From contig NZ_WHJG01000018.1 of assembly GCF_011682175.1 (NCBI RefSeq), positions 62,001 to 126,000 on the forward strand: 64,000 nt of DNA. Direction: 5' to 3'. A model generated the notes under the pieces. The model was given only the letters and a program-made list of their open reading frames with translations. It searched no databases and was not told where the DNA came from. Source of the DNA: Massilia frigida. Its GTDB lineage: Bacteria > Pseudomonadota > Gammaproteobacteria > Burkholderiales > Burkholderiaceae_D. Both the position numbers and the translations under genes were made by a program. This document shows, one piece after another, positions 1 to 64,000 of this stretch; the stretch's first letter is position 1; each line of letters opens with the position of its first letter.

Positions 1-1301
1 ATCGGACCGTTACGCTGTTTGCCGATGATGATCTCCGCGGTGCCCTTGTCGGGCGAATCCGGGTTGTAGACCTCATCGCGATACAGGAAGATGATGACGT
101 CGGCATCCTGCTCGATAGCGCCCGATTCGCGCAAGTCGGACATGATGGGGCGTTTGTTGGGGCGTTGTTCCAGCGAGCGGTTCAACTGCGACAGGGCGAT
201 CACGGGACAGTGCAGCTCTTTCGCCAGGCCTTTCAGGCTACGCGAAATCTCGGAAATCTCCGAGGCGCGGTTGTCGCCCGGCTGGCTGCCCGTCATGAGC
301 TGGATGTAGTCGATGATGATCAGGCCAAGCTTGCCGCACTGGCGCGACAGGCGGCGCGAGCGCGCGCGCAGCTCGATCGGATTCAATGCCGGGGTCTCGT
401 CGATGTACAGCTGGGCGTCGTTCATTTTCTGGATCGCGTGCGTCAGGCGCGGCCAGTCTTCGTCGTTCAGGCGGCCGGTGCGCAGGCGGTGCTGATCGAG
501 CTGGCCGACCGAACCGAGCATACGCATGGCCAGCTGGGTGCCGCCCATCTCCATCGAAAAGATCGCGACCGGCAGGCCGGCTTCGATCGCCACGTTCTCG
601 CCGATGTTGACCGAGAACGCGGTCTTGCCCATCGATGGACGGCCGGCCACGATCACCAGGTCGCCCGGCTGCAGGCCGGAGGTCATGCGGTCAAGGTCGA
701 TGAAGCCGGTCGGCACGCCCGTGATTTCGCTCTGGTTGTCGCGGCTGTACAGTTCATCGATGCGCTCGACCACCTGCGTGAGCAGCGGCTGCACCGCGAG
801 CCAGCCTTGCGATCCGCGCGCGCCCTGTTCGGCGATGGCGAAGATCTTGGACTCGGCTTCGTCGAGCATCTGCTTGACTTCCTTGCCTTGCGGGTTGAAC
901 GCATTGCCGGAAATTTCGTCGGCCACGGTGATCAGTTTGCGCAGCACGCCGCGGTCGCGCACGATCTCGGCGTAGCGCCGGATGTTGGCCGCCGACGGCG
1001 TGTTCTGCGCCATCGCGTTCAGGTACTGCAAGCCGCCCACGTCTTCGGCCTTGGCGATGTTGGAGAGCGCCTCGAACACGGTGATCACGTCGGCCGGTTT
1101 CGACTGGTTGATCAGCTTGACGATCTGCTCGAAGATGATGCGGTGATCGTAGCGGTAGAAGTCGTCCGCATGCATCATGTCGGCAATGCGGTCGAACGCG
1201 GCGTTATCGCGCAGCAAACCACCGATCACAGATTGTTCTGCTTCGATGGAATGGGGCGGGATGCGGAGAGCGTCTAGCTGCGGATCGGATGGTGCGTTCA
1301 T
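1..1301 (-). CDS. dnaB: Replicative DNA helicase DnaB (3' end beyond window)
   Basis: Hexameric 5'-3' helicase that unwinds DNA at the replication fork. The window holds the first 433 codons. Residues 15-110 match the DnaB N-terminal domain (PPHSIEAEQSVIGGLL near residue 15). Walker A GRPSMGKT lies at 220-227 and the Walker B-like strand GLIIIDYIQLM follows further on. The ATG at 1301 is the only sensible start and gives the expected short N-terminus. It lies downstream of rplI in the usual rpsF-priB-rpsR-rplI-dnaB order, but a strong terminator separates them and a TATAAT hexamer sits 7 nt before the ATG, so dnaB probably has its own promoter. The reading frame is open to the left edge and the C-terminal RecA-fold motifs are not visible. 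Confidence 0.97.
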   Translation of the reverse strand, partial: MNAPSDPQLDALRIPPHSIEAEQSVIGGLLRDNAAFDRIADMMHADDFYRYDHRIIFEQIVKLINQSKPADVITVFEALSNIAKAEDVGGLQYLNAMAQNTPSAANIRRYAEIVRDRGVLRKLITVADEISGNAFNPQGKEVKQMLDEAESKIFAIAEQGARGSQGWLAVQPLLTQVVERIDELYSRDNQSEITGVPTGFIDLDRMTSGLQPGDLVIVAGRPSMGKTAFSVNIGENVAIEAGLPVAIFSMEMGGTQLAMRMLGSVGQLDQHRLRTGRLNDEDWPRLTHAIQKMNDAQLYIDETPALNPIELRARSRRLSRQCGKLGLIIIDYIQLMTGSQPGDNRASEISEISRSLKGLAKELHCPVIALSQLNRSLEQRPNKRPIMSDLRESGAIEQDADVIIFLYRDEVYNPDSPDKGTAEIIIGKQRNGP

Positions 1302-1308
1302 GGCGCGA

Positions 1309-1314
1309 ATTATA
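1309..1314 (-). promoter_or_regulatory. Putative -10 box of dnaB
   Basis: A perfect TATAAT on the minus strand ends 7 nt before the dnaB ATG, which would put the transcription start at or next to the start codon. No good -35 hexamer is visible 16-18 bp upstream, so this is a candidate only. Confidence 0.4.
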
Positions 1315-1361
1315 CCTGCTTCGGGTCAACTGGCTGACATAATTGGGGGATTTTGGGCGTA

Positions 1362-1387
1362 AAAAAAGCCGGGAAGACCCGGCTTTT
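1362..1387. terminator. Rho-independent terminator after rplI
   Basis: GC-rich hairpin AAAGCCGGG-AAGA-CCCGGCTTT flanked by A/T runs. Read on the minus strand it follows rplI and ends in a T run. It is nearly symmetrical and could also stop plus-strand transcripts. It insulates the ribosomal protein operon from dnaB. Confidence 0.85.
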
Positions 1388-1393
1388 CTGTGG

Positions 1394-1424
1394 TTGCCTT
1401 GCAAGCATGATGCTTGCAAGGCAA
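1394..1424. repeat. Perfect 15-bp inverted repeat downstream of rplI
   Basis: TTGCCTTGCAAGCAT, one spacer base (G at 1409), then its exact reverse complement. It lies between the rplI stop (1444) and the terminator at 1362-1387, so the operon transcript carries two hairpins in a row. It could stabilise the 3' end or bind a protein as an operator-like palindrome; nothing in the sequence decides. Confidence 0.7.
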
Positions 1425-1443
1425 CAATATGACTTGATGTCGC

Positions 1444-1896
1444 TTAGGCAGCTTCGCCAACAACAGCGATGGTGATCTCGACAACGACGTCGGTGTGCAG
1501 GGCGACTGCAACAGCGTGCTCGCCAGTCGTTTTCAGCGGGCCGGTAGGCATGCGTACTTGCGCTTTTTCTACAGCGAAACCAGCTTTCGTCAGCGCTTCG
1601 GCGATGTCGAAGTTGGTGACCGAACCGAACAGACGGCCATCGACGCCCGCTTTTTGAGCGATCGAGATGGTCATGCCGCCCAGCTTGTCGCCTTGGGCCT
1701 GGGAAGCGGCCAGCTTGGCAGCTGCTGCTTTTTCCAGTTCGGCGCGCTTGACTTCGAATTCAGCGACGGCCGATGCGGTAGCACGGCGAGCCATGCGTTG
1801 CGGGATCAGGAAGTTACGTGCGTAACCGTCTTTGACTTTAACAACATCGCCCAGGTTGCCGACGTTAACAACTTTTTCCAACAGAATGATTTGCAT
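1444..1896 (-). CDS. rplI: 50S ribosomal protein L9
   Basis: Large-subunit protein L9 of 150 aa, the usual length. The N-terminal globular domain ([19 protein letters not shown], then [12 protein letters not shown]) binds 23S rRNA. A long helix rich in Ala/Glu/Lys follows (about 40-75), then the C-terminal domain with [15 protein letters not shown] Shine-Dalgarno precedes the ATG at 1896. Last gene of the rpsF-priB-rpsR-rplI operon; two hairpins follow the stop. Confidence 0.98.
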
Positions 1897-1923
1897 AGAG
1901 TTTCTCCAGTTTATCCGCAGCGA

Positions 1924-2214
1924 TTAAGCGTGGTGCAGATCGGTGTATGGCAGCAGCGCGAGGTAGCGGGCGCGCTTGATTGCGGTGTCAACCTGGCGCT
2001 GGTAGTGCGCCTTGGTACCGGTCAGGCGTGCTGGCATGATCTTGCCGTTTTCCTGGACGAAGTCTTTCAGGGTGTCTACGTCTTTGTAGTCGACCTGTTC
2101 AACGTTTGCTGCGGTGAAGCGGCAGAATTTCTTACGCTTGAACAGTGGGTTCTGTTGTTTGCGCTTTTCTTTAAGCTTGAGCTTGTTCTTGTCGAATTTT
2201 TTACCGAATGCCAT
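1924..2214 (-). CDS. rpsR: 30S ribosomal protein S18
   Basis: Small-subunit protein S18 that pairs with S6 on the 30S platform. It has 96 aa, somewhat longer than the E. coli protein because of a lysine-rich N-terminal extension (about residues 4-28). The S18 core is clear ([31 protein letters not shown]). An AGGAG Shine-Dalgarno precedes the ATG at 2214. Lies between priB and rplI in the conserved operon. Confidence 0.98.
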
Positions 2215-2248
2215 TTGAGGCTCCTGTATCTAAAAATGTGCTGACGCG

Positions 2249-2542
2249 TCAGGCGGCGGCACAGAAATCAATGATGTGAAACACCAGGCTTTTGCTGCTG
2301 CGGTTCTTCTTGGCCAAAAATCCCGTGAACTGATGCACGGCACCCAACTCGGCCTGGCTGAATCGTCCCGAAATCTCGCCCGCGGCAAGCGCGGTGATGT
2401 CGAATTCGACCAACCTGGCTACCCCTGCTTCCATCTGCTGCGAACTGTGCATCAGAGTGGCGGTCACGATCGGCACGCCGGCCGGGGTATAGCGCAATAC
2501 GTCGCGCTCGCAAATCAGGGCTACGAACTGGAGTTGATTCAC
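2249..2542 (-). CDS. priB: Primosomal replication protein N (PriB)
   Basis: Single-stranded-DNA-binding OB-fold protein of the PriA-PriB replication restart pathway. The 97-aa length fits, and motifs such as RYTPAGVPI, MEAGVARLVEFD and AAGEISGRF are typical of betaproteobacterial PriB. The start is GTG at 2542, since no in-frame ATG upstream gives a family-like N-terminus and no strong ribosome-binding site is seen. Located between rpsF and rpsR as in Escherichia and Burkholderiales, probably one transcript. Confidence 0.95.
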   Translation of the reverse strand: MNQLQFVALICERDVLRYTPAGVPIVTATLMHSSQQMEAGVARLVEFDITALAAGEISGRFSQAELGAVHQFTGFLAKKNRSSKSLVFHIIDFCAAA

Positions 2543-2583
2543 CGGGGTGAGGTCAAGTCGCGTTCAGGGATCCCGGTCAACAA

Positions 2584-2988
2584 TTACGCTGCTGCGGCTG
2601 GAGCTGGCGCTGGAGCGGCTGCAGGAGCAGGGGCTTCAGTGCGGTGGCTCTTGGCTGCGTCTTCACGTTGTACCGATTTCATCATCGGCGACGGCGCGGT
2701 TTCAGCCTTCTTCATCTTAACGGTGAGGTGACGCAGCACGGCATCATTGAATTTGAACGCGGTTTCGAGTTCCACTAGGGTCTCGTTGTCGCATTCGATG
2801 TTCAGGCAGATGTAGTGCGCTTTTGGCAGCTTCTGGATCGAGTAAGCCATCTGACGACGGCCCCAGTCTTCAACACGGTGAACCGAACCGCCGCGCGTGG
2901 TTACGCTGGCTTTGTAGCGTTCGATCATCGCCGGGACTTGCTCGCTTTGGTCCGGGTGGACGATAAAAACGATTTCATAATGACGCAT
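2584..2988 (-). CDS. rpsF: 30S ribosomal protein S6
   Basis: Small-subunit protein S6 that binds S18. Starts [17 protein letters not shown] at ATG 2988, preceded by AAGGAG; a longer open frame runs to 3063 but lacks a ribosome-binding site and the family N-terminus. Residues 1-100 form the S6 fold ([36 protein letters not shown]). The tail (about 100-134) is low complexity and ends in an Ala/Pro run. First gene of the operon. Its promoter should lie in 2989-3126, where I do not see convincing hexamers. Confidence 0.97.
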
Positions 2989-3126
2989 GCATAACTCCTT
3001 AGGGACGTTTAAACAAATGCCCACCTCGGCGTCAAGACGAGTGTGGGAAGGGAAAGCCGGCAATTATAGCGTGTAATGCAGCAACAATCAAGGACGCAGT
3101 GCGGCACTTGTGCGATCGGGCACTGT

Positions 3127-3574
3127 TCACGGCACGAAGTCGTCGTCCAGCAGTTGGGCTGCGCTGTAGGGGGAGTTCGGTTGGGAATGCCTTTGGGGGC
3201 AGGCGGGTTTCTCGCGCCGCAGCCAGTACGGCTTGCCGATAGCGGCGCCTGGCAAGCGCTGGAATGTCACCAACAAGACTGGGACTGTCTTGCAACAACG
3301 GCGCGATTTCGTCACGCTGGTGGGCAAGCGTATTTAGCCAGCTGCTTGACTTACGCTTGGGCTGATATTGGCACTTAAGCAGGTGAATCGGCACCACCTT
3401 CAGGCGCCTGCTTAGCTCCCTGCGATCACGGCCGGTCATGGCCTCAAGCTCCGCTACGAGATTGTCGATATCAAGCTGCCCGAACTGGCGCGCGCGCAGC
3501 AAACTCACTTGCTGCTCAAGCCACAGCACAAAATCTTCCTCATAACTCACCCCTGGAACTTCACGCCGACCCAT
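3127..3574 (-). pseudogene. DUF29 family protein, frameshifted near the C-terminus
   Basis: Small all-helical DUF29 protein of unknown function. ATG at 3574 gives [22 protein letters not shown], followed by the family landmarks [37 protein letters not shown] and ETRLPPKAFPTE. After PTE, at about 3175, the frame shifts within a run of five C. The expected ending SPYSAAQLLDDDFVP is in the +1 frame and stops at 3127. Reading straight on instead gives an unrelated arginine-rich tail to 3032. One extra base explains it: a sequencing error in a homopolymer or a real recent mutation. Divergent from lexA, so the SOS boxes at 3662-3694 lie 88-120 bp upstream of its start. Confidence 0.75.
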
Positions 3575-3659
3575 GACGCGCCTCCTCTGCCGCTTGTTGG
3601 ACAGCGCCCGTCGCAAATAATTCGCCTGTTCGGCCAATTAACCCTTGCATTGCGCGAAA

Positions 3660-3694
3660 TACTGTACAAAAATACAGTCTGTCCATATACACAG
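3660..3694. promoter_or_regulatory. Two tandem SOS (LexA) boxes upstream of lexA
   Basis: CTGTACAAAAATACAG (3662-3677) and CTGTCCATATACACAG (3679-3694) both match the CTGT-N8-ACAG LexA operator exactly, one base apart. They end 12 bp before the lexA ATG (3707). This is the classical arrangement for LexA autorepression. The boxes also lie in the divergent lexA/DUF29 intergenic region and could repress DUF29. Confidence 0.92.
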
Positions 3695-3706
3695 TCCCGC
3701 ATACCG

Positions 3707-4342
3707 ATGATCAAGCTCACTCCACGGCAAGAACAAATCCTCAACCTGATCAAGGATGCGATCGAGAACACGGGCTTTCCTCCCACCCGTGCCGAGATCG
3801 CCAATGAACTGGGCTTCAAGTCGGCCAACGCGGCCGAAGAGCATCTGCAGGCGCTCGCGCGCAAGGGGGTCATCGAAATTTCGCCCGGCACCTCGCGCGG
3901 CATCCGCCTGATCGGCGCCAGCGTCGACGCTCTTCCGATGCCGCCGCCGAACCTGCTGATGTCGCTGCCGCTGGTCGGGCGCGTGGCTGCCGGTTCGCCC
4001 ATCCTCGCGCAGGAGCATGTGGAAGCGACCTACAGCGTGGACCCGGCGATGTTCTCGTCGCGTCCCGATTTCCTGCTCAAGGTGCGTGGCTGGTCGATGC
4101 GCGACGCCGGCATCATGGATGGCGACCTGCTGGCCGTCAAAAAGGTCGACAGCGCCAAGAATGGCCAGATCGTGGTGGCCCGGATCGGTGACGATGTCAC
4201 CGTCAAGCGCTACAAAAAGACCGGCTCGCTGATCGAACTGCTGCCGGAAAATCCGGACTTCAAGGTCATCCATGTCGATCCGGCGACCGACGAGTTCGCG
4301 CTCGAAGGCCTGGCGGTAGGATTGATGCGCAGCTGGAACTGA
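3707..4342 (+). CDS. lexA: LexA repressor/protease
   Basis: Repressor of the SOS regulon that self-cleaves when stimulated by RecA filaments. It has 211 aa from the ATG at 3707 ([17 protein letters not shown]); a longer open frame begins at 3509 but would run through the SOS boxes. Residues 1-65 form the winged helix-turn-helix with the recognition region [20 protein letters not shown]. The cleavage site Ala95-Gly96 (GRVAAGSP), nucleophile Ser130 (RGWSMRD) and general base Lys167 (DVTVKRY) are all present, so it should be cleavable. Two SOS boxes sit directly upstream. Convergent with the Sel1 gene, only 34 bp away. Confidence 0.98.
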
Positions 4343-4376
4343 GCGTGCGGGCGCTGTTCCACTGCGCCCGTGCCGT

Positions 4377-5102
4377 CTAGTCGCCCTTGCGCGGCGCCGT
4401 CGTCGCCGCTTCGGTGACGATCCGGTTGTGTTCCTTGATATAGGCGTCGGTGGCGCTGCGCCAGGCGCCGAAGTCGGCCAGCACCAGCTTGGCCGAGACC
4501 TTGGCGTTTTCGGCGATGCCCGCATACACGCCTTCCAGGTGCATGCGTGACTGTTCGGCTTCGTCCTTGGTCAGCAGGTCGGCCACCTCCTTGGGAATGC
4601 GCTTGGTCAGCGGACTGGCCTCGTTGAGGTTGCGCACGAAGCCGTTGTAGCAATCCTGCCAGGCCGCGACCTTGGCCGAGACGCTCTCGATTTCATCGTT
4701 CTGCTTCGACATGGCCGGAATGCGCGGCACCGGGCAGCGGAACTGGCCCGCGCTGAGCTCGGCGCCATCGTATTTGGATATCCAGTAATCAAGCTCGGCG
4801 CGCCGCGTTGCGCGCTTGTTGATCATCGCGAGCGAGCCGGCGGCGGTCTTGTTGCCCTTGGCCGCCGATTTCTTGAACCAGGCTTCGGCCTTGGCCAAGT
4901 CCACCGTCCCCGCCTCGCCGTAAAAATACATTTCGCCCATGTGCAACTGGGCTTCGGCATTGCCGGCGTTGGCCAGCTTGGTGTAGAGCTGCAGCGCTTG
5001 CGGATAAGACTTTTTCGCGAACAGGGCGTTGGCGTCGGCCAGCTCGTCCGCTTGCGCCACGCCGCCCAGCATCAATGCCAGGCAAAACAGGGATTTCTTC
5101 AT
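4377..5102 (-). CDS. Sel1-repeat periplasmic protein of unknown function
   Basis: A 241-aa protein from ATG 5102 (MKKSLFCLALMLGG). A GTG start 12 bp upstream is possible, but it would place charged residues before the signal peptide. The signal peptide probably ends at AQA (about residue 18). Residues 20-90 hold one or two TPR/Sel1-like repeats (ALQLYTKLANAGNAEAQLHMG, then AEAWFKKSAAKGN). The remaining 150 residues have no recognisable domain and contain two Cys (RCPVP, WQDCYNGF). Two-gene junction with lexA (convergent); divergent from the WGR-DUF4132 array, with 189 bp between. Function not recognised. Confidence 0.8.
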   Translation of the reverse strand: MKKSLFCLALMLGGVAQADELADANALFAKKSYPQALQLYTKLANAGNAEAQLHMGEMYFYGEAGTVDLAKAEAWFKKSAAKGNKTAAGSLAMINKRATRRAELDYWISKYDGAELSAGQFRCPVPRIPAMSKQNDEIESVSAKVAAWQDCYNGFVRNLNEASPLTKRIPKEVADLLTKDEAEQSRMHLEGVYAGIAENAKVSAKLVLADFGAWRSATDAYIKEHNRIVTEAATTAPRKGD

Positions 5103-5291
5103 TGCACGTCTCACGATGGGATGTCCGGATGCGCATCATAACCGGATTGGCGCGGCTCGACAGGGACACCGCTTTGCCGTAAAGTATTATTTTTTGCAAC
5201 ATTTATCACTACTTATGAGCAAGCGAAACAAGAGTGCGGCGCGCGCCGGTAGCCGCCCCCCTCTTTCCTTCAAGCCCAGTTAGGACGCCCA
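5103..5291. promoter_or_regulatory. Divergent intergenic region that should hold the array promoter
   Basis: The only sizeable non-coding gap upstream of the nine-unit array. An AT-rich patch (about 5179-5215, around TAAAGTATTATTTTTTGC) stands out against the GC-rich surroundings and is promoter-like, but I cannot assign a clean -35/-10 pair. A 22-codon open frame at 5216-5283 has no support as a gene. Confidence 0.35.
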
Positions 5292-6470
5292 TTGCGACGT
5301 TTCGAATATGACCAGGGCGCGTCCGACAAATTCTGGGAAGTCGACCAGGACGGCTGCGATGTCCATGTCCGCTACGGCAAGGTGGGCGCGGCGGGACAAC
5401 GGCAAACCAAGACCCATCCGGACCACGCCACGGCGGCGGCGATGGACAAGCTGATTCGCGAAAAAACCGGCAAGGGCTACGCTGAAAGCAGCGCGGCGCC
5501 CTGGCTGGCGGTCGAGCCGCTGGTCGACATCTCGCCCGAGCTGGCGGCGCTGGCGATGCCGTCGCGCCGGTTTCCCGGCGTAACGCGCGACATCGACATC
5601 TGCGCCGAACGGGACAATTCAGGCTACTCTATCTACGACAATTACAGCGAGGGCGACATGCTATTGCGTGAGCAGGCCTCGACGTGCTGGCCATGATCGG
5701 CAGCGACACTGCCCTGATGCTCCTGCACGGGATCGCGCAAAAGGTCAAATTCCAGGCACTGCAGCACCACGCCTACGACAAAATCGGCGAGATCGCTGCG
5801 GCGCTCGAACTAAGCACCGAGGAACTGGAAGAGCGCCTGGTGCCCGACCTGGACCTGGACCCACAGGGCGAAATGCAGCTCGACTTCGGCTCGCGCCAGT
5901 TCCGCGCCGGCTTCGACGAGGCGCTCAAGCCTTGCCTGCGCAATGCGCAGGGCGCACGCCTGGACCAGCTGCCCAAGCCGAAAAAGACCGACGACGCCGA
6001 ACTGGCGGCAGCCGCCGTGGAGCGCTACAAGCTGCTCAAGAAAGACGCGCGCACCATCGCCGCCCAGCGGGTGCTGCGCCTGGAACAGGCGATGTGCGGG
6101 CGGCGGCGCTGGACGGTGCAAGCCTTCCGTTACTTCCTGGCCGGCCACCCGCTGCTGCGCCACCTGGTGCTGGGACGGCGCCGTGGTCAGTACCGGGCGT
6201 CTGCTTGGCCTGGCCGAACGGGGCTGGCACCGCGACATCGGCAGCGGCGGCGAAGCGTTTGAATTTTCAAGGTGGCTCGGCCAGGGCAAGGTGGCGCACG
6301 TGCACATCGCACCGGGCCTGACGACAGGGCTGATCAACGCTGACAAGGCGCAGATGCTGGTCAGGCTGGTTCTCGAACACTACAGCGTCGACGCGGGCGC
6401 GCGCTTGTCCGTGCTGGACCCGGTCGTTGTCGGCGAATTTATCCGGGTGATGGAGCAGTTATGCGCATGA
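5292..6470 (+). pseudogene. WGR-DUF4132 array unit 1: relic with two out-of-frame deletions
   Basis: Starts with a WGR domain (RRFEYDQGASDKFWEVDQDG, residues 2-70) and the family motif APWLAVEPLVDIS ... PSRRFPG. Near 5670 the frame ends in ASTCWP. The next frame over continues with GLDVLAMIGSDTALMLLHG from the C-terminal half of the family, so about 2.5 kb is missing. That frame carries the DUF4132 start (LDFGSRQFRAGFDEALKP, LPKPKKTDDAEL) to LLRHLV near 6165. A second frame-changing deletion then joins it to the end module (WDGAVVSTGRLLGLAERGW ... MEQLCA, stop 6470). The start codon is TTG where intact units have ATG. It could at most make short fragments. Confidence 0.85.
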
Positions 6471-6502
6471 GCGGACCATTGGCACACTATACAGGCAGGT
6501 AA

Positions 6503-9500
6503 ATGATGCGGCGACTTGAATTTAATGATGGCGTTTCCAGCAAATTCTGGGAAATCGAACAGGCCGGCGACGCCCTGCATATCGGCTTCGGCAAGATCGG
6601 CACGGCCGGACAGCGCCAATCCAAGAACCACGCCGACGCAGCCAGGGCGGCGGCGGCGATGACTAAGCTGATCGGCGAAAAAACCGCCAAGGGCTACGCT
6701 GAAACCAGCGCAGCGACGGCCGCCGTGGCGACGGCCGCCGTGGCCACTCCCGCTGCGGTCAAGGCCGTGGCCCCGAGGGCTGCACCAGTTGCGCCGGTTG
6801 CGCCGGTTACGCCGGTTGCGCCGGTTGCGCCGGTTACGCCGGCGGCGCCGGGTGACGCGCCGCCCTGGCTCGACGCCGATCCGCAGTTCGAGTTAACGCC
6901 CGCACTGGCCGCCCACGCCCTACCCTCGCGCCGCCACCCCGGCCCGCCGCCGAGCACCGACAGCGACGCGCGCTGGGCGCTGTTCCTCGAGCGTGTGCGC
7001 GCCCATTGCGTACTGCGGGCGACCGGCTGCGACGCCAGTTTGAAGGAGGGCGTGATCGAGGCCATCGCCCGCATCGCCAAGGGCAAGCGGCTTGGTTCAC
7101 CAGCGTCCGATGTCATCCTGCTGGCCACGGAGATCATCAACGAAAAACAGCGGCCAGCGGCCGAAGGCTGCCCGTTCATCGATGTGCTGGTCGCCGACAA
7201 GGGGCTGGCGTACGCCTTCGATATCCTGATCATGCTGCAACGCGTCGGCATCGAGGAACAGAGCCGATGGAGCGCCGAGTCGTGGAACAAGGTCGAGACC
7301 AGGGAAGCCGGGCCCTTTGCGCTGTACGGCCTCACCCAACTGGGGTTGCGCGCCCACCTGGCGCACGCCCCGCAGGCGCTGTGGGAGCAAGCGGTCCAGC
7401 GCGCGCGCGAGGCGGCCGGGGCGCTGCCCTCGCGTTCCCTGCCGCTGCTGGCCGCGCTGCTGCCGGACGCGCCGCAACTGGCTAACGAACTGGCTCTGAT
7501 GCTGGCGCCCGAACCAGACTATGAAGGCGGCCGCTGGTGGTGCTGCAACTACAGCTGGCTGATCGCGTACGCCACATCGCCCGAGGCGCGCCAGGCGTTG
7601 CGCCTTTGGCCGCCGCACCAGCGCCTGTCGCCGCGCGACTTCGACAGCTCCTTGATGAGCGTGGCCACCGCATTGCGCGACCGCGGCCCCGGAGCGCTCG
7701 AAGCGCTCGAAGGCGGCCGGGGCGCGGACGCCGCGCAACAGGCCCTGGCCTGCATCGGTACGCCGGAAGCGCTGCGCGCACTGGCATGGGGCTATGGAGA
7801 AAATTGGTTCACCCATATGTGCGCGGCCGGACAGCGATGGCCCGATGCTGCCATGGCGGCGCTGAGCGAATTGATTGGCAAGGACCACTGCGGACCGGGC
7901 GGCGCGCGTCCGGCCCTGGCCAGCGTCGTGGCAACCCACGCGCGCCGCGTGCCCGCCCTCAAACCATGGATTTCGGCGCCGGCGTGGGAAGTGCTGTCGG
8001 TCGCCGCCGCCCACTACCTCGGGGGCCGCGACTGTGCGGACCCGGGCGAACTGCCGCCGGTGCTGGCCGCGCCGCCGTGGTGCCAGCCGGCCACGCAAGA
8101 AGCGCAGCCGTTTGCGCTCGCCGCCTTGGCGCTCGATCCCGTCGTACGCTGGAGCGAGACCGAACGCGAACGCGTCGCCGACGACGGTTACCGCTACCAG
8201 GACTACCTCGTTCGCCGTCAATATCCGATGGCGGGCGCGGTGCAGGCGGTCGATGACATCGATACCGACGGCAGCCTGGCGCGCTGGGTCGACTGCCTCG
8301 ATCCGAACGAATGCCTTCAGGAGCAGGCGCGCGCGATCGCGGACTTGCCGGCACCGATGAATGCGCGCGTATGGAACGCGGTGGCGCACATGGGCATGAC
8401 GCGCCCGGGCTACGCCATCGCCCGGCTCGGCGTGGACGCCCTGCCGGCCTTGGTCGACATGTTCACGTCGGCGCCAACGAGGGAAATGGAATATGTACAG
8501 TACTTCGGCGCGGTCGACCTGGCCGCGCCGGTGGCGCGCGCGTATGCGACGCTCAAGAGCAAGGCGCTGCTGGCCCAGGCGCGCGCCTGGCTGCTCGATT
8601 TTCCCGAGCACGCCGCCTGCGGCCTGATTGCCCCGGCCCTGGGCCAGGCGGGAGTGGAACGCGACCATGCGCGCCAATCCCTGCGCGTGCTGGCCGCCGC
8701 CGGCCATGCCGACCTGTTGCTGGACGTGGCCGCTCGCTACCGCCAGCCCGACGTCAGCGCCGCCATGCGCGCCATGCTCGGCCCAAGCCCGCTGCAGCGC
8801 TACCCGGCCAGGATCGGCAAGCTGCCGGCCTTCTGGACTGCGCTGGTATGGACCCGTCCCCTGCTGGCCGCCAGCGGCAAGGCCCTGCCGGATGACGCGA
8901 TGGATGCGATTGGCGTCATGCTGCGCTTCCCGCACGCCGACGGTGTGTATGCCGGGGTCGGCGAACTGAAACAAGCATGCACGCCCGATTCGCTGGCCGC
9001 TTTCGCCTGGGACCTGTTTCGCGCCTGGACCGACGACGGCGCCAAGGGCAAGGAAATCTGGGCGTTCCACGCACTTGGCCTGCTCGGTAACGACCAGAGC
9101 GCGCGCAGGCTTACCCGCCTGCTGTGCGACTGGCCCGGCCAGGGCCTGCACGCGCGCGCCGTCATCGGGCTCGACGTACTGGCGCTGATCGGCAGCGACA
9201 CCGCCCTGATGCTGCTCAATGGCGTGGCCCAAAAGCTCAAGTTCAAGCCGCTGCAGGACCGCGCGCAGGAAAAGATCAACGAGATCGCCGAGGCGCGCGG
9301 CTTGACCAGCGACGAACTGGAAGACCGCCTGGCGCCCGACCTTGGCCTGGATGAACAGGGAACGCTGCTGCTCGACTTCGGGCCGCGCCAGTTCCGGGTC
9401 GGCTTCGACGAAACGCTCACGCCGTTCGTGCGCGACAACGACGGCGCGCGCAGCGCCGACCTGCCCAAGCCGAAAAAGAGCGATGACGCCGACCTGGCGA

Positions 9501-10249
9501 CGGAGGCGGTCAAGCGCTTCAAGCTGCTCAAGAAGGATGCGCGCACCATCGCCGCGCAACAGGTGCTGCGCCTGGAACTGGCGATGTGCGCGCAGCGGCG
9601 CTGGCCGGTGCGGGTGTTTTACGATTGCATGGTGCGGCACCCGCTGGTGCGCCATCTGGCCCAGCGCCTCGTGTGGGGCATGTACGACACTACCGGCAGC
9701 CAGTTGCAGGCCTGCTTCCGGATCACGCCCGAAGGAACGCTCAGCGACGCCGCCGACGACGCCGTCGTGCTGGCGCAATGCATGGTCGGCATTCCGCATG
9801 CGCTCGCGCTGGCGCCGGCCGACGCCGCCGCCTTTGCCCAGCTGTTCGCCGATTACGAACTGCTGCAACCGTTCGCACAGCTCGGACGCGACACCTATGC
9901 CCTGGACCACGGGAACAACAATTCGGGGTTCGGCAGCTGGGAAGACAAGGTAGTGCCGACCGGGCGGCTGCTCGGCCTGTTGAACCAGGGCTGGCGGCTG
10001 GGTGAAACGCACGACAGCGCCATGATCTGGGACCTGCTCAAGGTGCCCGGCGGCGGCTACACCGCAACGCTGGACATCGCGCCCGGCATCCGGGCCGGCT
10101 CGGTGCACGAGTTTCCCGAACAAACGCTCGGCTCGCTGAGCATCGGGCGCGGCGGCCCGAAAGACATCCGCGAGAGCGTGGCCTGGTCGTCGCTCGACCC
10201 GACCATGGTCAGCGAGCTGATTCGCGACATGGAAAAGCTGTGCGCCTGA
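6503..10249 (+). CDS. WGR-DUF4132 array unit 2 (YehI/MolR-like), full length
   Basis: A 1,248-aa cytoplasmic protein. Residues 3-72 form a WGR domain (SSKFWEIEQAGDALHIGFG). Residues 73-124 are an Ala/Pro/Val linker with VAP/VTP repeats. A conserved block around 124-150 (PPWLDADPQ, ALPSRRHPGPP) opens a long helical, HEAT-like body to about 940. DUF4132 covers about 950-1130 (LLLDFGPRQFRVGFDETL, LPKPKKSDDADL, RRWPVRVFYDCM, HLAQRLVWGMYD). A C-terminal module ends in SELIRDMEKLCA. E. coli YehI and MolR share this architecture; the molybdate-regulator name is historical and no biochemical role is firm. WGR domains in PARPs bind DNA. The start is the double ATG at 6503. The stop overlaps the unit 3 start. 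Confidence 0.93.
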   Translation: MMRRLEFNDGVSSKFWEIEQAGDALHIGFGKIGTAGQRQSKNHADAARAAAAMTKLIGEKTAKGYAETSAATAAVATAAVATPAAVKAVAPRAAPVAPVAPVTPVAPVAPVTPAAPGDAPPWLDADPQFELTPALAAHALPSRRHPGPPPSTDSDARWALFLERVRAHCVLRATGCDASLKEGVIEAIARIAKGKRLGSPASDVILLATEIINEKQRPAAEGCPFIDVLVADKGLAYAFDILIMLQRVGIEEQSRWSAESWNKVETREAGPFALYGLTQLGLRAHLAHAPQALWEQAVQRAREAAGALPSRSLPLLAALLPDAPQLANELALMLAPEPDYEGGRWWCCNYSWLIAYATSPEARQALRLWPPHQRLSPRDFDSSLMSVATALRDRGPGALEALEGGRGADAAQQALACIGTPEALRALAWGYGENWFTHMCAAGQRWPDAAMAALSELIGKDHCGPGGARPALASVVATHARRVPALKPWISAPAWEVLSVAAAHYLGGRDCADPGELPPVLAAPPWCQPATQEAQPFALAALALDPVVRWSETERERVADDGYRYQDYLVRRQYPMAGAVQAVDDIDTDGSLARWVDCLDPNECLQEQARAIADLPAPMNARVWNAVAHMGMTRPGYAIARLGVDALPALVDMFTSAPTREMEYVQYFGAVDLAAPVARAYATLKSKALLAQARAWLLDFPEHAACGLIAPALGQAGVERDHARQSLRVLAAAGHADLLLDVAARYRQPDVSAAMRAMLGPSPLQRYPARIGKLPAFWTALVWTRPLLAASGKALPDDAMDAIGVMLRFPHADGVYAGVGELKQACTPDSLAAFAWDLFRAWTDDGAKGKEIWAFHALGLLGNDQSARRLTRLLCDWPGQGLHARAVIGLDVLALIGSDTALMLLNGVAQKLKFKPLQDRAQEKINEIAEARGLTSDELEDRLAPDLGLDEQGTLLLDFGPRQFRVGFDETLTPFVRDNDGARSADLPKPKKSDDADLATEAVKRFKLLKKDARTIAAQQVLRLELAMCAQRRWPVRVFYDCMVRHPLVRHLAQRLVWGMYDTTGSQLQACFRITPEGTLSDAADDAVVLAQCMVGIPHALALAPADAAAFAQLFADYELLQPFAQLGRDTYALDHGNNNSGFGSWEDKVVPTGRLLGLLNQGWRLGETHDSAMIWDLLKVPGGGYTATLDIAPGIRAGSVHEFPEQTLGSLSIGRGGPKDIRESVAWSSLDPTMVSELIRDMEKLCA
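6788..6841 (+). repeat. Six 9-bp tandem repeats in the unit 2 linker
   Basis: GTTGCGCCG-GTTGCGCCG-GTTACGCCG occurs twice in a row (six 9-mers, 27-bp period). It encodes VAP VAP VTP twice, within the flexible linker between WGR and the helical body. The repeat count could change by slippage without breaking the frame. Confidence 0.9.
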
Positions 10250-12945
10250 CCGGCGCGCCGGTGGCGGCCGCACCGCCCTGGTCCGACGCCGATGCGGTGA
10301 TCGCGGCGCCGCCCGAACTGGCGGCGCACGCCCTGCCCTCGCGCCGCCACCCCGGTCCACCGTCTTGCGCGACCAGCAGGGAGCGATGGGTGCTGTTCCT
10401 GACCCGCATGCGCGAAAACTGCACCTTGCAAGCGGGCGGCGACGGCGCGCACCGGCCGGCCGTCATCGACACCATCGAGCGCCTCGCCAAGCGCCGCCAG
10501 CTTGGCACGCCGGAAACCGATACGATCCTGCTGGCGATGGAAAAAATTCACGAAAAAAAGCGGCCGGCGTCCGAAGGCTGTCCTTTTCTCGACGTACTGG
10601 TTGCGGACAAAGGCTTGCCGTATGCCTTCGACATCATGCTCAGGGCGCAGCGCATATACCTCGAACCGGCTGCCGGCCCCGATAAAAACGGCCATGAAGT
10701 GCACGCCAACACCGGCGGCACCCGTCAGCTCTATGGCATCACCGACCTGGCGCTGCGTGCCCATCTGGCGCAGGCCCCGCAACAGATCTGGGAACAATGC
10801 GTCCGGATGGCGCGCGACGCGGCCAAGGAACTGCATACCCGCACCCGTCCGCTGCTGGCCGTGCTGCTGCCCGATGCGCCGGAACTGGCCAACGAGCTGG
10901 CGCTGATGCCGCAGCCGGAGACGGACGACAAGGGGCGTGCGCAATGGTGCGGCAACGACGCCTGGCTGATCGTGTACGCCAGCTCGCCCGAAGCACGGCG
11001 CGCGCTGCGCCAGTGGCCGCGCGGCGAGGATCTGCGCGACGACGGCTTTTACCAATCGCCGCGCGCCGTCGCCACCGCATTGCAGGACCGCGGGTGCGAC
11101 GCTGTCGATGCGCTCAAGGACGGCGTAAAGTATGCGCAGACGGTACAGGCGCTGGCCTGTATTGGCACCCCGGAAGCGATCATGGCACTGGTGCAGGGCC
11201 ACGGCAAGCTGCCGCCCGACTATCTGGGCGGCGCCGGCCGGCGCTGGCCCGATGCCGCCATGGCGGCGCTGAGCCAACTGATCGCCAGGGATCACTGCGG
11301 CCCCGAGCGCGCGCGCCTGCTGCTGGCGGGCGTGGTGGCCACCCATGCGCACCGCGTTCCCGCCCTGCGGCCGTGGATTCCGGCGCCGGCCTGGAAGGTG
11401 CTGTCGGTTGCCGCCGCGCAGTACATCACGATGCGCGACTGCGTCGTCGCCAGCGAACTGCCAGCGGTGCTGGCCGCGCCTGCATGGGGCGAGATGGCCA
11501 GGGCCGGCCAGCTGCCGGCGTTCTGGACACCGCTGGTGTGGACCCGTCCTCTGCTCGCCGCCGGCGGCAAGGCGCTGCCCGATGACGCGATGGATGCGAT
11601 CGGCGCCATGCTGCGTTTCGCGCACGCCGACCGCGTGTACGCCGGCGTCACCGAACTGAAGGAAGCGTGCACGCCCGATTCGCTGGCCGATTTTGCGTGG
11701 GAGCTGTTCCGCGCATGGACGGAGGACGGCGCCAGCGGCAAGGAAATCTGGGCTTTCCACGCGCTCGGACTGCTCGGCGACGACGAGAGCGCGCGCAGGC
11801 TCACGGCGCTGGTGCGCGCCTGGCCCGGCCAGGGTCTGCACGCGCGCGCCGTCGTCGGCCTGGACGTGCTCGCGCTGATCGGCAGCGATATCGCCCTGAT
11901 GCTGCTCAACGGCGTCGCCCAAAAACTCAAGTTCAAGGCGCTGCAGGACCGCGCGAAGGAAAAGATCAAGGAAATCGCCGAAGCGCGCGGCCTGGCGAGC
12001 GAAGAACTGCAAGACCGTCTCGCGCCCGACCTCGGCCTCGATGAACAAGGCGCCCTGCTGCTCGACTTCGGCCCGCGCCAGTTCCGTGTCGGCTTCGACG
12101 AAACGCTCGCACCATTCGTGCGCGCGGCCGACGGCAAGCGCAGCGCCGACTTGCCCAAGCCGAAAAAGAGCGACGATGCCGATCTGGCGACGGCGGCGGT
12201 CAAGCGCTTCAAGCTGCTCAAGAAGGATGCGCGCACCATCGCCGGTCAGCAGGTGCTGCGGCTGGAGCTGGCCATGTGCGCGCAGCGGCGCTGGCCGGTG
12301 CGGGTGTTTTACGATTGCATGGTGGCGCACCCGCTGGTGCGCCACCTGGCCCAGCGCCTTGTATGGGGCGTGTACGACGCCAATGGCGGCCAGTTGCAGG
12401 CCTGCTTCCGGGTCACGCCGGAAGGAGCGCTCAGCGACGCCAATGACGACGCCTTCGTGCTGGCGCAAGACGCGGTCGTCGGCATTGCCCACGCGCTCGC
12501 GCTGGCGCCAGCCGACGCCGACGCCTTCGCCCGGCTGTTCGCGGACTACGAGCTGCTGCAGCCATTCGCGCAGATCGGCCGTGACACGTACACCCTGGAC
12601 GACCTCGAAAAGAAGCATCATGCGCTCGGCCGCTGGAACGGCACGGTGGTTCCTACCGCAAGCCTGCTCGGCCTGCTCAACCAGGGCTGGCGGCGCGGCA
12701 AAATGCAGGATGGCGGCACGATCTGGCAAATCGTCAAGGTCCTCGGCAGCGGATATACCGCGACACTGGATTTCGCACCCGGCATCATGGTTGGCATGCC
12801 AGGCGACAGCGCGGAACAAACGCTTGGCGGCGTTGTGATCGCGTGCGCGGGCCAAGCAGGCATGCGCCCCAGCGTGCCGTTGGCGTCGCTCGATACAGCG
12901 GCCGCCAGCGAACTGATTCGGGAACTAGTGCGACTATGCGCATGA
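10240..12945 (+). CDS. WGR-DUF4132 array unit 3: WGR-less, internally deleted, in frame
   Basis: A 901-aa paralogue. The frame opens at GTG 10240 inside the last codons of unit 2 (GTGCGCCTGA overlaps the unit 2 stop) and goes straight into APPWSDADAVIAAPPELAAHALPSRRHPGPP, so WGR and linker are absent. At about 11,500 AAPAWGE joins GQLPAFWTPLVW. Unit 2 has about 740 bp between the matching points, an in-frame loss of about 247 residues. DUF4132 (from about residue 606) and the C-terminal module are intact and very close to unit 2, with long identical runs such as RRWPVRVFYDCMV. No Shine-Dalgarno is seen, so translation would depend on coupling to unit 2. It may be a functional short variant or a decaying copy that has kept its frame. 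Confidence 0.8.
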   Translation: MRLTGAPVAAAPPWSDADAVIAAPPELAAHALPSRRHPGPPSCATSRERWVLFLTRMRENCTLQAGGDGAHRPAVIDTIERLAKRRQLGTPETDTILLAMEKIHEKKRPASEGCPFLDVLVADKGLPYAFDIMLRAQRIYLEPAAGPDKNGHEVHANTGGTRQLYGITDLALRAHLAQAPQQIWEQCVRMARDAAKELHTRTRPLLAVLLPDAPELANELALMPQPETDDKGRAQWCGNDAWLIVYASSPEARRALRQWPRGEDLRDDGFYQSPRAVATALQDRGCDAVDALKDGVKYAQTVQALACIGTPEAIMALVQGHGKLPPDYLGGAGRRWPDAAMAALSQLIARDHCGPERARLLLAGVVATHAHRVPALRPWIPAPAWKVLSVAAAQYITMRDCVVASELPAVLAAPAWGEMARAGQLPAFWTPLVWTRPLLAAGGKALPDDAMDAIGAMLRFAHADRVYAGVTELKEACTPDSLADFAWELFRAWTEDGASGKEIWAFHALGLLGDDESARRLTALVRAWPGQGLHARAVVGLDVLALIGSDIALMLLNGVAQKLKFKALQDRAKEKIKEIAEARGLASEELQDRLAPDLGLDEQGALLLDFGPRQFRVGFDETLAPFVRAADGKRSADLPKPKKSDDADLATAAVKRFKLLKKDARTIAGQQVLRLELAMCAQRRWPVRVFYDCMVAHPLVRHLAQRLVWGVYDANGGQLQACFRVTPEGALSDANDDAFVLAQDAVVGIAHALALAPADADAFARLFADYELLQPFAQIGRDTYTLDDLEKKHHALGRWNGTVVPTASLLGLLNQGWRRGKMQDGGTIWQIVKVLGSGYTATLDFAPGIMVGMPGDSAEQTLGGVVIACAGQAGMRPSVPLASLDTAAASELIRELVRLCA

Positions 12946-12972
12946 ACAGCCACCTACGACACAATACAAACA

Positions 12973-15900
12973 ATGAACCCTCCTCAATCGCGCGATAGCG
13001 CAAGCGGCGTCCTGGCGCCCTGGCTCGCAATCGGCCCGCTGGTCGATCTTCCCGCCGCACTGGCGGCCGAAGCGCTGCCCTCGCGCCGTTTTCCCGGGCC
13101 GGCGCCCTGCCCCGATACCGGTGCCATCTGGGACCGGTTTATCGCGGCGGCGCGCCAGCACTGCGCCCTCGACCCGGCCGGTTCGGACGACCAACACCTC
13201 GTGCGCGAGGCGGCCGCGCGCATCGCCAGCGGCGAACGGCACGGTTCGGCGGCCTGCGATGCGGTGCTGCTGGCGGTCGAACGCCATCTGGATTTTCCTT
13301 ATCTGCCGCTGATCGGTGGCGCCTCCCTGATCGACGTGCTGGCCGCCGAGCGCGGCCTGCCGCATGCGCTCGAAGCACTGATCGGCATGGAATGCACCGC
13401 CATTGAGTCGACCAGGGCTGGCCATGGCGTGCGCGCCGCATCCGACCCGCGCGGCTGCCTGCGTAACGACATGTACGACCCCACCGAGATGACGCTGCGC
13501 AGCTACCTCGCGCTGGCGCCCGACGACGTCTGGGAAGAATGCGTGCGCATCGCCCTTGCCGCGATCGAGCGTCTGTACACCTGCCGCCGCCCGCTGCTGG
13601 CGGCCTTGCTGCCCGACGCACCGCACATCGCCGACGCCATCGCCCTGACGCTGCAGCCGCCGCCAAGCTACTATGGCCTCGACTGGCTATCCCAATATGG
13701 ATGGCTGCTTGCCTACGCCACGTCGCCGGAAGCGATGAAAGCGATCCGTAAGTGGCGCAACACGTGCCACGCCGCCGATATCGACTTTGGCCGCTCGCAG
13801 CAAGCGCTTGTGACGATCGTGCGCGATCGCGGCGTCGATGCTGTCGACGCCTTGAAACACGGGGCGATGCATGAAGAAGCGGCCGCCATGGCGCTAGCCT
13901 GCATCGGCACCACCGAGTCGCTGACCGTATTGGCGCTGGCGTGCGACCACGGCGAGGCGCAGTGCGCGCGCTTTGCGCTGGCGGCCGAACGCTGGCCGCA
14001 GGCCGCCATTGCGGTGCTGAGCGATTTGATCGGCAGGGACCACTGCGGCCCGGCGCGCGCGCGCCGCTCCCTGGCCGCGCTGGTCGCGCGGCATGCCGCC
14101 AGCGTGCCGGCTTACCAGCCGTGGCTCTCGCCGCGCGCATGGAAGGTGCTGTCCAACGCCGCCGCGCACTACCTCACCGTGCGCGATATCGCGGCCGCAT
14201 CCGACCTGCCGGCCATCCTGGCCAACCCGCCATGGACGGCGAAAAAGAAGAAAGCCGCGCCGCCACTGGTGCTGGCGCCCTTGCCGCTGGCCCCAATCAT
14301 GCGCTGGAGCGAGGAGGAACGCGCCCGCCTGCGCAAGCAGCCACGCTACACCGTCAGCTCTTACAAGAGCGAGCCGGAGCCGCAGGTGTCGGCCGAGGCC
14401 ACCGCCCACGCCGAGGCAGCTGCCATCATCGACGCCTGGCTGGCCTGCCTTGCCGGCGGCAAGCACCTCAACGACGCCGCGCGCATGATCGCCGACCTGC
14501 CCGCGCCGCTCAGCGCGCAGGTCTGGAACGCCGTCGCGCAGGTCGAGGTCAATCTGCCCGGCTACGCGATTGCGACCCTTGGCCTGGAAGGGCTGCCCGG
14601 CCTGGTGGGCATGATTGAGCGGCGTCCGGCGCAGGACCTGGCGTATGCACGCCACTTCGGCGCCGTCGAACTGGCCGCGCCAGTGGCGCGCGCCTGGGCC
14701 ACCCTGAAAAGCAAAGAACTGCGTGCATGTGCCGGCGACTGGCTGCTGGCGAACCCGGAACACGCCGCCAGCGGCCTGATTGCGCCCGCACTCGGCAAGC
14801 CTGGCGGCGCGCGTGACCAGGCCCGCAGCGCGCTGCGGCTGCTCGATGCGGCCGGCCAGCGCGCGTTGCTGCTCGACGCCGCCAGCCGCTATGATCAGCC
14901 AGCCGTGACGGGCGCCATGCACGCCATGCTCGATGAAGATCCGCTCGACCTGCACCCGGCCAAAATTACCGCCTTGCCGCCGTTATGGACACCGCATCTG
15001 TGGGCCCGTCCTCTCCTGGCCGCAAGCGGCAAGGCGCTGCCCGACGCCACGCTCGACACGATCGGCGAAATGCTGCGCTTTCCGCACGCCGACGGTGTCT
15101 ATGCCGGCGTCGCCCAGCTCAAAGAAGCATGTACGCCGGACTCGCTGGCCGATTTCGCCTGGGAGCTGTTCCGCGCCTGGGTCGAAGATGGCGCGCAGCC
15201 GAAGGAAAACTGGGCCTTCTTCGCGCTCGGTCTGATTGGCAACGACGACAGCGCGCGCATGCTCACGCCCCTGCTGCGCGCCTGGCCCGGCGAAAGCCTC
15301 AGCGCGCGCGCCATCGCCGGCCTGGACGTGCTGGCATTGATCGGCAGCGATACCGCCCTGATTCTGCTCAATGGGATCGCGCAAAAGGTCAAGTTCAAGG
15401 CGCTGCAGGACCGCGCCCGCGACAAGATCGCCGCCATCGCCGAGGCGCGCGGCTTAAGCACCGAGGAACTGGAAGACCGCCTGGCGCCCGACCTGGATCT
15501 CGATGAACAAGGCACGCTGCTGCTCGACTTCGGCCCGCGCCAGTTCCGCGTCGGCTTCGACGAAACGCTCAAGCCCTGCGTGCGCGACACCGCCGGCACG
15601 CGCCTGCCGGATCTGCCCAAGCCGAAAAAGAGCGACGAGCCGGCCTTGTCGGCAGCGGCGGTCAAACGCTACACGCTGCTCAAGGAAGACGCACGCACCA
15701 TCGCCGCGCAGCAGGTGCTGCGGATGGAAATGGCGATGTGCGCGCAGCGGCGCTGGCAGCGGCAGGTCTTCATCGACTTCCTGGCACACCACCCGCTGCT
15801 GCGCCATCTGGTGCAGCGCCTGGTCTGGGGCCTGTACAGTGTCGAAGGCAATGCGCTGCTGGCGTGCTTCCGGGTCGCCTCCGACGGCATGTTCACCACG

Positions 15901-16416
15901 GCGGCCGACGACGCTGTCGACCTGCCGCCGGACCACGCGGCGCGGATCGGCATCGTGCATGCGCTGGACCTTCCCGCAGGCGATGCACAAGCCTTCGCCA
16001 GCCTGTTTTCCGACTACGAACTGCTGCAACCGTTCGCGCAGATCGGGCGCGACACCTACCGGCTGGACGACGCCGAAGCGGGCCGGGAAACCCTGGCGCG
16101 CTGGGACGGCAAGCTGGCGCCGAGTGGGCGCGTCATGGGCCTGGTGAACAAGGGCTGGCGCCGGGGACCGGTGCGCGACGGCGGCAGCATCTGGACCTTC
16201 ACCAAGGCACTCGATGCCGCGCACCTGGCCGAGCTGCACATCACGCCGGGCCTGATCGCCGGGATCACCGGCGAATATCCCGAGCAGACCGTGGGCGACG
16301 TGCGGGTCGGGCGCGGCGACACATGGGGCGGTATCGGCCAGCCGGTTGCGCTGTCCGCGCTCGACCCGGTGGCGGTCAGTGAGCTGATACGCGACATGAA
16401 CAATCTGCGCGCATGA
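12973..16416 (+). CDS. WGR-DUF4132 array unit 4: WGR-less, otherwise full length
   Basis: A 1,147-aa paralogue starting MNPPQSRDSASGVLAPWLAIG at ATG 12973, 27 bp after unit 3. It lacks the WGR domain and the Ala/Pro linker but has the complete helical body (PSRRFPGPAP; HCGPARARRSLAALVARHAA; PAFW-equivalent PPLWTPHLW). DUF4132 begins at about residue 849 (LLLDFGPRQFRVGFDETLKP, LPKPKKSDEPAL) and the C-terminal module ends SELIRDMNNLRA. No clear Shine-Dalgarno precedes the ATG. Its integrity over 1,100 codons argues that it is still under selection without the WGR domain. Confidence 0.88.
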   Translation: MNPPQSRDSASGVLAPWLAIGPLVDLPAALAAEALPSRRFPGPAPCPDTGAIWDRFIAAARQHCALDPAGSDDQHLVREAAARIASGERHGSAACDAVLLAVERHLDFPYLPLIGGASLIDVLAAERGLPHALEALIGMECTAIESTRAGHGVRAASDPRGCLRNDMYDPTEMTLRSYLALAPDDVWEECVRIALAAIERLYTCRRPLLAALLPDAPHIADAIALTLQPPPSYYGLDWLSQYGWLLAYATSPEAMKAIRKWRNTCHAADIDFGRSQQALVTIVRDRGVDAVDALKHGAMHEEAAAMALACIGTTESLTVLALACDHGEAQCARFALAAERWPQAAIAVLSDLIGRDHCGPARARRSLAALVARHAASVPAYQPWLSPRAWKVLSNAAAHYLTVRDIAAASDLPAILANPPWTAKKKKAAPPLVLAPLPLAPIMRWSEEERARLRKQPRYTVSSYKSEPEPQVSAEATAHAEAAAIIDAWLACLAGGKHLNDAARMIADLPAPLSAQVWNAVAQVEVNLPGYAIATLGLEGLPGLVGMIERRPAQDLAYARHFGAVELAAPVARAWATLKSKELRACAGDWLLANPEHAASGLIAPALGKPGGARDQARSALRLLDAAGQRALLLDAASRYDQPAVTGAMHAMLDEDPLDLHPAKITALPPLWTPHLWARPLLAASGKALPDATLDTIGEMLRFPHADGVYAGVAQLKEACTPDSLADFAWELFRAWVEDGAQPKENWAFFALGLIGNDDSARMLTPLLRAWPGESLSARAIAGLDVLALIGSDTALILLNGIAQKVKFKALQDRARDKIAAIAEARGLSTEELEDRLAPDLDLDEQGTLLLDFGPRQFRVGFDETLKPCVRDTAGTRLPDLPKPKKSDEPALSAAAVKRYTLLKEDARTIAAQQVLRMEMAMCAQRRWQRQVFIDFLAHHPLLRHLVQRLVWGLYSVEGNALLACFRVASDGMFTTAADDAVDLPPDHAARIGIVHALDLPAGDAQAFASLFSDYELLQPFAQIGRDTYRLDDAEAGRETLARWDGKLAPSGRVMGLVNKGWRRGPVRDGGSIWTFTKALDAAHLAELHITPGLIAGITGEYPEQTVGDVRVGRGDTWGGIGQPVALSALDPVAVSELIRDMNNLRA

Positions 16417-16452
16417 GACGGCGCCGGCACTAGTTAACATTCAGGACACGCG

Positions 16453-18015
16453 ATGCGACGATTTGAATACCATGATGATGTTTCGATCAAATTCTGGCAA
16501 GTCGACCAGGCAGGCAGCGATCTCCATATCGGCTTCGGCAGGATCGGCAGCGCCGGTCAGCGCCAGTGTAAAAGCTACGCCGACAGCGCCAGCGCCGGCG
16601 CCGCGATGGAAAAACTGATTCGCGAAAAAATCGCCAAGGGCTATGTCGAGACCAGCGCCGGGGCAGTCATCGAACCGACGCCGGCAGCGGGCGGGATCGC
16701 ACCGTGTCCGGCCGCATCGCACAACGTGCCGGCCAGCCTGGAGGAGCTGCCACCGGTGCTCGCGGCCCCACCGTGGACAAAGTCCGCCAGGAAGTACCAC
16801 ACGATCCTGGCGCTCAAGCCACTCGCACTGGCGCCGATCGCGCGCTGGACGCCGGAGGAACGCCAGGCCATGTGCAGCACGACCCGATACGACGTCTCTC
16901 CCTATAACTGGCGCCGCTACGAGGGCCCGCCTGACGCCGAAGCAGCGATGGCGGCTGGCGATGTGGACCGTGTGGTGGCGCTCTGGGTCGATAACCTGGG
17001 GACCGACAAAATCGGCAGCTGCGTGGACAGCGTCACCGACCTGCCCGCGCCATTCAATGCGGCCTTGCTGACCGCCGTGGCAAAGCGGGAAATCAATTCG
17101 CCCGGCTATGCCATCGGCACGCTCGGCCTGGCCAGCGTGCCAGCGCTGGCCATCATGATCGAGCGCCGGCCCGCCATCGAGCTGCCGTATGCGAAGTATT
17201 TCGGCGCCACCGAACTGGCGTTGCCTGTGGCGCGCGCCTACGCCAGCCAGAAGAACAACAGCGCGCGCGAACTGGCGCGCGACTGGCTGCTGGCCAATCC
17301 TGAACACAGCGCCTGCGCCCTGATCGCGCCGGCTCTCGGCAAAGCCAGCAGCGCGCGCGATGCCGCTGTTGCGGTGCTGCGCCTGCTCGCCAGCGGCGGC
17401 CACGAGGCGGTGTTGACGCAGGTCGCCAGCCGCTATCGGCAGGAAGCCGTGGAAACGGCATTGCGCGCCCTGCTGGACGACGATCCGCTCGAACGTTTTC
17501 CGAGCAAAATCGCACCGCTGCCAGCATTCTGGCAGCCTGGGAAATGGCCCCGTCCATGCCTGTTCAACGGCAAGGTGCTTCCCGACGCGGCGCTCGACGC
17601 CATCGGGGTGATGCTGCGCTTTCCCCGGTCCGACCATCCATACGCAGGCATCGATCAGGTACGGCAAGCGTGCACGCCATCGTCGCTGAGCCGCTTCGCA
17701 TGGGACCTGTTCAGCGCCTGGACCGCCGCAGGCGGCGACCCCGGTGAAAACTGGGCCTTCACCGCCCTGGGGCTGTTCGGCAGCGACGACATCGCGCGCA
17801 AGCTCACGCCCCTGATCCGCGCCTGGCCCGGCGAGCAGCTCGATCCCGGCCTGATCGTCGGCATGCCCGAGCACGAGCCGGAACAGCGCTTGAAGGAAGT
17901 GCGCGTTGTGGACGGTGATACAGTCAACGGAAAAGCGCCACGTTACCCCCTGTCGACGCTGGGTGCCATCGTCGCCAGTGAACTGATACGCGACATGCAG
18001 GATTTGGGCGCCTGA
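16453..18015 (+). CDS. WGR-DUF4132 array unit 5: WGR kept, DUF4132 lost, in frame
   Basis: A 520-aa paralogue with a good WGR domain (residues 1-72, SIKFWQVDQAGSDLHIGFG) and an AGGACA ribosome-binding site before ATG 16453. After a short linker it joins LPPVLAAPPW (about residue 97), skipping about 400 residues of the helical body. It continues through the central helical block (NSPGYAIGTLGLASVPALAIM; LLANPEHSACALIAPALG). At about 17,850 GEQLDPG joins GLIVGMPEHEPEQ of the C-terminal module, removing the whole DUF4132 domain. Both joins are in frame. It ends SELIRDMQDLGA. This is effectively WGR plus helical scaffold plus tail. Confidence 0.82.
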   Translation: MRRFEYHDDVSIKFWQVDQAGSDLHIGFGRIGSAGQRQCKSYADSASAGAAMEKLIREKIAKGYVETSAGAVIEPTPAAGGIAPCPAASHNVPASLEELPPVLAAPPWTKSARKYHTILALKPLALAPIARWTPEERQAMCSTTRYDVSPYNWRRYEGPPDAEAAMAAGDVDRVVALWVDNLGTDKIGSCVDSVTDLPAPFNAALLTAVAKREINSPGYAIGTLGLASVPALAIMIERRPAIELPYAKYFGATELALPVARAYASQKNNSARELARDWLLANPEHSACALIAPALGKASSARDAAVAVLRLLASGGHEAVLTQVASRYRQEAVETALRALLDDDPLERFPSKIAPLPAFWQPGKWPRPCLFNGKVLPDAALDAIGVMLRFPRSDHPYAGIDQVRQACTPSSLSRFAWDLFSAWTAAGGDPGENWAFTALGLFGSDDIARKLTPLIRAWPGEQLDPGLIVGMPEHEPEQRLKEVRVVDGDTVNGKAPRYPLSTLGAIVASELIRDMQDLGA

Positions 18016-18050
18016 GCGGCGCGACCACACTTTTATATTCAGGATGAACG

Positions 18051-21000
18051 ATGCGGCGATTTGAATTGAGCGATGGCGTTTCCAGCAAATTCTGGGGAGT
18101 GAGCCGGGACGGCAGCGATGTCACGGTCTGCTTCGGCAAGATCGGCACGGCGGGCAAGGTCCAGACCAAGAACCATCCGGATGCCGCCACGGCCGGCGCG
18201 GCAATGGCCAAGCTGATACGCGAAAAAGCCGGCAAGGGCTATGCCGAAACAGGGGCCGGTTCACCAGTGGCGACGGCGGCGGCATCGGTGCCGGCATCGG
18301 TGCCGGTAGCGGCGCCCACGCCTGCGTCCGACATCGCCCCCTGGCTGGCCGTCTCGCCGCTGATCGACATGCCAGCCACGATGATGGCGCTGGCCCTGCC
18401 CTCGCGCCGCTTCCCGGGCGCGGCGCCAGCAATCGACGCCGACGCCAGCTGGAACCTGTTCCTGGCCCATGCGAGACAATGCGCGCCGCTCAGTTCCGCG
18501 CTCTCGGCGTCAGGCTGGCGCCCGGCAATGGACGAAGCGGCGCAGCGCATCGAACACGGGCAGCGCGACGGCTCCGCCGCCTCCGACATCGTCCTGCTGG
18601 CACTATCGACCACTTTCGACGACCTGCTGGCGCCGTCCGATGGCGTGCCCTTCATCGACTTCCTGGTGGCCAGCGAAGGCGTCGCGTACGCCCTTGACGC
18701 CTTGCTGCAGATGGAACGCATCAGCGTGTGCCAGCAAGGCCTGCGCAACCCCGGCATCCGTATTGACGACGATGCCGGGCAGTGGTTCGCCCCGACCGAA
18801 AACGTCTTCGGCAAAACCGAACTGGCACTGCGCGCCCACCTGGCGCACGCGCCGCAAGGCGTGTGGGACGCCTGCGTGCAGCTGGTTCGCGACGGTTTGC
18901 CTTCGCTGGCGGCGCACCGGCGGGCGCTCTTCGGCGTGCTGCTGCCCGATGCCCTGGGTCTGTCGGACGCCATCGTCGCCGCCGCCGGTCCCGTCTACCC
19001 CACCTCGATGGCATGGCTGCGCCTGACAGTGCGCGACGCCGCCAGCATGCGCGCCCTCGATACGATCAAGGCATGCGACGACTTCTACCTGTTCGCGTGG
19101 TACGACAAGCCGGAGTTGATTGCCACCGCGATCCAGGACCGCGGCACCGACGCCGTGGCGGCATTGCGCGACGGGGCTGGCGCCGATCTCGCCGCCGACG
19201 CCATTGCCAGCATCGGCACGCCGGAGGCGATCCGCGCCCTGGCATCGATTACCGCAAAAAAGGCGATCAAGCGCCTGACGGCGGCGTCGGCACGCTGGCC
19301 GCTCGCCGCCATCGCCGGCCTGGCCGAATTGACCGCCACTGACAAGCGCGCCCCTGGCGCGGCACGCTCGGTGCTGGCCGCACTGGTTCCGCAACACCTG
19401 GCCGCCCTGCCTGCGTTGACGCCATGGCTGTCGGCAGCGGCTATCAAGATGCTCGACGGCCTTGCCGGCCGCCTGGAAGTGCCGGCCGACGCGGCTGGCA
19501 CCAGCGACTTGCCCGCGGTACTGGCCAACCCACCGTGGCTGGCGCGGGCAAAAAGCGCAAACAAGGCGTTGACGCTGGAGATTCTGCCGCTGGCGCCAGT
19601 CGAACGCTGGAGCGACGCCGAACGCCAGCGCGTGCTGCGCGAACGGCGCCTCATCGTCTACACGCACGGCGGATCCGGATTCAAGACACCGAACGACACC
19701 AGCGCGATCGCCGCCGGCGATGTGGCGGGCGTGGTCGCATGTTGGGAAAATTACCGCCAACGCGGTCACGAAATGGCAAACAGCGTGCATGCAATCGCAA
19801 AGCTGCCGCCGCCGTTCAATGCCGCCGTGTGGGCCGCCATGGCGAAGCACGACATCAACTCGCCCGGTCACGCCATCGGCAGCATGGGACTCGATGCCCT
19901 GCCCGGCCTGGCGGTGATGTGCGAGCGCCGCCCTGTCGAAGAATTGAAGTATGCGATGTACTTCGGCGCCGTCGAACTGGCCGCGCCTGTGGCGCGCGCG
20001 CTGGCGGTGCTCAAGTCCAAGGCCGTGCGCGACATGGCACGCAGCTGGCTGCTGGCCAATCCGGAGCATGCCGCCTGCGGCCTGACCGCCCCCGCGCTGG
20101 GCAAGGCCGGCGCAGCGCGCGACGCCGCCGCCAGCGCACTGCGCCTGCTGGCCGCGAACGGCCATGAAGCCATGCTGATCGCGGTGGCCGGCCGCTACGG
20201 CCAGGAGGCCGTCAACGCCGCCATGCGCGCCATGCTGGACGAAGATCCGCTCGACCGCTTCCCTTCAAAAATCGCTGCGCTCCCGGCATTCTGGATGCCG
20301 CGTAGCTGGACGCGGCCGCTCCTGGCCGCCAACGGCAAGCCACTGCCGGACGAGGCGCTCGACCTGATCGGCGTAATGCTGCGCTTTCCCCAGACCGACG
20401 GTGTCTACGCCGGTATCGAGCAAGTACGCCAGGCGTGTACGCCCGACTCCCTGAGCCGGTTCGCCTGGGACTTGTTCAGTGCCTGGGCTGATGCCGGTGG
20501 CGATGCCAAAAACAACTGGGCCTTCACGGCCCTGGGCCTGTTTGGCGGCGACGATTGCGCGCGCAAGCTCACGCCGCTGATCCGCGCCTGGCCGGGCGAA
20601 AGCCAGAACGCACGCGCCATTGCCGGTCTCGATATCCTGGCCACGATCGGCACCGACCTGGCCCTGTTGCTACTCAACGGGATTGCGCAGAAGGTCAAGT
20701 TCAAGGCGCTGCAGGAAAACGCGCGCGACCAGATCGCCCAGATCGCCGAAGCGCGCAATCTCAGTACCGACGAACTGGAAGACCGCCTGGCGCCCGACCT
20801 GGGCCTCGACGACGACGGCGCCCTGCTGCTCGATTTTGGCCCGCGCCAGTTCCGCATCGGCTTCGACGAAGCACTCAGGCCGTGCATACGCGATGCACTG
20901 GGCGTGCGCCTGGCCGACCTGCCCAAGCCGAACAAGAGCGACGACGCCGCGCTGTCGGCAGCGGCGACTGAGCGGTTCAAGGCGCTCAAGAAGGATGCGC

Positions 21001-21737
21001 GCAGCATCGCGGATCAGCAGGTACGGCGGCTGGAAATGGCCATGTGTGCACAGCGGCGATGGGAGCCGGCCATCTTCCAGCGCTTCCTGGCCGGCCACCC
21101 GCTGGTGCGCCATCTGGTGCAGCGGCTGGTGTGGGGCGCTTATGACATGGAACCGGGCGCCAGCCACGGTGGCCGTCTGCTGGGCTGCTTCCGGGTCGGC
21201 CCGGATGGCGCCCTGACCGACGCCGCCGACGACACCTGGCCACTACCGCAGGGCGAAAACATCCGCATCGGCATTCCGCATGCGCTCGACCTGCCGGCGC
21301 AGGATGCAGCAGGCTTCGGCCAGCTGCTGGCCGACTACGAGCTGGTGCAACCGTTTGCGCAGATCGGGCGCGACACCTACACGCTGACCGCCGACGAACT
21401 GGCCGCCAGCGCGCTCACGCGCTGGGAGGGCATCGAGGTGCCTGTCGGGCGCCTTCTGGGCCTGGCGCACAAGGGCTGGGACCGTGGCGACGCGCAGGAT
21501 GCCGGCTTCGTCTTCGATTTCAACCGGCCGCTCGGTGACGGGCGCACCGTGGCGCTGCGTTTCGGTCCGGGTCTGATGCTCGGCTCGATCATGGATTCGG
21601 AAGACCAGATCATGGAACAGGTCAGTATCGGCAGCGCCGGGGCCTGGAGCAGCTTCGACAAGGGCCAGCCGCTATCGACGTTAAGCCCCATCGCCGCCAG
21701 TGAACTGATTCGCGACATGGAGGCACTGTGCGCCTGA
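18051..21737 (+). CDS. WGR-DUF4132 array unit 6, full length
   Basis: A 1,228-aa paralogue. WGR at 1-70 (SSKFWGVSRDGSDVTVCFG), then an Ala/Pro/Val linker (about 70-100), then APWLAVSPLIDMP and PSRRFPGAAP opening the helical body. DUF4132 covers about 925-1110 (LLLDFGPRQFRIGFDEAL, LPKPNKSDDAAL, HLVQRLVWGAYD). The C-terminal module (VGRLLGLAHKGWDRGD) ends SELIRDMEALCA. AGGATGA precedes ATG 18051, 35 bp after unit 5. Its stop overlaps the GTG of unit 7 exactly as unit 2 overlaps unit 3. Closest in wording to units 5 and 9 in the WGR and central blocks. Confidence 0.93.
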   Translation: MRRFELSDGVSSKFWGVSRDGSDVTVCFGKIGTAGKVQTKNHPDAATAGAAMAKLIREKAGKGYAETGAGSPVATAAASVPASVPVAAPTPASDIAPWLAVSPLIDMPATMMALALPSRRFPGAAPAIDADASWNLFLAHARQCAPLSSALSASGWRPAMDEAAQRIEHGQRDGSAASDIVLLALSTTFDDLLAPSDGVPFIDFLVASEGVAYALDALLQMERISVCQQGLRNPGIRIDDDAGQWFAPTENVFGKTELALRAHLAHAPQGVWDACVQLVRDGLPSLAAHRRALFGVLLPDALGLSDAIVAAAGPVYPTSMAWLRLTVRDAASMRALDTIKACDDFYLFAWYDKPELIATAIQDRGTDAVAALRDGAGADLAADAIASIGTPEAIRALASITAKKAIKRLTAASARWPLAAIAGLAELTATDKRAPGAARSVLAALVPQHLAALPALTPWLSAAAIKMLDGLAGRLEVPADAAGTSDLPAVLANPPWLARAKSANKALTLEILPLAPVERWSDAERQRVLRERRLIVYTHGGSGFKTPNDTSAIAAGDVAGVVACWENYRQRGHEMANSVHAIAKLPPPFNAAVWAAMAKHDINSPGHAIGSMGLDALPGLAVMCERRPVEELKYAMYFGAVELAAPVARALAVLKSKAVRDMARSWLLANPEHAACGLTAPALGKAGAARDAAASALRLLAANGHEAMLIAVAGRYGQEAVNAAMRAMLDEDPLDRFPSKIAALPAFWMPRSWTRPLLAANGKPLPDEALDLIGVMLRFPQTDGVYAGIEQVRQACTPDSLSRFAWDLFSAWADAGGDAKNNWAFTALGLFGGDDCARKLTPLIRAWPGESQNARAIAGLDILATIGTDLALLLLNGIAQKVKFKALQENARDQIAQIAEARNLSTDELEDRLAPDLGLDDDGALLLDFGPRQFRIGFDEALRPCIRDALGVRLADLPKPNKSDDAALSAAATERFKALKKDARSIADQQVRRLEMAMCAQRRWEPAIFQRFLAGHPLVRHLVQRLVWGAYDMEPGASHGGRLLGCFRVGPDGALTDAADDTWPLPQGENIRIGIPHALDLPAQDAAGFGQLLADYELVQPFAQIGRDTYTLTADELAASALTRWEGIEVPVGRLLGLAHKGWDRGDAQDAGFVFDFNRPLGDGRTVALRFGPGLMLGSIMDSEDQIMEQVSIGSAGAWSSFDKGQPLSTLSPIAASELIRDMEALCA

Positions 21738-22940
21738 AACCCACTTCCCGGCCAGCCGCAGGCGATTCTACCGGCCTGCCTGCGGTACTCGTGAACCCAC
21801 CGTGGATGGCGCCGCGCATGGCGCGCGCCAAGCCCCTGGCACTAGCGCCGCTGGCCCATCCCCTGGACGCACAACGCGAGCCGGCGCCGAAGAAAAAGCA
21901 GCTTCCCAAGCGCAGGCCTTCGGCGGTACGCGTGGTCAAACCAAGCAATGAACATGTTATCGACGCCGGTAACGTGGCATTGGCGGCGCGTCTTTACGCC
22001 AGCGGCAAGACTGAACACGACATGGCGCAGCACTGGCTGCTGTCCAACCCGGAACGCGCCGCGTACGCGCTGATCGCGCCTGGCGGACCTGCCCAAGCCG
22101 AAGAAAACCGACGACGCAGCCTTGTCAGCACGGGCGATCGAGCGCTTCAAACTTCTCAAGAAGGATGCGCGCACCATCGCCGCGCAACAGGTATTGCGCC
22201 TCGAGAGCGCCATGTGCACGCAGCGGCGCTGGCATCCGCATGCCTTCCGCGCCTTTTTGGCGACGCACCCGCTGCTGCGCCACCTGGTGCAACGCCTGGT
22301 GTGGGGCACCTACAGCACTGATGGCGAGCGCCTGCTGGCCTGCTTCCGGGTCACGGCGGACGGCGCCTTTACCGATGCCGGCGACAACGCCATCGACCTG
22401 CCCGGCGACGACAGCGTGCGGATCGGCGTGCCACATGCGCTCGACCTGGCGAGCGCCGATGCCGCCGCCTTCGGCCAGCTGTTCGCCGACTACGAACTGC
22501 TGCAACCGTTCGCGCAGATCGGCCGCGACACGCACCACCTCGAGGCCGGCGAACGCGGCGAACACGCGCTGCGGCGCTGGGAAGGACGCAGCGTCACCAC
22601 CGGCGCCCTTCTCGGCCTGCTCAACCGCGGCTGGCGGCGTGGCGAAGCGCAGGATGGCGGTTCGATCTGGGACTTCCGCAAGCCGCTCGGCGCAGGCGCC
22701 ATGGCGTCGCTCGGCATCGCCCCCGGCATCGTGGTCGGCATGATGCGCGAAGGGGAAGTGCAGACCGTCGGACCCGTCCTGGTCGGGCGCGTGGGACAAT
22801 GGGACACCCTCGACACGTCCGTCGCCCTTGGCGCGCTGCCGGCGGTCGCGGTCAGCGAATTGATCCGCGATATGGAATATGTATGCGCCTTACCCGGCCG
22901 GCACAGCGACACTGACAGGACACATGATGCGGCGATTTGA
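21728..22940 (+). pseudogene. WGR-DUF4132 array unit 7: relic, frameshifted and read into unit 8
   Basis: Opens at GTG 21728 over the unit 6 stop and lacks WGR and the N-terminal body. It joins near GLPAVLVNPPW (late helical body), keeps a shortened central block to ALIAP, and at about 22,080 switches frame into LADLPKPKKTDDAALSARA of DUF4132. From there (about 22,085-22,900) the C-terminal half of DUF4132 and the end module are well preserved (HLVQRLVWGTYS, LLGLLNRGWRRGEAQ, SELIRDMEYVCA). The family stop after CA has become a sense codon, so this frame runs on to 22940, past the ATG of unit 8 (22924). Internal initiation could still give a C-terminal fragment. Confidence 0.83.
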
Positions 22941-25900
22941 ATTGAGTGATGGCGTTTCCGACAAATTCTGGGAAGTCGAGCAGGCTGGGTGCGACGTCAA
23001 CGTCTGCTACGGCCGGATCGGCACTGGCGGCCAGCGCCAGTCCAAAACCCACGCGGACGAGGCCATGGCCGCTGCGGCCCTGGCAAAACTGGTGCGTGAA
23101 AAGACCGCCAAAGGCTACGTGGCGACGACGTCCGGCGCATGCATGCAGGCGCCGCCGGCACCCATGCCCACCCCTGTCAAACCTGCGCCGAGCGTACCGG
23201 CGCCGCTACCGTCGCCACCGATGCCCGTAGCGCCCGCACCATCGCTCGTCGGCATGGCCGCGCCATGGCTGGCCGCTGGGCCGGCACTCGATATCCCGCC
23301 CGATATCGCCGCGCTGGCCCTGCCCTCGCGCCGCTTTCCCGGTGCGCCGCCACAGGGCGACGCCGAGCGCGCATGGGCGGTGTACCTCAAGCATGCGCGC
23401 CAATTCTGCCCAGCAGGCGTCGATATGTGCGATAAAGACCTGCGCGATGGCGTTGCCGAGGCCACCCGGCGCATCGAGCAGGGTTCGCGTGACGGCAGCC
23501 TGCTGTCTGACGCCATCATGTTGTCGGTCTCCGCGCGATTCCGACTGCCCTGCGATGGCAGCGACGGGTTTCCCTTCCTTGACTTCCTGGCCGCAGAAAA
23601 AGGATTGCCACATGCGCTGGAAGTGCTGCTGACAGCACTGGAAAACGTGGTGGCCGAGCAACTGCTCGACACCTCGGGCGCCGAGCCGGTCGCGTGCTGG
23701 CGGGTGCGCGCGCCGGGTGATGAAATCCACCGCTTGACGACAACCGAGCTGGCATTGCGACGGCACCTCGCGCACGCCAGCCAGATCGACTGGGACCGGT
23801 GCGTGCACCTGGCCCGCGCCAATGTAGTGCGCCTGCCGCCACGGCGGCGTCCCCTGCTGGCCGTTATCCTGCCCGACGCCACCGACCTCGCCGACCTGAT
23901 ACTGCAGAACAGCGCAAACCCGATGGATACCGTCTCCATGTGGATGAACCTGATGACCGCTTCCCCTCTGGTCAGCATGGCGCTGATCTCGATCGAGGCC
24001 ACTGGCAGCAGGCTGTCGGACGACGACGCCCACACTGCCCTGGCCACGCTGGTCCAGGAGCGCGGTAGCGGGGCCATCGCACTGCTGCAAAGGTGCACCG
24101 AAACCGACCGGCTTGCCGAAGCGCTGATCTGGTTCGGCACGCCGGAGGCGATCCAGGCGCTGGGCCGCGACCTGATCCTCGCGGGCGACTATTTTGTGCG
24201 CCAGCGCAGCATCAATGCGCGCCTGCGCCTCCAGCGCGCCGTGCAGCGCTGGCCGCTGGCGTCAATTGCCGGCCTGGCTGAACTGATTGCCGCCGACCAG
24301 CAGGTTCCCCACCTGTTCCGCGCAATGCTGATCACACTCGCCTACGACCACGCCGACAACCTGGCCGCTTTCAGGCCATGGATTTCGGCACCGGCGGCAG
24401 CCTTGCTCGACAGCCTAGCGCCGGACCATGCCAGCCACGCGCTGGCCGACAGTGCCGATCTGCCGCCCGTGCTGGCCAATCCGCCCTGGCTGGCGCCGCG
24501 CAAAAAAGCGGCGCCAGCCCTGTCGCTGGCAGCGCTGCCGCTCGCTCCTGTCGAGCGCTGGAGTGACGACGAGCGCGAGCAAATGCGCATGGACGAGCGC
24601 CTCACCATCTACCCCTATCTCGACCATACTCACAGCGCGCCGAGCCAGGCTGGCGCAGCCATCGCGGCCGGCGACGTGCCCGCCCTGATCGCCATATGGG
24701 AGCAGGCGGCGCGCAATCGCGAGTACTTCAGCGCTTGCGTGCGCATCATCGCGGACATGCCCGCGCCGTTCAGCCTGGCGGTATGGAATGCATGCGCCCA
24801 GCACCCGATCAATTCCCCCGGCTATGCGGTTGCCACCTTCGGCCTGCGTGGCCTGCCCGCCCTGGTGGCCATGTGCGAGCACCACCCGGCCGAAGCCTTG
24901 CGTTATACGCGCCACATCGGTGCGGTCGAACTGGGTCTGCCGATTGCGCGCGCCTACATGACACTGAAGACCAAGGCCATACGCGCCAGCGCGCGCGAGT
25001 GGCTGCTGGCGTATCCCGAACACGCAGCCTGCGCCCTGCTTGCGCCTGCGCTGGGCAAGGCCGGCAGCGCGCGCGAACACGCCGCCGATACCTTGCGCAT
25101 GCTGGCCGCCGCAGGCCACGATGTCCTGTTGATGGAGGTGGCCGCGCGCTACGGGCAACTGGCGGCCGGCACCGCGCTGCGCGCCCTGCTCGACCAACAT
25201 CCGCTTGACCTCTACCCTGCCAAATGGGGCGCGGCACCGCAATTCTGGCGTCCGCGCGACTGGCCCCGCCCGCGCCTGGCCAGCAACGGCAAGGCACTGC
25301 CGGATGCGGCGATCGAAGCGTTCGGCGACATGCTGCGCTTTCCCCGTAACGAGCGCGTGTACGCCGGCCTGGCCCAGGTACAGCGGGCCTGCACGCCGGA
25401 CTCGCTGACCACGTTTGCATGGAATCTGTTCCGCGCATGGGAGGACGATGGCGGCAGCGCGAAGGATAACTGGGCGTTTTCCACCCTCGGCATCCTGGGT
25501 GACGACGCCATCGCCGACAAGATCGGCCCCATGGTGCGGGCCTGGCCGGCCGAAGCCCTGCATGCGCGCGCTGCCGGCGGCGTCGAGGTGCTGGGCGCGA
25601 TCGGCACCGATGCCGCCCTTCTGCAATTGAGCGCGATCGTGCGCCACTTCCATTCCGGCAGCCTCAAGGAAGCGGCGCGCGCGAAAATGGCGCAGATCGC
25701 CGAGGCGCGCGACATGCCCCCCGAAGAACTGGAAGACCACCTTGCGCCCGACCTTGGACTGGACCAGCAAGGCGTCCTGCGGCTCGCCTTCGGTACCCGC
25801 CACTTCGTGGTCGGCTTCGACGAAGCCTTGCGTCCCGTCGTGCGCGACCAGTATGGCACGCAGCTGTCGGATTTGCCCAAGCCCCGGCAAAGCGATGATG

Positions 25901-26670
25901 AGGCGCTGTCGCGCGCGGCAGTGGAGCGCTACAAGCAGCTCAGGAAAGATGCGCGCAGCATCGCCTCGCTTCAGGTAAACCGCCTGGATGCGGCCATGCG
26001 TACCCGGCGCCGCTGGAGCGTGGACAACTTCATGAAGCTCATCGCCGGCCATCGGCTGGTGCGCCACCTGGCGCAGCGCCTGGTGTGGGGTATGTATCGC
26101 GACCAGCGCCTGCAAGCATGCTTCCGGCTCGGTGCCGACGGTGCCCTCACCGATGGCGCCGACGATGCTTTCTTGCTGGCGCAGGAGGACGGCATTGTCG
26201 TCGGCATCCCCCATCCGCTCGATATGCAGGGCGGCGACCTGGCCGCGTTCGACCAGCTGTTCACCGATTATGAACTGACGCAGCCGTTCACGCAGATCCA
26301 CCGCGCGACGTATGCGCTCGACCCTGCCGAACTGGCGTCGGACCGGCTGCTGCGCTGGGACGGCATGGTAGTAGCAAGCGGCAGCATCATGGGCCTGGCG
26401 AACCGGGGCTGGCGCCGTGGCCGCACGCTCGAGCGCAGCTTCGTTCGCGAATTCAGCAAGCCCCTGGGCGATGGTCGCCTGGCCCAGTTGCAGTTCGAGC
26501 CGGGCATCGTGATCGCCGCAATGGACCAGTATCCCGAACAGACCGTGCAACTGGTGCTGTTCGGCGACTCCGACCGGCATGGCAATGTCGACCCGGGCGT
26601 GCCGCTGGCCCAGCTCGACCCGGTGGCGGCCAGCGAACTGATTCGCGACATCGAACTGCTGCGCGCCTGA
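22924..26670 (+). CDS. WGR-DUF4132 array unit 8, full length, most divergent
   Basis: A 1,248-aa paralogue from the double ATG at 22924 (AGGACAC just upstream); a frame open from 22879 belongs to the tail of unit 7. WGR at 2-72 (SDKFWEVEQAGCDVNVCYG), a Pro-rich linker (about 75-115), APWLAAGPALDIP and PSRRFPGAPP, then the helical body. DUF4132 covers about 950-1130 with several changes at usually invariant positions (LRLAFGTRHFVVGFDEAL, LPKPRQSDDEAL, RTRRRWSVDNFM). The end is SELIRDIELLRA. The intact frame over 1,248 codons indicates a live gene; the divergence suggests an older copy than units 2-4. Confidence 0.92.
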   Translation: MMRRFELSDGVSDKFWEVEQAGCDVNVCYGRIGTGGQRQSKTHADEAMAAAALAKLVREKTAKGYVATTSGACMQAPPAPMPTPVKPAPSVPAPLPSPPMPVAPAPSLVGMAAPWLAAGPALDIPPDIAALALPSRRFPGAPPQGDAERAWAVYLKHARQFCPAGVDMCDKDLRDGVAEATRRIEQGSRDGSLLSDAIMLSVSARFRLPCDGSDGFPFLDFLAAEKGLPHALEVLLTALENVVAEQLLDTSGAEPVACWRVRAPGDEIHRLTTTELALRRHLAHASQIDWDRCVHLARANVVRLPPRRRPLLAVILPDATDLADLILQNSANPMDTVSMWMNLMTASPLVSMALISIEATGSRLSDDDAHTALATLVQERGSGAIALLQRCTETDRLAEALIWFGTPEAIQALGRDLILAGDYFVRQRSINARLRLQRAVQRWPLASIAGLAELIAADQQVPHLFRAMLITLAYDHADNLAAFRPWISAPAAALLDSLAPDHASHALADSADLPPVLANPPWLAPRKKAAPALSLAALPLAPVERWSDDEREQMRMDERLTIYPYLDHTHSAPSQAGAAIAAGDVPALIAIWEQAARNREYFSACVRIIADMPAPFSLAVWNACAQHPINSPGYAVATFGLRGLPALVAMCEHHPAEALRYTRHIGAVELGLPIARAYMTLKTKAIRASAREWLLAYPEHAACALLAPALGKAGSAREHAADTLRMLAAAGHDVLLMEVAARYGQLAAGTALRALLDQHPLDLYPAKWGAAPQFWRPRDWPRPRLASNGKALPDAAIEAFGDMLRFPRNERVYAGLAQVQRACTPDSLTTFAWNLFRAWEDDGGSAKDNWAFSTLGILGDDAIADKIGPMVRAWPAEALHARAAGGVEVLGAIGTDAALLQLSAIVRHFHSGSLKEAARAKMAQIAEARDMPPEELEDHLAPDLGLDQQGVLRLAFGTRHFVVGFDEALRPVVRDQYGTQLSDLPKPRQSDDEALSRAAVERYKQLRKDARSIASLQVNRLDAAMRTRRRWSVDNFMKLIAGHRLVRHLAQRLVWGMYRDQRLQACFRLGADGALTDGADDAFLLAQEDGIVVGIPHPLDMQGGDLAAFDQLFTDYELTQPFTQIHRATYALDPAELASDRLLRWDGMVVASGSIMGLANRGWRRGRTLERSFVREFSKPLGDGRLAQLQFEPGIVIAAMDQYPEQTVQLVLFGDSDRHGNVDPGVPLAQLDPVAASELIRDIELLRA

Positions 26671-26688
26671 TACGGCGCTCCTCCACTC

Positions 26689-26722
26689 ACCATCTGCGCA
26701 TGTTGACCATCTGCGCATGTTG
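26689..26722. repeat. 17-bp perfect tandem direct repeat upstream of unit 9
   Basis: ACCATCTGCGCATGTTG occurs twice back to back between the unit 8 stop (26670) and the unit 9 start (26760). It lies in the longest gap inside the array (89 bp). It could be a slippage duplication or a binding site for a regulator of unit 9. Confidence 0.85.
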
Positions 26723-26759
26723 ATCATATGCAGTCCCTGATAAAGCCAATGACGAGAAC

Positions 26760-29700
26760 ATGAGACGATTTGAATTGAACGATGGCGTGTCCAGCAAATT
26801 CTGGGAAGTCACGCAAGATGGCAGCAGTGTCACGGTGTGCTTCGGCAAAATCGGCAGCAGCGGCAAGGCGCAGACCAAACATCACCCTGACGTGGCCGGC
26901 GCCGCGGTGGCGATGGATAAACTGATACGCGAAAAAACCGGAAAGGGCTACGTCGAAACCGGCGCCGGCACCGTTGTGCAGGCAGCCACGCCCGCGCCGT
27001 TGCCCGCCATAGCACCAGCGCATGAACCAGCGCCCGTGCCACCAGCCGGCATCGCGCCATGGCTTGCGGTGTCGCCCTTGATCGATGTGCCGCCCGCACT
27101 GATGGCGCTTGCCCTGCCGACGCGCCAGTACCCTGGAACGCCACCGGTGCTCGACGCCGACAAGAGCTGGACACGATTCCTGAAACGCGCACGGGAAGTG
27201 CCGCGCATTGATGCCAAACACTGCTGTCCTTTGCGCAAAGAGGCAATCGTTGAAGCGACAATCCGTATTGAACAGGGCTTGCGCAGCGGTTCGGCCGCGT
27301 CCGACGTCATTCTGCTGGCTGCGTCGACCGTCTTCGACCGGGAGAACGCCGTTTGCGCCGACACGAACTTCCTCGACTTCCTGGTGGCGGAAAAAGGGCT
27401 TCCCTACGCCTTGCTCACTTTAATTGAGCTGGAAAAAATCAATATCGATCTGGGCGCGTCGCACCGGCATGAAATCTCCATGTGGAATGCGGAATATCGG
27501 TCTTCTGAAGGAACTTTCGGCGCGTATTCCAACGTCGAACTGGCGCTGCGCACCCATCTCGTCCATGCGCCGCAGGACGTATGGCAAACATGCGTGCAGA
27601 TCGTGCGCGATAAGCTGAACGATATTCCGCTCAGGCGGCAGCCATTATTCCCCGTGTTGCTACCCGATGCGCCCGAGCTGTCCGACGCCATGGTCCAGCG
27701 CGGCGACTATCTGCACGACATGACTGGATGGCTGCGCATGACCGTGCGCGAGCCCGAAAGCCTGGCCTTGCTCGACAGCGTCAGCGCTACCTACACCCTC
27801 TTTTATGACAAGCCGGCATTCATCGCCACGGCGATCAGGGACCGCGGCGTCGATGCGATAGCAGTGCTCAAACATGGCGTGAGCGTCGGGATCACCGCCG
27901 ATGCCATCGCCGGTATCGGCACGCCGGACGCCATCCGCGCACTCGCACTGGCCTGCGGCATGGACAACGGCAGTCCCTCCCGGCTCGCAGCGGCAGCGAA
28001 GCGCTGGCCATGGGCGGCCCTTGCCGGCTTGAGCGAACTGCTCGGCCACGACAAGCAAGCCCCTGGTTTGGCGCGGTCGGCCTTGAGCCGCCTGGTTCCC
28101 GACCATATTGCAGACCTGCCCGCGTTGCGCCCATGGCTCTCGCCCGCCGCGCTCACCGTGCTTGACGATATGGCGGCGCGCTTCTGCGCTCCGGGCGACA
28201 TGGCCCACAATGCCGATTTACCGGCGGTGCTCCAAAACCCGCCATGGATGGCGGCCCGCAAACCACGCCCCAAGGCGCTCCATCTGGCACCTTTGTTCCT
28301 GCCGCCGGTCGAACGCTGGAGCGCCGAAGAGCGCCAGTCGGTGCTCGACGAGAGGCGCCATAAATATAACCCGTATGAACAGACCAGCTTTGTCACGCCG
28401 GCCGATCTGATTACCGCCGGCGATGTCGATGCTGTCGTCGCGCTGTGGAAAACGCACCAGAACCCGCGCATGAACCTCCATGCCGAAGTGCGGCTGATTG
28501 CCGATCTGCCGCCGCCGTTCAACAAGGCTGTGTGGACGGCGTTGGCAAAGCACGAGTTCAATTCCCCCGGATATGCGATCGCCACGCTTGGCCTGGACTG
28601 CCTGCCGGGCCTGGTCACCATGTGTGAACTACGGCCGCAAGAAGACTTGTGCTACGCGCTGCACTTCGGCGCCGTGGAGCTGGCGTTCCCGGTCGCGCAC
28701 GCAATGGCGACACTGAAGAACAAGCCTGCCCGCGCAATCGCGCGCCGCTGGCTTCTGGCCAACCCGGAACACAGCGCCTGTGCACTGATCGCACCTGCCT
28801 TGGGCAAGGCCGGCAAGGCGCGCGACGACGCCGCCGCCGCACTGCGCCTGCTGGCTGACAATGGCCACGGCCAGGTAGTGACGGACGTCGCGCGCCGTTA
28901 TGGGAGCGCGGCGGTCGACAGCGCCATGAAAGCGATGCTCGACGAAGACCCGCTCGACCTCCATCCTGCCAACATCCCCACCCTGCCGGGCCTGTGGGCG
29001 CCGCGCAGCTGGTACCGACCTCGCCTGCGCAGCAACGGCAAACCATTGTCCGACGAGGCGCTCGGCCTGATCGGCATCATGCTGCAATTCCCGCGCAGCG
29101 AGGGGGTGTATGCCGGGCTCGAACAGGTGCGGCAAGCCTGCACGCCGGCGTCGCAGAACGCCTTTGCATGGGACCTGTTGCGCGCCTGGCTCGACCTCGG
29201 CGGCGACCCATCCGAAAAATGGGCGTTGACCGCCCTCGGCGTCTTCGGCAATGACGACAGCGCCCGCAAGCTCACGCCGCTGATTCGCGCATGGCCTGGC
29301 GAAAGCCTGCATGCGCGCGCCGTGATCGGACTCGATGTGTTGGCCGGCATCGGGACCGACCTGGCGCTGATGCTCCTGAACGGCGTCGCGCTCAAGCTCA
29401 AGTTCAAGGCGCTGCAGGACAGCGCGCGCGAAAAAATCAAGCTGATCGCCGACGCGCGCGGCCTGACGCAGGAGGAACTGGAAGACCGCCTGGCGCCCAC
29501 GTTGGGACTGGACGATCAAGGCTCGCTGCTGCTCGATTTCGGTCCGCGCCAGTTCCGGGTTGGCTTCGACGAAGCGCTGAAACCATTTGTGCGCGACGCC
29601 GGCGGCATGCGCCTGGCCGACCTGCCCAAGCCGAACAGGAGCGACGATACGAACCTGGCGGCAAGCGCTGTGGATACCTACAAGCTGCTCAAGAAGGATG

Positions 29701-30428
29701 CCCGCAGCATCGCCGCGCAACAGGTAAAACGGCTGGAAGCGGCGATGTGCTCGCGCCGCCGCTGGGACGGCGACGCCTTTCTCGCGCTGCTGGCCAGGCA
29801 TCCGCTGGTGCGGCACCTGGTCCAGCGCCTCGTATGGGGCGTCTACCAAGCCGATTCGTCTTGCGGGGGGGGCCTGGCCGGCTGCTTTCGGGTCGGCCCC
29901 GACGGCGCACTGACGGACGCCGCCGACGACGCCTACGTCATGCCGCCAGGGGCGCGCGTCGGCATCGCGCATGCGCTCGAGCTGCCCGCCAGCGATGCGG
30001 ACGCATTCGGCAAGCTGTTTGCGGATTATGAATTGCTGCAGCCCTTCCCCCAGATCGGCCGCGAGACATATGCGTTGACGCAGGACGAACTGGCCACCAA
30101 TGAACTGCTGCGCTGGGTGCACCTGGAAATGCCGGCCGACCGTCTGATGGGTTTGACGAACAAAGGCTGGCATCGGGGAAAAGCACGCGACGCCGGTGGC
30201 ATCTGGGCTTACAACAAGGATATCGGCGCGGGGTGGACCGTGGAGCTGGGGATCTATCCGGGCCTGGACGTGAATAACCTCAACGACAACTCGGAACAGA
30301 CTTTACAGGCGGTCAAGGTCGGCACGATCAACCAATGGGGTGACATCGGCACGCCGCAGCCGCTGTCGGTGCTCGATCCGGTTGCCGCCAGCGAGCTGAT
30401 TCGCGATCTCGAATTGTTGCGCGCATGA
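26760..30428 (+). CDS. WGR-DUF4132 array unit 9, full length
   Basis: A 1,222-aa paralogue and last of the array. WGR at 1-70 (SSKFWEVTQDGSSVTVCFG), an Ala/Pro linker to about 98, APWLAVSPLIDVP and the variant PTRQYPGTPP at the body entrance. The helical body is followed by DUF4132 from about residue 922 (LLLDFGPRQFRVGFDEAL, LPKPNRSDDTNL, HLVQRLVWGVYQ) and a tail ending SELIRDLELLRA. It follows an 89-bp gap holding a 17-bp tandem repeat, so it may have its own control. The MoxR gene starts 52 bp downstream, placing it next to the machinery it presumably works with. Confidence 0.93.
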   Translation: MRRFELNDGVSSKFWEVTQDGSSVTVCFGKIGSSGKAQTKHHPDVAGAAVAMDKLIREKTGKGYVETGAGTVVQAATPAPLPAIAPAHEPAPVPPAGIAPWLAVSPLIDVPPALMALALPTRQYPGTPPVLDADKSWTRFLKRAREVPRIDAKHCCPLRKEAIVEATIRIEQGLRSGSAASDVILLAASTVFDRENAVCADTNFLDFLVAEKGLPYALLTLIELEKINIDLGASHRHEISMWNAEYRSSEGTFGAYSNVELALRTHLVHAPQDVWQTCVQIVRDKLNDIPLRRQPLFPVLLPDAPELSDAMVQRGDYLHDMTGWLRMTVREPESLALLDSVSATYTLFYDKPAFIATAIRDRGVDAIAVLKHGVSVGITADAIAGIGTPDAIRALALACGMDNGSPSRLAAAAKRWPWAALAGLSELLGHDKQAPGLARSALSRLVPDHIADLPALRPWLSPAALTVLDDMAARFCAPGDMAHNADLPAVLQNPPWMAARKPRPKALHLAPLFLPPVERWSAEERQSVLDERRHKYNPYEQTSFVTPADLITAGDVDAVVALWKTHQNPRMNLHAEVRLIADLPPPFNKAVWTALAKHEFNSPGYAIATLGLDCLPGLVTMCELRPQEDLCYALHFGAVELAFPVAHAMATLKNKPARAIARRWLLANPEHSACALIAPALGKAGKARDDAAAALRLLADNGHGQVVTDVARRYGSAAVDSAMKAMLDEDPLDLHPANIPTLPGLWAPRSWYRPRLRSNGKPLSDEALGLIGIMLQFPRSEGVYAGLEQVRQACTPASQNAFAWDLLRAWLDLGGDPSEKWALTALGVFGNDDSARKLTPLIRAWPGESLHARAVIGLDVLAGIGTDLALMLLNGVALKLKFKALQDSAREKIKLIADARGLTQEELEDRLAPTLGLDDQGSLLLDFGPRQFRVGFDEALKPFVRDAGGMRLADLPKPNRSDDTNLAASAVDTYKLLKKDARSIAAQQVKRLEAAMCSRRRWDGDAFLALLARHPLVRHLVQRLVWGVYQADSSCGGGLAGCFRVGPDGALTDAADDAYVMPPGARVGIAHALELPASDADAFGKLFADYELLQPFPQIGRETYALTQDELATNELLRWVHLEMPADRLMGLTNKGWHRGKARDAGGIWAYNKDIGAGWTVELGIYPGLDVNNLNDNSEQTLQAVKVGTINQWGDIGTPQPLSVLDPVAASELIRDLELLRA

Positions 30429-30480
30429 GAAAAGACGTTATCATCTCGGCAAATCCACAGCCGGTGCACGACAACCCTTC

Positions 30481-31596
30481 ATGAGTCGGACCACAACAAT
30501 GAGCAAAACCAAAACCGCAGCGATGCAGCGCCCACCGGCCGAAATCCAGTACGCCGGCGAGCTGGCCACGCTGGCCAAGGGCGACAAGGCGCCACGCCCG
30601 CCCGGCTGGGCCCTGAGCCTGAACGCGGCGCGCGCCTTCATCAGCGGCGACGAGGCCCTTGGCATCGAACGCAAGGTGGTGGCGCCGGTCGCCGCCATCG
30701 AGCGCATGCTGGTGACCCTGGCCACCGGGCGCGGGCTGATGCTGGTCGGCGAGCCTGGCACCGCCAAATCGATGCTGTCGGAGCTGCTGGCTGCCGCCGT
30801 GTGCGGGCGCTCCACCCTCACCATCCAGGGCGGCGCCTCGATCACCGAGGACCAGATCAAGTACTCGTGGAACTATGCGCTGCTGATCAACGAAGGCCCG
30901 AGCCCGCGCGCGCTGGTGCCGGCGCCGCTGTACCACGGCATGCGCGACGGCCTGATCGTGCGCTTCGAGGAAATCACGCGCGCCCCGCTGGAGGTGCAGG
31001 ACTGCCTGCTCGGCATGCTGTCGGACCGCGTCATGGCGGTGCCCGAACTGGAAAACGAGCACGCCATGCTGTACGCGCGCGAGGGCTTCAACATCATCGC
31101 CACCGCCAATACGCGCGACCGTGGCGTCAATGAAATGAGCGCCGCGCTCAAGCGGCGCTTCGACTTCGAAACCGTGTTCCCGATCCTCGACTTCGGACAC
31201 GAACTGGCGCTGGTGGAGCAGGCCTCGGCCCGCCTGCTCGAGCGCAGCGGCATTCCGCACCGGGTGCCGGGTCCCATCCTCGACCTGCTGGTATCGACCT
31301 TCCGCGACCTGCGTTCCGGCGGTGGCAAGGGCGCACCGGACGGCATGGACAAGCTGTCCGCCGTGATGTCGACCGCCGAAGCGGTCAACGTGGCGCATGC
31401 GGTCGGCGTGCGCGCCTGGTTCCTTGAGCAGCGCGCCGGCAACGCGGCCGACCTGGTCGACTGCATCGCCGGCACCGTGGTCAAGGACAATCCGGACGAC
31501 CGCGCCAAACTGCGCCGCTATTTCGAGCAGCGCGTCGCGCGGCGCGATGGCAAGCACTGGCGCGAATACTTCAACGCGCGCCACCGCCTGCCGTGA
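30481..31596 (+). CDS. MoxR-family AAA+ ATPase (YehL-like)
   Basis: A 371-aa AAA+ ATPase of the MoxR class, which typically acts with a VWA-domain partner to remodel or activate client proteins. Walker A GEPGTAKS at 90-97, Walker B-like LIVRFEEI at 158-165, sensor 1 IIATANT at 205-211, arginine-finger region ALKRRFDF at 222-229. ATG 30481 and ATG 30499 are both possible; neither has a clear Shine-Dalgarno. First of four genes with 4-bp stop/start overlaps. The order ATPase, DUF5682, VWA, SWIM matches E. coli yehL-yehM-yehP-yehQ, which also lie near a DUF4132 gene (yehI), so the array and this operon form one locus by established synteny. Confidence 0.92.
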   Translation: MSRTTTMSKTKTAAMQRPPAEIQYAGELATLAKGDKAPRPPGWALSLNAARAFISGDEALGIERKVVAPVAAIERMLVTLATGRGLMLVGEPGTAKSMLSELLAAAVCGRSTLTIQGGASITEDQIKYSWNYALLINEGPSPRALVPAPLYHGMRDGLIVRFEEITRAPLEVQDCLLGMLSDRVMAVPELENEHAMLYAREGFNIIATANTRDRGVNEMSAALKRRFDFETVFPILDFGHELALVEQASARLLERSGIPHRVPGPILDLLVSTFRDLRSGGGKGAPDGMDKLSAVMSTAEAVNVAHAVGVRAWFLEQRAGNAADLVDCIAGTVVKDNPDDRAKLRRYFEQRVARRDGKHWREYFNARHRLP

Positions 31597-33926
31597 CACC
31601 GGCTTCGCAGCGCGAGCCGCTGATCATCGGCGTGCGCCACTTCAGCCCCGCTTGCGCGCGGCTGGTGGTGCAGCGCATTGCCGAACTGCGTCCGCGCCAC
31701 GTGCTGATCGAAGGTCCGGCCGACTTCAATGCGCGCCTTGGCGAACTGGCGCTGCCGCACCGGCTGCCGGTGGCGATCTACAGCTACTTCTCGGCGGCCG
31801 AAGACGCGGTTGAACGGCGCGCCTCGTGGTCGCCGTTCGCGCTGCATTCGCCCGAATGGCAGGCCATGCAGGCCGCGCGCGAATGCGGCGCGCAACTGCG
31901 CTTCATCGACCTGCCGGCCTGGCACGACGCCTTTGCGCACATCATGAACCGCTACGATGACGACGCTCCCGACGCGGCGGCAGCCTACGAAGACGCCTTG
32001 TGCCGCGCAATGGCGATCGACGGCCGCGACTCGCTGTGGGACCACCTGTTCGAGGGCGAGCTGGCGGCCGATGAACTGTCGGCCCGGCTCGACGTGCACT
32101 TCGCCCATCTGCGTGCTGGCGCCCCCGGTTCGCCGGGCAACCAGGCGCGCGAAGCGATGATGGCGCGCCACATCGCCTGGGCCATGCACCAGGACGACGG
32201 CCCGGTGGTGGTGATCTGCGGCGGCTACCATGCGCCGGCACTGGCGGCGCTGTGGCGCACAATTCCCGCCGCCGATTGCGCCAGCGAGCCGCCGGTACCA
32301 ATCCCACCGGGCGCGCCCGGCCTGCGCTATGGTTCCTATTTGGTGCCCTACCATTTCAAGCGCCTCGACGCGTACGAGGGCTATGCCTCCGGCATGCCCT
32401 CGCCCGCCTGGTACGAATGGGCATGGACGCTCGGCCTGGCCGGCGCCGGCAAGGAACTGCTGCGCACCGTGCTGGCGCGCCTGCGCGCGAAAAAACTGCC
32501 CGCCTCCACCGCCGACGTGATTGCGATTCACAGCCGCGCCAAGGGCCTGGCGCGCATGCGCGCGCATCCGACGCCGCTGCGCAGCGACTGGCTCGATGCG
32601 CTGGCCGGCAGCCTGGTCAGCCAGGCGCTGGACGTGCCCCTGCCCTGGACCTACCGCGGCCGCGTGCGCGCGGGCACCGATGCGGCGCTGGTGGAAGTGA
32701 TGGCGGTGCTGGCCGGCGACGCCGTCGGCGAACTGGCGCCCGGCACGCCGCAGCCGCCGCTGGTGGCTGCGGTCGACCTTGAACTGTCGGCGCTCGGAAT
32801 TGTTGTTCCAAGCCAGGTCAGCATCGACCTGCTCGATGCGGCCCAGCGTGCGCGCAGCCGCGCGCTGCACCGCCTGGCCCTGCTCGACATTCCCGGCATC
32901 GTCCGCACCACGGGACCTAAGCTGGCGCTCGGGCGCGGCCAGCAAGAAACCTGGGACGTGCGCGCACCGCTCGAACAGCGCGCCGCCCTGATCGAAGCGG
33001 CCACCTACGGCGCCACTCTGCACGACGCGGCCCGCGCCCGCCTCGAAGAAATCCTGCGCCAGCATCCCGCCGGCAGCAGCCGTATCGGCGCCATTACCGG
33101 CGCCCTGAACCGCGCCGCCTTTGCCGGCCTGGCCGATGTGAGCGAACGCCTGCTCGGCGAGCTGCACGACGCCATTTGCCAGGAAGCGCACTTCGGCGAA
33201 CTGGGTGGCCCGATGCAGGTACTGTTTGCCTTGTACCGCCACGGCGACGCGCTCGGCGTGAGCGGCAGCGCGGTGCTGCAAACAGCCATCGGCGCCGCCT
33301 TCGACCGCGCCCTGTGGCTGGCAGAAGCGGCCGGCGGGGTGGCGCCGACGGAGCAGGATGCGCACGTCGCCACCTACAGCGCCATCGCCATGCTGGTGCG
33401 CGAAGCACGCGCCACCGCGCTGCCCGGCGTCGAAGCGTTGCGCGCGCTTGCCGTGTGCCGGCGCGTGGCCGCCAGCGCCGACGCGGCGCCCGTCAGCCGT
33501 GGCGCGGCACTGGGCCTGCTGCTGGCCAGCGATGCCGATCCCGATGGCGGCGACCTGGCCAGCGAACTGCTCGCCTCCCTGCCCCCGTCCATGGTGGGCG
33601 ACGCGCTGGCCGGCCTGCTGGCACTGGCGCGTCAGTGCCTGTGCGAAGACGCGCGCTTCGTCAGGGCGCTCGACGCGCTGGTGCGCACTTTGGACGGCGC
33701 CGACTTCGTGCTGGCGCTGCCGGCGATGCGCGCCGCCTTTACCTGGCTGCCAACCCAGGAACGCGGCGCGCTGGCGGCCGATGTGCTCAAGCTGCACGGC
33801 GCCGGCCATCGCTCGCAGCGCTCCCTTACCGGCCGCCTTGCCACGGCGCCCGAACTGCTGGCGCGGCACGACGCGCTCGAACGCGACGCCATCGAGCGCC
33901 TCGCCATCTGGGGAATCGCACCATGA
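31593..33926 (+). CDS. DUF5682 family protein (YehM-like)
   Basis: A 777-aa protein of unknown biochemical function. It starts at GTG 31593, overlapping the ATPase stop (GTGA). The conserved N-terminal region carries GVRHFSP (13-19), IEGP (39-42) and, near 205-217, ICGGYHAPAL. These charged/His-containing motifs look like an active or ligand site, but I do not assign a reaction. The C-terminal half is Ala/Leu-rich and helical. No signal peptide or membrane span. Its fixed place between MoxR and VWA genes suggests it is an obligate part of the complex or its client. A 4-bp overlap links it to the VWA gene. Confidence 0.88.
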   Translation: MTPASQREPLIIGVRHFSPACARLVVQRIAELRPRHVLIEGPADFNARLGELALPHRLPVAIYSYFSAAEDAVERRASWSPFALHSPEWQAMQAARECGAQLRFIDLPAWHDAFAHIMNRYDDDAPDAAAAYEDALCRAMAIDGRDSLWDHLFEGELAADELSARLDVHFAHLRAGAPGSPGNQAREAMMARHIAWAMHQDDGPVVVICGGYHAPALAALWRTIPAADCASEPPVPIPPGAPGLRYGSYLVPYHFKRLDAYEGYASGMPSPAWYEWAWTLGLAGAGKELLRTVLARLRAKKLPASTADVIAIHSRAKGLARMRAHPTPLRSDWLDALAGSLVSQALDVPLPWTYRGRVRAGTDAALVEVMAVLAGDAVGELAPGTPQPPLVAAVDLELSALGIVVPSQVSIDLLDAAQRARSRALHRLALLDIPGIVRTTGPKLALGRGQQETWDVRAPLEQRAALIEAATYGATLHDAARARLEEILRQHPAGSSRIGAITGALNRAAFAGLADVSERLLGELHDAICQEAHFGELGGPMQVLFALYRHGDALGVSGSAVLQTAIGAAFDRALWLAEAAGGVAPTEQDAHVATYSAIAMLVREARATALPGVEALRALAVCRRVAASADAAPVSRGAALGLLLASDADPDGGDLASELLASLPPSMVGDALAGLLALARQCLCEDARFVRALDALVRTLDGADFVLALPAMRAAFTWLPTQERGALAADVLKLHGAGHRSQRSLTGRLATAPELLARHDALERDAIERLAIWGIAP

Positions 33927-35074
33927 GCGCCCCATTGACGCTACCCGATCCGCTGGTGCGCTGGCGCCTGCTGCTGGGCGAAGCCGCCGAAAGCTGCATC
34001 AATTGTCCGTCCGGTGCGGCCAGCGCCGCCGACGAGGCCCTGGAGTGGCTGTACGGGCGCGATCCCGAGCGCCTGGCGCGCGGCGAACGCCAGCAGTCGC
34101 AGGACCGTACCGGCTCGCCCGACGGCGCGTCGGTACTGAGCACGCCCGACTGGATCAACGCCATCCACGAATTGTTCCCGCAAGAGGTGATCGAGCGGCT
34201 CGAACGCGACGCGGTCGAGCGCTTTGGCATTGATGACGTGGTGACCAACCTGGAAGTGCTGGAGCGGATCGAACCATCGGAGACGCTGCTGCGCGCCGTC
34301 CTGCACACCAAGCACCTGATGAACCCCGACGTGCTGTCGGCGGCGCGCCGCCTGGTGGCGGAAGTGGTGCGCCGCATCATGGAAAAACTGGTGACCGAAG
34401 TGCGCCAGGCGTTTGGCGGCAGCCGCGACCGACGGCGCCCGTCGCGCATCGCGGCGGCCGCCAATTTCGATTTCAAGCGCACCGTGGCCGCCAACCTGAA
34501 ACACTGGGACCCGGAGCGGCGCAAGCTGTACATCAAACGGCCGGCCTTCATCAGCCGCGTCAAGCGCCACGCCGAGCGCTGGGACATTATCCTGCTGATC
34601 GACCAGAGCGGCTCGATGGTCGATTCGGTGATTCACTCGGCGGTGATGGCGGCCTGCCTGTGGCAGTTGCCCGGTATGCGCACTTCGCTGATCGCCTTCG
34701 ACACCGCGGTCGTGGACCTGACGGCCGATGTGTCCGACCCGGTCGAACTGCTGATGAAAGTGCAGCTCGGCGGCGGCACCAATATCGCCGGCGCGGTGGC
34801 GTACGCGCAGTCGCTGGTGGTTAATCCGCAGCGCACGGTGGTGGTGCTGGTCAGCGATTTTTACGAAGGTGGGCATGACACGGAACTGGTCAGGCGCGTA
34901 CAGGCGCTGGTGTCGGCTGGCGCCACCGTGCTGGGCCTGGCGGCGCTCGATGCTGCCGCCAATCCGAGCTACGACCGCGAGACGGCGGCGCGCCTGGTAC
35001 GCGTTGGCGCTCACGTGGGCGCCATGACGCCGGGCCAGCTGGCCGCCTGGCTGGCGGAGAAAATAGCGCAATGA
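33923..35074 (+). CDS. VWA-domain protein (YehP-like), MoxR partner
   Basis: A 383-aa protein starting at ATG 33923 within the stop of the DUF5682 gene (ATGA). A longer open frame extends upstream to 33176 but only as a shadow of that gene. The first 200 residues are helical with a basic patch (about 165-210). The C-terminal VWA domain has a full MIDAS metal site: DQSGS at 227-231, Thr286 (GGGTNIAG) and Asp312 (VSDFYEGG). MIDAS-containing VWA proteins pair with MoxR ATPases, as in chelatase-type complexes. The next gene begins in its stop codon. Confidence 0.93.
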   Translation: MSAPLTLPDPLVRWRLLLGEAAESCINCPSGAASAADEALEWLYGRDPERLARGERQQSQDRTGSPDGASVLSTPDWINAIHELFPQEVIERLERDAVERFGIDDVVTNLEVLERIEPSETLLRAVLHTKHLMNPDVLSAARRLVAEVVRRIMEKLVTEVRQAFGGSRDRRRPSRIAAAANFDFKRTVAANLKHWDPERRKLYIKRPAFISRVKRHAERWDIILLIDQSGSMVDSVIHSAVMAACLWQLPGMRTSLIAFDTAVVDLTADVSDPVELLMKVQLGGGTNIAGAVAYAQSLVVNPQRTVVVLVSDFYEGGHDTELVRRVQALVSAGATVLGLAALDAAANPSYDRETAARLVRVGAHVGAMTPGQLAAWLAEKIAQ

Positions 35075-37032
35075 GCACCCGTACCGATTTGCTGGAACTG
35101 AGCGTGGATGCGCTGACCGCCTTGTCGAACGCGGGGTTTGTAAAACGCGCGCAGAAAGATGTGGTCGAGGGCAAGCTGCCCGAGATCGAGCAGCAGGCCG
35201 ACGGTACCGTGCTGGCGCGCTACGCCGATGGCGTGACGACCACCCTGCCACCCGGCCTGCCGCTGCGCGAGGCACGCTGCAGCTGCCCCGCCACGGGCCT
35301 GTGCCGGCACCGGGTGACCCTGGTGCTGGCGTATCAGTCCACATACGCCGGCGGCGCCGCCGAGGCAGTGGCCGACGCAGCGCCGTGGTGCCCGTCGACC
35401 CTGGCCGGCGCGGTCGATCTGCTGCCGCGCACGACGCTCGAGCAGGCGCGCCGCATGGCGGCCGCGCGCCCGGCGATCCGGCTCACGGCCGGGTCAACGC
35501 CGAATGCGCGCCTGCCGATGTGCGACGTGCGCTTTTTGTCGCGTACCAGCCTGGCGCTGGCGCGCTGCGACTGCAAGCAGGCCGAGAACTGCGCGCACAT
35601 TGCGCTGGCCGTGTGGGCCTTTGCACAGGGCCAGCGCCAGCAGAGCGGCTTTGCCAGCATGACGGTGGAGCTGGATCTGGCTCCCGACGCAGCGCGGGCG
35701 CCGGTGCAGGATGGTGGCAGCGCGGTCGAGGCGATCGTGGGGCTGGCGTCCCAGCTCTGGCTCGACGGCACCAGCCAGAGTCCCCTGATCCTGGACACGC
35801 GCTTCGAAAAGGCGCTCCAGGAAGCCAGCCAGCTCGGATGGCGCTGGGTGGTCGAAGCGCTGACCCAGCTGCGCCAGGCGGTCGCCGGCCAGCATGCGCG
35901 CGCCAGCAATGCCGATCCGGCCACGCTGCTGCACCTGGTGTCGATGCTGATGGCGCGCCTGGGCGCGGCGCGCGCGCGCACGCCCCTGCCGGCCAGCCAG
36001 ATCCTGGGCGTGGGCGTTTCCGGTGAAGTAGCGCTCGACCACCTGCGCCTGGTGCCAATGGGCAGCCAGTGCTGGTCCGACGAGGCGGTCGACGGCGTGC
36101 GCATGATCTGGGCCGATCCCGACACGCTGGCCGTTACGATCATGGAAAAAACCTGGGCGCGCGCCGACAGCGGCACCACTGCCATTGCGCTGCGCGACCG
36201 GCGCCTGGTCGGCATGCCGCTGCACCGGCTGGCGGCCAGCCAGATCGTCACCAACGCGGCCAAACGGCGCGCCAATGGCTTGCTGACGGTCGGCACCGGC
36301 GCCACGCAGACCTCGGCGCTGCCGCTGTCCGGCGGCGCCTGGGACACGCTGGCAAGTCCGCTGCGCCAGCCCAACGTGGCCAGCCTGCGCGCGCACCTGC
36401 GCTCCCTGCCGCCCGATTTCGTGCGGCCGCTGCACGCGATCGAGCATGTGCACGTGGTCCCGGTGGTGGCGGTCGTCGACTGCCTGTGGGATGCCGCCAG
36501 CCAGACCCTGTGCGCACGCGTGCAGCTGGCCGCCGGTGATGACAATCTGTTGCTGCTGCGCCTGCGGCACGACGCCGCCACGCCGGGCGCCATCGATGCG
36601 CTGGCGCGCGCGCTGGACGATAATCCGCTGGCGGTGGCGGGCAGCGTATCGAGCGAGGCCGGGCAACTGAGCATGACGCCGCTGGCGGTGCTGACGGCGC
36701 AGGGCTTGCAGGTGCCGCAACTGGCGGCGCAAGGCACACCCGCCAATCTGGCGCGAGGCCAGAGCGACGACAAGAACGCGCTGCATGAACTGCTGGAAGG
36801 GACGATGAATCTGCTGGCGCAAAGCCTGCGCCAGGGAGTGCGGCATCAGGGCGATGGCGCCGCGGTGCGCGCCACGGAACAGGCGTCAGCGCTGCGCGCG
36901 GCAGGCCTGACGCGTTGCGCCAACGCCCTGGCCGCAGCGCTGGAGAGCGTGAAAAGCAGCGACCCGAGGATTCTGCCGGAGCGGCTGGCAGCGCTGTACG
37001 CGCTGCTGCACACCCTGGCGAACGACAGCTAG
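35071..37032 (+). CDS. Double SWIM zinc-finger protein (YehQ-like)
   Basis: A 653-aa protein beginning at ATG 35071 (ATGA overlap with the VWA gene). Two SWIM-type CxCx(n)CxH motifs are visible: Cys70-Cys72-Cys78-His80 (ARCSCPATGLCRHR) and Cys166-Cys168-Cys174-His176 (ARCDCKQAENCAHI). SWIM modules bind zinc and mediate nucleic-acid or protein contacts. The rest is Ala/Leu-rich without recognised domains. Last gene of the four-gene operon; its stop at 37032 overlaps the stop of the convergent PLP-enzyme gene (37029) by 4 bp. Family match is to E. coli YehQ by position and SWIM content; the function is unknown. Confidence 0.88.
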   Translation: MSTRTDLLELSVDALTALSNAGFVKRAQKDVVEGKLPEIEQQADGTVLARYADGVTTTLPPGLPLREARCSCPATGLCRHRVTLVLAYQSTYAGGAAEAVADAAPWCPSTLAGAVDLLPRTTLEQARRMAAARPAIRLTAGSTPNARLPMCDVRFLSRTSLALARCDCKQAENCAHIALAVWAFAQGQRQQSGFASMTVELDLAPDAARAPVQDGGSAVEAIVGLASQLWLDGTSQSPLILDTRFEKALQEASQLGWRWVVEALTQLRQAVAGQHARASNADPATLLHLVSMLMARLGAARARTPLPASQILGVGVSGEVALDHLRLVPMGSQCWSDEAVDGVRMIWADPDTLAVTIMEKTWARADSGTTAIALRDRRLVGMPLHRLAASQIVTNAAKRRANGLLTVGTGATQTSALPLSGGAWDTLASPLRQPNVASLRAHLRSLPPDFVRPLHAIEHVHVVPVVAVVDCLWDAASQTLCARVQLAAGDDNLLLLRLRHDAATPGAIDALARALDDNPLAVAGSVSSEAGQLSMTPLAVLTAQGLQVPQLAAQGTPANLARGQSDDKNALHELLEGTMNLLAQSLRQGVRHQGDGAAVRATEQASALRAAGLTRCANALAAALESVKSSDPRILPERLAALYALLHTLANDS

Positions 37033-38270
37033 CCGGCCAGCGCCGACTGAAAATCGTCGAGCAGGTCGGCCGTGTCTTCGATGCCGACCGAGACGCGGAT
37101 CAGCGATTCGGCGATGCCCATGCTGGCGCGCCGCTCGGCGCCCATCTCGTAGAAAATGGTGTGCGAGACTGGAATGACCAGGGTGCGCGTATCGCCCAGG
37201 TTACTGGCGGAGATACCGAGCTTGAGGCGGTTGAGGTAATCGAAGCAATCGATGCCGTCTTTCAGTTCGAAACTGAACAGCGAACCGTACGCCTTGAACA
37301 GATCGCGCGCCAGCGCATGCTGCGGATGCGATGCCAGGCCCGGGTAATACACGGCCGCCACGCGCTCATCGGCTTCAAGCATGCGGGTGACCGCCAGCGC
37401 ATTGGCCGAGGCGCGCTCCATGCGCAGCGCCAGCGTTTCCGCCCCCACCGCGATATGGTGAGCCGCTTCCGGCGCCAGCGAGGCGCCGAAGTCGCGCAGG
37501 GCCTTGGCGCGCAACTGCGCCATGCCCCACTGCGCCGGCGCATTGCGCTTGTAGTTGGCCGCAATGTTCGGGAACGCGCTCCAGTCGTACTCGCCGGTGT
37601 CGGTCAGGCTGCCGCCGAGCGCATTGCCGTGGCCTCCAATGGACTTGGTCAGCGCATTCACCACCAGCCCCGCTCCGACCGTTTTAGGCCGGAACAGGTA
37701 GGGCGAGGTCATGGTGTTATCGACCACGAACAGAATGCCGCGTTCCCTGCACAGCTGCCCGATGCGGGCCAGGTCAGCCACCTGCGTGCGCGGGTTGGCG
37801 ATGGTTTCGACGAACACCAGGCGCGTGGCGGGCGTCAGCGCCGCTTCCACGTTGGCCACGTCGGTCGCATCGGCAAACGCCACCTCGACGCCCTGCCCGG
37901 CGGCCGTTTGCCACAGGCTGTTGGTGTTCCCGAACAAGAAAGACGACGACACGACGTGGTCCCCGGCGCGCAGCAGCGCCTGGAACACGGCGCCAATGGC
38001 CCCCATCCCGGTCGCGAAGCACAAGGTCGATACGCCATCTTCCATCTTCGTGATCTTGTCTTCGAGCGCGGAGATGGTCGGATTGCCCTGGCGGCCGTAG
38101 CGAAACCCCGGCTCCTTCCCCTGGAACACCGACGCCAGCTGGCGCGCATCGTTGTAGCCGAAGGTGACCGACGTGTGAATCGGCTTGTGCAGCGACCCAT
38201 GCTCGATCGGCTTTTGCCGGTCGTTGTGCAGGATGGTCGTGGTGAAGCCGTAGCTTTTCTTCTCGCTCAT
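37029..38270 (-). CDS. Cys/Met-metabolism PLP-dependent enzyme
   Basis: A 413-aa fold-type I PLP enzyme from ATG 38270, 3 bp after the purF stop. The PLP-binding lysine is Lys209 (NALTKSIGGHGNALGG). The phosphate-binding region (CFATGMGAIGAV, about 84-95), the tyrosine-arginine pair (FRYGRQGNPT) and VVDNTMTSPYL are typical of the cystathionine gamma-synthase / O-acylhomoserine sulfhydrylase / gamma-lyase family. The position after purF is where many proteobacteria keep metZ (O-succinylhomoserine sulfhydrylase). The wording around FGYNDARQLASVFQGKEPG differs from the canonical MetZ I know, so I leave the exact substrate open. Confidence 0.85.
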   Translation of the reverse strand: MSEKKSYGFTTTILHNDRQKPIEHGSLHKPIHTSVTFGYNDARQLASVFQGKEPGFRYGRQGNPTISALEDKITKMEDGVSTLCFATGMGAIGAVFQALLRAGDHVVSSSFLFGNTNSLWQTAAGQGVEVAFADATDVANVEAALTPATRLVFVETIANPRTQVADLARIGQLCRERGILFVVDNTMTSPYLFRPKTVGAGLVVNALTKSIGGHGNALGGSLTDTGEYDWSAFPNIAANYKRNAPAQWGMAQLRAKALRDFGASLAPEAAHHIAVGAETLALRMERASANALAVTRMLEADERVAAVYYPGLASHPQHALARDLFKAYGSLFSFELKDGIDCFDYLNRLKLGISASNLGDTRTLVIPVSHTIFYEMGAERRASMGIAESLIRVSVGIEDTADLLDDFQSALAG

Positions 38271-38273
38271 CAA

Positions 38274-39794
38274 TTACTCGGCGGTCGCCAGGTTCAGATT
38301 GAGCTGGGTGCGCGCCGCGTCTTCGGCCGGTGCGGCTTTCGGATTGTGGCGCGCGAATTCCAGCCGGTCCAGGTACGCAGGCGTGACGTCGCCGGTCACG
38401 TACACGCCGTCGAAGCAAGATGCCTCGAAGCTGGTCAGCGCCGGGTTCACGTCCGAGATCGCGCGCTTGAGCGCATCGATATCCTGGTACACCAGGGCGT
38501 CGGCCGTGATCTCGCGGCAGACTTCCTCGGTGCTGCGGCCGTAGGCGATCAGTTCATCGCGGGTCGGCATGTCGATGCCGTACACGTTCGGGAACAGCAC
38601 CGGAGGCGCGGCCGACGCGAAGAACACATTGCGGGCGCCCGCTTCACGCGCCATCTGCACGATTTCCTGGCTGGTGGTGCCGCGCACGATCGAGTCGTCG
38701 ACCAGCAGCACGTTCTTGCCCTTGAATTCGGAACCGATCGCGTTGAGCTTCTGGCGCACCGACTTGCGGCGGATCGCCTGGCCCGGCATCAGGAAGGTGC
38801 GGCCGATGTAACGGTTCTTGATGAAGCCTTCGCGGTACTCGACGCCCAGTTTCAAGGCCAGCTGGATCGCGGCAGGACGCGAGGAATCGGGAATCGGCAT
38901 GACCACGTCGATCTCGCCCGACTTGAATTGCTGGCGCACCTTGTCGGCCAGGTACTCACCCATTTTCAGGCGGGTGGCGTAAACCGAGGCGCCGTCGAGG
39001 ATCGAATCCGGGCGGGCCAGGTACACGTACTCGAACGCGCACGGATTCAACGACGGATTGTCGGCGCACTGGCGTTCGTGCAGCTGCATGTCCATGTCGA
39101 TGAACACCGCTTCGCCCGGCGCGATATCGCGCAGGAAGCGGAAGCCCATGCCTTCCAGCGCCACCGATTCGCTGGCCACCAGGTACTCGGTGCCGTTGTC
39201 GGTTTCGTTGGTGCCGATGCACAGCGGACGGATGCCGAACGGATCGCGGAAGGCCAGCAAGCCGTGCCCGGCGATCTGGGCGACGACGGCGTAGGCGCCG
39301 CGCACGCGCCGGTGCACCGCAGCGACCGCCTTGAAGATCGAATCGGGATCGAGCGTGAAGCCGGTGGTCGATTCCTGGATTTCATGCGCCAGCACGTTGA
39401 GCAGCACTTCCGAGTCGGAGTCGGTGTTGATGTGACGGCGGTCATTGCGGAACATCTCGGACTTGAGCTGTTCCTGGTTGGTCAGGTTGCCGTTGTGCGC
39501 GAGCGTGATGCCGAACGGCGCATTCACATAGAACGGCTGCGCTTCTTCCTCGCTGGACGAACCGGCGGTCGGATAGCGGCAGTGGCCGATGCCCGAGTTC
39601 CCCTGCAGCGAACGCATATTGCGCGTGCGGAAAACGTCGCGCACGAGGCCATTGGCCTTGTGCATGGAAAACATATTGGAATGACTGGTTGCGATTCCCG
39701 CCGCATCCTGACCGCGGTGCTGCAACAGCAGCAAAGCGTCATACAGCACTTGATTGACGGGGTTATTCGAGACGACGCCGACGATGCCACACAT
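38274..39794 (-). CDS. purF: Amidophosphoribosyltransferase
   Basis: First committed step of purine synthesis: PRPP plus glutamine to 5-phosphoribosylamine. It has 506 aa from ATG 39794. The N-terminal nucleophile Cys2 (MCGIVGVV) and the class II glutaminase fold are clear ([32 protein letters not shown]). The C-terminal half carries the PRPP-binding motif [14 protein letters not shown] at about 360-373. Lies between cvpA and the PLP-enzyme gene, the conserved cvpA-purF-metZ-like order. Confidence 0.98.
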
Positions 39795-39835
39795 GGTGCG
39801 CTCCTAGAGACTGGACCTACTGATTTTAAAAAATG

Positions 39836-40321
39836 TCAAAACTGAACATGCCGCGCCAAATCAGCGGGCAACAATGTCTTTACCATCCGCGCGCCCTCTT
39901 CCGCCATGGGGCTCGATACCGCCTTGGTCCAAAAGGCCTGCTTGGGCAGCTCGGTCATGCCGCACAAGATGACAGCGGCCAGCACGATCACCACCCCGCG
40001 CGCGAGCCCGAACGCAGCGCCCAGCAGGCGGTTCGCCGGGCTCAATCCCGTGGCCTTGACCATCAGGTCGACCGCCATCATGACCAGTCCCATCAGGATG
40101 CGGGTGCCGAGGAACAGCGCCACGAAGGCGACCATCAGGCGCACCGTTTCGCCGGGGATCACCGACAACATGGGCGCGAGCCTGGCGCCGTAGGCGTTGG
40201 CGACGACGAAGGCCACCACCCAGCTGATCAGCGACAGGATTTCCTTGACCAGACCGCGCAGCGTGCCGATGATGAGCGACGAAATGAGGATCACCAGCAC
40301 CACATAATCGAACTCGGTCAC
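39836..40321 (-). CDS. cvpA: CvpA family membrane protein
   Basis: Inner-membrane protein of the CvpA family (colicin V production, envelope stress). It has 161 aa with four predicted membrane helices, and the family start FDYVVLVILISSLIIGTLRG is evident. It begins with GTG at 40321; no better ATG gives the family N-terminus. 41 bp upstream of purF, the usual pairing. The C-terminal tail after about residue 130 is soluble. Confidence 0.94.
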   Translation of the reverse strand: MTEFDYVVLVILISSLIIGTLRGLVKEILSLISWVVAFVVANAYGARLAPMLSVIPGETVRLMVAFVALFLGTRILMGLVMMAVDLMVKATGLSPANRLLGAAFGLARGVVIVLAAVILCGMTELPKQAFWTKAVSSPMAEEGARMVKTLLPADLARHVQF

Positions 40322-40346
40322 CGCGCATCCGCCCCAACGTGTGTCA

Positions 40347-41444
40347 TCAGCCCGGGACCATGATGCCCGACAGTCCCATCTTGCTTAACTTGGCGCGCAC
40401 TTTTTCGGCTTCATCCTTGCTGAACGGGCCCACCTGCACGCGAATCCGGTCGCCCGACTGGGTCGGTATCTTGTGCGTGAACGAGCGGATGCCGGCGCCA
40501 CTCAATTTGGCCTGCAATTCGTTGACTTTTTCCTGGGTGGCCAGCGCGGCGACCTGCACCACGAAGCGCTGGTTCTCGTCGACAGCCTTCTCGGGCGCCT
40601 TGCCTTCGAGGATGGACATGGCGCGCTGGGCGTCCTGCGCTGGCGGCTTGACGGCCGGCTTTTCCTTTTCCTCGGCCTTGGGCGGGGCCTTGACGACGGC
40701 GGGTTTTTCAACCGGCTTCTCGACTGGCTTCTCCACCACTTTGTCGATGTGCTTGTCGGGCGCCTTCTCCACGTGCTTCGCTTCCGCGACTTTAGGTTCG
40801 GGTTTCGGCTCAGGCTTCGGTTTCTCGGGCTTGGCGACCACTTTGGGCTCGGGCTTGACGACGGGTTTCGGTTCCGGCTTGACGACCGGTTTTGGTTCCG
40901 GCTTGACTACCGGTTTTACCTCGGGCTTCACCGCCGGCTTGACTTCTGGCCTGGCCACGGTCTTGACCTCGGTCTTGACCTCGGTCTTGGCCTCTTCCTT
41001 CGGCACCGGCCTTTCTTTCGGCAGCGTCACCATCGGCACTGGCGGCACGTCGATGATTTCCTCGCGCTTGTCGAGCGCATCGGCGGCAGCCACGGCGCGC
41101 GGCTGCGCCTGCGGCGCGACCTTGTCCTTGGAGGGAATACGGATATCGATGTCGCCGGCCAGCGGCTGGGGTTCGGAATCGAGCACCATCGGCAAGCCGA
41201 CCGCCACGCCGAGGGCCAGCGCGACGGCGCCTACCAGGCGGCGGCGCGCACGTTTCTTCTCGGGCAGCACGGGATCGGCAGCCGCGCGCGCATCCTTGCC
41301 GCGGCGGGCGCCAGGCTCGCCTGCGGAAGATGCGCGTTTGGAACGGGCACGGGCGGCGACGCTGTCGTCGTCCGACTTGGAATAATAGCCACTATCTTCC
41401 GTGGATTCTTGCTTGTTTTTATTGAGGAACGAGAACAAGCCCAT
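40347..41444 (-). CDS. SPOR-domain cell-division protein (DedD-like)
   Basis: A 365-aa single-pass inner-membrane protein: cytoplasmic N-terminus (1-69, basic just before the membrane), one membrane helix at about 70-88, a long Lys/Pro/Glu/Val periplasmic stalk (about 130-280) built of imperfect VKPEPKPV-type repeats, and a C-terminal SPOR domain (about 285-362, RFVVQVAALATQEKVNELQ, RVQVGPFSKDEAEKV). SPOR domains bind denuded peptidoglycan at the septum. Between folC and cvpA, as in other Burkholderiales. The repetitive stalk is reflected at DNA level near 40,850-40,960. Confidence 0.92.
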   Translation of the reverse strand: MGLFSFLNKNKQESTEDSGYYSKSDDDSVAARARSKRASSAGEPGARRGKDARAAADPVLPEKKRARRRLVGAVALALGVAVGLPMVLDSEPQPLAGDIDIRIPSKDKVAPQAQPRAVAAADALDKREEIIDVPPVPMVTLPKERPVPKEEAKTEVKTEVKTVARPEVKPAVKPEVKPVVKPEPKPVVKPEPKPVVKPEPKVVAKPEKPKPEPKPEPKVAEAKHVEKAPDKHIDKVVEKPVEKPVEKPAVVKAPPKAEEKEKPAVKPPAQDAQRAMSILEGKAPEKAVDENQRFVVQVAALATQEKVNELQAKLSGAGIRSFTHKIPTQSGDRIRVQVGPFSKDEAEKVRAKLSKMGLSGIMVPG

Positions 41445-41454
41445 GCGTTTTTCT

Positions 41455-42753
41455 TCAGTGATGTGAGATTTTTCGGGCAGCCATCACACCGGCGACGGTG
41501 TAGAAGGAGCCAAAGACCACAATTCTATCATTCTCCCCGGCTCGACTCATTGCATTTGCAAAAGCCTGGGCTGGATCGGCGAAGGTGGTGACGCTGCGTT
41601 CGCCCGGTTTGGCGTCGCCCGCCGGCAGCGCCGCCAGGGTAGCGGCCAGCGTTTCCGGGTCGGCGCTGCGCGGCGATGGCAGGTTGGCCACGCACCAGTG
41701 GTCGACATGGGGCGCCATCGGAGCGGCCACGCCATCGATATCCTTGTCCTGCATGATGCCGAAAACGGCATACGTGTAGGGATGGAAGCCCATGTTGCCG
41801 AGGTTCTGGGCCAGGGCCGATGCCGCGTGCGGATTATGGGCGACGTCGAGGATGACGGTCGGGCGTCCCGGCAGTACCTGGAAGCGCCCCGGCAGCTCGA
41901 CCACCACCAGCCCGGTGCGCACTTCCTGCGCGCCCACCGGCAGCTCGAAGCGCAGCACTTCCAGCGCGGCCAGCGCGGCCGAGGCGTTGAGCAGCTGGTT
42001 GGCGCCGCGCAGGCTCGGGTAAGCCAGCGAATTGCGGCGCTGTTCGCGCCCGCCATAGTTCCACTGCTGCTTGTCGCCGGAATAATTGAAGTCGCGGCCC
42101 AGCAGCCAGAGGTCGGCGCCAATGGCTTCGGCGTGTGCGATCAGGGACGGCGGCGGCACCGGGTCGCTGCAGATGGCCGCTTTACCCGGGCGGAAAATGC
42201 CGGCTTTCTCGAACCCGATCTCCGCGCGCGTGGTGCCGAGGAAGTCGGTGTGGTCGATATCGATCGAGGTGACGATGGACACGTCGGCGTCGATCACATT
42301 GACCGCATCCAGACGCCCGCCCAGGCCCACTTCCAGGATCGCCACGTCGAGCGTTGATCCGGCCAGCAGGTGCATGATGGCCAGGGTGGTGAATTCGAAG
42401 TACGTCAGGTCGGTGTCGCCGCGCTGCGCTTCGACCGCGTTGAAGCTGGCGATGAGGGCGTCATCGGACGCCATGTCGCCATTGATGCGGGCGCGCTCGT
42501 TGAAGTCGAGGAAGTGCGGCTTGATGTACAGGCCCACCTTGTAGCCGGCGCGCAGCAGGATGGCTTCGAGCATCGAGCAGGTCGAGCCCTTGCCGTTGGT
42601 GCCAGCCACCATGATGACCGGGCAGCTGAACGCCAGATCAAGGCGTTCCTTGACCTGGCGCACGCGCTCGAGGCCCATGTTGATGTGGACTTCGGCGTGG
42701 CGCGATTCGAGCAGGGCCAGCCAGGCGGGCAAGGTGGTGGGGAGTGTGGACAT
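41455..42753 (-). CDS. folC: Dihydrofolate synthase / folylpolyglutamate synthase
   Basis: Adds glutamate to dihydropteroate and folates in the cytoplasm. It has 432 aa from ATG 42753 (MSTLPTTLPAWLALLESRH); the open frame reaches 42798 but that stretch is not family-like. P-loop AGTNGKGS at 50-57, then the Mur-ligase-like motifs LTYFEFTTLAIMHLL, EVGLGGRLDAVN, SIDIDHTDFLG and LDVAHNPHAA. Located between accD and the SPOR gene. Confidence 0.97.
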   Translation of the reverse strand: MSTLPTTLPAWLALLESRHAEVHINMGLERVRQVKERLDLAFSCPVIMVAGTNGKGSTCSMLEAILLRAGYKVGLYIKPHFLDFNERARINGDMASDDALIASFNAVEAQRGDTDLTYFEFTTLAIMHLLAGSTLDVAILEVGLGGRLDAVNVIDADVSIVTSIDIDHTDFLGTTRAEIGFEKAGIFRPGKAAICSDPVPPPSLIAHAEAIGADLWLLGRDFNYSGDKQQWNYGGREQRRNSLAYPSLRGANQLLNASAALAALEVLRFELPVGAQEVRTGLVVVELPGRFQVLPGRPTVILDVAHNPHAASALAQNLGNMGFHPYTYAVFGIMQDKDIDGVAAPMAPHVDHWCVANLPSPRSADPETLAATLAALPAGDAKPGERSVTTFADPAQAFANAMSRAGENDRIVVFGSFYTVAGVMAARKISHH

Positions 42754-42791
42754 GAAAAGAGCCTGTAAAAACAACGGCGGCTCATGGGAGC

Positions 42792-42807
42792 CGGGCATGC
42801 ATGCCCG
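42792..42807. repeat. 16-bp perfect palindrome in the accD-folC gap
   Basis: CGGGCATGCATGCCCG in the 106-bp gap between accD and folC. It is a possible protein-binding or RNA-processing site. No T run follows, so it is not a classical terminator. Confidence 0.5.
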
Positions 42808-42859
42808 TCCGCCATGAACCGCGATAAAACAACTGGCGTCAACCAGTCAGAATAGTCGA

Positions 42860-43732
42860 TCAGGCCAGGACTTCAACCGCCTGGTCTTGCAGCAGCGCGA
42901 GCAGGCGCGCGATTTCTTCGCGCATCTTGCGGCGGTCGACGATCATGTCGACCGCACCCTTGGTGACCAGGAATTCGGCGCGCTGGAAGCCTTCAGGCAG
43001 CTTTTCGCGCACGGTGTTCTCGATCACGCGCGGGCCGGCAAAGCCGATCAGCGCTTTCGGCTCGGCGATGACGACGTCGCCCATGAAAGCGAACGAGGCC
43101 GATACGCCGCCCATGGTCGGGTCGGTCAGCACGCTGATGAACGGCAGCTTTTTCTCGGACAGCTTGGTCAGCATGGCCGTGGTTTTCGCCATTTGCATCA
43201 GCGACAGCAAGCCTTCCTGCATGCGCGCGCCGCCCGTGGCGGTGATGCAGATGAATGGCACTTTTTGCTCCAGCGCGATCTGGGCGCCGCGCACGAAGCG
43301 CTCGCCGACCACGGAACCCATGGAGCCACCCATGAATTCGAATTCGAAGCAAGCCACGACCACCGGCAGGCTCATGATGGCGCCGCCCATGACGATCAGC
43401 GCATCGGTCTCGCCGGTCGCTTCCATCGCCGCTTTCAGGCGGTCGGGGTATTTTTTGCTGTCTTTGAACTTGAGCGTATCGACCGGCAGGGTTTCCTGGC
43501 CGATTTCATAGCGGCCGCCTTCGTCGAGCAAGCCATCGAGGCGCTCGCGCGCGCGGATGCGCATGTGGTGGCTGCATTTCGGGCAGACGTGCAGATTCGA
43601 TTCGAGGTCGGTACGGTACAGGACGGCTTCGCAGGAGGGGCACTTGACCCACAGGCCTTCGGGCATGGTCTTGCGCGCGGCAGCGTCGGAACGCTGGATT
43701 CGTGGGGGCAGTAGTTTCTCTAACCAACTCAT
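42860..43732 (-). CDS. accD: Acetyl-CoA carboxylase carboxyltransferase subunit beta
   Basis: Beta subunit of the carboxyltransferase that makes malonyl-CoA for fatty acid synthesis. It has 290 aa from ATG 43732, with AAGGAG upstream. A four-cysteine zinc ribbon is formed by Cys31, Cys34, Cys50 and Cys53. The crotonase-like core follows ([50 protein letters not shown]). In relatives accD directly follows trpA; here about 4.3 kb of other genes separate them. Confidence 0.98.
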
Positions 43733-43918
43733 ACATTCTCCTTCTGCGGCATCTTAGTGGTCGGTAGTTTAGCCGTTAAGACACTGCTTGTCGAACACAA
43801 CGGAATGAAAATTACTCTTTAAACATTCTTTTCGGTCGTGGCATGGCGGTTGGATCGTCAACTCAGCAGCACGGTTCCCCGTGCGGCGCGACGGCGTGCG
43901 ATGCGTTATGCTCCAGGC

Positions 43919-44140
43919 ATGAATCCCTTGCATCCTAAAAAATTACTGCTTTCAAAATGGACAGCGCTGGCTCCCGCGAACCAGGAGAAGCATTTCATTG
44001 TCATCAAGGTGATCGAGCCCGAGCAGCCCGGCGAGGCGGTGGAATGGGTCGAACTCGATGCCGTGCACAGCCGGCAGACGCGGCGCATCGCATGCAAAAC
44101 CCTGCGCGACGAAACGCAGTGGCGCCAGGGTTGGCTGTAG
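43919..44140 (+). CDS. Small conserved TIGR02450-type protein
   Basis: A 73-aa protein from ATG 43919 (MNPLHPKKLLLSKWTA). The pattern HPKKLLLSKWTA ... EKHFIV.KVI ... VEWVELDAV ... RRIACKTLRDETQWRQGWL matches the small 'Trp-rich' TIGR02450 family of unknown function. The frame is open back to 43838 but that part is not conserved-looking. Divergent from accD and convergent with the GH74 gene, with a strong hairpin between. Confidence 0.8.
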   Translation: MNPLHPKKLLLSKWTALAPANQEKHFIVIKVIEPEQPGEAVEWVELDAVHSRQTRRIACKTLRDETQWRQGWL

Positions 44141-44146
44141 GGAAAT

Positions 44147-44173
44147 CGCAGCCGGATCAATGATCCGGCTGCG
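44147..44173. terminator. Hairpin between convergent TIGR02450 and GH74 genes
   Basis: Perfect 13-bp inverted repeat CGCAGCCGGATCA / TGATCCGGCTGCG with a 1-nt centre, directly after the small gene. There is no clear T run on either side, so it may be a transcript-end stabiliser or a bidirectional terminator. Confidence 0.6.
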
Positions 44174-44224
44174 TTCGACGCTAGTGAATACTCACTTGGC
44201 GCCCGCTGATTACGGAGTGAACAC

Positions 44225-46759
44225 TTACTTTGCAGCCTTGGCGCAGGCGCTGCCTCCCAGTACCGGCACCTGGGAAGCGGCGCTGCCGCTGGTGCCCTGG
44301 AAGCCGAACTCGACAGTCTGGCCCGGCTGGATGACCGCGTTCCAGCCCACATTGCTCGCCGTGTACGGATTGCTGCCGCTCAGGACCGCATTCCACATGC
44401 TGGCCACTGTCGAGCCATCGGCGTAGGTCCAGCTCACGCTCCAGCCGTTCATGGCGCTGGTGCCGCGGTTGGTGATCTGCACCGCACCGTTGAATCCACC
44501 CGGCCACTGGCTGCGCACCTGATACACGCACTGCTTGCTTGGGGTCGGGGTTGGCGGCGGTTCCACCGGGGGCGGCGGATCGATCGGCGGCGTTGTGGTT
44601 CCGCCCGGCACGCCCATGGCGATGCCGCGTCCGGCGGTACTCATATACACAACGCCGTAACGGTTCATGTCGCCGATGACGAACTGGCCGTTGCCCGGTC
44701 CGCCGTACTGGTGGGCATCATCGTTGATACGCACCCAGGTGGCGCCCGCGTCGCCAGAGCGGTGCACGCCTTTCGCGCCGTTGACCGTACCCCAGATAAA
44801 CACCGTCGGGAAAGTCGCGCCCGCTGCGGCGGCGCCAAAGCCGACCGCGGCGGCATAGCTCACGCTGCCGATGCTGCTGAAAGTCGCGCCCGAATCGGTC
44901 GAGCGGGCAAGACCCGCACCGTACAGCGGCACCCACAGCTCGCCTTCGCGGTTCGGCACCGCGCGGATCACTTTCGAACCGCCCGACTGCAAGGTCGCTT
45001 TCGGCGCGAACGAGACGCCGCCGTCGGTACTGACGAACACGCGGCCATTGTCATACGCGTAAAACTTGCGCGGGTTGACGGCATCGGCCACCGGACGGGC
45101 AGCGCTCACGTTCAGGCCACTCACGGCGCTCCAGCTCGATCCGAAATCGGTCGAGCGGTAGCTGGTGGCCGAATTTTCCGGGCTGTGCAGCAAGACGGTG
45201 CCGTCGGACGAGAGCGCGACCTGGCCGTTCTTGCCGTTCATCGCCGCACTCTTCTTCCAGCTGGCGCCGGTGTCGGTCGAGTAATACATGGCCGGGTTAT
45301 CGTTTCCGCCGGCGCGCACCAGCACCGAGGTCTTGCGCGCAGCGACGTCGAGGCCGGTGGTGCTGCCGATCGATGGCATGTGGATCGGCGCATAGCGGGT
45401 CGGATCGGTGTGGCGGAAGCCATCGTAGTCGCCGATGGCCGATACCAGCGGTCCGCCCGGGATGCTGACCAGGTTGAGTGGCACGGTTTCTTCCAGCCCG
45501 GCCACGTTGAAGGTCCAGGTGGCCGGGGTGGCGTTGATATTGGCGGTCTTGAAGATGCCGTTACCGGACGACACCCACGCCGCCTTGGTATCGAAAGGAT
45601 CGAGCTCGACCGTTCCAGCCCAGTGGATCGCCTTGTCGCCGACCCAGGACACGCCCGCACTCTCCTTGGCGAAGCCGCGCTGGACCACGTCGGTCCAGCT
45701 GGCGCCGCCATTGGCCGAGGTGTAGATGCGGTCGCCCCAGGCATTGCCCTGCTGCTGGTAGGTGTTGATGGTCGAGGCCACCAGATTGTTCGGATTGTCG
45801 GGCGCCACGCTGATGCCGCTGAACGCCGAGCTGATGCCCGATGGCGTGACATTGGTCCAGGCGCCGGTGCCGACGTTATACTTCCAGATCTGGCCGCGGT
45901 CCATCGGTTCCGGCTGGGCCCAGTGGCCGTGCGGACCGGCGCCGTTGGCGTAGGTGAGGTACAGGCTGCCGTCGCTGGCGCGCGCCACGCGCTGCGGCAT
46001 CAGGTCGGTCGGCGCGCCGGTGACGGGCGCAAAGGTCTTGCCGCCATCGTTGCTGCGGTACAGATTGGGAGCCACGTAGCCGAAGCGCGACACGCCGACC
46101 ACGATGCGCTGGGCTGCGCCACCCACCACGCTGGCCGGATCGAGCGCGACGAAGCTGATGCCGTTTTCGTTGGGCGTGGTGGTCACGTCCAGGCCGCTCA
46201 CGCGGGCCCAGGTGGCGCCGCTGTCGCTACTTTTGAACAAGCCGTTGGCGCGGGTGCCCACGTACAGGATGTTGCTCGAACCGGGATCGAGCTGCAGGCG
46301 CTCGCCGGTCTGGCGGCCCATGCCGTTGCCGTGCGCCTTGAACAGGGCCGTCACATCGGTCTTGATGAAGGTTTTGCCGTAATCCGAAGAACGCAGGATC
46401 ATGGTCTTGCCATTGTTGAAGTAGCTGATGCCGGCCAGCATGTAGACCTTGGCCGGATTTTTCGGGTCGAGGGCGATCGATTCGACGCCGAGCAGGCCCG
46501 TTTCATCATCCGACGCCCAATCGCTCAGCGGCACCCAGCGCGCGGCGGTATTGTCCCAGCGATAAGCGCCGCCGACATCGGTGCGGGCATACGCCAGGCC
46601 TTTTTGGGTCTTGCTCGGAATCACCGCCGAAACGAAGCCACCGCCGCCCATGGCGACGCTGTTCCATTGATAAGTTTCAGACGCGGCGGAGGCCGGTGCG
46701 CAGGCGGCGCACAGGGCGCAGGCCGCTGCAATCGTCGAGAGTCGATGCATGAAGGTCAT
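44225..46759 (-). CDS. Secreted GH74 xyloglucanase with C-terminal CBM2
   Basis: Endo-acting xyloglucan hydrolase, exported. It has 844 aa from ATG 46759 (MTFMHRLSTIAAACAL), with a signal peptide ending near residue 27 (ASAAS). Two seven-bladed propeller lobes are suggested by repeated sialidase-like blades (YRSNDGGKTF, YTSANGGASW, YSTDTGASW, HRSGDAGATW). Catalytic aspartates of GH74 are matched by Asp61 in RTDVGGAYRWD and the GDYDGFRH motif at 443-450. A Pro/Thr linker (about 725-745) leads to a CBM2 cellulose-binding module (CVYQVRSQWPGGFNGAV ... GWSVSWTY). It interrupts the trpA-accD neighbourhood. A LacI-type operator candidate lies just upstream. Confidence 0.92.
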   Translation of the reverse strand: MTFMHRLSTIAAACALCAACAPASAASETYQWNSVAMGGGGFVSAVIPSKTQKGLAYARTDVGGAYRWDNTAARWVPLSDWASDDETGLLGVESIALDPKNPAKVYMLAGISYFNNGKTMILRSSDYGKTFIKTDVTALFKAHGNGMGRQTGERLQLDPGSSNILYVGTRANGLFKSSDSGATWARVSGLDVTTTPNENGISFVALDPASVVGGAAQRIVVGVSRFGYVAPNLYRSNDGGKTFAPVTGAPTDLMPQRVARASDGSLYLTYANGAGPHGHWAQPEPMDRGQIWKYNVGTGAWTNVTPSGISSAFSGISVAPDNPNNLVASTINTYQQQGNAWGDRIYTSANGGASWTDVVQRGFAKESAGVSWVGDKAIHWAGTVELDPFDTKAAWVSSGNGIFKTANINATPATWTFNVAGLEETVPLNLVSIPGGPLVSAIGDYDGFRHTDPTRYAPIHMPSIGSTTGLDVAARKTSVLVRAGGNDNPAMYYSTDTGASWKKSAAMNGKNGQVALSSDGTVLLHSPENSATSYRSTDFGSSWSAVSGLNVSAARPVADAVNPRKFYAYDNGRVFVSTDGGVSFAPKATLQSGGSKVIRAVPNREGELWVPLYGAGLARSTDSGATFSSIGSVSYAAAVGFGAAAAGATFPTVFIWGTVNGAKGVHRSGDAGATWVRINDDAHQYGGPGNGQFVIGDMNRYGVVYMSTAGRGIAMGVPGGTTTPPIDPPPPVEPPPTPTPSKQCVYQVRSQWPGGFNGAVQITNRGTSAMNGWSVSWTYADGSTVASMWNAVLSGSNPYTASNVGWNAVIQPGQTVEFGFQGTSGSAASQVPVLGGSACAKAAK

Positions 46760-47106
46760 GGGATTCGCTTTTCTTGTTGGCGTGGAAAATGAAAACGTTT
46801 GCACACGTTAGCGAAAGCATGCTATGCCCCGTATGTACGGGTGTCTAATCTCTATTTTGAAAGCATTTGACAAAACAATGGACGAATTAGCATGGCTTAC
46901 AGGCAAAAAGTACAGTCCATGAGCAAGAGATGATTGCGTGGAATAAGGCAGCGACCAAGGCGACCATCCGGGCACTTGCCTTCTCGCTCTTGCCTGCACG
47001 GCGGTTCGCCAGGCCTGACGCGGAAACGATCGACACGACAGCAAAAAGATCACGTGCGCTGTGCTATATCTTCGATTAAGATTGCATTTTTTTTAACGGA
47101 GAGTTC
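46760..47106. promoter_or_regulatory. Divergent regulatory region between GH74 and PEP-CTERM genes
   Basis: 347 bp without a gene. Near GH74 there is an imperfect palindrome TGAAAACGTTTGCA (46790-46803), resembling LacI/CelR-family operators, and a 6-bp-arm inverted repeat CCCGTA-TG-TACGGG (46828-46841). A minus-strand promoter could use TTGTCA near 46,875-46,880. The plus-strand side is AT-rich just before the PEP-CTERM gene. No regulator gene is in the window. Confidence 0.45.
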
Positions 47107-47934
47107 ATGAACGCCTACCGCACAGCCATCCTGTCGGCCGTCCTCAGTCTGGCCGCTGCCGCGCCCTCGTACGCCGCTACGACGGCACGTGGCACGGTCA
47201 GCAATATCGGTTTCGAGCTGATCGATCTCGATCTGAACGATGGCATCACGCCTTCGCTCAATTTCAACGTCACGGGCGGTTATTATTTTGAAGATCCGTA
47301 CACGGAGTTGAAGCTGGCCGACCAGCGCAGCGGCTACAACGACACGCAGCGGCACAACGAGACCATGTCTGAGCCGTACCAGCGCAGCGCATCGTATGCA
47401 CCCTCCGCCGGCACGGCGCTGAACGCCTCGGCAAGCGTGAGCGGCCGCTTGTTGGACGGCTTGGTGATGCAAGCGCAGGCCAGCAGCGCGGGTGGCGACG
47501 CCGAGGCCACCAGCCTTGCCACCTCGGGCCACGTTCATTTCATCCTGTCCCCTAACACCGCGGTGCGCATCACGGCCGACCTGTATGCAACCGCGACGCG
47601 CGCCCCGGGCCTGATCGACGGCGGCTCGTATGCCGACGTGCACTTCCTGATTTTCCAGGACGTTCCCGAGTCGTCCAGCTACTCCCGTCCGGACGAGCAC
47701 CTCGCCGCCACCTACATGCCTGACGCGAGCACCACCAGCCTGTTCCAGGCCACCCATGTGGACTATGTGCTCAACAACCGCTCGAGCACCTCGATCACCA
47801 ATATGGTGACCTTCAACGCGATGGCCTCGGCCCACACCCTGGCGACCTCGCCGGTGCCGGAACCGGCGACCTACGGGATGCTGCTGGCTGGCCTTGGGGC
47901 ACTGGCGGCAACGGCGCGCCGCCGCCGCCGCTGA
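47107..47934 (+). CDS. PEP-CTERM sorted surface/secreted protein
   Basis: A 275-aa protein from ATG 47107 with GGAGAG upstream. N-terminal signal peptide (MNAYRTAILSAVLSLAAAAP, cleavage near SYAAT). The middle is a beta-rich domain I do not recognise. The C-terminus has the exosortase signal: VPEPATYGMLL, a hydrophobic helix and ARRRRR. Such proteins are processed by exosortase (EpsH/XrtA type) and often accompany exopolysaccharide or biofilm matrix; no exosortase gene is in the window. Divergent from the GH74 xyloglucanase, so the two may be co-induced. Confidence 0.85.
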   Translation: MNAYRTAILSAVLSLAAAAPSYAATTARGTVSNIGFELIDLDLNDGITPSLNFNVTGGYYFEDPYTELKLADQRSGYNDTQRHNETMSEPYQRSASYAPSAGTALNASASVSGRLLDGLVMQAQASSAGGDAEATSLATSGHVHFILSPNTAVRITADLYATATRAPGLIDGGSYADVHFLIFQDVPESSSYSRPDEHLAATYMPDASTTSLFQATHVDYVLNNRSSTSITNMVTFNAMASAHTLATSPVPEPATYGMLLAGLGALAATARRRRR

Positions 47935-47974
47935 CACCGGGCCCTGGCCGGCCTGAAGCGGCTGCCTGAGCGCA

Positions 47975-47992
47975 AGCGGCTGCCAAGCCGCT
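47975..47992. terminator. Weak hairpin between PEP-CTERM gene and trpA
   Basis: AGCGGC-TGCCAA-GCCGCT in the 88-bp convergent gap. It is short and has no T run, so it is only a candidate bidirectional terminator. Confidence 0.3.
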
Positions 47993-48022
47993 GAAAAGCA
48001 GGCAGCGCGCTGCGGGCCGAAG

Positions 48023-48820
48023 TCAGCGATCGAGCGCGCCGCGGATGCCCGCGACGAAACGCTGCACGGCCTCGACCGCCTGGTCCTTCGGCGTGACCTC
48101 GATCTCCTGGATGATGCGGCTGCCGATCACCACCGCGTCGGCCACCTGCGCCACCGCCCTGGCCGTTTCGCCATCGCGAATCCCGAAGCCCACCCCGATT
48201 GGCAGCTTGACACGCTCGCGGATCGGCGCCAGGCGGCGCGCCACATCGTCCACATCAATATTGCCCGCGCCCGTGACGCCCTTGAGCGACACGTAATAGC
48301 TAAAGCCGCTGCCGAACTTGGCCACCTGCGCGATGCGCTCCGGGGTCGACGTGGGCGCCAGCAGGAAGATCAGATCGAGCTCGCTGGCGCGCATCGCCGT
48401 GGCGAATTCCTCGCACTCCTCGGGCGGATAATCGACCACGATGGCGCCATCCGCGCCCACCTCTTTCGCCCGCGCGATGAAGGTATCGGTGCCAATGCGC
48501 TCGATCGGATTGGCGTATCCCATCAGCACCACCGGCGTGCTCTGATTCGTTTTGCGGAACTCGCGCACGAAGCCAAACACGTCGCCGAGGCCGACATTGA
48601 ACTTGAGCGCGCGCTCGCAGGCGCGCTGGATGACCGGGCCTTCGGCCATCGGATCGGAAAACGGCACACCCAGTTCGAGGATGTCGGCGCCGCCGGCAAC
48701 GAGGGCGTGCATCAGCGGCACGGTCATATCCGGGCCCGGGTCGCCCGCCGTGATAAAGGTGACGAGCGCGGTTTTTTTACTGGCCGCCAAAGCGGCAAAA
48801 GTTGGTGCGATTCTGGACAT
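48023..48820 (-). CDS. trpA: Tryptophan synthase alpha chain
   Basis: Cleaves indole-3-glycerol phosphate to indole and glyceraldehyde-3-phosphate, in complex with TrpB. It has 265 aa from ATG 48820. Catalytic Glu49 is present ([13 protein letters not shown]). The position equivalent to E. coli Asp60 is Glu (PMAEGP instead of the usual ADGP). Other motifs are normal ([42 protein letters not shown]). 63 bp after trpB, so probably co-transcribed; it now ends against a convergent PEP-CTERM gene instead of continuing to accD. Confidence 0.97.
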
Positions 48821-48883
48821 GGCGATGCTTTCTTGTAGTGTGGTCGAAAAGGTCGGGCTTCAGAAAACAACTGAATTGAAAAA

Positions 48884-50131
48884 TCAGCTGAAATCGAGCC
48901 CCATCCGCTCCGCCACCGTGTGCATGTCCTTGTCGCCGCGGCCCGACAGGTTCACCAAAATCAGCTCATCCTTGGGCAGCGTGGCCGCCAGCTTGGCCGC
49001 ATAGGCCAGCGCGTGCGACGATTCCAGCGCCGGGATAATGCCTTCGATATGGCAGCAGTCATGGAACGACTGCAACGCTTCGTCATCGGTCACCGAGACG
49101 TACTGCGCGCGTCCCAGGTCCTTCAACCATGCGTGCTCCGGCCCCACGCCCGGATAATCCAGGCCCGCCGACACCGAATGGGTCTCGATGACCTGGCCAT
49201 TCTCGTCCTGCAGCAGATAGGTGCGGTTACCGTGCAACACGCCCGGAATGCCGGCCGTGAGCGAGGCCGAATGCTTGCCCGAATCGAGGCCTTCGCCGGC
49301 CGCTTCCACGCCAATCAGCTTGACGTTCTTGTCGTCGATGTAAGGATAAAAAATCCCCATCGCGTTCGAGCCGCCGCCGATACAGGCCAGCACGTAGTCA
49401 GGCTGGCGTCCGGCCAGTTCCGGCATCTGCACCAGGCATTCCTCGCCGATGACCGACTGGAAATCGCGCACCATCATCGGATACGGGTGCGGACCGGCCA
49501 CCGTGCCGATGATGTAGAAGGTGTTTTCGATGTTGGTGACCCAGTCGCGCATCGCTTCGTTGAGCGCGTCCTTGAGCGTCTTGGAGCCCGATTCCACCGG
49601 CACCACGGTCGCGCCCAGGAGCTTCATGCGGTACACGTTCTGGGCCTGGCGCTTGACGTCCTCGCTGCCCATGTAGACCACGCATTCGAGCCCGAAACGG
49701 GCGCAGATGGTGGCCGTGGCCACGCCGTGCTGGCCGGCGCCGGTTTCGGCGATGATGCGCGGCTTGCCCATGCGCTTGGCCAGCAATGCCTGGCCGATCA
49801 CGTTATTGATCTTGTGCGCGCCGGTGTGGTTCAGGTCTTCGCGCTTGAAGAAAATCTGCGCCCCGCCCTGCTGCTCGGACCAGCGCTTGGCGTGGTAAAT
49901 CGGCGATGGACGGCCGACGAAGTGCTTGAGCTCATAGCGGAATTCGTCGAGGAATTCGGGATCATGGCTGTATTTGGCGTACGCTTCTTTCAGCTCGGCC
50001 AGCGCGTGGGTGAGCGTTTCGGCGACGAAGGAACCGCCGTACGGGCCAAAGTGGCCGCGCGCATCGGGAAGCTGGTAGTCGGTGGTATGGAAAATCGGGG
50101 CGGCAGGGCCGCGCGCAGGTGCGTCTTTCAT
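48884..50131 (-). CDS. trpB: Tryptophan synthase beta chain
   Basis: PLP-dependent condensation of indole and serine to tryptophan. It has 415 aa from ATG 50131. The PLP lysine is Lys107 in [17 protein letters not shown] binds the phosphate, and the COMM-region and GRGDKD near the C-terminus are typical. A slightly longer N-terminus than E. coli (about 15 residues) is common in Burkholderiales. Followed by trpA; 321 bp of apparently non-coding DNA separates it from trpF. Confidence 0.98.
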
Positions 50132-50452
50132 GGGAGTGCTCGCTTTTCAAAGGTGATATCGGCAGGCCGGCCGCAGCCGCGAAGGCGGCGGTCCATGGCT
50201 GGCAAAACAGGGGGCGTGACCAGCCCCGCGTCAATCGCGTTTAGTACGCCCGAGCCACCACACAAAACGACCCGAGGCGCGCGTTCTTTTGGAATGAGAA
50301 ACCAATCGCAGCCTTTCCTGCACCACCGTGGATGTCATCTGCGCAAGGGCGGAACCCCGCTGCGGGCAACTGGTAGTGCGATATTGTTGAACGTATTCTA
50401 GCAAATCGGCGCCGCTTGTGGTGGCGCCAACGCATCAGGCGGTTCAGGCGGT
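50132..50452. other. 321-bp gap between trpF and trpB, no gene seen
   Basis: No convincing gene on either strand. Short open frames here have no ribosome-binding site or family resemblance. It may hold a promoter for trpBA. I see no attenuator-like Trp-rich leader or clear hairpin-plus-T-run. Confidence 0.5.
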
Positions 50453-51115
50453 TCAGGCCCCGTGATCGGCCATCCGTACGGCGCCGGTGAAGGCGTCGAT
50501 CTTGGCGGCATCCTTGATGCCCTTGCCCTGTTCGACGCCGCTGCTGATGTCGACCGCATACGGACGCACCTGGCGCACCGCACCGGCCACCGTGTCAACC
50601 GTCAGACCGCCGCTCAGCACCACGCGCGGGGCCAGTTCCGCTGGAATCACGGCCCAGTCGAAGACCTTGCCGGCGCCGCCATAGGCATCCACGAAGGTAT
50701 CGAGCAGCAGGCTGGAGAACAGGGGGCTGGCGGCGCGGCACAGCGCCTCTTCGGCCAGCAGGTCGGCGCCGGTGGTCTCGGGCCGCACGCGGAACACGCG
50801 CATGAACGGTCGTCCAACGGCAGCAGCGATGGCGGCGCACTCTTCCACCGTTTCGTCGCCATGGAACTGCAACTGCGCAAACGGCGCCACGGCGGCAACC
50901 GCCCTCACCTCGTCGATGCTGGCGTTGACGAACAGCGCCACCGTGGAGACCAACGGCGGCACGGCCGACATCAAGGCGCCGGCCTGCGCGCCCGTCACGT
51001 AGCGTGGACTTTTTGGATAGAACACGAAACCGAGCGCATCGGCGCCGGCGGCCACCGCGGCCTGGACGTCTTCAGGGCGGGTCAGCCCGCAAATCTTGAT
51101 GCGTGTGCGCTGCAT
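50453..51115 (-). CDS. trpF: Phosphoribosylanthranilate isomerase
   Basis: Amadori rearrangement in tryptophan synthesis. It has 220 aa from ATG 51115 (MQRTRIKICGLTRPEDVQ); the frame stays open to 51475 but that part overlaps truA and is not family-like. The catalytic cysteine is Cys9 (KICGLT). LQFHGDE, LLLDTF and VVLSGGLTVDTV are family motifs, and the general acid Asp is in LLLDTF. 8 bp from the truA stop, same strand. Confidence 0.97.
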   Translation of the reverse strand: MQRTRIKICGLTRPEDVQAAVAAGADALGFVFYPKSPRYVTGAQAGALMSAVPPLVSTVALFVNASIDEVRAVAAVAPFAQLQFHGDETVEECAAIAAAVGRPFMRVFRVRPETTGADLLAEEALCRAASPLFSSLLLDTFVDAYGGAGKVFDWAVIPAELAPRVVLSGGLTVDTVAGAVRQVRPYAVDISSGVEQGKGIKDAAKIDAFTGAVRMADHGA

Positions 51116-51123
51116 GCGTGGCC

Positions 51124-51921
51124 TCAGAACCAGGGCAGTGGACGGGCTGCCTCGTGCGGCAAGCCCCATTTGGGATCGTAATCGATCTTGGCCAGGTACA
51201 GGCCATCGGGCATGAAGGTGGGCGCGGCGTCGTTGCGGTCGCGCCCTTCGAGCACGTCGCGCAGCCATCCAGGCGCATGACGCCCCTGGCCGACATAGAT
51301 CAGGGAGCCGATCAGGTTGCGCACCATGTGATGCAGGAAGGCGCTGGCGCGCAGGGAGAACACGATCACCTCGCCGTGCCGCTCGATGTTCACCGCGTGC
51401 ATCTGCTTGACCGGCGACTTGGCCTGGCATTGCGAGGAACGGAAAGCGGAAAAATCGTGGGTGCCGACCAGGCATTGGGCGGCGGCGCGCATCAGGTCCA
51501 CGTCGAGCGGGCGAAACACCCAGCCGGCGCGGCCCACCAGTAGCGGCGAGCGGATCGGATTGTTGTACAGGACGTAGTGATAGGTGCGCGCAAAGGCGGC
51601 GAAGCGGGCATGGAATTCCTGCCCCGGATGCTCGGGCACTTCGGTGGCCCAGCGCACGGCAATCGCGTCGGGCAAAAAGGCATTCACGCCGCGCACCCAG
51701 GATTGCATGCCGCGCGAGAGGTCGGTGTCGAAGTGGACCACCTGTTCGAGCGCGTGAACCCCGGTATCGGTACGGCCGGCGCAGGTGGTACCCAGCTCGA
51801 CGCGCGCGAATTTTTCGAGCGCGATTTCGAGCCGGTCCTGCACCGTGTTGCGGTCTGGCTGCTTCTGGTAACCGTTGAAGGCGGTACCGTCGTACTGGAC
51901 TCCCAGTGCTATTCGCTTCAA
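51124..51921 (-). CDS. truA: tRNA pseudouridine(38-40) synthase
   Basis: Modifies U38-U40 in the anticodon arm of many tRNAs. It has 265 aa from ATG 51921. The nucleophile Asp52 lies in [11 protein letters not shown]. The N-terminus ([19 protein letters not shown]) and the C-terminal RNA-binding part ([17 protein letters not shown]) are typical. Lies between fimV and trpF as in most Burkholderiales. Confidence 0.98.
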
Positions 51922-51948
51922 TCTAGATCCAGTAACAGCCGTCGCTCA

Positions 51949-54816
51949 TCAAGCAAGCTTGATGCGCATGTCGTTCGCCTTGGCCACCTGGGAAGCGCTG
52001 CCGCCCTTGATGACTTCGTCGAGCAGTTCGCGTGCACCTTCCTTGTCGCCGATTTCCTGATAGGCGATGGCCAGGTCAAGCTTGGTCTCCATCTCCATCT
52101 GGACCGCCGTCAGTTCGCCAACCTGCACGTCGCCGGCGCTGCCGATGTCGTTAAAGTCCGGCAGTGCGGTGGTGTCGGCGCTGCCTGCGGGCAGGTCGAG
52201 GTCGAGCGAGTGCATGTCGAATTCCGGCACGGCGTCAGCCTTGGCGCTCTTGGTATCGGCGCCGAACGGATCGTCGTTGGCCAGGCTAGGCACGGCGCCC
52301 GGCGTGGTCGATTGCGGCAGGTCGAAGTTCATGCCATCGAGGTTGAAATCGTCGTCCGCAGGCGCCTTCGACAGTGTCACCGCGGCCGCTGCCGGCGCTG
52401 GTGCATTGAAGTCCATGTCGAAGTCCATGTTCGGCGTCTCCGCCTTGACCGGCTCGACATGCACCGGCGCTGCCGCTGGCGTGTCGAACGACAGGTGATG
52501 CTCGTCCATGACTTCGGCGGCCGGCGTCACCACTGGCGCGCTTGGGGTGACTGGCTCGAAGCTCAGGCCGCCCAGGTCGAAATCGAGGGTGTGCTCTTCG
52601 GCTGCCTTGGCGACTGGCGCGACCGGTGCCGGTGCCGGTGCAGCTGGCGCGGCGGTGGTGTCCTTGCTCAGGTCGAGGTCGAGGTCCATCAGTGCGCTGT
52701 GCGGACCGTTGTCGATTGCCGAAGCATCGAACTGGTCGGCCGGATCGACTGGCTGGCTGGTCGCGGCGGCTGCGCTGCTGCCGGCGCTGGCGTACAGCGG
52801 GTTCATCGCATCGATCGACAGGCCCAGTGCGGCCGCTTGTGCCCACTCGTCGCCCTGGCCCTTGGTCATGCCATACAGTTCGCTGGCCTGGCTCTCGAAC
52901 GCGCGCTGATCCTTGCGGGCGGCGTAGATTTCCAGCAGTTTCAGGCGGACCGGATAGCGGTCGGGATGGGTGCGCAGCGCTTCCTTGAGAATCTCTTCAG
53001 CCTGGGCATCGCGGCCGTAGGCGATGTAGACGTCGGCTTCGGCGACCGGATCGACTTCATTGGTGTCGAGCTGGCTGGCCGATGGGGCGAAGCTGGAGTT
53101 GAACACGCTGTTGTTGGTGTCCACGCTCTGGCCGCCGGTTTCGGCGAACAGGGAGTGCGCCTGGTCGGTCGGCGCGCCAAGGATCGACGGCTCCGACGGA
53201 TTGCGCTCGACCTGCTTGCGTTCGCGCCATTTCGACAGCCCGAACAGGCCGGCCAGCAAGGCAACGATGGCAGCGATCACGAGGACGATGTTTTCCATCA
53301 ACATGTCGAAGAAGCTTGGCTCCGGCGCTGGCGCAGCCGGCTTGATCACCGGTTTCGGCGCAGGCACGACGGCCGGCACTGGCGCTGCCACAGGCGCATC
53401 GGCCACCACTGGCGCTGGCGTCACGGCCGGCGGGGTGACAGCCGGGGTCACGGCGGCAGGCGGCGGCACTGGTACGGCCGCTGGCGGTGGCGGCGCCACC
53501 ACCGCAGGCGTGGCGGCCGGCGCAGGCGTGACCGGCGGCTTGGCGCTGACCACTTCCGTGATCGGCGTCTTCGGCGCGGTGGCGCCGGCGGCGGCCTTGC
53601 TCTTGACCGTCATGATCTTTTCGAGATCGCCAACGTTCTTTTCCAGTTCCTTGACGCGCTTGGTGGCGTCGGCCATGGCTTTTTCTTTGGCGATCTTGTC
53701 TTCCGCCGTCAGCGCACCGGTTTTGCCGGCGGCGTCGGTCGCGCCAGTCGCTTTCGACAGCTTGAGCTGGTCTTTCGATTCGTTGGCAGCGGTTGGACGC
53801 TCGGCCACCTTGGCGGTGATCTTGCCGGCGGCGCTCTGGGTCTTTTCAGGTTCCTTGTCGGCCGAGCCGCTGGCGACCTGGCCGGCCAGCTTGTTGCGGT
53901 ACGCGTTGAAGTCGGTGGCATGGGCCACCACGACGCCGCGCGCTTCGCCTTCGGAACCCTTGATCGATGCCGCCTCGGGCACCGCCAGGATCTGGCCCGA
54001 CTTCAGGCGGTTCATGTTGTTGCCTGCAAAGGCGTCCGGATTGGCGCGGTACAGCGCAACGAGCATCATGTCGAGCGAAATATCGGCCGGCTTGATCTGT
54101 GCTGCGATCTTGCCCAGCGTATCGCCACGCTTGACCTTGTACTCGCTGTCGCCCTCGCCCTTGCCGGCGGCGCGCTGCGGCTCTTGCGACGGCGCTGCCT
54201 TTGGCTCGGCTTTCGGTTCCGCAGGCGCGTCGGCAGGCGGCTTGGCGGCAGTGGCCGCACCCGTCTTGCCGCCGGCCTTGGCGCCGGCTTTTGCATCCGC
54301 CTTGGCGCCGTTGCGGTTACCCTGCGACAGCACGTCGACCGGCGCGGATACTTGCGCGGTCTGGGTCGAACGCATTTCGACAGGATCAAGCAGGAAAGTG
54401 TATTCACGAACCAGTCGGCCCGAGGAGCCCCAGTTCAATTCGAGCAACATATCGACGAACGGTTCGTTGACAGGTTGCGAAGAAGTGACTTTGATGAACT
54501 GGCGGCCACCGCGCTGCTCGACGCTGAAACGCAGCGACAGCAGGGCAGGATTGAAATCGATATTGGCTTGACGGAAGGCTTCCGCCGGGGCCAGCTTGGC
54601 GGTCATACCGCCCGCTTCGTCATTGGCAACCGAGGTCAGTTCGATCTCTGCGTTCAGGGGCTGGCCGAGTGCGGACAGTACGGTCAGTTTACCGAGACCC
54701 GCCGCGTATGCCGAGGTGGACAGAAACACCGCACTGGCGACTGCGCCTGTGAGGGATTTCAACGCGAACGAAGTGAGCTTGGAGCGAGTGTTTAAATGCA
54801 TAGTTGGCGGCATCAT
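51949..54816 (-). CDS. fimV: FimV-family polar/peptidoglycan-binding membrane protein
   Basis: Large FimV/HubP-type protein linked to type IV pili and cell-pole organisation. It has 955 aa if started at ATG 54816; an ATG at 54801 (MHLNTRSKL) is equally plausible, and neither has a clear Shine-Dalgarno. Signal peptide to about residue 38, an N-terminal FimV domain (GLGKLTVLSALGQPLNAEIEL), LysM at about 225-280 (YKVKRGDTLGKIA), a short coiled coil (about 385-410), a Pro/Ala/Val linker (about 425-500), one membrane helix (about 510-530), an acidic cytoplasmic region with TPR-like and repeated LDFDLGGL/MDFDMDFN patches, and the FimV C-terminal domain (LDLAIAYQEIGDKEGARELL). Confidence 0.94.
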   Translation of the reverse strand: MMPPTMHLNTRSKLTSFALKSLTGAVASAVFLSTSAYAAGLGKLTVLSALGQPLNAEIELTSVANDEAGGMTAKLAPAEAFRQANIDFNPALLSLRFSVEQRGGRQFIKVTSSQPVNEPFVDMLLELNWGSSGRLVREYTFLLDPVEMRSTQTAQVSAPVDVLSQGNRNGAKADAKAGAKAGGKTGAATAAKPPADAPAEPKAEPKAAPSQEPQRAAGKGEGDSEYKVKRGDTLGKIAAQIKPADISLDMMLVALYRANPDAFAGNNMNRLKSGQILAVPEAASIKGSEGEARGVVVAHATDFNAYRNKLAGQVASGSADKEPEKTQSAAGKITAKVAERPTAANESKDQLKLSKATGATDAAGKTGALTAEDKIAKEKAMADATKRVKELEKNVGDLEKIMTVKSKAAAGATAPKTPITEVVSAKPPVTPAPAATPAVVAPPPPAAVPVPPPAAVTPAVTPPAVTPAPVVADAPVAAPVPAVVPAPKPVIKPAAPAPEPSFFDMLMENIVLVIAAIVALLAGLFGLSKWRERKQVERNPSEPSILGAPTDQAHSLFAETGGQSVDTNNSVFNSSFAPSASQLDTNEVDPVAEADVYIAYGRDAQAEEILKEALRTHPDRYPVRLKLLEIYAARKDQRAFESQASELYGMTKGQGDEWAQAAALGLSIDAMNPLYASAGSSAAAATSQPVDPADQFDASAIDNGPHSALMDLDLDLSKDTTAAPAAPAPAPVAPVAKAAEEHTLDFDLGGLSFEPVTPSAPVVTPAAEVMDEHHLSFDTPAAAPVHVEPVKAETPNMDFDMDFNAPAPAAAAVTLSKAPADDDFNLDGMNFDLPQSTTPGAVPSLANDDPFGADTKSAKADAVPEFDMHSLDLDLPAGSADTTALPDFNDIGSAGDVQVGELTAVQMEMETKLDLAIAYQEIGDKEGARELLDEVIKGGSASQVAKANDMRIKLA

Positions 54817-55124
54817 GAGTTGACGGGGGAGAAGGCTGGTTTCCCGGAGGTCTCAACATATCATCATGCACTAGAGCATGCAAGTTTTTGGAGCAACTAT
54901 GTCGGGCAGTTGCTCACTAAATACGCAATTTCGCGCTTTCTGTAACAGCTCGGTCAAAACCGCATTCATGCCGCTATGTCAAGTACCTTGCAAGATATAA
55001 CAACTGAATTATCAAGAAGTATACGAAAAACCGGGGTAATGGTGGCTAAAAACGCAAGTTACGCACAGGCCACCGCTGCGTGCTGTGCACCGACTGCATG
55101 CACAACACGCCATTCTACACGTAT
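54817..55124. promoter_or_regulatory. 308-bp gap between asd and fimV
   Basis: No gene supported on either strand. It is AT-richer than its surroundings, especially about 54,880-55,060, as expected for the fimV promoter region, but I cannot assign hexamers with confidence. A small inverted repeat CATGC-N6-GCATG is present near 54,870. Confidence 0.45.
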
Positions 55125-56252
55125 TTACTTATCGAGAATAATCCGCAGCATGCGGCGCAGCGGTTCGGCCGCGCCCCACAGCAGCTGGTCGCCCACGGTG
55201 AAGGCGGACAGGTACTCGCCGCCCATCGACATCTTGCGCAGGCGGCCGACCGGAATGGTCAGGCTGCCCGTGACCGCCGCCGGCGACAGGTCGCGCATCG
55301 ACGCTTCGCGCGTGTTCGGCACCACCTTCACCCAGTCGTTGTTGGCGGCGATGATATCGTTGATCTCGTCGAGCGGCACATCCTTTTTCAGCTTGATGGT
55401 CAGCGCCTGCGAGTGGCAGCGCATCGCGCCCACGCGCACGCACAAGCCATCGACCGGAATCTCGCTGCTGCCAAAGGCGGCGCCCAGGCCCAGGATCTTG
55501 TTGGTCTCGGCGCCGGCTTTCCACTCTTCCTTCGACTGGCCGTTGCCCAGGTCCTTGTCGATCCACGGAATCAGGTTGCCGGCCAGCGGCACGCCGAACT
55601 GCTTGGTCTCGTCAGCCGACATGCCATGCTGGGTCGCCAGCACGGTGCGGTCGATTTCCAGGATGGCGGCAGCCGGGTTGTCCAGCAGCGCTTTCACCGA
55701 TTGATTGATGGTGCCGAACTGGGTCAGCAGCTCGCGCATATGCTGGGCGCCGCCGCCGGAGGCGGCCTGGTAGGTCATGGAACTCATCCAGTCGACCAGC
55801 TTATGCTGGAACAGGCCGCCCAGGCCCATCAGCATGCACGACACGGTGCAATTGCCGCCGATGTAGTTCTTCACGCCGCGCGTCAAAGCATTCTTGATCA
55901 CGTCGAGATTGACCGGGTCGAGCACGATGACGGCATCGTCATTCATGCGCAGGGTCGAGGCGGCGTCGATCCAGTAGCCGTTCCAGCCGGACGCGCGCAG
56001 CTTCGGGAACACCTCGCTGGTATAGTCGCCGCCCTGGCAGGAAATGATGATCTCGCATTTCGACAGCTCGGTAATGTCGGTTGCGTCTTTCAGGGTAGTC
56101 TCGTTCTTCGCCATCGCAGGCGCTTTGCCGCCCGCGTTCGACGTTGTGAAGAACACAGGTTCGATGTGGGCGAAATCGCCCTCGTCCTGCATGCGCTGCA
56201 TCAGGACCGAACCCACCATACCGCGCCAACCTACCAAGCCAACTAATTTCAT
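55125..56252 (-). CDS. asd: Aspartate-semialdehyde dehydrogenase
   Basis: NADPH-dependent reduction of aspartyl phosphate, feeding lysine, threonine, methionine and diaminopimelate synthesis. It has 375 aa from ATG 56252. Nucleotide-binding [13 protein letters not shown] is at 5-17, catalytic Cys135 in GGNCTVSCM, and the substrate/His region [14 protein letters not shown] is near 280. Length and motifs fit the Gram-negative long-form enzyme. It sits between leuB and fimV in the conserved block. Confidence 0.98.
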
Positions 56253-56282
56253 CTTCTTTCCTCGTTAATGTAAGAGACTGCT

Positions 56283-57353
56283 TTACCCAAGCGCCTTGAC
56301 CACTGCATTGCCCATTTCCTCGGTACCGACCTTGGTGGTACCGGCTTCAAAAATATCCCCGGTGCGCAAGCCCTGCGCCAGCACCTTCTTGACCGCGGTC
56401 TCGATGCGCTCGGCCTGCTCGGTTTTACCGAGCGAGAAGCGCAGCATCATCGCGGCCGACAAAATCGTCGCCAGCGGATTGGCGATGCCCTTGCCGGCGA
56501 TGTCGGGCGCGGAACCGTGCGAAGGCTCGTACAAGCCCTTGTTGCTGGCGTCGAGCGAGGCCGATGGCAGCATGCCGATCGAACCGGTGAGCATGGCCGC
56601 GCAGTCGGACAAAATATCGCCGAACATGTTCCCGGTGACCATGACGTCGAATTTCTTCGGCGCGCGCACCAGCTGCATGGCGGCGTTATCGACGTACATG
56701 TGATCGAGCTCGATGTCCGGATATTCCTTGTGCACGTCGGTGACGATGTCGCGCCAGAACTGGAACGTCTCCAGCACATTGGCCTTGTCCACGCTGGTGA
56801 CGCGCTTGCTGCGCTTTTGCGCGGCCTGGAAGGCCACGTGCGCGATGCGGCGGATTTCCGTTTCGGCGTAGCGCATGGTGTCGAAGCCTTCGCGCTCGCC
56901 CTTGAACGGGCCGTCCGGGCATTCGCGCACGCCGCGCGGCTTGCCGAAATAGATGTCGCCGGTCAGTTCGCGGATGATCAGGATGTCCAGGCCCGATACC
57001 ACTTCGGGCTTGAGGGTCGACGCGCCGGCCAGTTCCGGATACAGGATCGCCGGACGCAGGTTGGCGAACAGCCCCAGTTCCTTGCGCAAGCCGAGGATGG
57101 CCTGTTCCGGGCGCAGCGAGCGCTCCAGGGTGTCGTACTTGAAGTCGCCGACGGCGCCGAACAGCACCGCGTCGGCGCTCTTGGCCAGCGCCAGCGTGGC
57201 CGGCGGCAGCGGGTGGCCGTGGGCGGCGTAGCCGGCGCCGCCGACGTCGGCCGTTTCCATTTCAAATTGTTCGCCAAGGACGTTCAGTACCTTGACCGCT
57301 TGCGCCATGATTTCAGGGCCGATGCCGTCGCCCGGCAGGATTGCAATCTTCAT
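56283..57353 (-). CDS. leuB: 3-isopropylmalate dehydrogenase
   Basis: Oxidative decarboxylation of 3-isopropylmalate in leucine synthesis. It has 356 aa from ATG 57353 ([16 protein letters not shown]). The substrate-binding arginines and catalytic residues lie in [23 protein letters not shown] and [15 protein letters not shown]. The NAD-binding [14 protein letters not shown] is near 280. 30 bp upstream of asd, likely in one operon with leuD and leuC. Confidence 0.98.
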
Positions 57354-57387
57354 GTGATCTCTCTTGTCGTCAGATAATGCGTGGGGT

Positions 57388-58035
57388 TCAGATGACGTTG
57401 GCCAGCCAGGGCTGGGCCGCCAGGTGGCGCTCTTCGAAGGCGCGGATCTCGTCCGCGTGGCGCAAGGTCAGGCCGATGTCGTCCAGGCCATTCAACAGGC
57501 AGTATTTGCGGAACGGGTCGATCTGGAATTCATACGTGAGCGAACCGTTGCTCGTCGAGATGCGCTGCTGCTCCAGGTCCACCACCAGGCGAAAGCCCGG
57601 GAACGCCTTGACTTCGTTGAACAGGTGCTCGACCTGCGACTCGGTGAGGACGATCGGCAGCAGGCCGCTCTTGTAGCAGTTGTTGAAGAAGATATCGGCG
57701 AAGCTCGGTGCGACGATGGCGCGGAAACCATACTGGTCGAGCGCCCACGGCGCGTGTTCGCGCGAGGAGCCGCAGCCGAAGTTTTTGCGCGTGAGCAGGA
57801 TCGAGGCGCCCTGGTAGCGCGCCTCGTTGAGTACGAAGTCGGGATTGAGCGGACGGCTGCTGTTATCCTTGCCCGGCTCGCCGTGGTCGAGATAGCGCCA
57901 TTCGTCGAACAGATTGGGGCCGAAGCCGGTACGCAGGATCGACTTGAGGAACTGCTTGGGGATGATGGCGTCGGTGTCGACGTTGGCGCGGTCGAGCGGG
58001 GCCACCAGGCCTTCGTATATCGTAAATTTATCCAT
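57388..58035 (-). CDS. leuD: 3-isopropylmalate dehydratase small subunit
   Basis: Swivelling small subunit of isopropylmalate isomerase, partner of LeuC. It has 215 aa from ATG 58035. Motifs: [14 protein letters not shown] (about 18-31) and the substrate loop [16 protein letters not shown]. Separated from leuC by a small lipoprotein gene rather than directly adjacent. Confidence 0.98.
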
Positions 58036-58102
58036 GGTCTTTTGCAGTGTGGGCGCGCCCCCGCCTGGGCGGGAGCGACGCGGCGGTCCGCGGAGCCGCC
58101 TG

Positions 58103-58225
58103 TTATTTTTTGCCGGCGCCGTCTATTTTCTGGCCGACTTTTTGAATGTCCTTGCCAAGGCCCGATACGGTGTTGCAAGCGGCGAGCAGCAGTGCGATGG
58201 CGAACAGGGCAAACAGCTTTTTCAT
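58103..58225 (-). CDS. Entericidin-like small lipoprotein
   Basis: A 40-aa peptide from ATG 58225: a Lys-Lys start, a hydrophobic stretch [14 protein letters not shown] with the lipobox cysteine at 17, then the entericidin-type sequence [14 protein letters not shown]. It resembles the entericidin A/B (EcnA/EcnB) family of small envelope lipoproteins linked to stress-induced lysis and antidote function in enterics. It sits 23 bp from leuC and 67 bp from leuD on the same strand, a position seen in other Burkholderiales, so it is probably carried on the leu transcript. Confidence 0.88.
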
Positions 58226-58248
58226 TACAAACTCACTGACGATGGATG

Positions 58249-59652
58249 TTAGCGCAGTGCGCGCACGTCGACGAAATGGCCGGTGATGCCGGCCGCCGCC
58301 GCCATGGCGGGCGATACCAGGTGGGTACGCCCGCCCTGCCCCTGGCGACCTTCGAAATTGCGGTTCGAGGTCGAGGCGCAGCGCTCGCCCGGCTCAAGCC
58401 GGTCGGCATTCATGGCAAGGCACATCGAGCAGCCTGGCTCGCGCCATTCGAAGCCCGCGTCCTTGAAAATCTTGTCCAGTCCTTCGCGCTCGGCCTGGTC
58501 TTTCACCAGCCCGGAGCCCGGCACCACCAGCGCCAGGCGCACGTTGGACGCGCGGTGCTTGCCGCGCACCACGGCCGCAGCCGCGCGCAAATCTTCGATG
58601 CGCGAATTTGTGCACGAACCGATGAACACCTTGTCGATGCGGATGTCGGCGATCAGGGTGTTGGGCTGGAGGTTCATGTAGACCAGCGCCTTTTCCATGG
58701 CGTCGCGCCGCACGGCGTCTTTTTCCTGGTCGGGATCGGGCACGCGGCCATCGATCGAGGTGACCATTTCGGGCGAGGTGCCCCAGGTGACCTGCGGCTT
58801 GACGTCGGCGGCGTTGAGCAGCACGACCATGTCGAACTGGGCGCCCTGGTCCGAATGCAAGGTGCGCCAGTAGTCGACCGCGCGGTCCCAGTGCGGACCG
58901 GCCGGCGCGTAAGGGCGGCCCTTGACGTAATTGATGGTGGTGTCGTCCACGCCGATCATGCCGGCGCGCGCGCCCGCTTCGATCGCCATGTTACAGACCG
59001 TCATGCGCCCTTCCATCGACAGCGCGCGGATCGCGGCGCCGCCGAATTCGATGGCGTAGCCGGTGCCGCCGGCGGTGCCGATCTTGCCGATCACGGCCAG
59101 CACGATATCCTTGGCGGTCACCCCGGCCGGCAGCACGCCGTCGACCTGCACCAGCATCGACTTCGATTTCTTGGCCAGCAGCGTTTGCGTTGCCAGCACG
59201 TGTTCGACCTCGGACGTGCCGATGCCGTGCGCCAGGCAGCCGAAAGCGCCATGGGTGGAGGTGTGCGAGTCGCCGCATACCACCGTCATGCCGGGCAAGG
59301 TGGCGCCCTGCTCCGGACCGATCACGTGCACGATGCCCTGGCGCTTGTCGTTCATGTTGAAGTAGGTCAGGCCGTAACTCTTGGAGTTGGCGTCCAGCGT
59401 TTCGACCTGCAGGCGCGAGGTGGGGTCAAGGATGCCGTCCTTGCGGTCGGTGGTCGGCACGTTGTGGTCGGCCACCGCGAGGTTGGCCGAATTGCGCCAT
59501 AGCTTGCGGTTGGCGGCGCGCAGGCCATCGAAGGCCTGTGGGCTGGTCACTTCATGCAGCAGGTGGCGGTCGATGTAAAGCACCGTCGTACCGTCGTCGT
59601 CGGAACGCACGATGTGCGATTCCCAGAGTTTGTCGTAGAGCGTTTTTATCAT
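58249..59652 (-). CDS. leuC: 3-isopropylmalate dehydratase large subunit
   Basis: Aconitase-family large subunit of isopropylmalate isomerase, a 4Fe-4S enzyme. It has 467 aa from ATG 59652. The three cluster cysteines are in IGSCTNSR (about 347) and GCSMC (about 407 and 410). Other motifs: [16 protein letters not shown] and [13 protein letters not shown]. First gene of the leuC-ecn-leuD-leuB-asd block; a promoter candidate lies about 45-70 bp upstream. Confidence 0.98.
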
Positions 59653-59696
59653 GATGGAAGGTAGTAGGCGACTGCATGAATCAAGTACCGCATTTG

Positions 59697-59724
59697 ATTA
59701 TGCCATATTTGTGCAGCGCAGTAA
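59697..59724 (-). promoter_or_regulatory. Putative leuC promoter
   Basis: Minus-strand hexamers TTACTG (59724-59719) and CATAAT (59702-59697), 16 bp apart, upstream of the leuC ATG at 59652. The -10 is good, the -35 weak. No leader peptide rich in Leu codons is visible downstream. Confidence 0.4.
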
Positions 59725-59769
59725 GCCTTGCCCCATTTTGATACTTTCGCAGTTTTCGATACGCCTTTA

Positions 59770-59815
59770 CTGAAGTTTATTCACTTAACGTATCGGATTA
59801 ACGAACGATGGCTGG
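59770..59815. repeat. 3'-end repeat of the DUF805-type paralogues, copy 1
   Basis: About 46 bp starting CTGAAGTTTATTCACTTA at the 3' end of the first gene. A near-identical copy is at 63726-63772, at the 3' end of the third paralogue. Both cover the stop codon and downstream sequence, showing that the duplication unit included the gene's 3' flank. Confidence 0.85.
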
Positions 59816-61813
59816 TCGACGCGGCATGCGGAAGGAACTGAAGAATTCCTCGACCCTTACCCTCGATGCCGGGTCGTCCTTGTAGAAGGCAGTTGCCACG
59901 TACGCCTTGGAGCCGGCCAAGCCGAAACTGAGCGAACGCATCATGCCGCCCGGAAGCCTGACCTTGACCGACCCTCGCTGATGGCGATCGGAATCCCAGC
60001 CCGTCTCGCGCGACACCAGCTCGCCGTCGGTGCCGGCCGCCGCGTCCTGCAGGATCTGCAGGACCTTGCCGACGTCGGGGGCCGCCGCGCCGAAGTCGAT
60101 GATCTGCACGGTGTATTCCCGTCCTTCCGCCATCGCGACGGACTGCTGCGCGTTTGCGCCGCCCAGTCGTGCGCGCAGTGCCGGCGGGATGGGCACTTTC
60201 TTCGGTTCGCCCGGGAAGTCGATGAGCAGCTCGCGGTCGGGCGACACCCAGAAATAGACGTTCGGGTCGACCGGCGTGGTACGGCTGAGGTCATGGAAGG
60301 GGTTGGGCACCTGGCGGTAGCGGCCGCCCTGAACTATTGCCGCCCTCCCCATGCCGATGATCTGCAGGACGATGAACAAGCCTGCCCAGAACTTGATCAC
60401 ATTGGAATCGGGACCCGGCACCTCGCCGAAATCGTTGTCGCCGCCGGTGCCCGCAATGACGCAGTAGATCATCATCGATCCGAACCAGAAAATGGCCGAG
60501 GCGACGCTGACGAAATTCTTCTGGCCCGCGGCTGCGCCGAGCGCAATGGCCAGGATGAACCAGAACAGCCACTTGCCGCTGATGTTCACGTCGTGCAGGC
60601 GCAGCACCATCAGGCGCACGCAGAAAAACATCGCGATCACGGCGCCGGCAAGGATTGCGGCAAAGGCGGCGAACTGGCCTTTCGGCGCAATCACCGGGGC
60701 CAGCACGGCGATCAGGATCAGCGGCAGGAAGACCGGCAAGGCATAGGCCAGCGCGCGCAGGCGGCCGATGCGCCCTTCCATCGACAAGCCGAACACGCCC
60801 GGCGCGTCCTGCTGTTGGCTCGCCGCGGCGCTGCCGCCGGTCGATGCTGGCGTGCCATACACCCCGGCGGGCGCAGCGACGATATCGACCCGGCTCAGGA
60901 ACCACTGGTACAGGGCCCGGTTTTGCTCGAAAGCGGCGACGGGAGCGCGTATCGTGATGGCGCATACGGTGCCGTCGATGCGGATGCAGGCGACCAGGTA
61001 GCGGCTCTCGGATTCATCGCCCGGAAAGGTGCCGGTAAATTCGATGGCCTTGCCCTTGACCCGGTCGCCCCACTCTGCGCCGTCGATGTCGTACGGTTCG
61101 CCATCCTGCTTGAGGTAGCGCATTTCGTGCCGCACAAGCGCCAGGCGCATGCCCACCCACTGGTTCAGCGACACGTCGGGACGGCGAAGACCGCTCGCTT
61201 CGAGCACGCTGCCGCTGCTGTCGGCGTGAAAGCGCAAGCCCCTTGGCATGCTGCTCTGGCGCCAGTCGGCGGGAACGAAGAAGGCAAGGCCGATACCGGC
61301 GATGGTGACGTTGCGCGGCTTGAGGGCGGCGATATCGAGCGGGGCGCCGGCCTGTTGCCGTACCGCGGCGGGCGCTGGCTGCGCCGGGACGACCGGTGCC
61401 GGCGCGAGCGTCGCCGCCGAATCGCGCGCCGCCGCAGCGGCCCTGGCCAGCGACGCTTCGATGCCCTTCCTGAGCCACTCGACCCGGTCCCTGGCGATGG
61501 CGAAGCTGCGGTCGCTCAGGGCGACCAGGATGCCCGCTTCGGCGTGCAGCATGCGCACCACGTCCGCGCCGGACAGCGAATCGATGGCGCTGCCGTGATG
61601 CCGCTCGACCCGCTCGCGCACTTCCGAGATCAGGATCGACTGCCCAGTGGCGCCGGCGGTATCGGACAGGTGCAAGCTGATGTTGGCAGCATCGCTGCCG
61701 GGCGGCCGAACGACTGGAACAAAAAATTTGGTGTGAACGAATTTTTTCCATGCCGGATTCAACAATCCGTTCGCCTGCGCGGCGCTGAGCACCTGCTCGA
61801 AATCTTGCGACAT
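59798..61813 (-). CDS. SseB/DcrB/DUF805 multidomain membrane protein, complete copy
   Basis: A 671-aa protein from ATG 61813. Residues 1-125 resemble the SseB N-terminal domain (FEQVLSAAQ, KFFVPVV). An Ala/Pro linker (128-155) follows, then a DcrB/DUF1795-like domain at about 168-312 (LAFFVPADWRQSSMP, AITIRAPVAAFEQNRALYQWFLSRV). DUF805 comes next with four or five membrane helices (about 357-378, 382-401, 415-430, 436-455, 472-488; SMEGRIGRLRALAYAL, LMVLRLHDVNISGKWLFW). A soluble C-terminal domain at 515-671 (SPDRELLIDFPGEPKKV) completes it. The function is unknown; the layout suggests an envelope sensor or scaffold. One of three tandem paralogues. Confidence 0.8.
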   Translation of the reverse strand: MSQDFEQVLSAAQANGLLNPAWKKFVHTKFFVPVVRPPGSDAANISLHLSDTAGATGQSILISEVRERVERHHGSAIDSLSGADVVRMLHAEAGILVALSDRSFAIARDRVEWLRKGIEASLARAAAAARDSAATLAPAPVVPAQPAPAAVRQQAGAPLDIAALKPRNVTIAGIGLAFFVPADWRQSSMPRGLRFHADSSGSVLEASGLRRPDVSLNQWVGMRLALVRHEMRYLKQDGEPYDIDGAEWGDRVKGKAIEFTGTFPGDESESRYLVACIRIDGTVCAITIRAPVAAFEQNRALYQWFLSRVDIVAAPAGVYGTPASTGGSAAASQQQDAPGVFGLSMEGRIGRLRALAYALPVFLPLILIAVLAPVIAPKGQFAAFAAILAGAVIAMFFCVRLMVLRLHDVNISGKWLFWFILAIALGAAAGQKNFVSVASAIFWFGSMMIYCVIAGTGGDNDFGEVPGPDSNVIKFWAGLFIVLQIIGMGRAAIVQGGRYRQVPNPFHDLSRTTPVDPNVYFWVSPDRELLIDFPGEPKKVPIPPALRARLGGANAQQSVAMAEGREYTVQIIDFGAAAPDVGKVLQILQDAAAGTDGELVSRETGWDSDRHQRGSVKVRLPGGMMRSLSFGLAGSKAYVATAFYKDDPASRVRVEEFFSSFRMPRRPAIVR

Positions 61814-61829
61814 CTAATATTAACTTTCA

Positions 61830-61957
61830 ATGAAATGATAGCCGGATCGTGATCGCCACCACGGCGCCCTCGATGCGCAAACAGGCCAGCAGGAAGCGGC
61901 TCGCGGCCTGGTCTGCGGAAACTCGATCGTCATGCCACCGTCGGGCGAGGTCCACAC
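61830..61957 (-). pseudogene. Recombination scar of a DUF805-type paralogue
   Basis: Directly after the TAG of the truncated copy, the same frame continues VWTSPDGGMTIEFPQT, matching the start of the C-terminal domain of the complete copy (VYFWVSPDRELLIDFPGEP). It then jumps, in another frame, to a piece of the DcrB-like domain (ASRFLLACLRIEGAVVAITIR) and stops near 61,830. So two non-adjacent parts of the family have been joined and most of the C-terminal domain lost. Confidence 0.75.
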
Positions 61958-63592
61958 CTAGTTCGGCACCGGCGTGCCGCGCCCGGACGCGGAAGCGGAC
62001 GTCACGTCCGGCACCTTGCGCGCATCCAAGTTGCGCATCTTTGACTGCCCCACCAGCGAAAACACCTGGAGGGCGACGAACACGCCCGCGCCGACCTTGA
62101 TCAGGGTGGAATCCGGACCCGGGGCCTCGCCGAACTCGTTCTCGCCGTCGGTGCCGGGAATGAAGCAGTAGATGATCATCACGCCGAGCCAGAAAATGAT
62201 CGAGGCGACGTTGGCGAAATTGCGGCCGCCCAAGGCGCCGGCCACGCACACGGCGAGAAGGAACCCAAAAATCCACTTGCCGCTCAGGTTCACGTCGTGC
62301 ATGCGCAGCACCAGCAGCCGCACGCAGAACAACATCGAAAAAATGACACCGACGCCAATCGCGCCCATCGCGCCGGAAGCGCCTTTCGGCGACAGGATTC
62401 CCAACGCCACGGCCAGCACGATCAACGGCATGAACGCCACCAGCGAATACGCCAGCGCGCGCAGGCGGCCGATGCGGCCTTCCATTGAGAAGCCAAACGC
62501 GCCCGGCTCGTCGCGCGGCTGCTCCAGGTCGGCGTAGCCGCGCCCCGATGCGGGCGCGCGGTAAGGATCGACCGCGACGCGGTCGGCGTAGCCGGGCCCC
62601 TGGTAAGGCTCGGCCGCGACGGTCTCATCGAATTCGACGCGGGTCAGGAGCCACTTGTACAGGGAGCGGTTGTGCTCGAAATCGTCCGCCGGCGCGCGGA
62701 TCGTGATCGCCACCACGATGCCGTCGATGCGCACGAGGGCGACCAGGCAGCGGCTCTCGAACGCGTCGCCGGGAACGGTCCCGGTAAATTCGATGGCCTT
62801 GCCGGTGACCCGGTCGCCCCACTCGAAGCCGTCGATGGCGTAAGCTTCGCCGGCTTGCTTCAGGTAGCGCATGTCGTCCTTGACCACCGCCAGGCGCGTT
62901 TCCACCCACTTGTTGAGCGAGACTCGGGGACGCACATAACCGACCGCTTCGAGCACCGTGCCGGTGCTGTCGTCATGAAAGCGCAAGCCGTCCGCCATGG
63001 TGGACTTGCGCCATGCGGCCGGCACAAAAAATTGCAAGCCGATCTGGGCGATGGTGGCGTAGCGCGGCTTGAGCGCGGCGACATCGAGCGGACCACTGGC
63101 GGCACGCCGCACCGGGGCAGGCTTGTCGAGAACGACCGCTGCGGGCGCCGGAGCCGGCGCGGCTGCGTGCACAGTCGCGGCTGCGCCGGCCTTGGCGGCG
63201 GCGGCCTTGGCCAGCGACGCTTCGATGCTATTCCTGAGCCAGGCCACGCGCTCGTGGGCGATGTCGAAGCTGCGGTCGCTCAGCGCCACCAGGATCGCGA
63301 CATCGGCCTGCAGCAAGCGCACCACATCGGCGCCCGAGAGCGCGGCCAGCAGGCTGCCTTGCCCATCTTCGGCCCGTTCGCGGACTTCCGAAATCACGAT
63401 CGAACGCAAGCCGTCGCCCTTGCTGTCGCGCGTGCGCAGCTTGACGCCGCCGCTCTCACTGGCGCCAGGCTGGACGACGGGAACGAAAAACTTCGTATTC
63501 ACGAATTTTTTCCACGCTGGGTTGATCGAACCATTCGCCTGCGCTGCGGTGAGCACTTGCTCAAAAGTTTCCGACGCCATTTTATTTACCAT
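61958..63592 (-). CDS. SseB/DcrB/DUF805 multidomain membrane protein, truncated copy
   Basis: A 544-aa paralogue of the gene at 59798. Start ATG 63592 (MVNKMASETFEQV) is placed like the complete copy relative to a shared AATATTA patch; ATG 63580 is the alternative. SseB-like region 1-130, Ala/Pro linker, DcrB-like domain (LQFFVPAAWRKSTM), a linker with YADRVAVDPYR repeats, then DUF805 with its membrane helices (SMEGRIGRLRALAYSL, LLVLRMHDVNLSGKWIF). It ends at VPN-TAG just where the complete copy continues into the C-terminal domain. Remnants of that domain lie beyond the stop, so this is a truncation rather than a natural end. The membrane part may still be functional. Confidence 0.78.
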   Translation of the reverse strand: MVNKMASETFEQVLTAAQANGSINPAWKKFVNTKFFVPVVQPGASESGGVKLRTRDSKGDGLRSIVISEVRERAEDGQGSLLAALSGADVVRLLQADVAILVALSDRSFDIAHERVAWLRNSIEASLAKAAAAKAGAAATVHAAAPAPAPAAVVLDKPAPVRRAASGPLDVAALKPRYATIAQIGLQFFVPAAWRKSTMADGLRFHDDSTGTVLEAVGYVRPRVSLNKWVETRLAVVKDDMRYLKQAGEAYAIDGFEWGDRVTGKAIEFTGTVPGDAFESRCLVALVRIDGIVVAITIRAPADDFEHNRSLYKWLLTRVEFDETVAAEPYQGPGYADRVAVDPYRAPASGRGYADLEQPRDEPGAFGFSMEGRIGRLRALAYSLVAFMPLIVLAVALGILSPKGASGAMGAIGVGVIFSMLFCVRLLVLRMHDVNLSGKWIFGFLLAVCVAGALGGRNFANVASIIFWLGVMIIYCFIPGTDGENEFGEAPGPDSTLIKVGAGVFVALQVFSLVGQSKMRNLDARKVPDVTSASASGRGTPVPN

Positions 63593-63725
63593 TATTAATA
63601 TTAGTTTTCTTTTTGCAAGAATTTGGTCGCCATCGTGCCATGTATTGATCGGCAAGACAACTTGACTGTTGTAAATATGGGAAGGAACGCGGGAAACTGC
63701 GCACCGCCCCGGAGCTGGTCCGAGG

Positions 63726-63772
63726 CTGAAGTTTATTCACTTAATGTATCGCATTGACGAACGATCGCTTGG
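63726..63772. repeat. 3'-end repeat of the DUF805-type paralogues, copy 2
   Basis: Near-identical to 59770-59815 (few mismatches, one length difference). It lies just beyond the stop of the third paralogue. Confidence 0.85.
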
Positions 63773-63773
63773 C

Positions 63774-64000
63774 TTAGCGGGTCAGGGTGAACGATCGAAG
63801 GAACTCGTCGACCCTTGCCGTCGATGCCGGGTCGCTCTTCGATACGGCCAGCGCCATGTACGTTGTTGAGCCGGCCACGGCAAACCGGGCCGAGCGCATG
63901 ACCCCACCCGGGAGCCGTACCTTGACCTCGCCTCCCGGATGGCCCATGAAAAACAGGCTCATCTTTTCACTCACCAGTTCGCCCTCGGCGCCGATCACCG
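63774..64000 (-). CDS. 3' end of a third SseB/DcrB/DUF805-type paralogue (runs off window)
   Basis: The visible 75 codons (GELVSEKMSLFFMGHPGGEVKVRLPGGVMRS ... DPASTARVDEFLRSFTLTR, in segments) match the last 80 residues of the complete copy (GELVSRETG, GSVKVRLPGGMMRS, DPASRVRVEEFFSSF). The stop is TAA at 63774. The 5' part lies beyond the right edge, so its domain content is unknown. It shows that at least three tandem copies exist. Confidence 0.8.
   Translation of the reverse strand, partial: VIGAEGELVSEKMSLFFMGHPGGEVKVRLPGGVMRSARFAVAGSTTYMALAVSKSDPASTARVDEFLRSFTLTR

Follow-up and report, generated by a model that had tools for sequence, protein, structure and literature searches.

According to PMC3893208, MoxR proteins and their VWA partners act in the manner of chaperones, each pair on clients of its own. 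In E. coli, one such pair lies in the yeh locus, where genes for a MoxR ATPase (YehL), a DUF5682 protein (YehM), a VWA protein (YehP) and a SWIM zinc-finger protein (YehQ), hereafter the core, accompany the DUF4132 gene yehI (molR). Across 5426 E. coli genomes, a core match is present in 5311 and a yehI match in 5283. No established function was found for yehI-L-M-P-Q, though the genes occur in nearly every E. coli genome, and literature searches returned almost nothing on DUF4132, nothing on DUF5682, and no paper describing a yeh-type DUF4132/MoxR-VWA system. The view that E. coli carries a single yehI/molR gene, from which the first-pass annotation of the present DNA started, proved too narrow; in strain Z135-6 three units stand in tandem, all with intact annotations, and 1614 of the 5426 genomes contain DNA of an additional unit that is missing from K-12. 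The yehF/yehH region of K-12 resembles the decayed remains of two of the three Z135-6-type units.

The window analysed here, a 64,000-nucleotide stretch of the Massilia frigida genome, carries a much longer row of such units (Table 1). From about 5253 to 30428, open reading frames and Pfam matches reveal members of one family arranged head-to-tail, all on the plus strand and followed on that strand by MoxR, DUF5682, VWA and SWIM genes, in the order that defines a yeh-type locus. The first-pass annotation had described nine paralogues running into such an operon. The tandem array of one family and the succeeding core (30481-37032, by Pfam) are confirmed, while nine intact genes are ruled out: the array comprises five full-length units, one shortened unit (U3) and three relics (U1, U5 and U7).

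Table 1. Features of the array and the core genes (window coordinates)
Feature	Position	Strand	Description
Promoter-like sites	5157..5190	+	upstream of array; consensus matches only
U1	5253..6470	+	"slot 1" relic: WGR piece, frameshifts, deletions
U2	6503..10249	+	WGR-DUF4132, full-length, 1248 aa
U3	10240..12945	+	WGR-less, in-frame shortening, 901 aa
U4	12973..16416	+	DUF4132 without WGR, full-length, 1147 aa
U5	16453..18015	+	relic, 520 aa: WGR retained, DUF4132 domain absent
U6	18051..21737	+	WGR-DUF4132, full-length, 1228 aa
U7	21728..22940	+	relic; open frame only for C-terminal DUF4132 part, 22077-22634
U8	22924..26670	+	WGR-DUF4132, full-length, 1248 aa (1263 aa from start 22879)
U9	26760..30428	+	WGR-DUF4132, full-length, 1222 aa
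MoxR AAA+ ATPase, YehL type	30481..31596	+	76% to YehL
DUF5682 protein, YehM type	31593..33926	+	46% to YehM
VWA_CoxE protein, YehP type	33923..35074	+	66% to YehP; MIDAS-like motif DQSGS
SWIM zinc-finger protein, YehQ type	35071..37032	+	38% to YehQ; two CxC...CxH motifs

The window holds eight PF13569 (DUF4132) matches, one of them partial, and the whole genome ten. The domain scores above the Pfam cut-off in the six long units and in relic U7; Pfam does not find it in U5, and the partial copy in U1 (5951-6169) was scored in the genome search, outside the frame submitted to Pfam. WGR is detected by Pfam in four of the five full-length units (U2, U6, U8 and U9) and in relic U5, and in neither U3 nor U4. 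The solenoid of U3 is about 170 residues shorter than that of its closest relative. An intact orthologue of U1 survives in three congeners (G003, G007 and G009), sharing 57-85% identity with the pieces of the relic, and U6 has an orthologue, 83-93% identical, in all four array-bearing congeners (these three and G004). Four promoter-like sites were found between 4300 and 22000, against a shuffle mean of 1.5, and the stretch around those upstream of the array appears alike, in a comparison by eye, in the window, G003, G004 and G009. A further promoter-like site on the plus strand (6479-6507) lies inside the array, directly before U2.

All four core proteins match their E. coli yeh counterparts over most of their length, at the percent identities of Table 1. 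The MoxR protein carries an AAA_5 domain, with motifs GEPGTAKS and RFEEITR conserved in more than 90% of 105 aligned sequences, and of the two proteins with which it was compared, it is closer to YehL than to RavA (a 46-residue match, E 0.018). For the N-terminal part of DUF5682, weak matches to ChaN were obtained in 10 of 56 members (best E 0.032) and to TraB in 4 of 56 (best E 0.21); comparison with the Tiki (ChaN/TraB) profile gave no match, as did the ChaN-TraB positive control. The model of U4 (pLDDT 91.4) consists of a helical solenoid and a C-terminal alpha/beta part. Many HEAT-type solenoids appear among the top Foldseek rows, although for neither of two models was anything in the PDB matched at E <0.001, and PDB sequence profiles gave no significant match; a known fold is rejected at these thresholds.

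The genetic link between the units and the MoxR-DUF5682-VWA-SWIM genes is strong well beyond the genus. Among 80 named loci, a DUF4132 unit lies within 10 kb in 73, MoxR is found in 79, VWA in 78 and SWIM in 76, so that at the level of sequence the link supposed by the first-pass annotation is upheld. Likewise, in a set of 15 yeh-type loci taken from further genomes within the family, every core has a unit beside it, and DUF4132 units and SWIM genes are both lacking from all five fetched loci with DUF5682 of the other type. Gene order varies among the 80 loci; for example, the unit is solely downstream in L106 and on the opposite strand in L139. Linkage is not obligatory, because none of five dispersed full-length units is accompanied by a core in the 19 kb retrieved. 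As the first-pass annotation had proposed, WGR-DUF4132 genes have been amplified without the core keeping pace: 24 of 25 genomes, selected by the authors and drawn mostly from multi-unit loci, contain a single full-length DUF5682 gene of the yeh type alongside 2-18 DUF4132 genes. This one-core rule is not universal, for G707 has two yeh-type DUF5682 genes and a piece, and each of the four array-bearing congeners has a second locus whose own DUF5682 falls in the same score class. In Actinomycetota, independent tandem runs reach six units, with up to 18 copies per genome. The claim that an array this large is undescribed holds for tandem length within the scope of the searches.

A syntenic array with 2-9 full-length units is present in each of the four congeners, whereas in two close relatives the site, about 100 bp long, is empty. 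In a tree of 83 of the 116 collected units (33 near-identical, second-type or fragmentary sequences being left out), the array units of five species group with their dispersed copies in a single clade (37 of 37), and the units have therefore been amplified within the lineage; they are each other's closest relatives, as the first-pass annotation expected. Slots are orthologous across species and older than the species. Trees of the N- and C-terminal halves (42 rows, after removal of five relic or fragment rows; short relics such as U1 and U5 were outside the unit collection and hence these trees) agree on the slots and differ in some deeper branches. Values of dN/dS were below 1 wherever tested (MoxR, 0.04-0.16; U6, 0.12-0.23; other units, 0.19-0.45), and windowing of 8 of the 12 gene sets gave no 80-codon window above this value, whole-gene values alone being available for slots d and U8, MoxR and VWA. 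Shuffled or hypervariable N-terminal halves are thus rejected, and the "diversifying repertoire" of the first-pass annotation gives way to orthologous slots with no swapping of N-terminal halves. The clearest recombination-like signal is in U9, which is 67-84% identical to its orthologue over the first half and 82-95% over the second. Relics and size changes occur in all five arrays. Twenty-three invariant positions are kept in the six long units, except for one R-to-H change in U8. Between paralogues of three genomes, identity rises from 28-53% on the N-terminal side of U4 residue 540 to 53-77% over residues 540-960; this profile of conserved C-terminal and variable N-terminal halves is not specific to the array, because units of different genera show the same.

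The anatomy of the array, its linkage to the core, the copy ratio in the counted genomes, amplification within the lineage, stable slots, purifying constraint, decay, and presence or absence of the locus are all established. A long row of related giant genes beside a single machine suggests many specialised partners per machine, and the array is, on balance and by a modest degree of confidence, best read as an expanded yeh locus in which a set of WGR-solenoid-DUF4132 proteins acts as adaptors or clients of a single YehL-type MoxR-VWA machine. The MoxR ATPase, its VWA co-factor, DUF5682 and SWIM proteins would form one remodelling machine, and the WGR-DUF4132 proteins would be its exchangeable partners. 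Docking might occur through the common conserved C-terminal half (solenoid and DUF4132), leaving the variable N-terminal half, often with WGR for nucleic acid, to provide partner-specific function. The direction of remodelling, the binding targets of the N-terminal halves and co-transcription of array and core are likewise conjectural parts of this scheme. Lineage-specific tandem duplication would have supplied specialised units, which selection may hold apart and which may be lost through deletion and decay. To our knowledge, no physical interaction between a unit and the core has been reported. Several observations point away from the machine-plus-partners model: the promoter-like site inside the array, the second cores of congeners, the core-less dispersed units, the occurrence of the conserved-C/variable-N profile outside arrays, and the variable gene order (L106, L139). 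It is tempting to go further and to see in the yeh locus an undescribed multi-receptor system, in which as many as 18 giant WGR-solenoid-DUF4132 receptors, nearby and across the genome, report to one MoxR-VWA switch, each specialised for a different stress, nucleic-acid or invader signal, with separate amplifications of the panel in Massilia and Actinomycetota at least; this extension is speculative and probably wrong in that full form. The pattern of one core and many units nonetheless turns genes of "unknown function" into a testable machine-plus-partners hypothesis, and natural variation offers ready-made comparisons, with 0-9 full-length tandem units in sister species and differing unit numbers among E. 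coli strains.

Presence or absence of the whole locus at the same site among close relatives, the relics in every array, and a sparse distribution (in the phylum sample of 398 genomes, 11 are positive, the window genome among them) would also suit a conflict system, anti-phage or other, with the units as invader sensors and MoxR-VWA as the switch, comparable to the ternary VMAP proposal. On a 76-kb mobilizable Iodobacter plasmid, moreover, the core lies with one full-length and one truncated DUF4132 gene beside a type I restriction system, and MoxR-vWA ternary systems are proposed as conflict systems in the portions of PMC7159879 and PMC10907252 consulted. Nevertheless, this reading is doubtful. 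PADLOC recognized none of eight proteins (the core proteins and the long units U2, U3, U4 and U6), Pfam finds no effector domain in the units or core, dN/dS is below 1 throughout the tested sets, the flanks are housekeeping genes (lexA/metZ/purF here, metG/btsSR in E. coli), and the E. coli core is near-fixed. No phage or viral relatives were found, and phage origin is rejected. The eLife text of Kaur 2020 contains no match for WGR, SWIM, DUF4132, molR, yehL or yehM. In the flanks (106 of 126 predicted ORFs, from 12 loci and three orphan-unit regions), 66 PADLOC models were matched at E <=1e-8, a count for these flanks alone that is neutral as to enrichment and a defence island. The best 25 of these 66 comprise 18 PD-T4-6, four HEC-01A, C3a189, mad6 and mad3, the last three matching one, one and three ORFs, respectively, among the models listed; the best 25 of 125 Pfam families of flank ORFs suggest ordinary metabolism and regulation.

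WGR is known from work on PARP to bind nucleic acid, and its presence in most full-length units invites a role in stress or nucleic-acid maintenance, in which WGR units would capture damaged nucleic acid, DNA or RNA, for remodelling of the complexes by the machine. In PMC8533742, Deinococcus genes with DUF4132 and WGR domains rise strongly when the damage repressor DdrO is depleted, but not in irradiated irrE mutants; a molR1 lepA double deletion slows E. coli growth, according to PMC4245954. This role is unlikely, since WGR is absent from some units and the array promoter has no LexA box, whereas two perfect boxes precede lexA. LexA control of the array is accordingly rejected, the window containing 14 boxes with at most one mismatch against 13.9 expected. 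Metal or cofactor maturation for molybdate use is the historical role of molR, described as essential for molybdate utilization in E. coli in the title of Lee 1990, and PMC3893208 reports a copper-molybdenum cluster that depends on the MoxR protein CoxD. However, flank proteins with Pfam matches (ten ORFs, including some shadow frames) suggest no molybdenum metabolism, and up to 18 units per genome are hard to explain in this way, making such a role very improbable. Tandem amplification that is selfish or neutral and brings no new function would account for the relics and size changes of every array and for close relatives without the locus. This reading, already disfavoured, has scarcely any likelihood, given orthologous slots held at dN/dS 0.12-0.45 across species and the invariant positions kept in the long units.

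The machine-plus-partners model is framed by four kinds of known system. Loci of the other DUF5682 type (about 900 bits to PF18934), one of which is present in this genome (G000:C178), share the MoxR-DUF5682-VWA trio and, in the five loci fetched, differ from the window in having no DUF4132 unit or SWIM gene. The VMAP/MoxR-vWA ternary systems share MoxR, VWA and a third component whose helical regions vary (Kaur 2020), but the window has no VMAP-type, peptidase or other effector domain detectable by Pfam, and the near-fixation of the core in E. coli is also unlike these conflict systems. Pfam includes VMAP models; at E <=0.01 the VWA protein matched VWA models only, and a VMAP model was matched nowhere. 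MoxR-VWA pairs, such as RavA-ViaA and those of the MoxR subfamilies that include YehL, have an AAA+ MoxR adjoining a MIDAS-like VWA protein, as in the window, to which the window adds DUF5682, SWIM and DUF4132 partners, one of them amplified. Finally, the E. coli locus yehF/yehH/yehI-yehK-yehL-yehM-yehP-yehQ, with at most three units in the annotated strains examined, a different chromosomal site and a yehK gene for which no equivalent was noticed in the window, resembles the window in gene order, gene families, tandem units and, in K-12, relics.

The row of DUF4132 genes is real, but of the nine tandem paralogues proposed in the first-pass annotation only five are full-length, with one shortened and three reduced to relics (see the table); three congeners keep an intact version of the unit of which U1 is a ruined copy. 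An assembly artefact is unlikely because units within one genome are mostly 45-60% identical; the contig (133 kb) belongs to a draft genome of 7.8 Mb in 255 contigs. Among the core proteins, VWA has a MIDAS-like motif and SWIM carries a pair of zinc-binding motifs; in MoxR, the motifs GEPGTAKS and RFEEITR are each kept in >90% of 105 aligned sequences. Around residue 600 of U9, identity to the orthologue rises from 67-84% to 82-95%, a step of the kind that recombination would leave.

Features of the window, with pairwise dN/dS (Nei-Gojobori, own script) for core genes, units and slots (array positions shared across species)
Feature	Position	Strand	Description	dN/dS
DUF4132 gene row	5253-30428	plus	U1-U9
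U1, U5, U7			relics
U3			shortened, still in frame
U2, U4, U6, U8, U9	U9: 26760-30428		full-length, 1147-1248 aa	U4 0.25-0.31; U6 0.12-0.23; U8 0.25-0.43; U9 0.25
Slots 1, d, f, g				1 0.39-0.45; d 0.34; f 0.21-0.25; g 0.19-0.25
MoxR, DUF5682, VWA, SWIM genes (core)	directly 3' of array		4-bp overlaps among the four	MoxR 0.04-0.16; DUF5682 0.16-0.23; VWA 0.11-0.28; SWIM 0.12-0.32
LexA-type boxes	3662-3694		two, perfect, right before lexA; positive control for box search

The genetic link between the units and the MoxR-VWA operon, as first proposed for this locus, is borne out and, judging by gene neighbourhoods, is general. Of the yeh-type DUF5682 loci retrieved from the family's other genomes, 15/15 have one or more DUF4132 units adjoining the core. 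A unit scoring at least 40 lies within 10 kb at 73 of the best 80 named loci found with DUF5682, which are not a random sample; MoxR is present at 79, VWA at 78 and SWIM at 76 of these 80. By their titles, they come from Pseudomonadota, Actinomycetota, Acidobacteriota and Myxococcota, the only myxococcal loci among the 73 being L139 (unit on the opposite strand) and, probably, L123 (an edge fragment). Seven of the 80 are unit-less, including L095, which starts at a contig end. Other-type DUF5682 loci carry MoxR and VWA with neither unit nor SWIM (5/5 fetched). DUF4132 itself is sparse, occurring in 33/294 genomes of the family and 11/398 of the phylum, the window genome counted in both. Full-length orphan units, two of them in the window genome (L033 on C185, L034 on C122) together with L035-L037, have no core within the 19 kb fetched; in trees they group within the array clade or next to it.

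Typically, a genome has one core and many units: exactly one full-length yeh-type DUF5682 (a class of 300-390 bits defined in this analysis) was found versus 2-18 DUF4132 matches in 24/25 genomes, whose handles were picked largely for carrying several units. The exception, G707, has two full-length copies and a piece of a third. For DUF4132 counts, 28 and 15 of the best 80 locus handles were submitted, and 27 and 15 searched. The window genome fits the pattern, with one yeh-type DUF5682 and ten DUF4132. The four array-bearing congeners break it, with two yeh-type DUF5682 each, because each also harbours a divergent extra locus that brings 2-4 further units; no such match was found in the window genome. 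These second loci (L032, G004:C1:465-481k; L030, G009:C41; L029, G007:C155; L031, G003:C15) are deeply divergent and combine 2-4 tandem units with MoxR, DUF5682 and VWA. The first-pass annotation knew of no described array of this size; arrays of this type are the longest tandem runs met (nine full-length units in G007), but unit expansion is not unique to the window, since rows of six and five units adjoin the core in Glycomyces buryatensis and G. artemisiae, respectively, and the genome of Actinomadura xylanilytica has 18 units, largely dispersed.

A syntenic array, between sel1 and metZ, occurs in 4/16 other genomes of the genus. Full-length units (open frames of at least 1100 aa) number five in the window, six in G003, nine in G007, eight in G009 and two in G004, and every array contains relics. 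All 37/37 treed units of array genomes, among them five dispersed units, fall into a single clade (support 100 and 99), in line with their being each other's closest relatives and arguing that amplification took place within the lineage; second-type units lie outside this clade, and three units of G282 form their own. Slots are orthologous across species (U4 84-90%, U6 83-93% identity), which indicates that amplification predates these species and that losses came after. In G002 and G016, assembled into one and two contigs and showing 97-99% identity in the lexA, metZ and purF proteins, sel1 and metZ are separated by about 100 bp without the array. In a three-gene DNA tree, G016 groups next to the window genome (support 81/86), and the array is present in five of seven close species and absent from two. 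The array is also absent between sel1 and metZ in G001, G006, G008, G010, G012 and G015, and a genome search gave no DUF4132 matches in G005, G011, G013 and G014. That the array was lost is more probable than that it was gained several times at the same place, with transfer via flank recombination a tenable alternative. In G015 (L188), the sel1-metZ interval has repeats of AATCGGGGTCAGACCTCAATACTGAAA type, direct and inverted, where relatives carry the array.

The first-pass reading of a diversifying repertoire fares poorly, as slots are common to several species and no 80-codon window has dN/dS >1 (top 0.83; 8/12 gene sets windowed). In these between-species comparisons, the pattern does not resemble that of a rapid arms race. 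Faster evolution tends to go with distance of a unit from the core. Paralogues are least alike in their first half and most alike over U4 residues 540-960, a profile repeated among units of different genera. Confident AlphaFold2 models (pLDDT 91.4 for U4, 89.6 for DUF5682) were obtained; that of U4 consists for the most part of a helical solenoid, followed at its end by the alpha/beta DUF4132 portion, in which H, D, R and Q residues are invariant. Structure and sequence-profile comparison gave no significant match of either protein to solved structures; the first part of DUF5682 gave faint hints of the Tiki superfamily, and a separate profile comparison detected neither this similarity nor its ChaN-TraB positive control.

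MoxR proteins and VWA partners are described as chaperones that each serve dedicated complexes (PMC3893208). On the most economical reading, the core would be a MoxR-VWA chaperone-type machine and the DUF4132 proteins its partners, with one half common to all for docking and the other half distinct. The case for a defence role is circumstantial: units decay, the whole locus is present or absent among relatives, and on Iodobacter fluviatilis plasmid pl1 (L197) a full-length and a truncated DUF4132 gene plus core lie near a type I restriction system. This plasmid is mobilizable (76 kb), with insertion sequences nearby and a SWIM gene that the annotation splits in two; plasmid-collection matches comprise 30 records to DUF5682 and 20 to U6, several of chromosome size. 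Against defence, the core is near-fixed in E. coli, the flanks are housekeeping, and the locus has no effector domain by Pfam and no PADLOC match among eight of its proteins; a scan of the flanks, run without control flanks, speaks neither for nor against it. A stress function is hinted at by work on Deinococcus (PMC8533742) and a lepA-molR1 growth defect (PMC4245954).

The kind of locus is already known. In the literature found, partly accessible and with subscription journals thinly covered, there is no description of the DUF4132-core system or its amplification, of DUF5682, or of a WGR domain together with MoxR; MoxR, vWA and WGR appear together in work on jumbo phages, a different system. 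In E. coli, core DNA is found in 5311/5426 genomes (5155 at >=80% of the query) and yehI DNA in 5283/5426, counts of DNA matches irrespective of intactness. KTa005 has lost the yeh locus, and a resistance transposon reportedly disrupts it in one ST131 branch (PMC9334617). The notion of a single yehI/molR gene fails for some strains: in Z135-6, three units carry no damage in the annotation, and unit 1 DNA occurs in 1614/5426 genomes. K-12, by comparison, carries yehF, pseudogene yehH, yehI, yehK and yehL-M-P-Q; the first 197 bases of yehF resemble unit 1 of Z135-6 (85%), while its unit 2 is matched by the final 1.8 kb of yehH (93%), as would fit tandem units that lost the DNA between them and then decayed.
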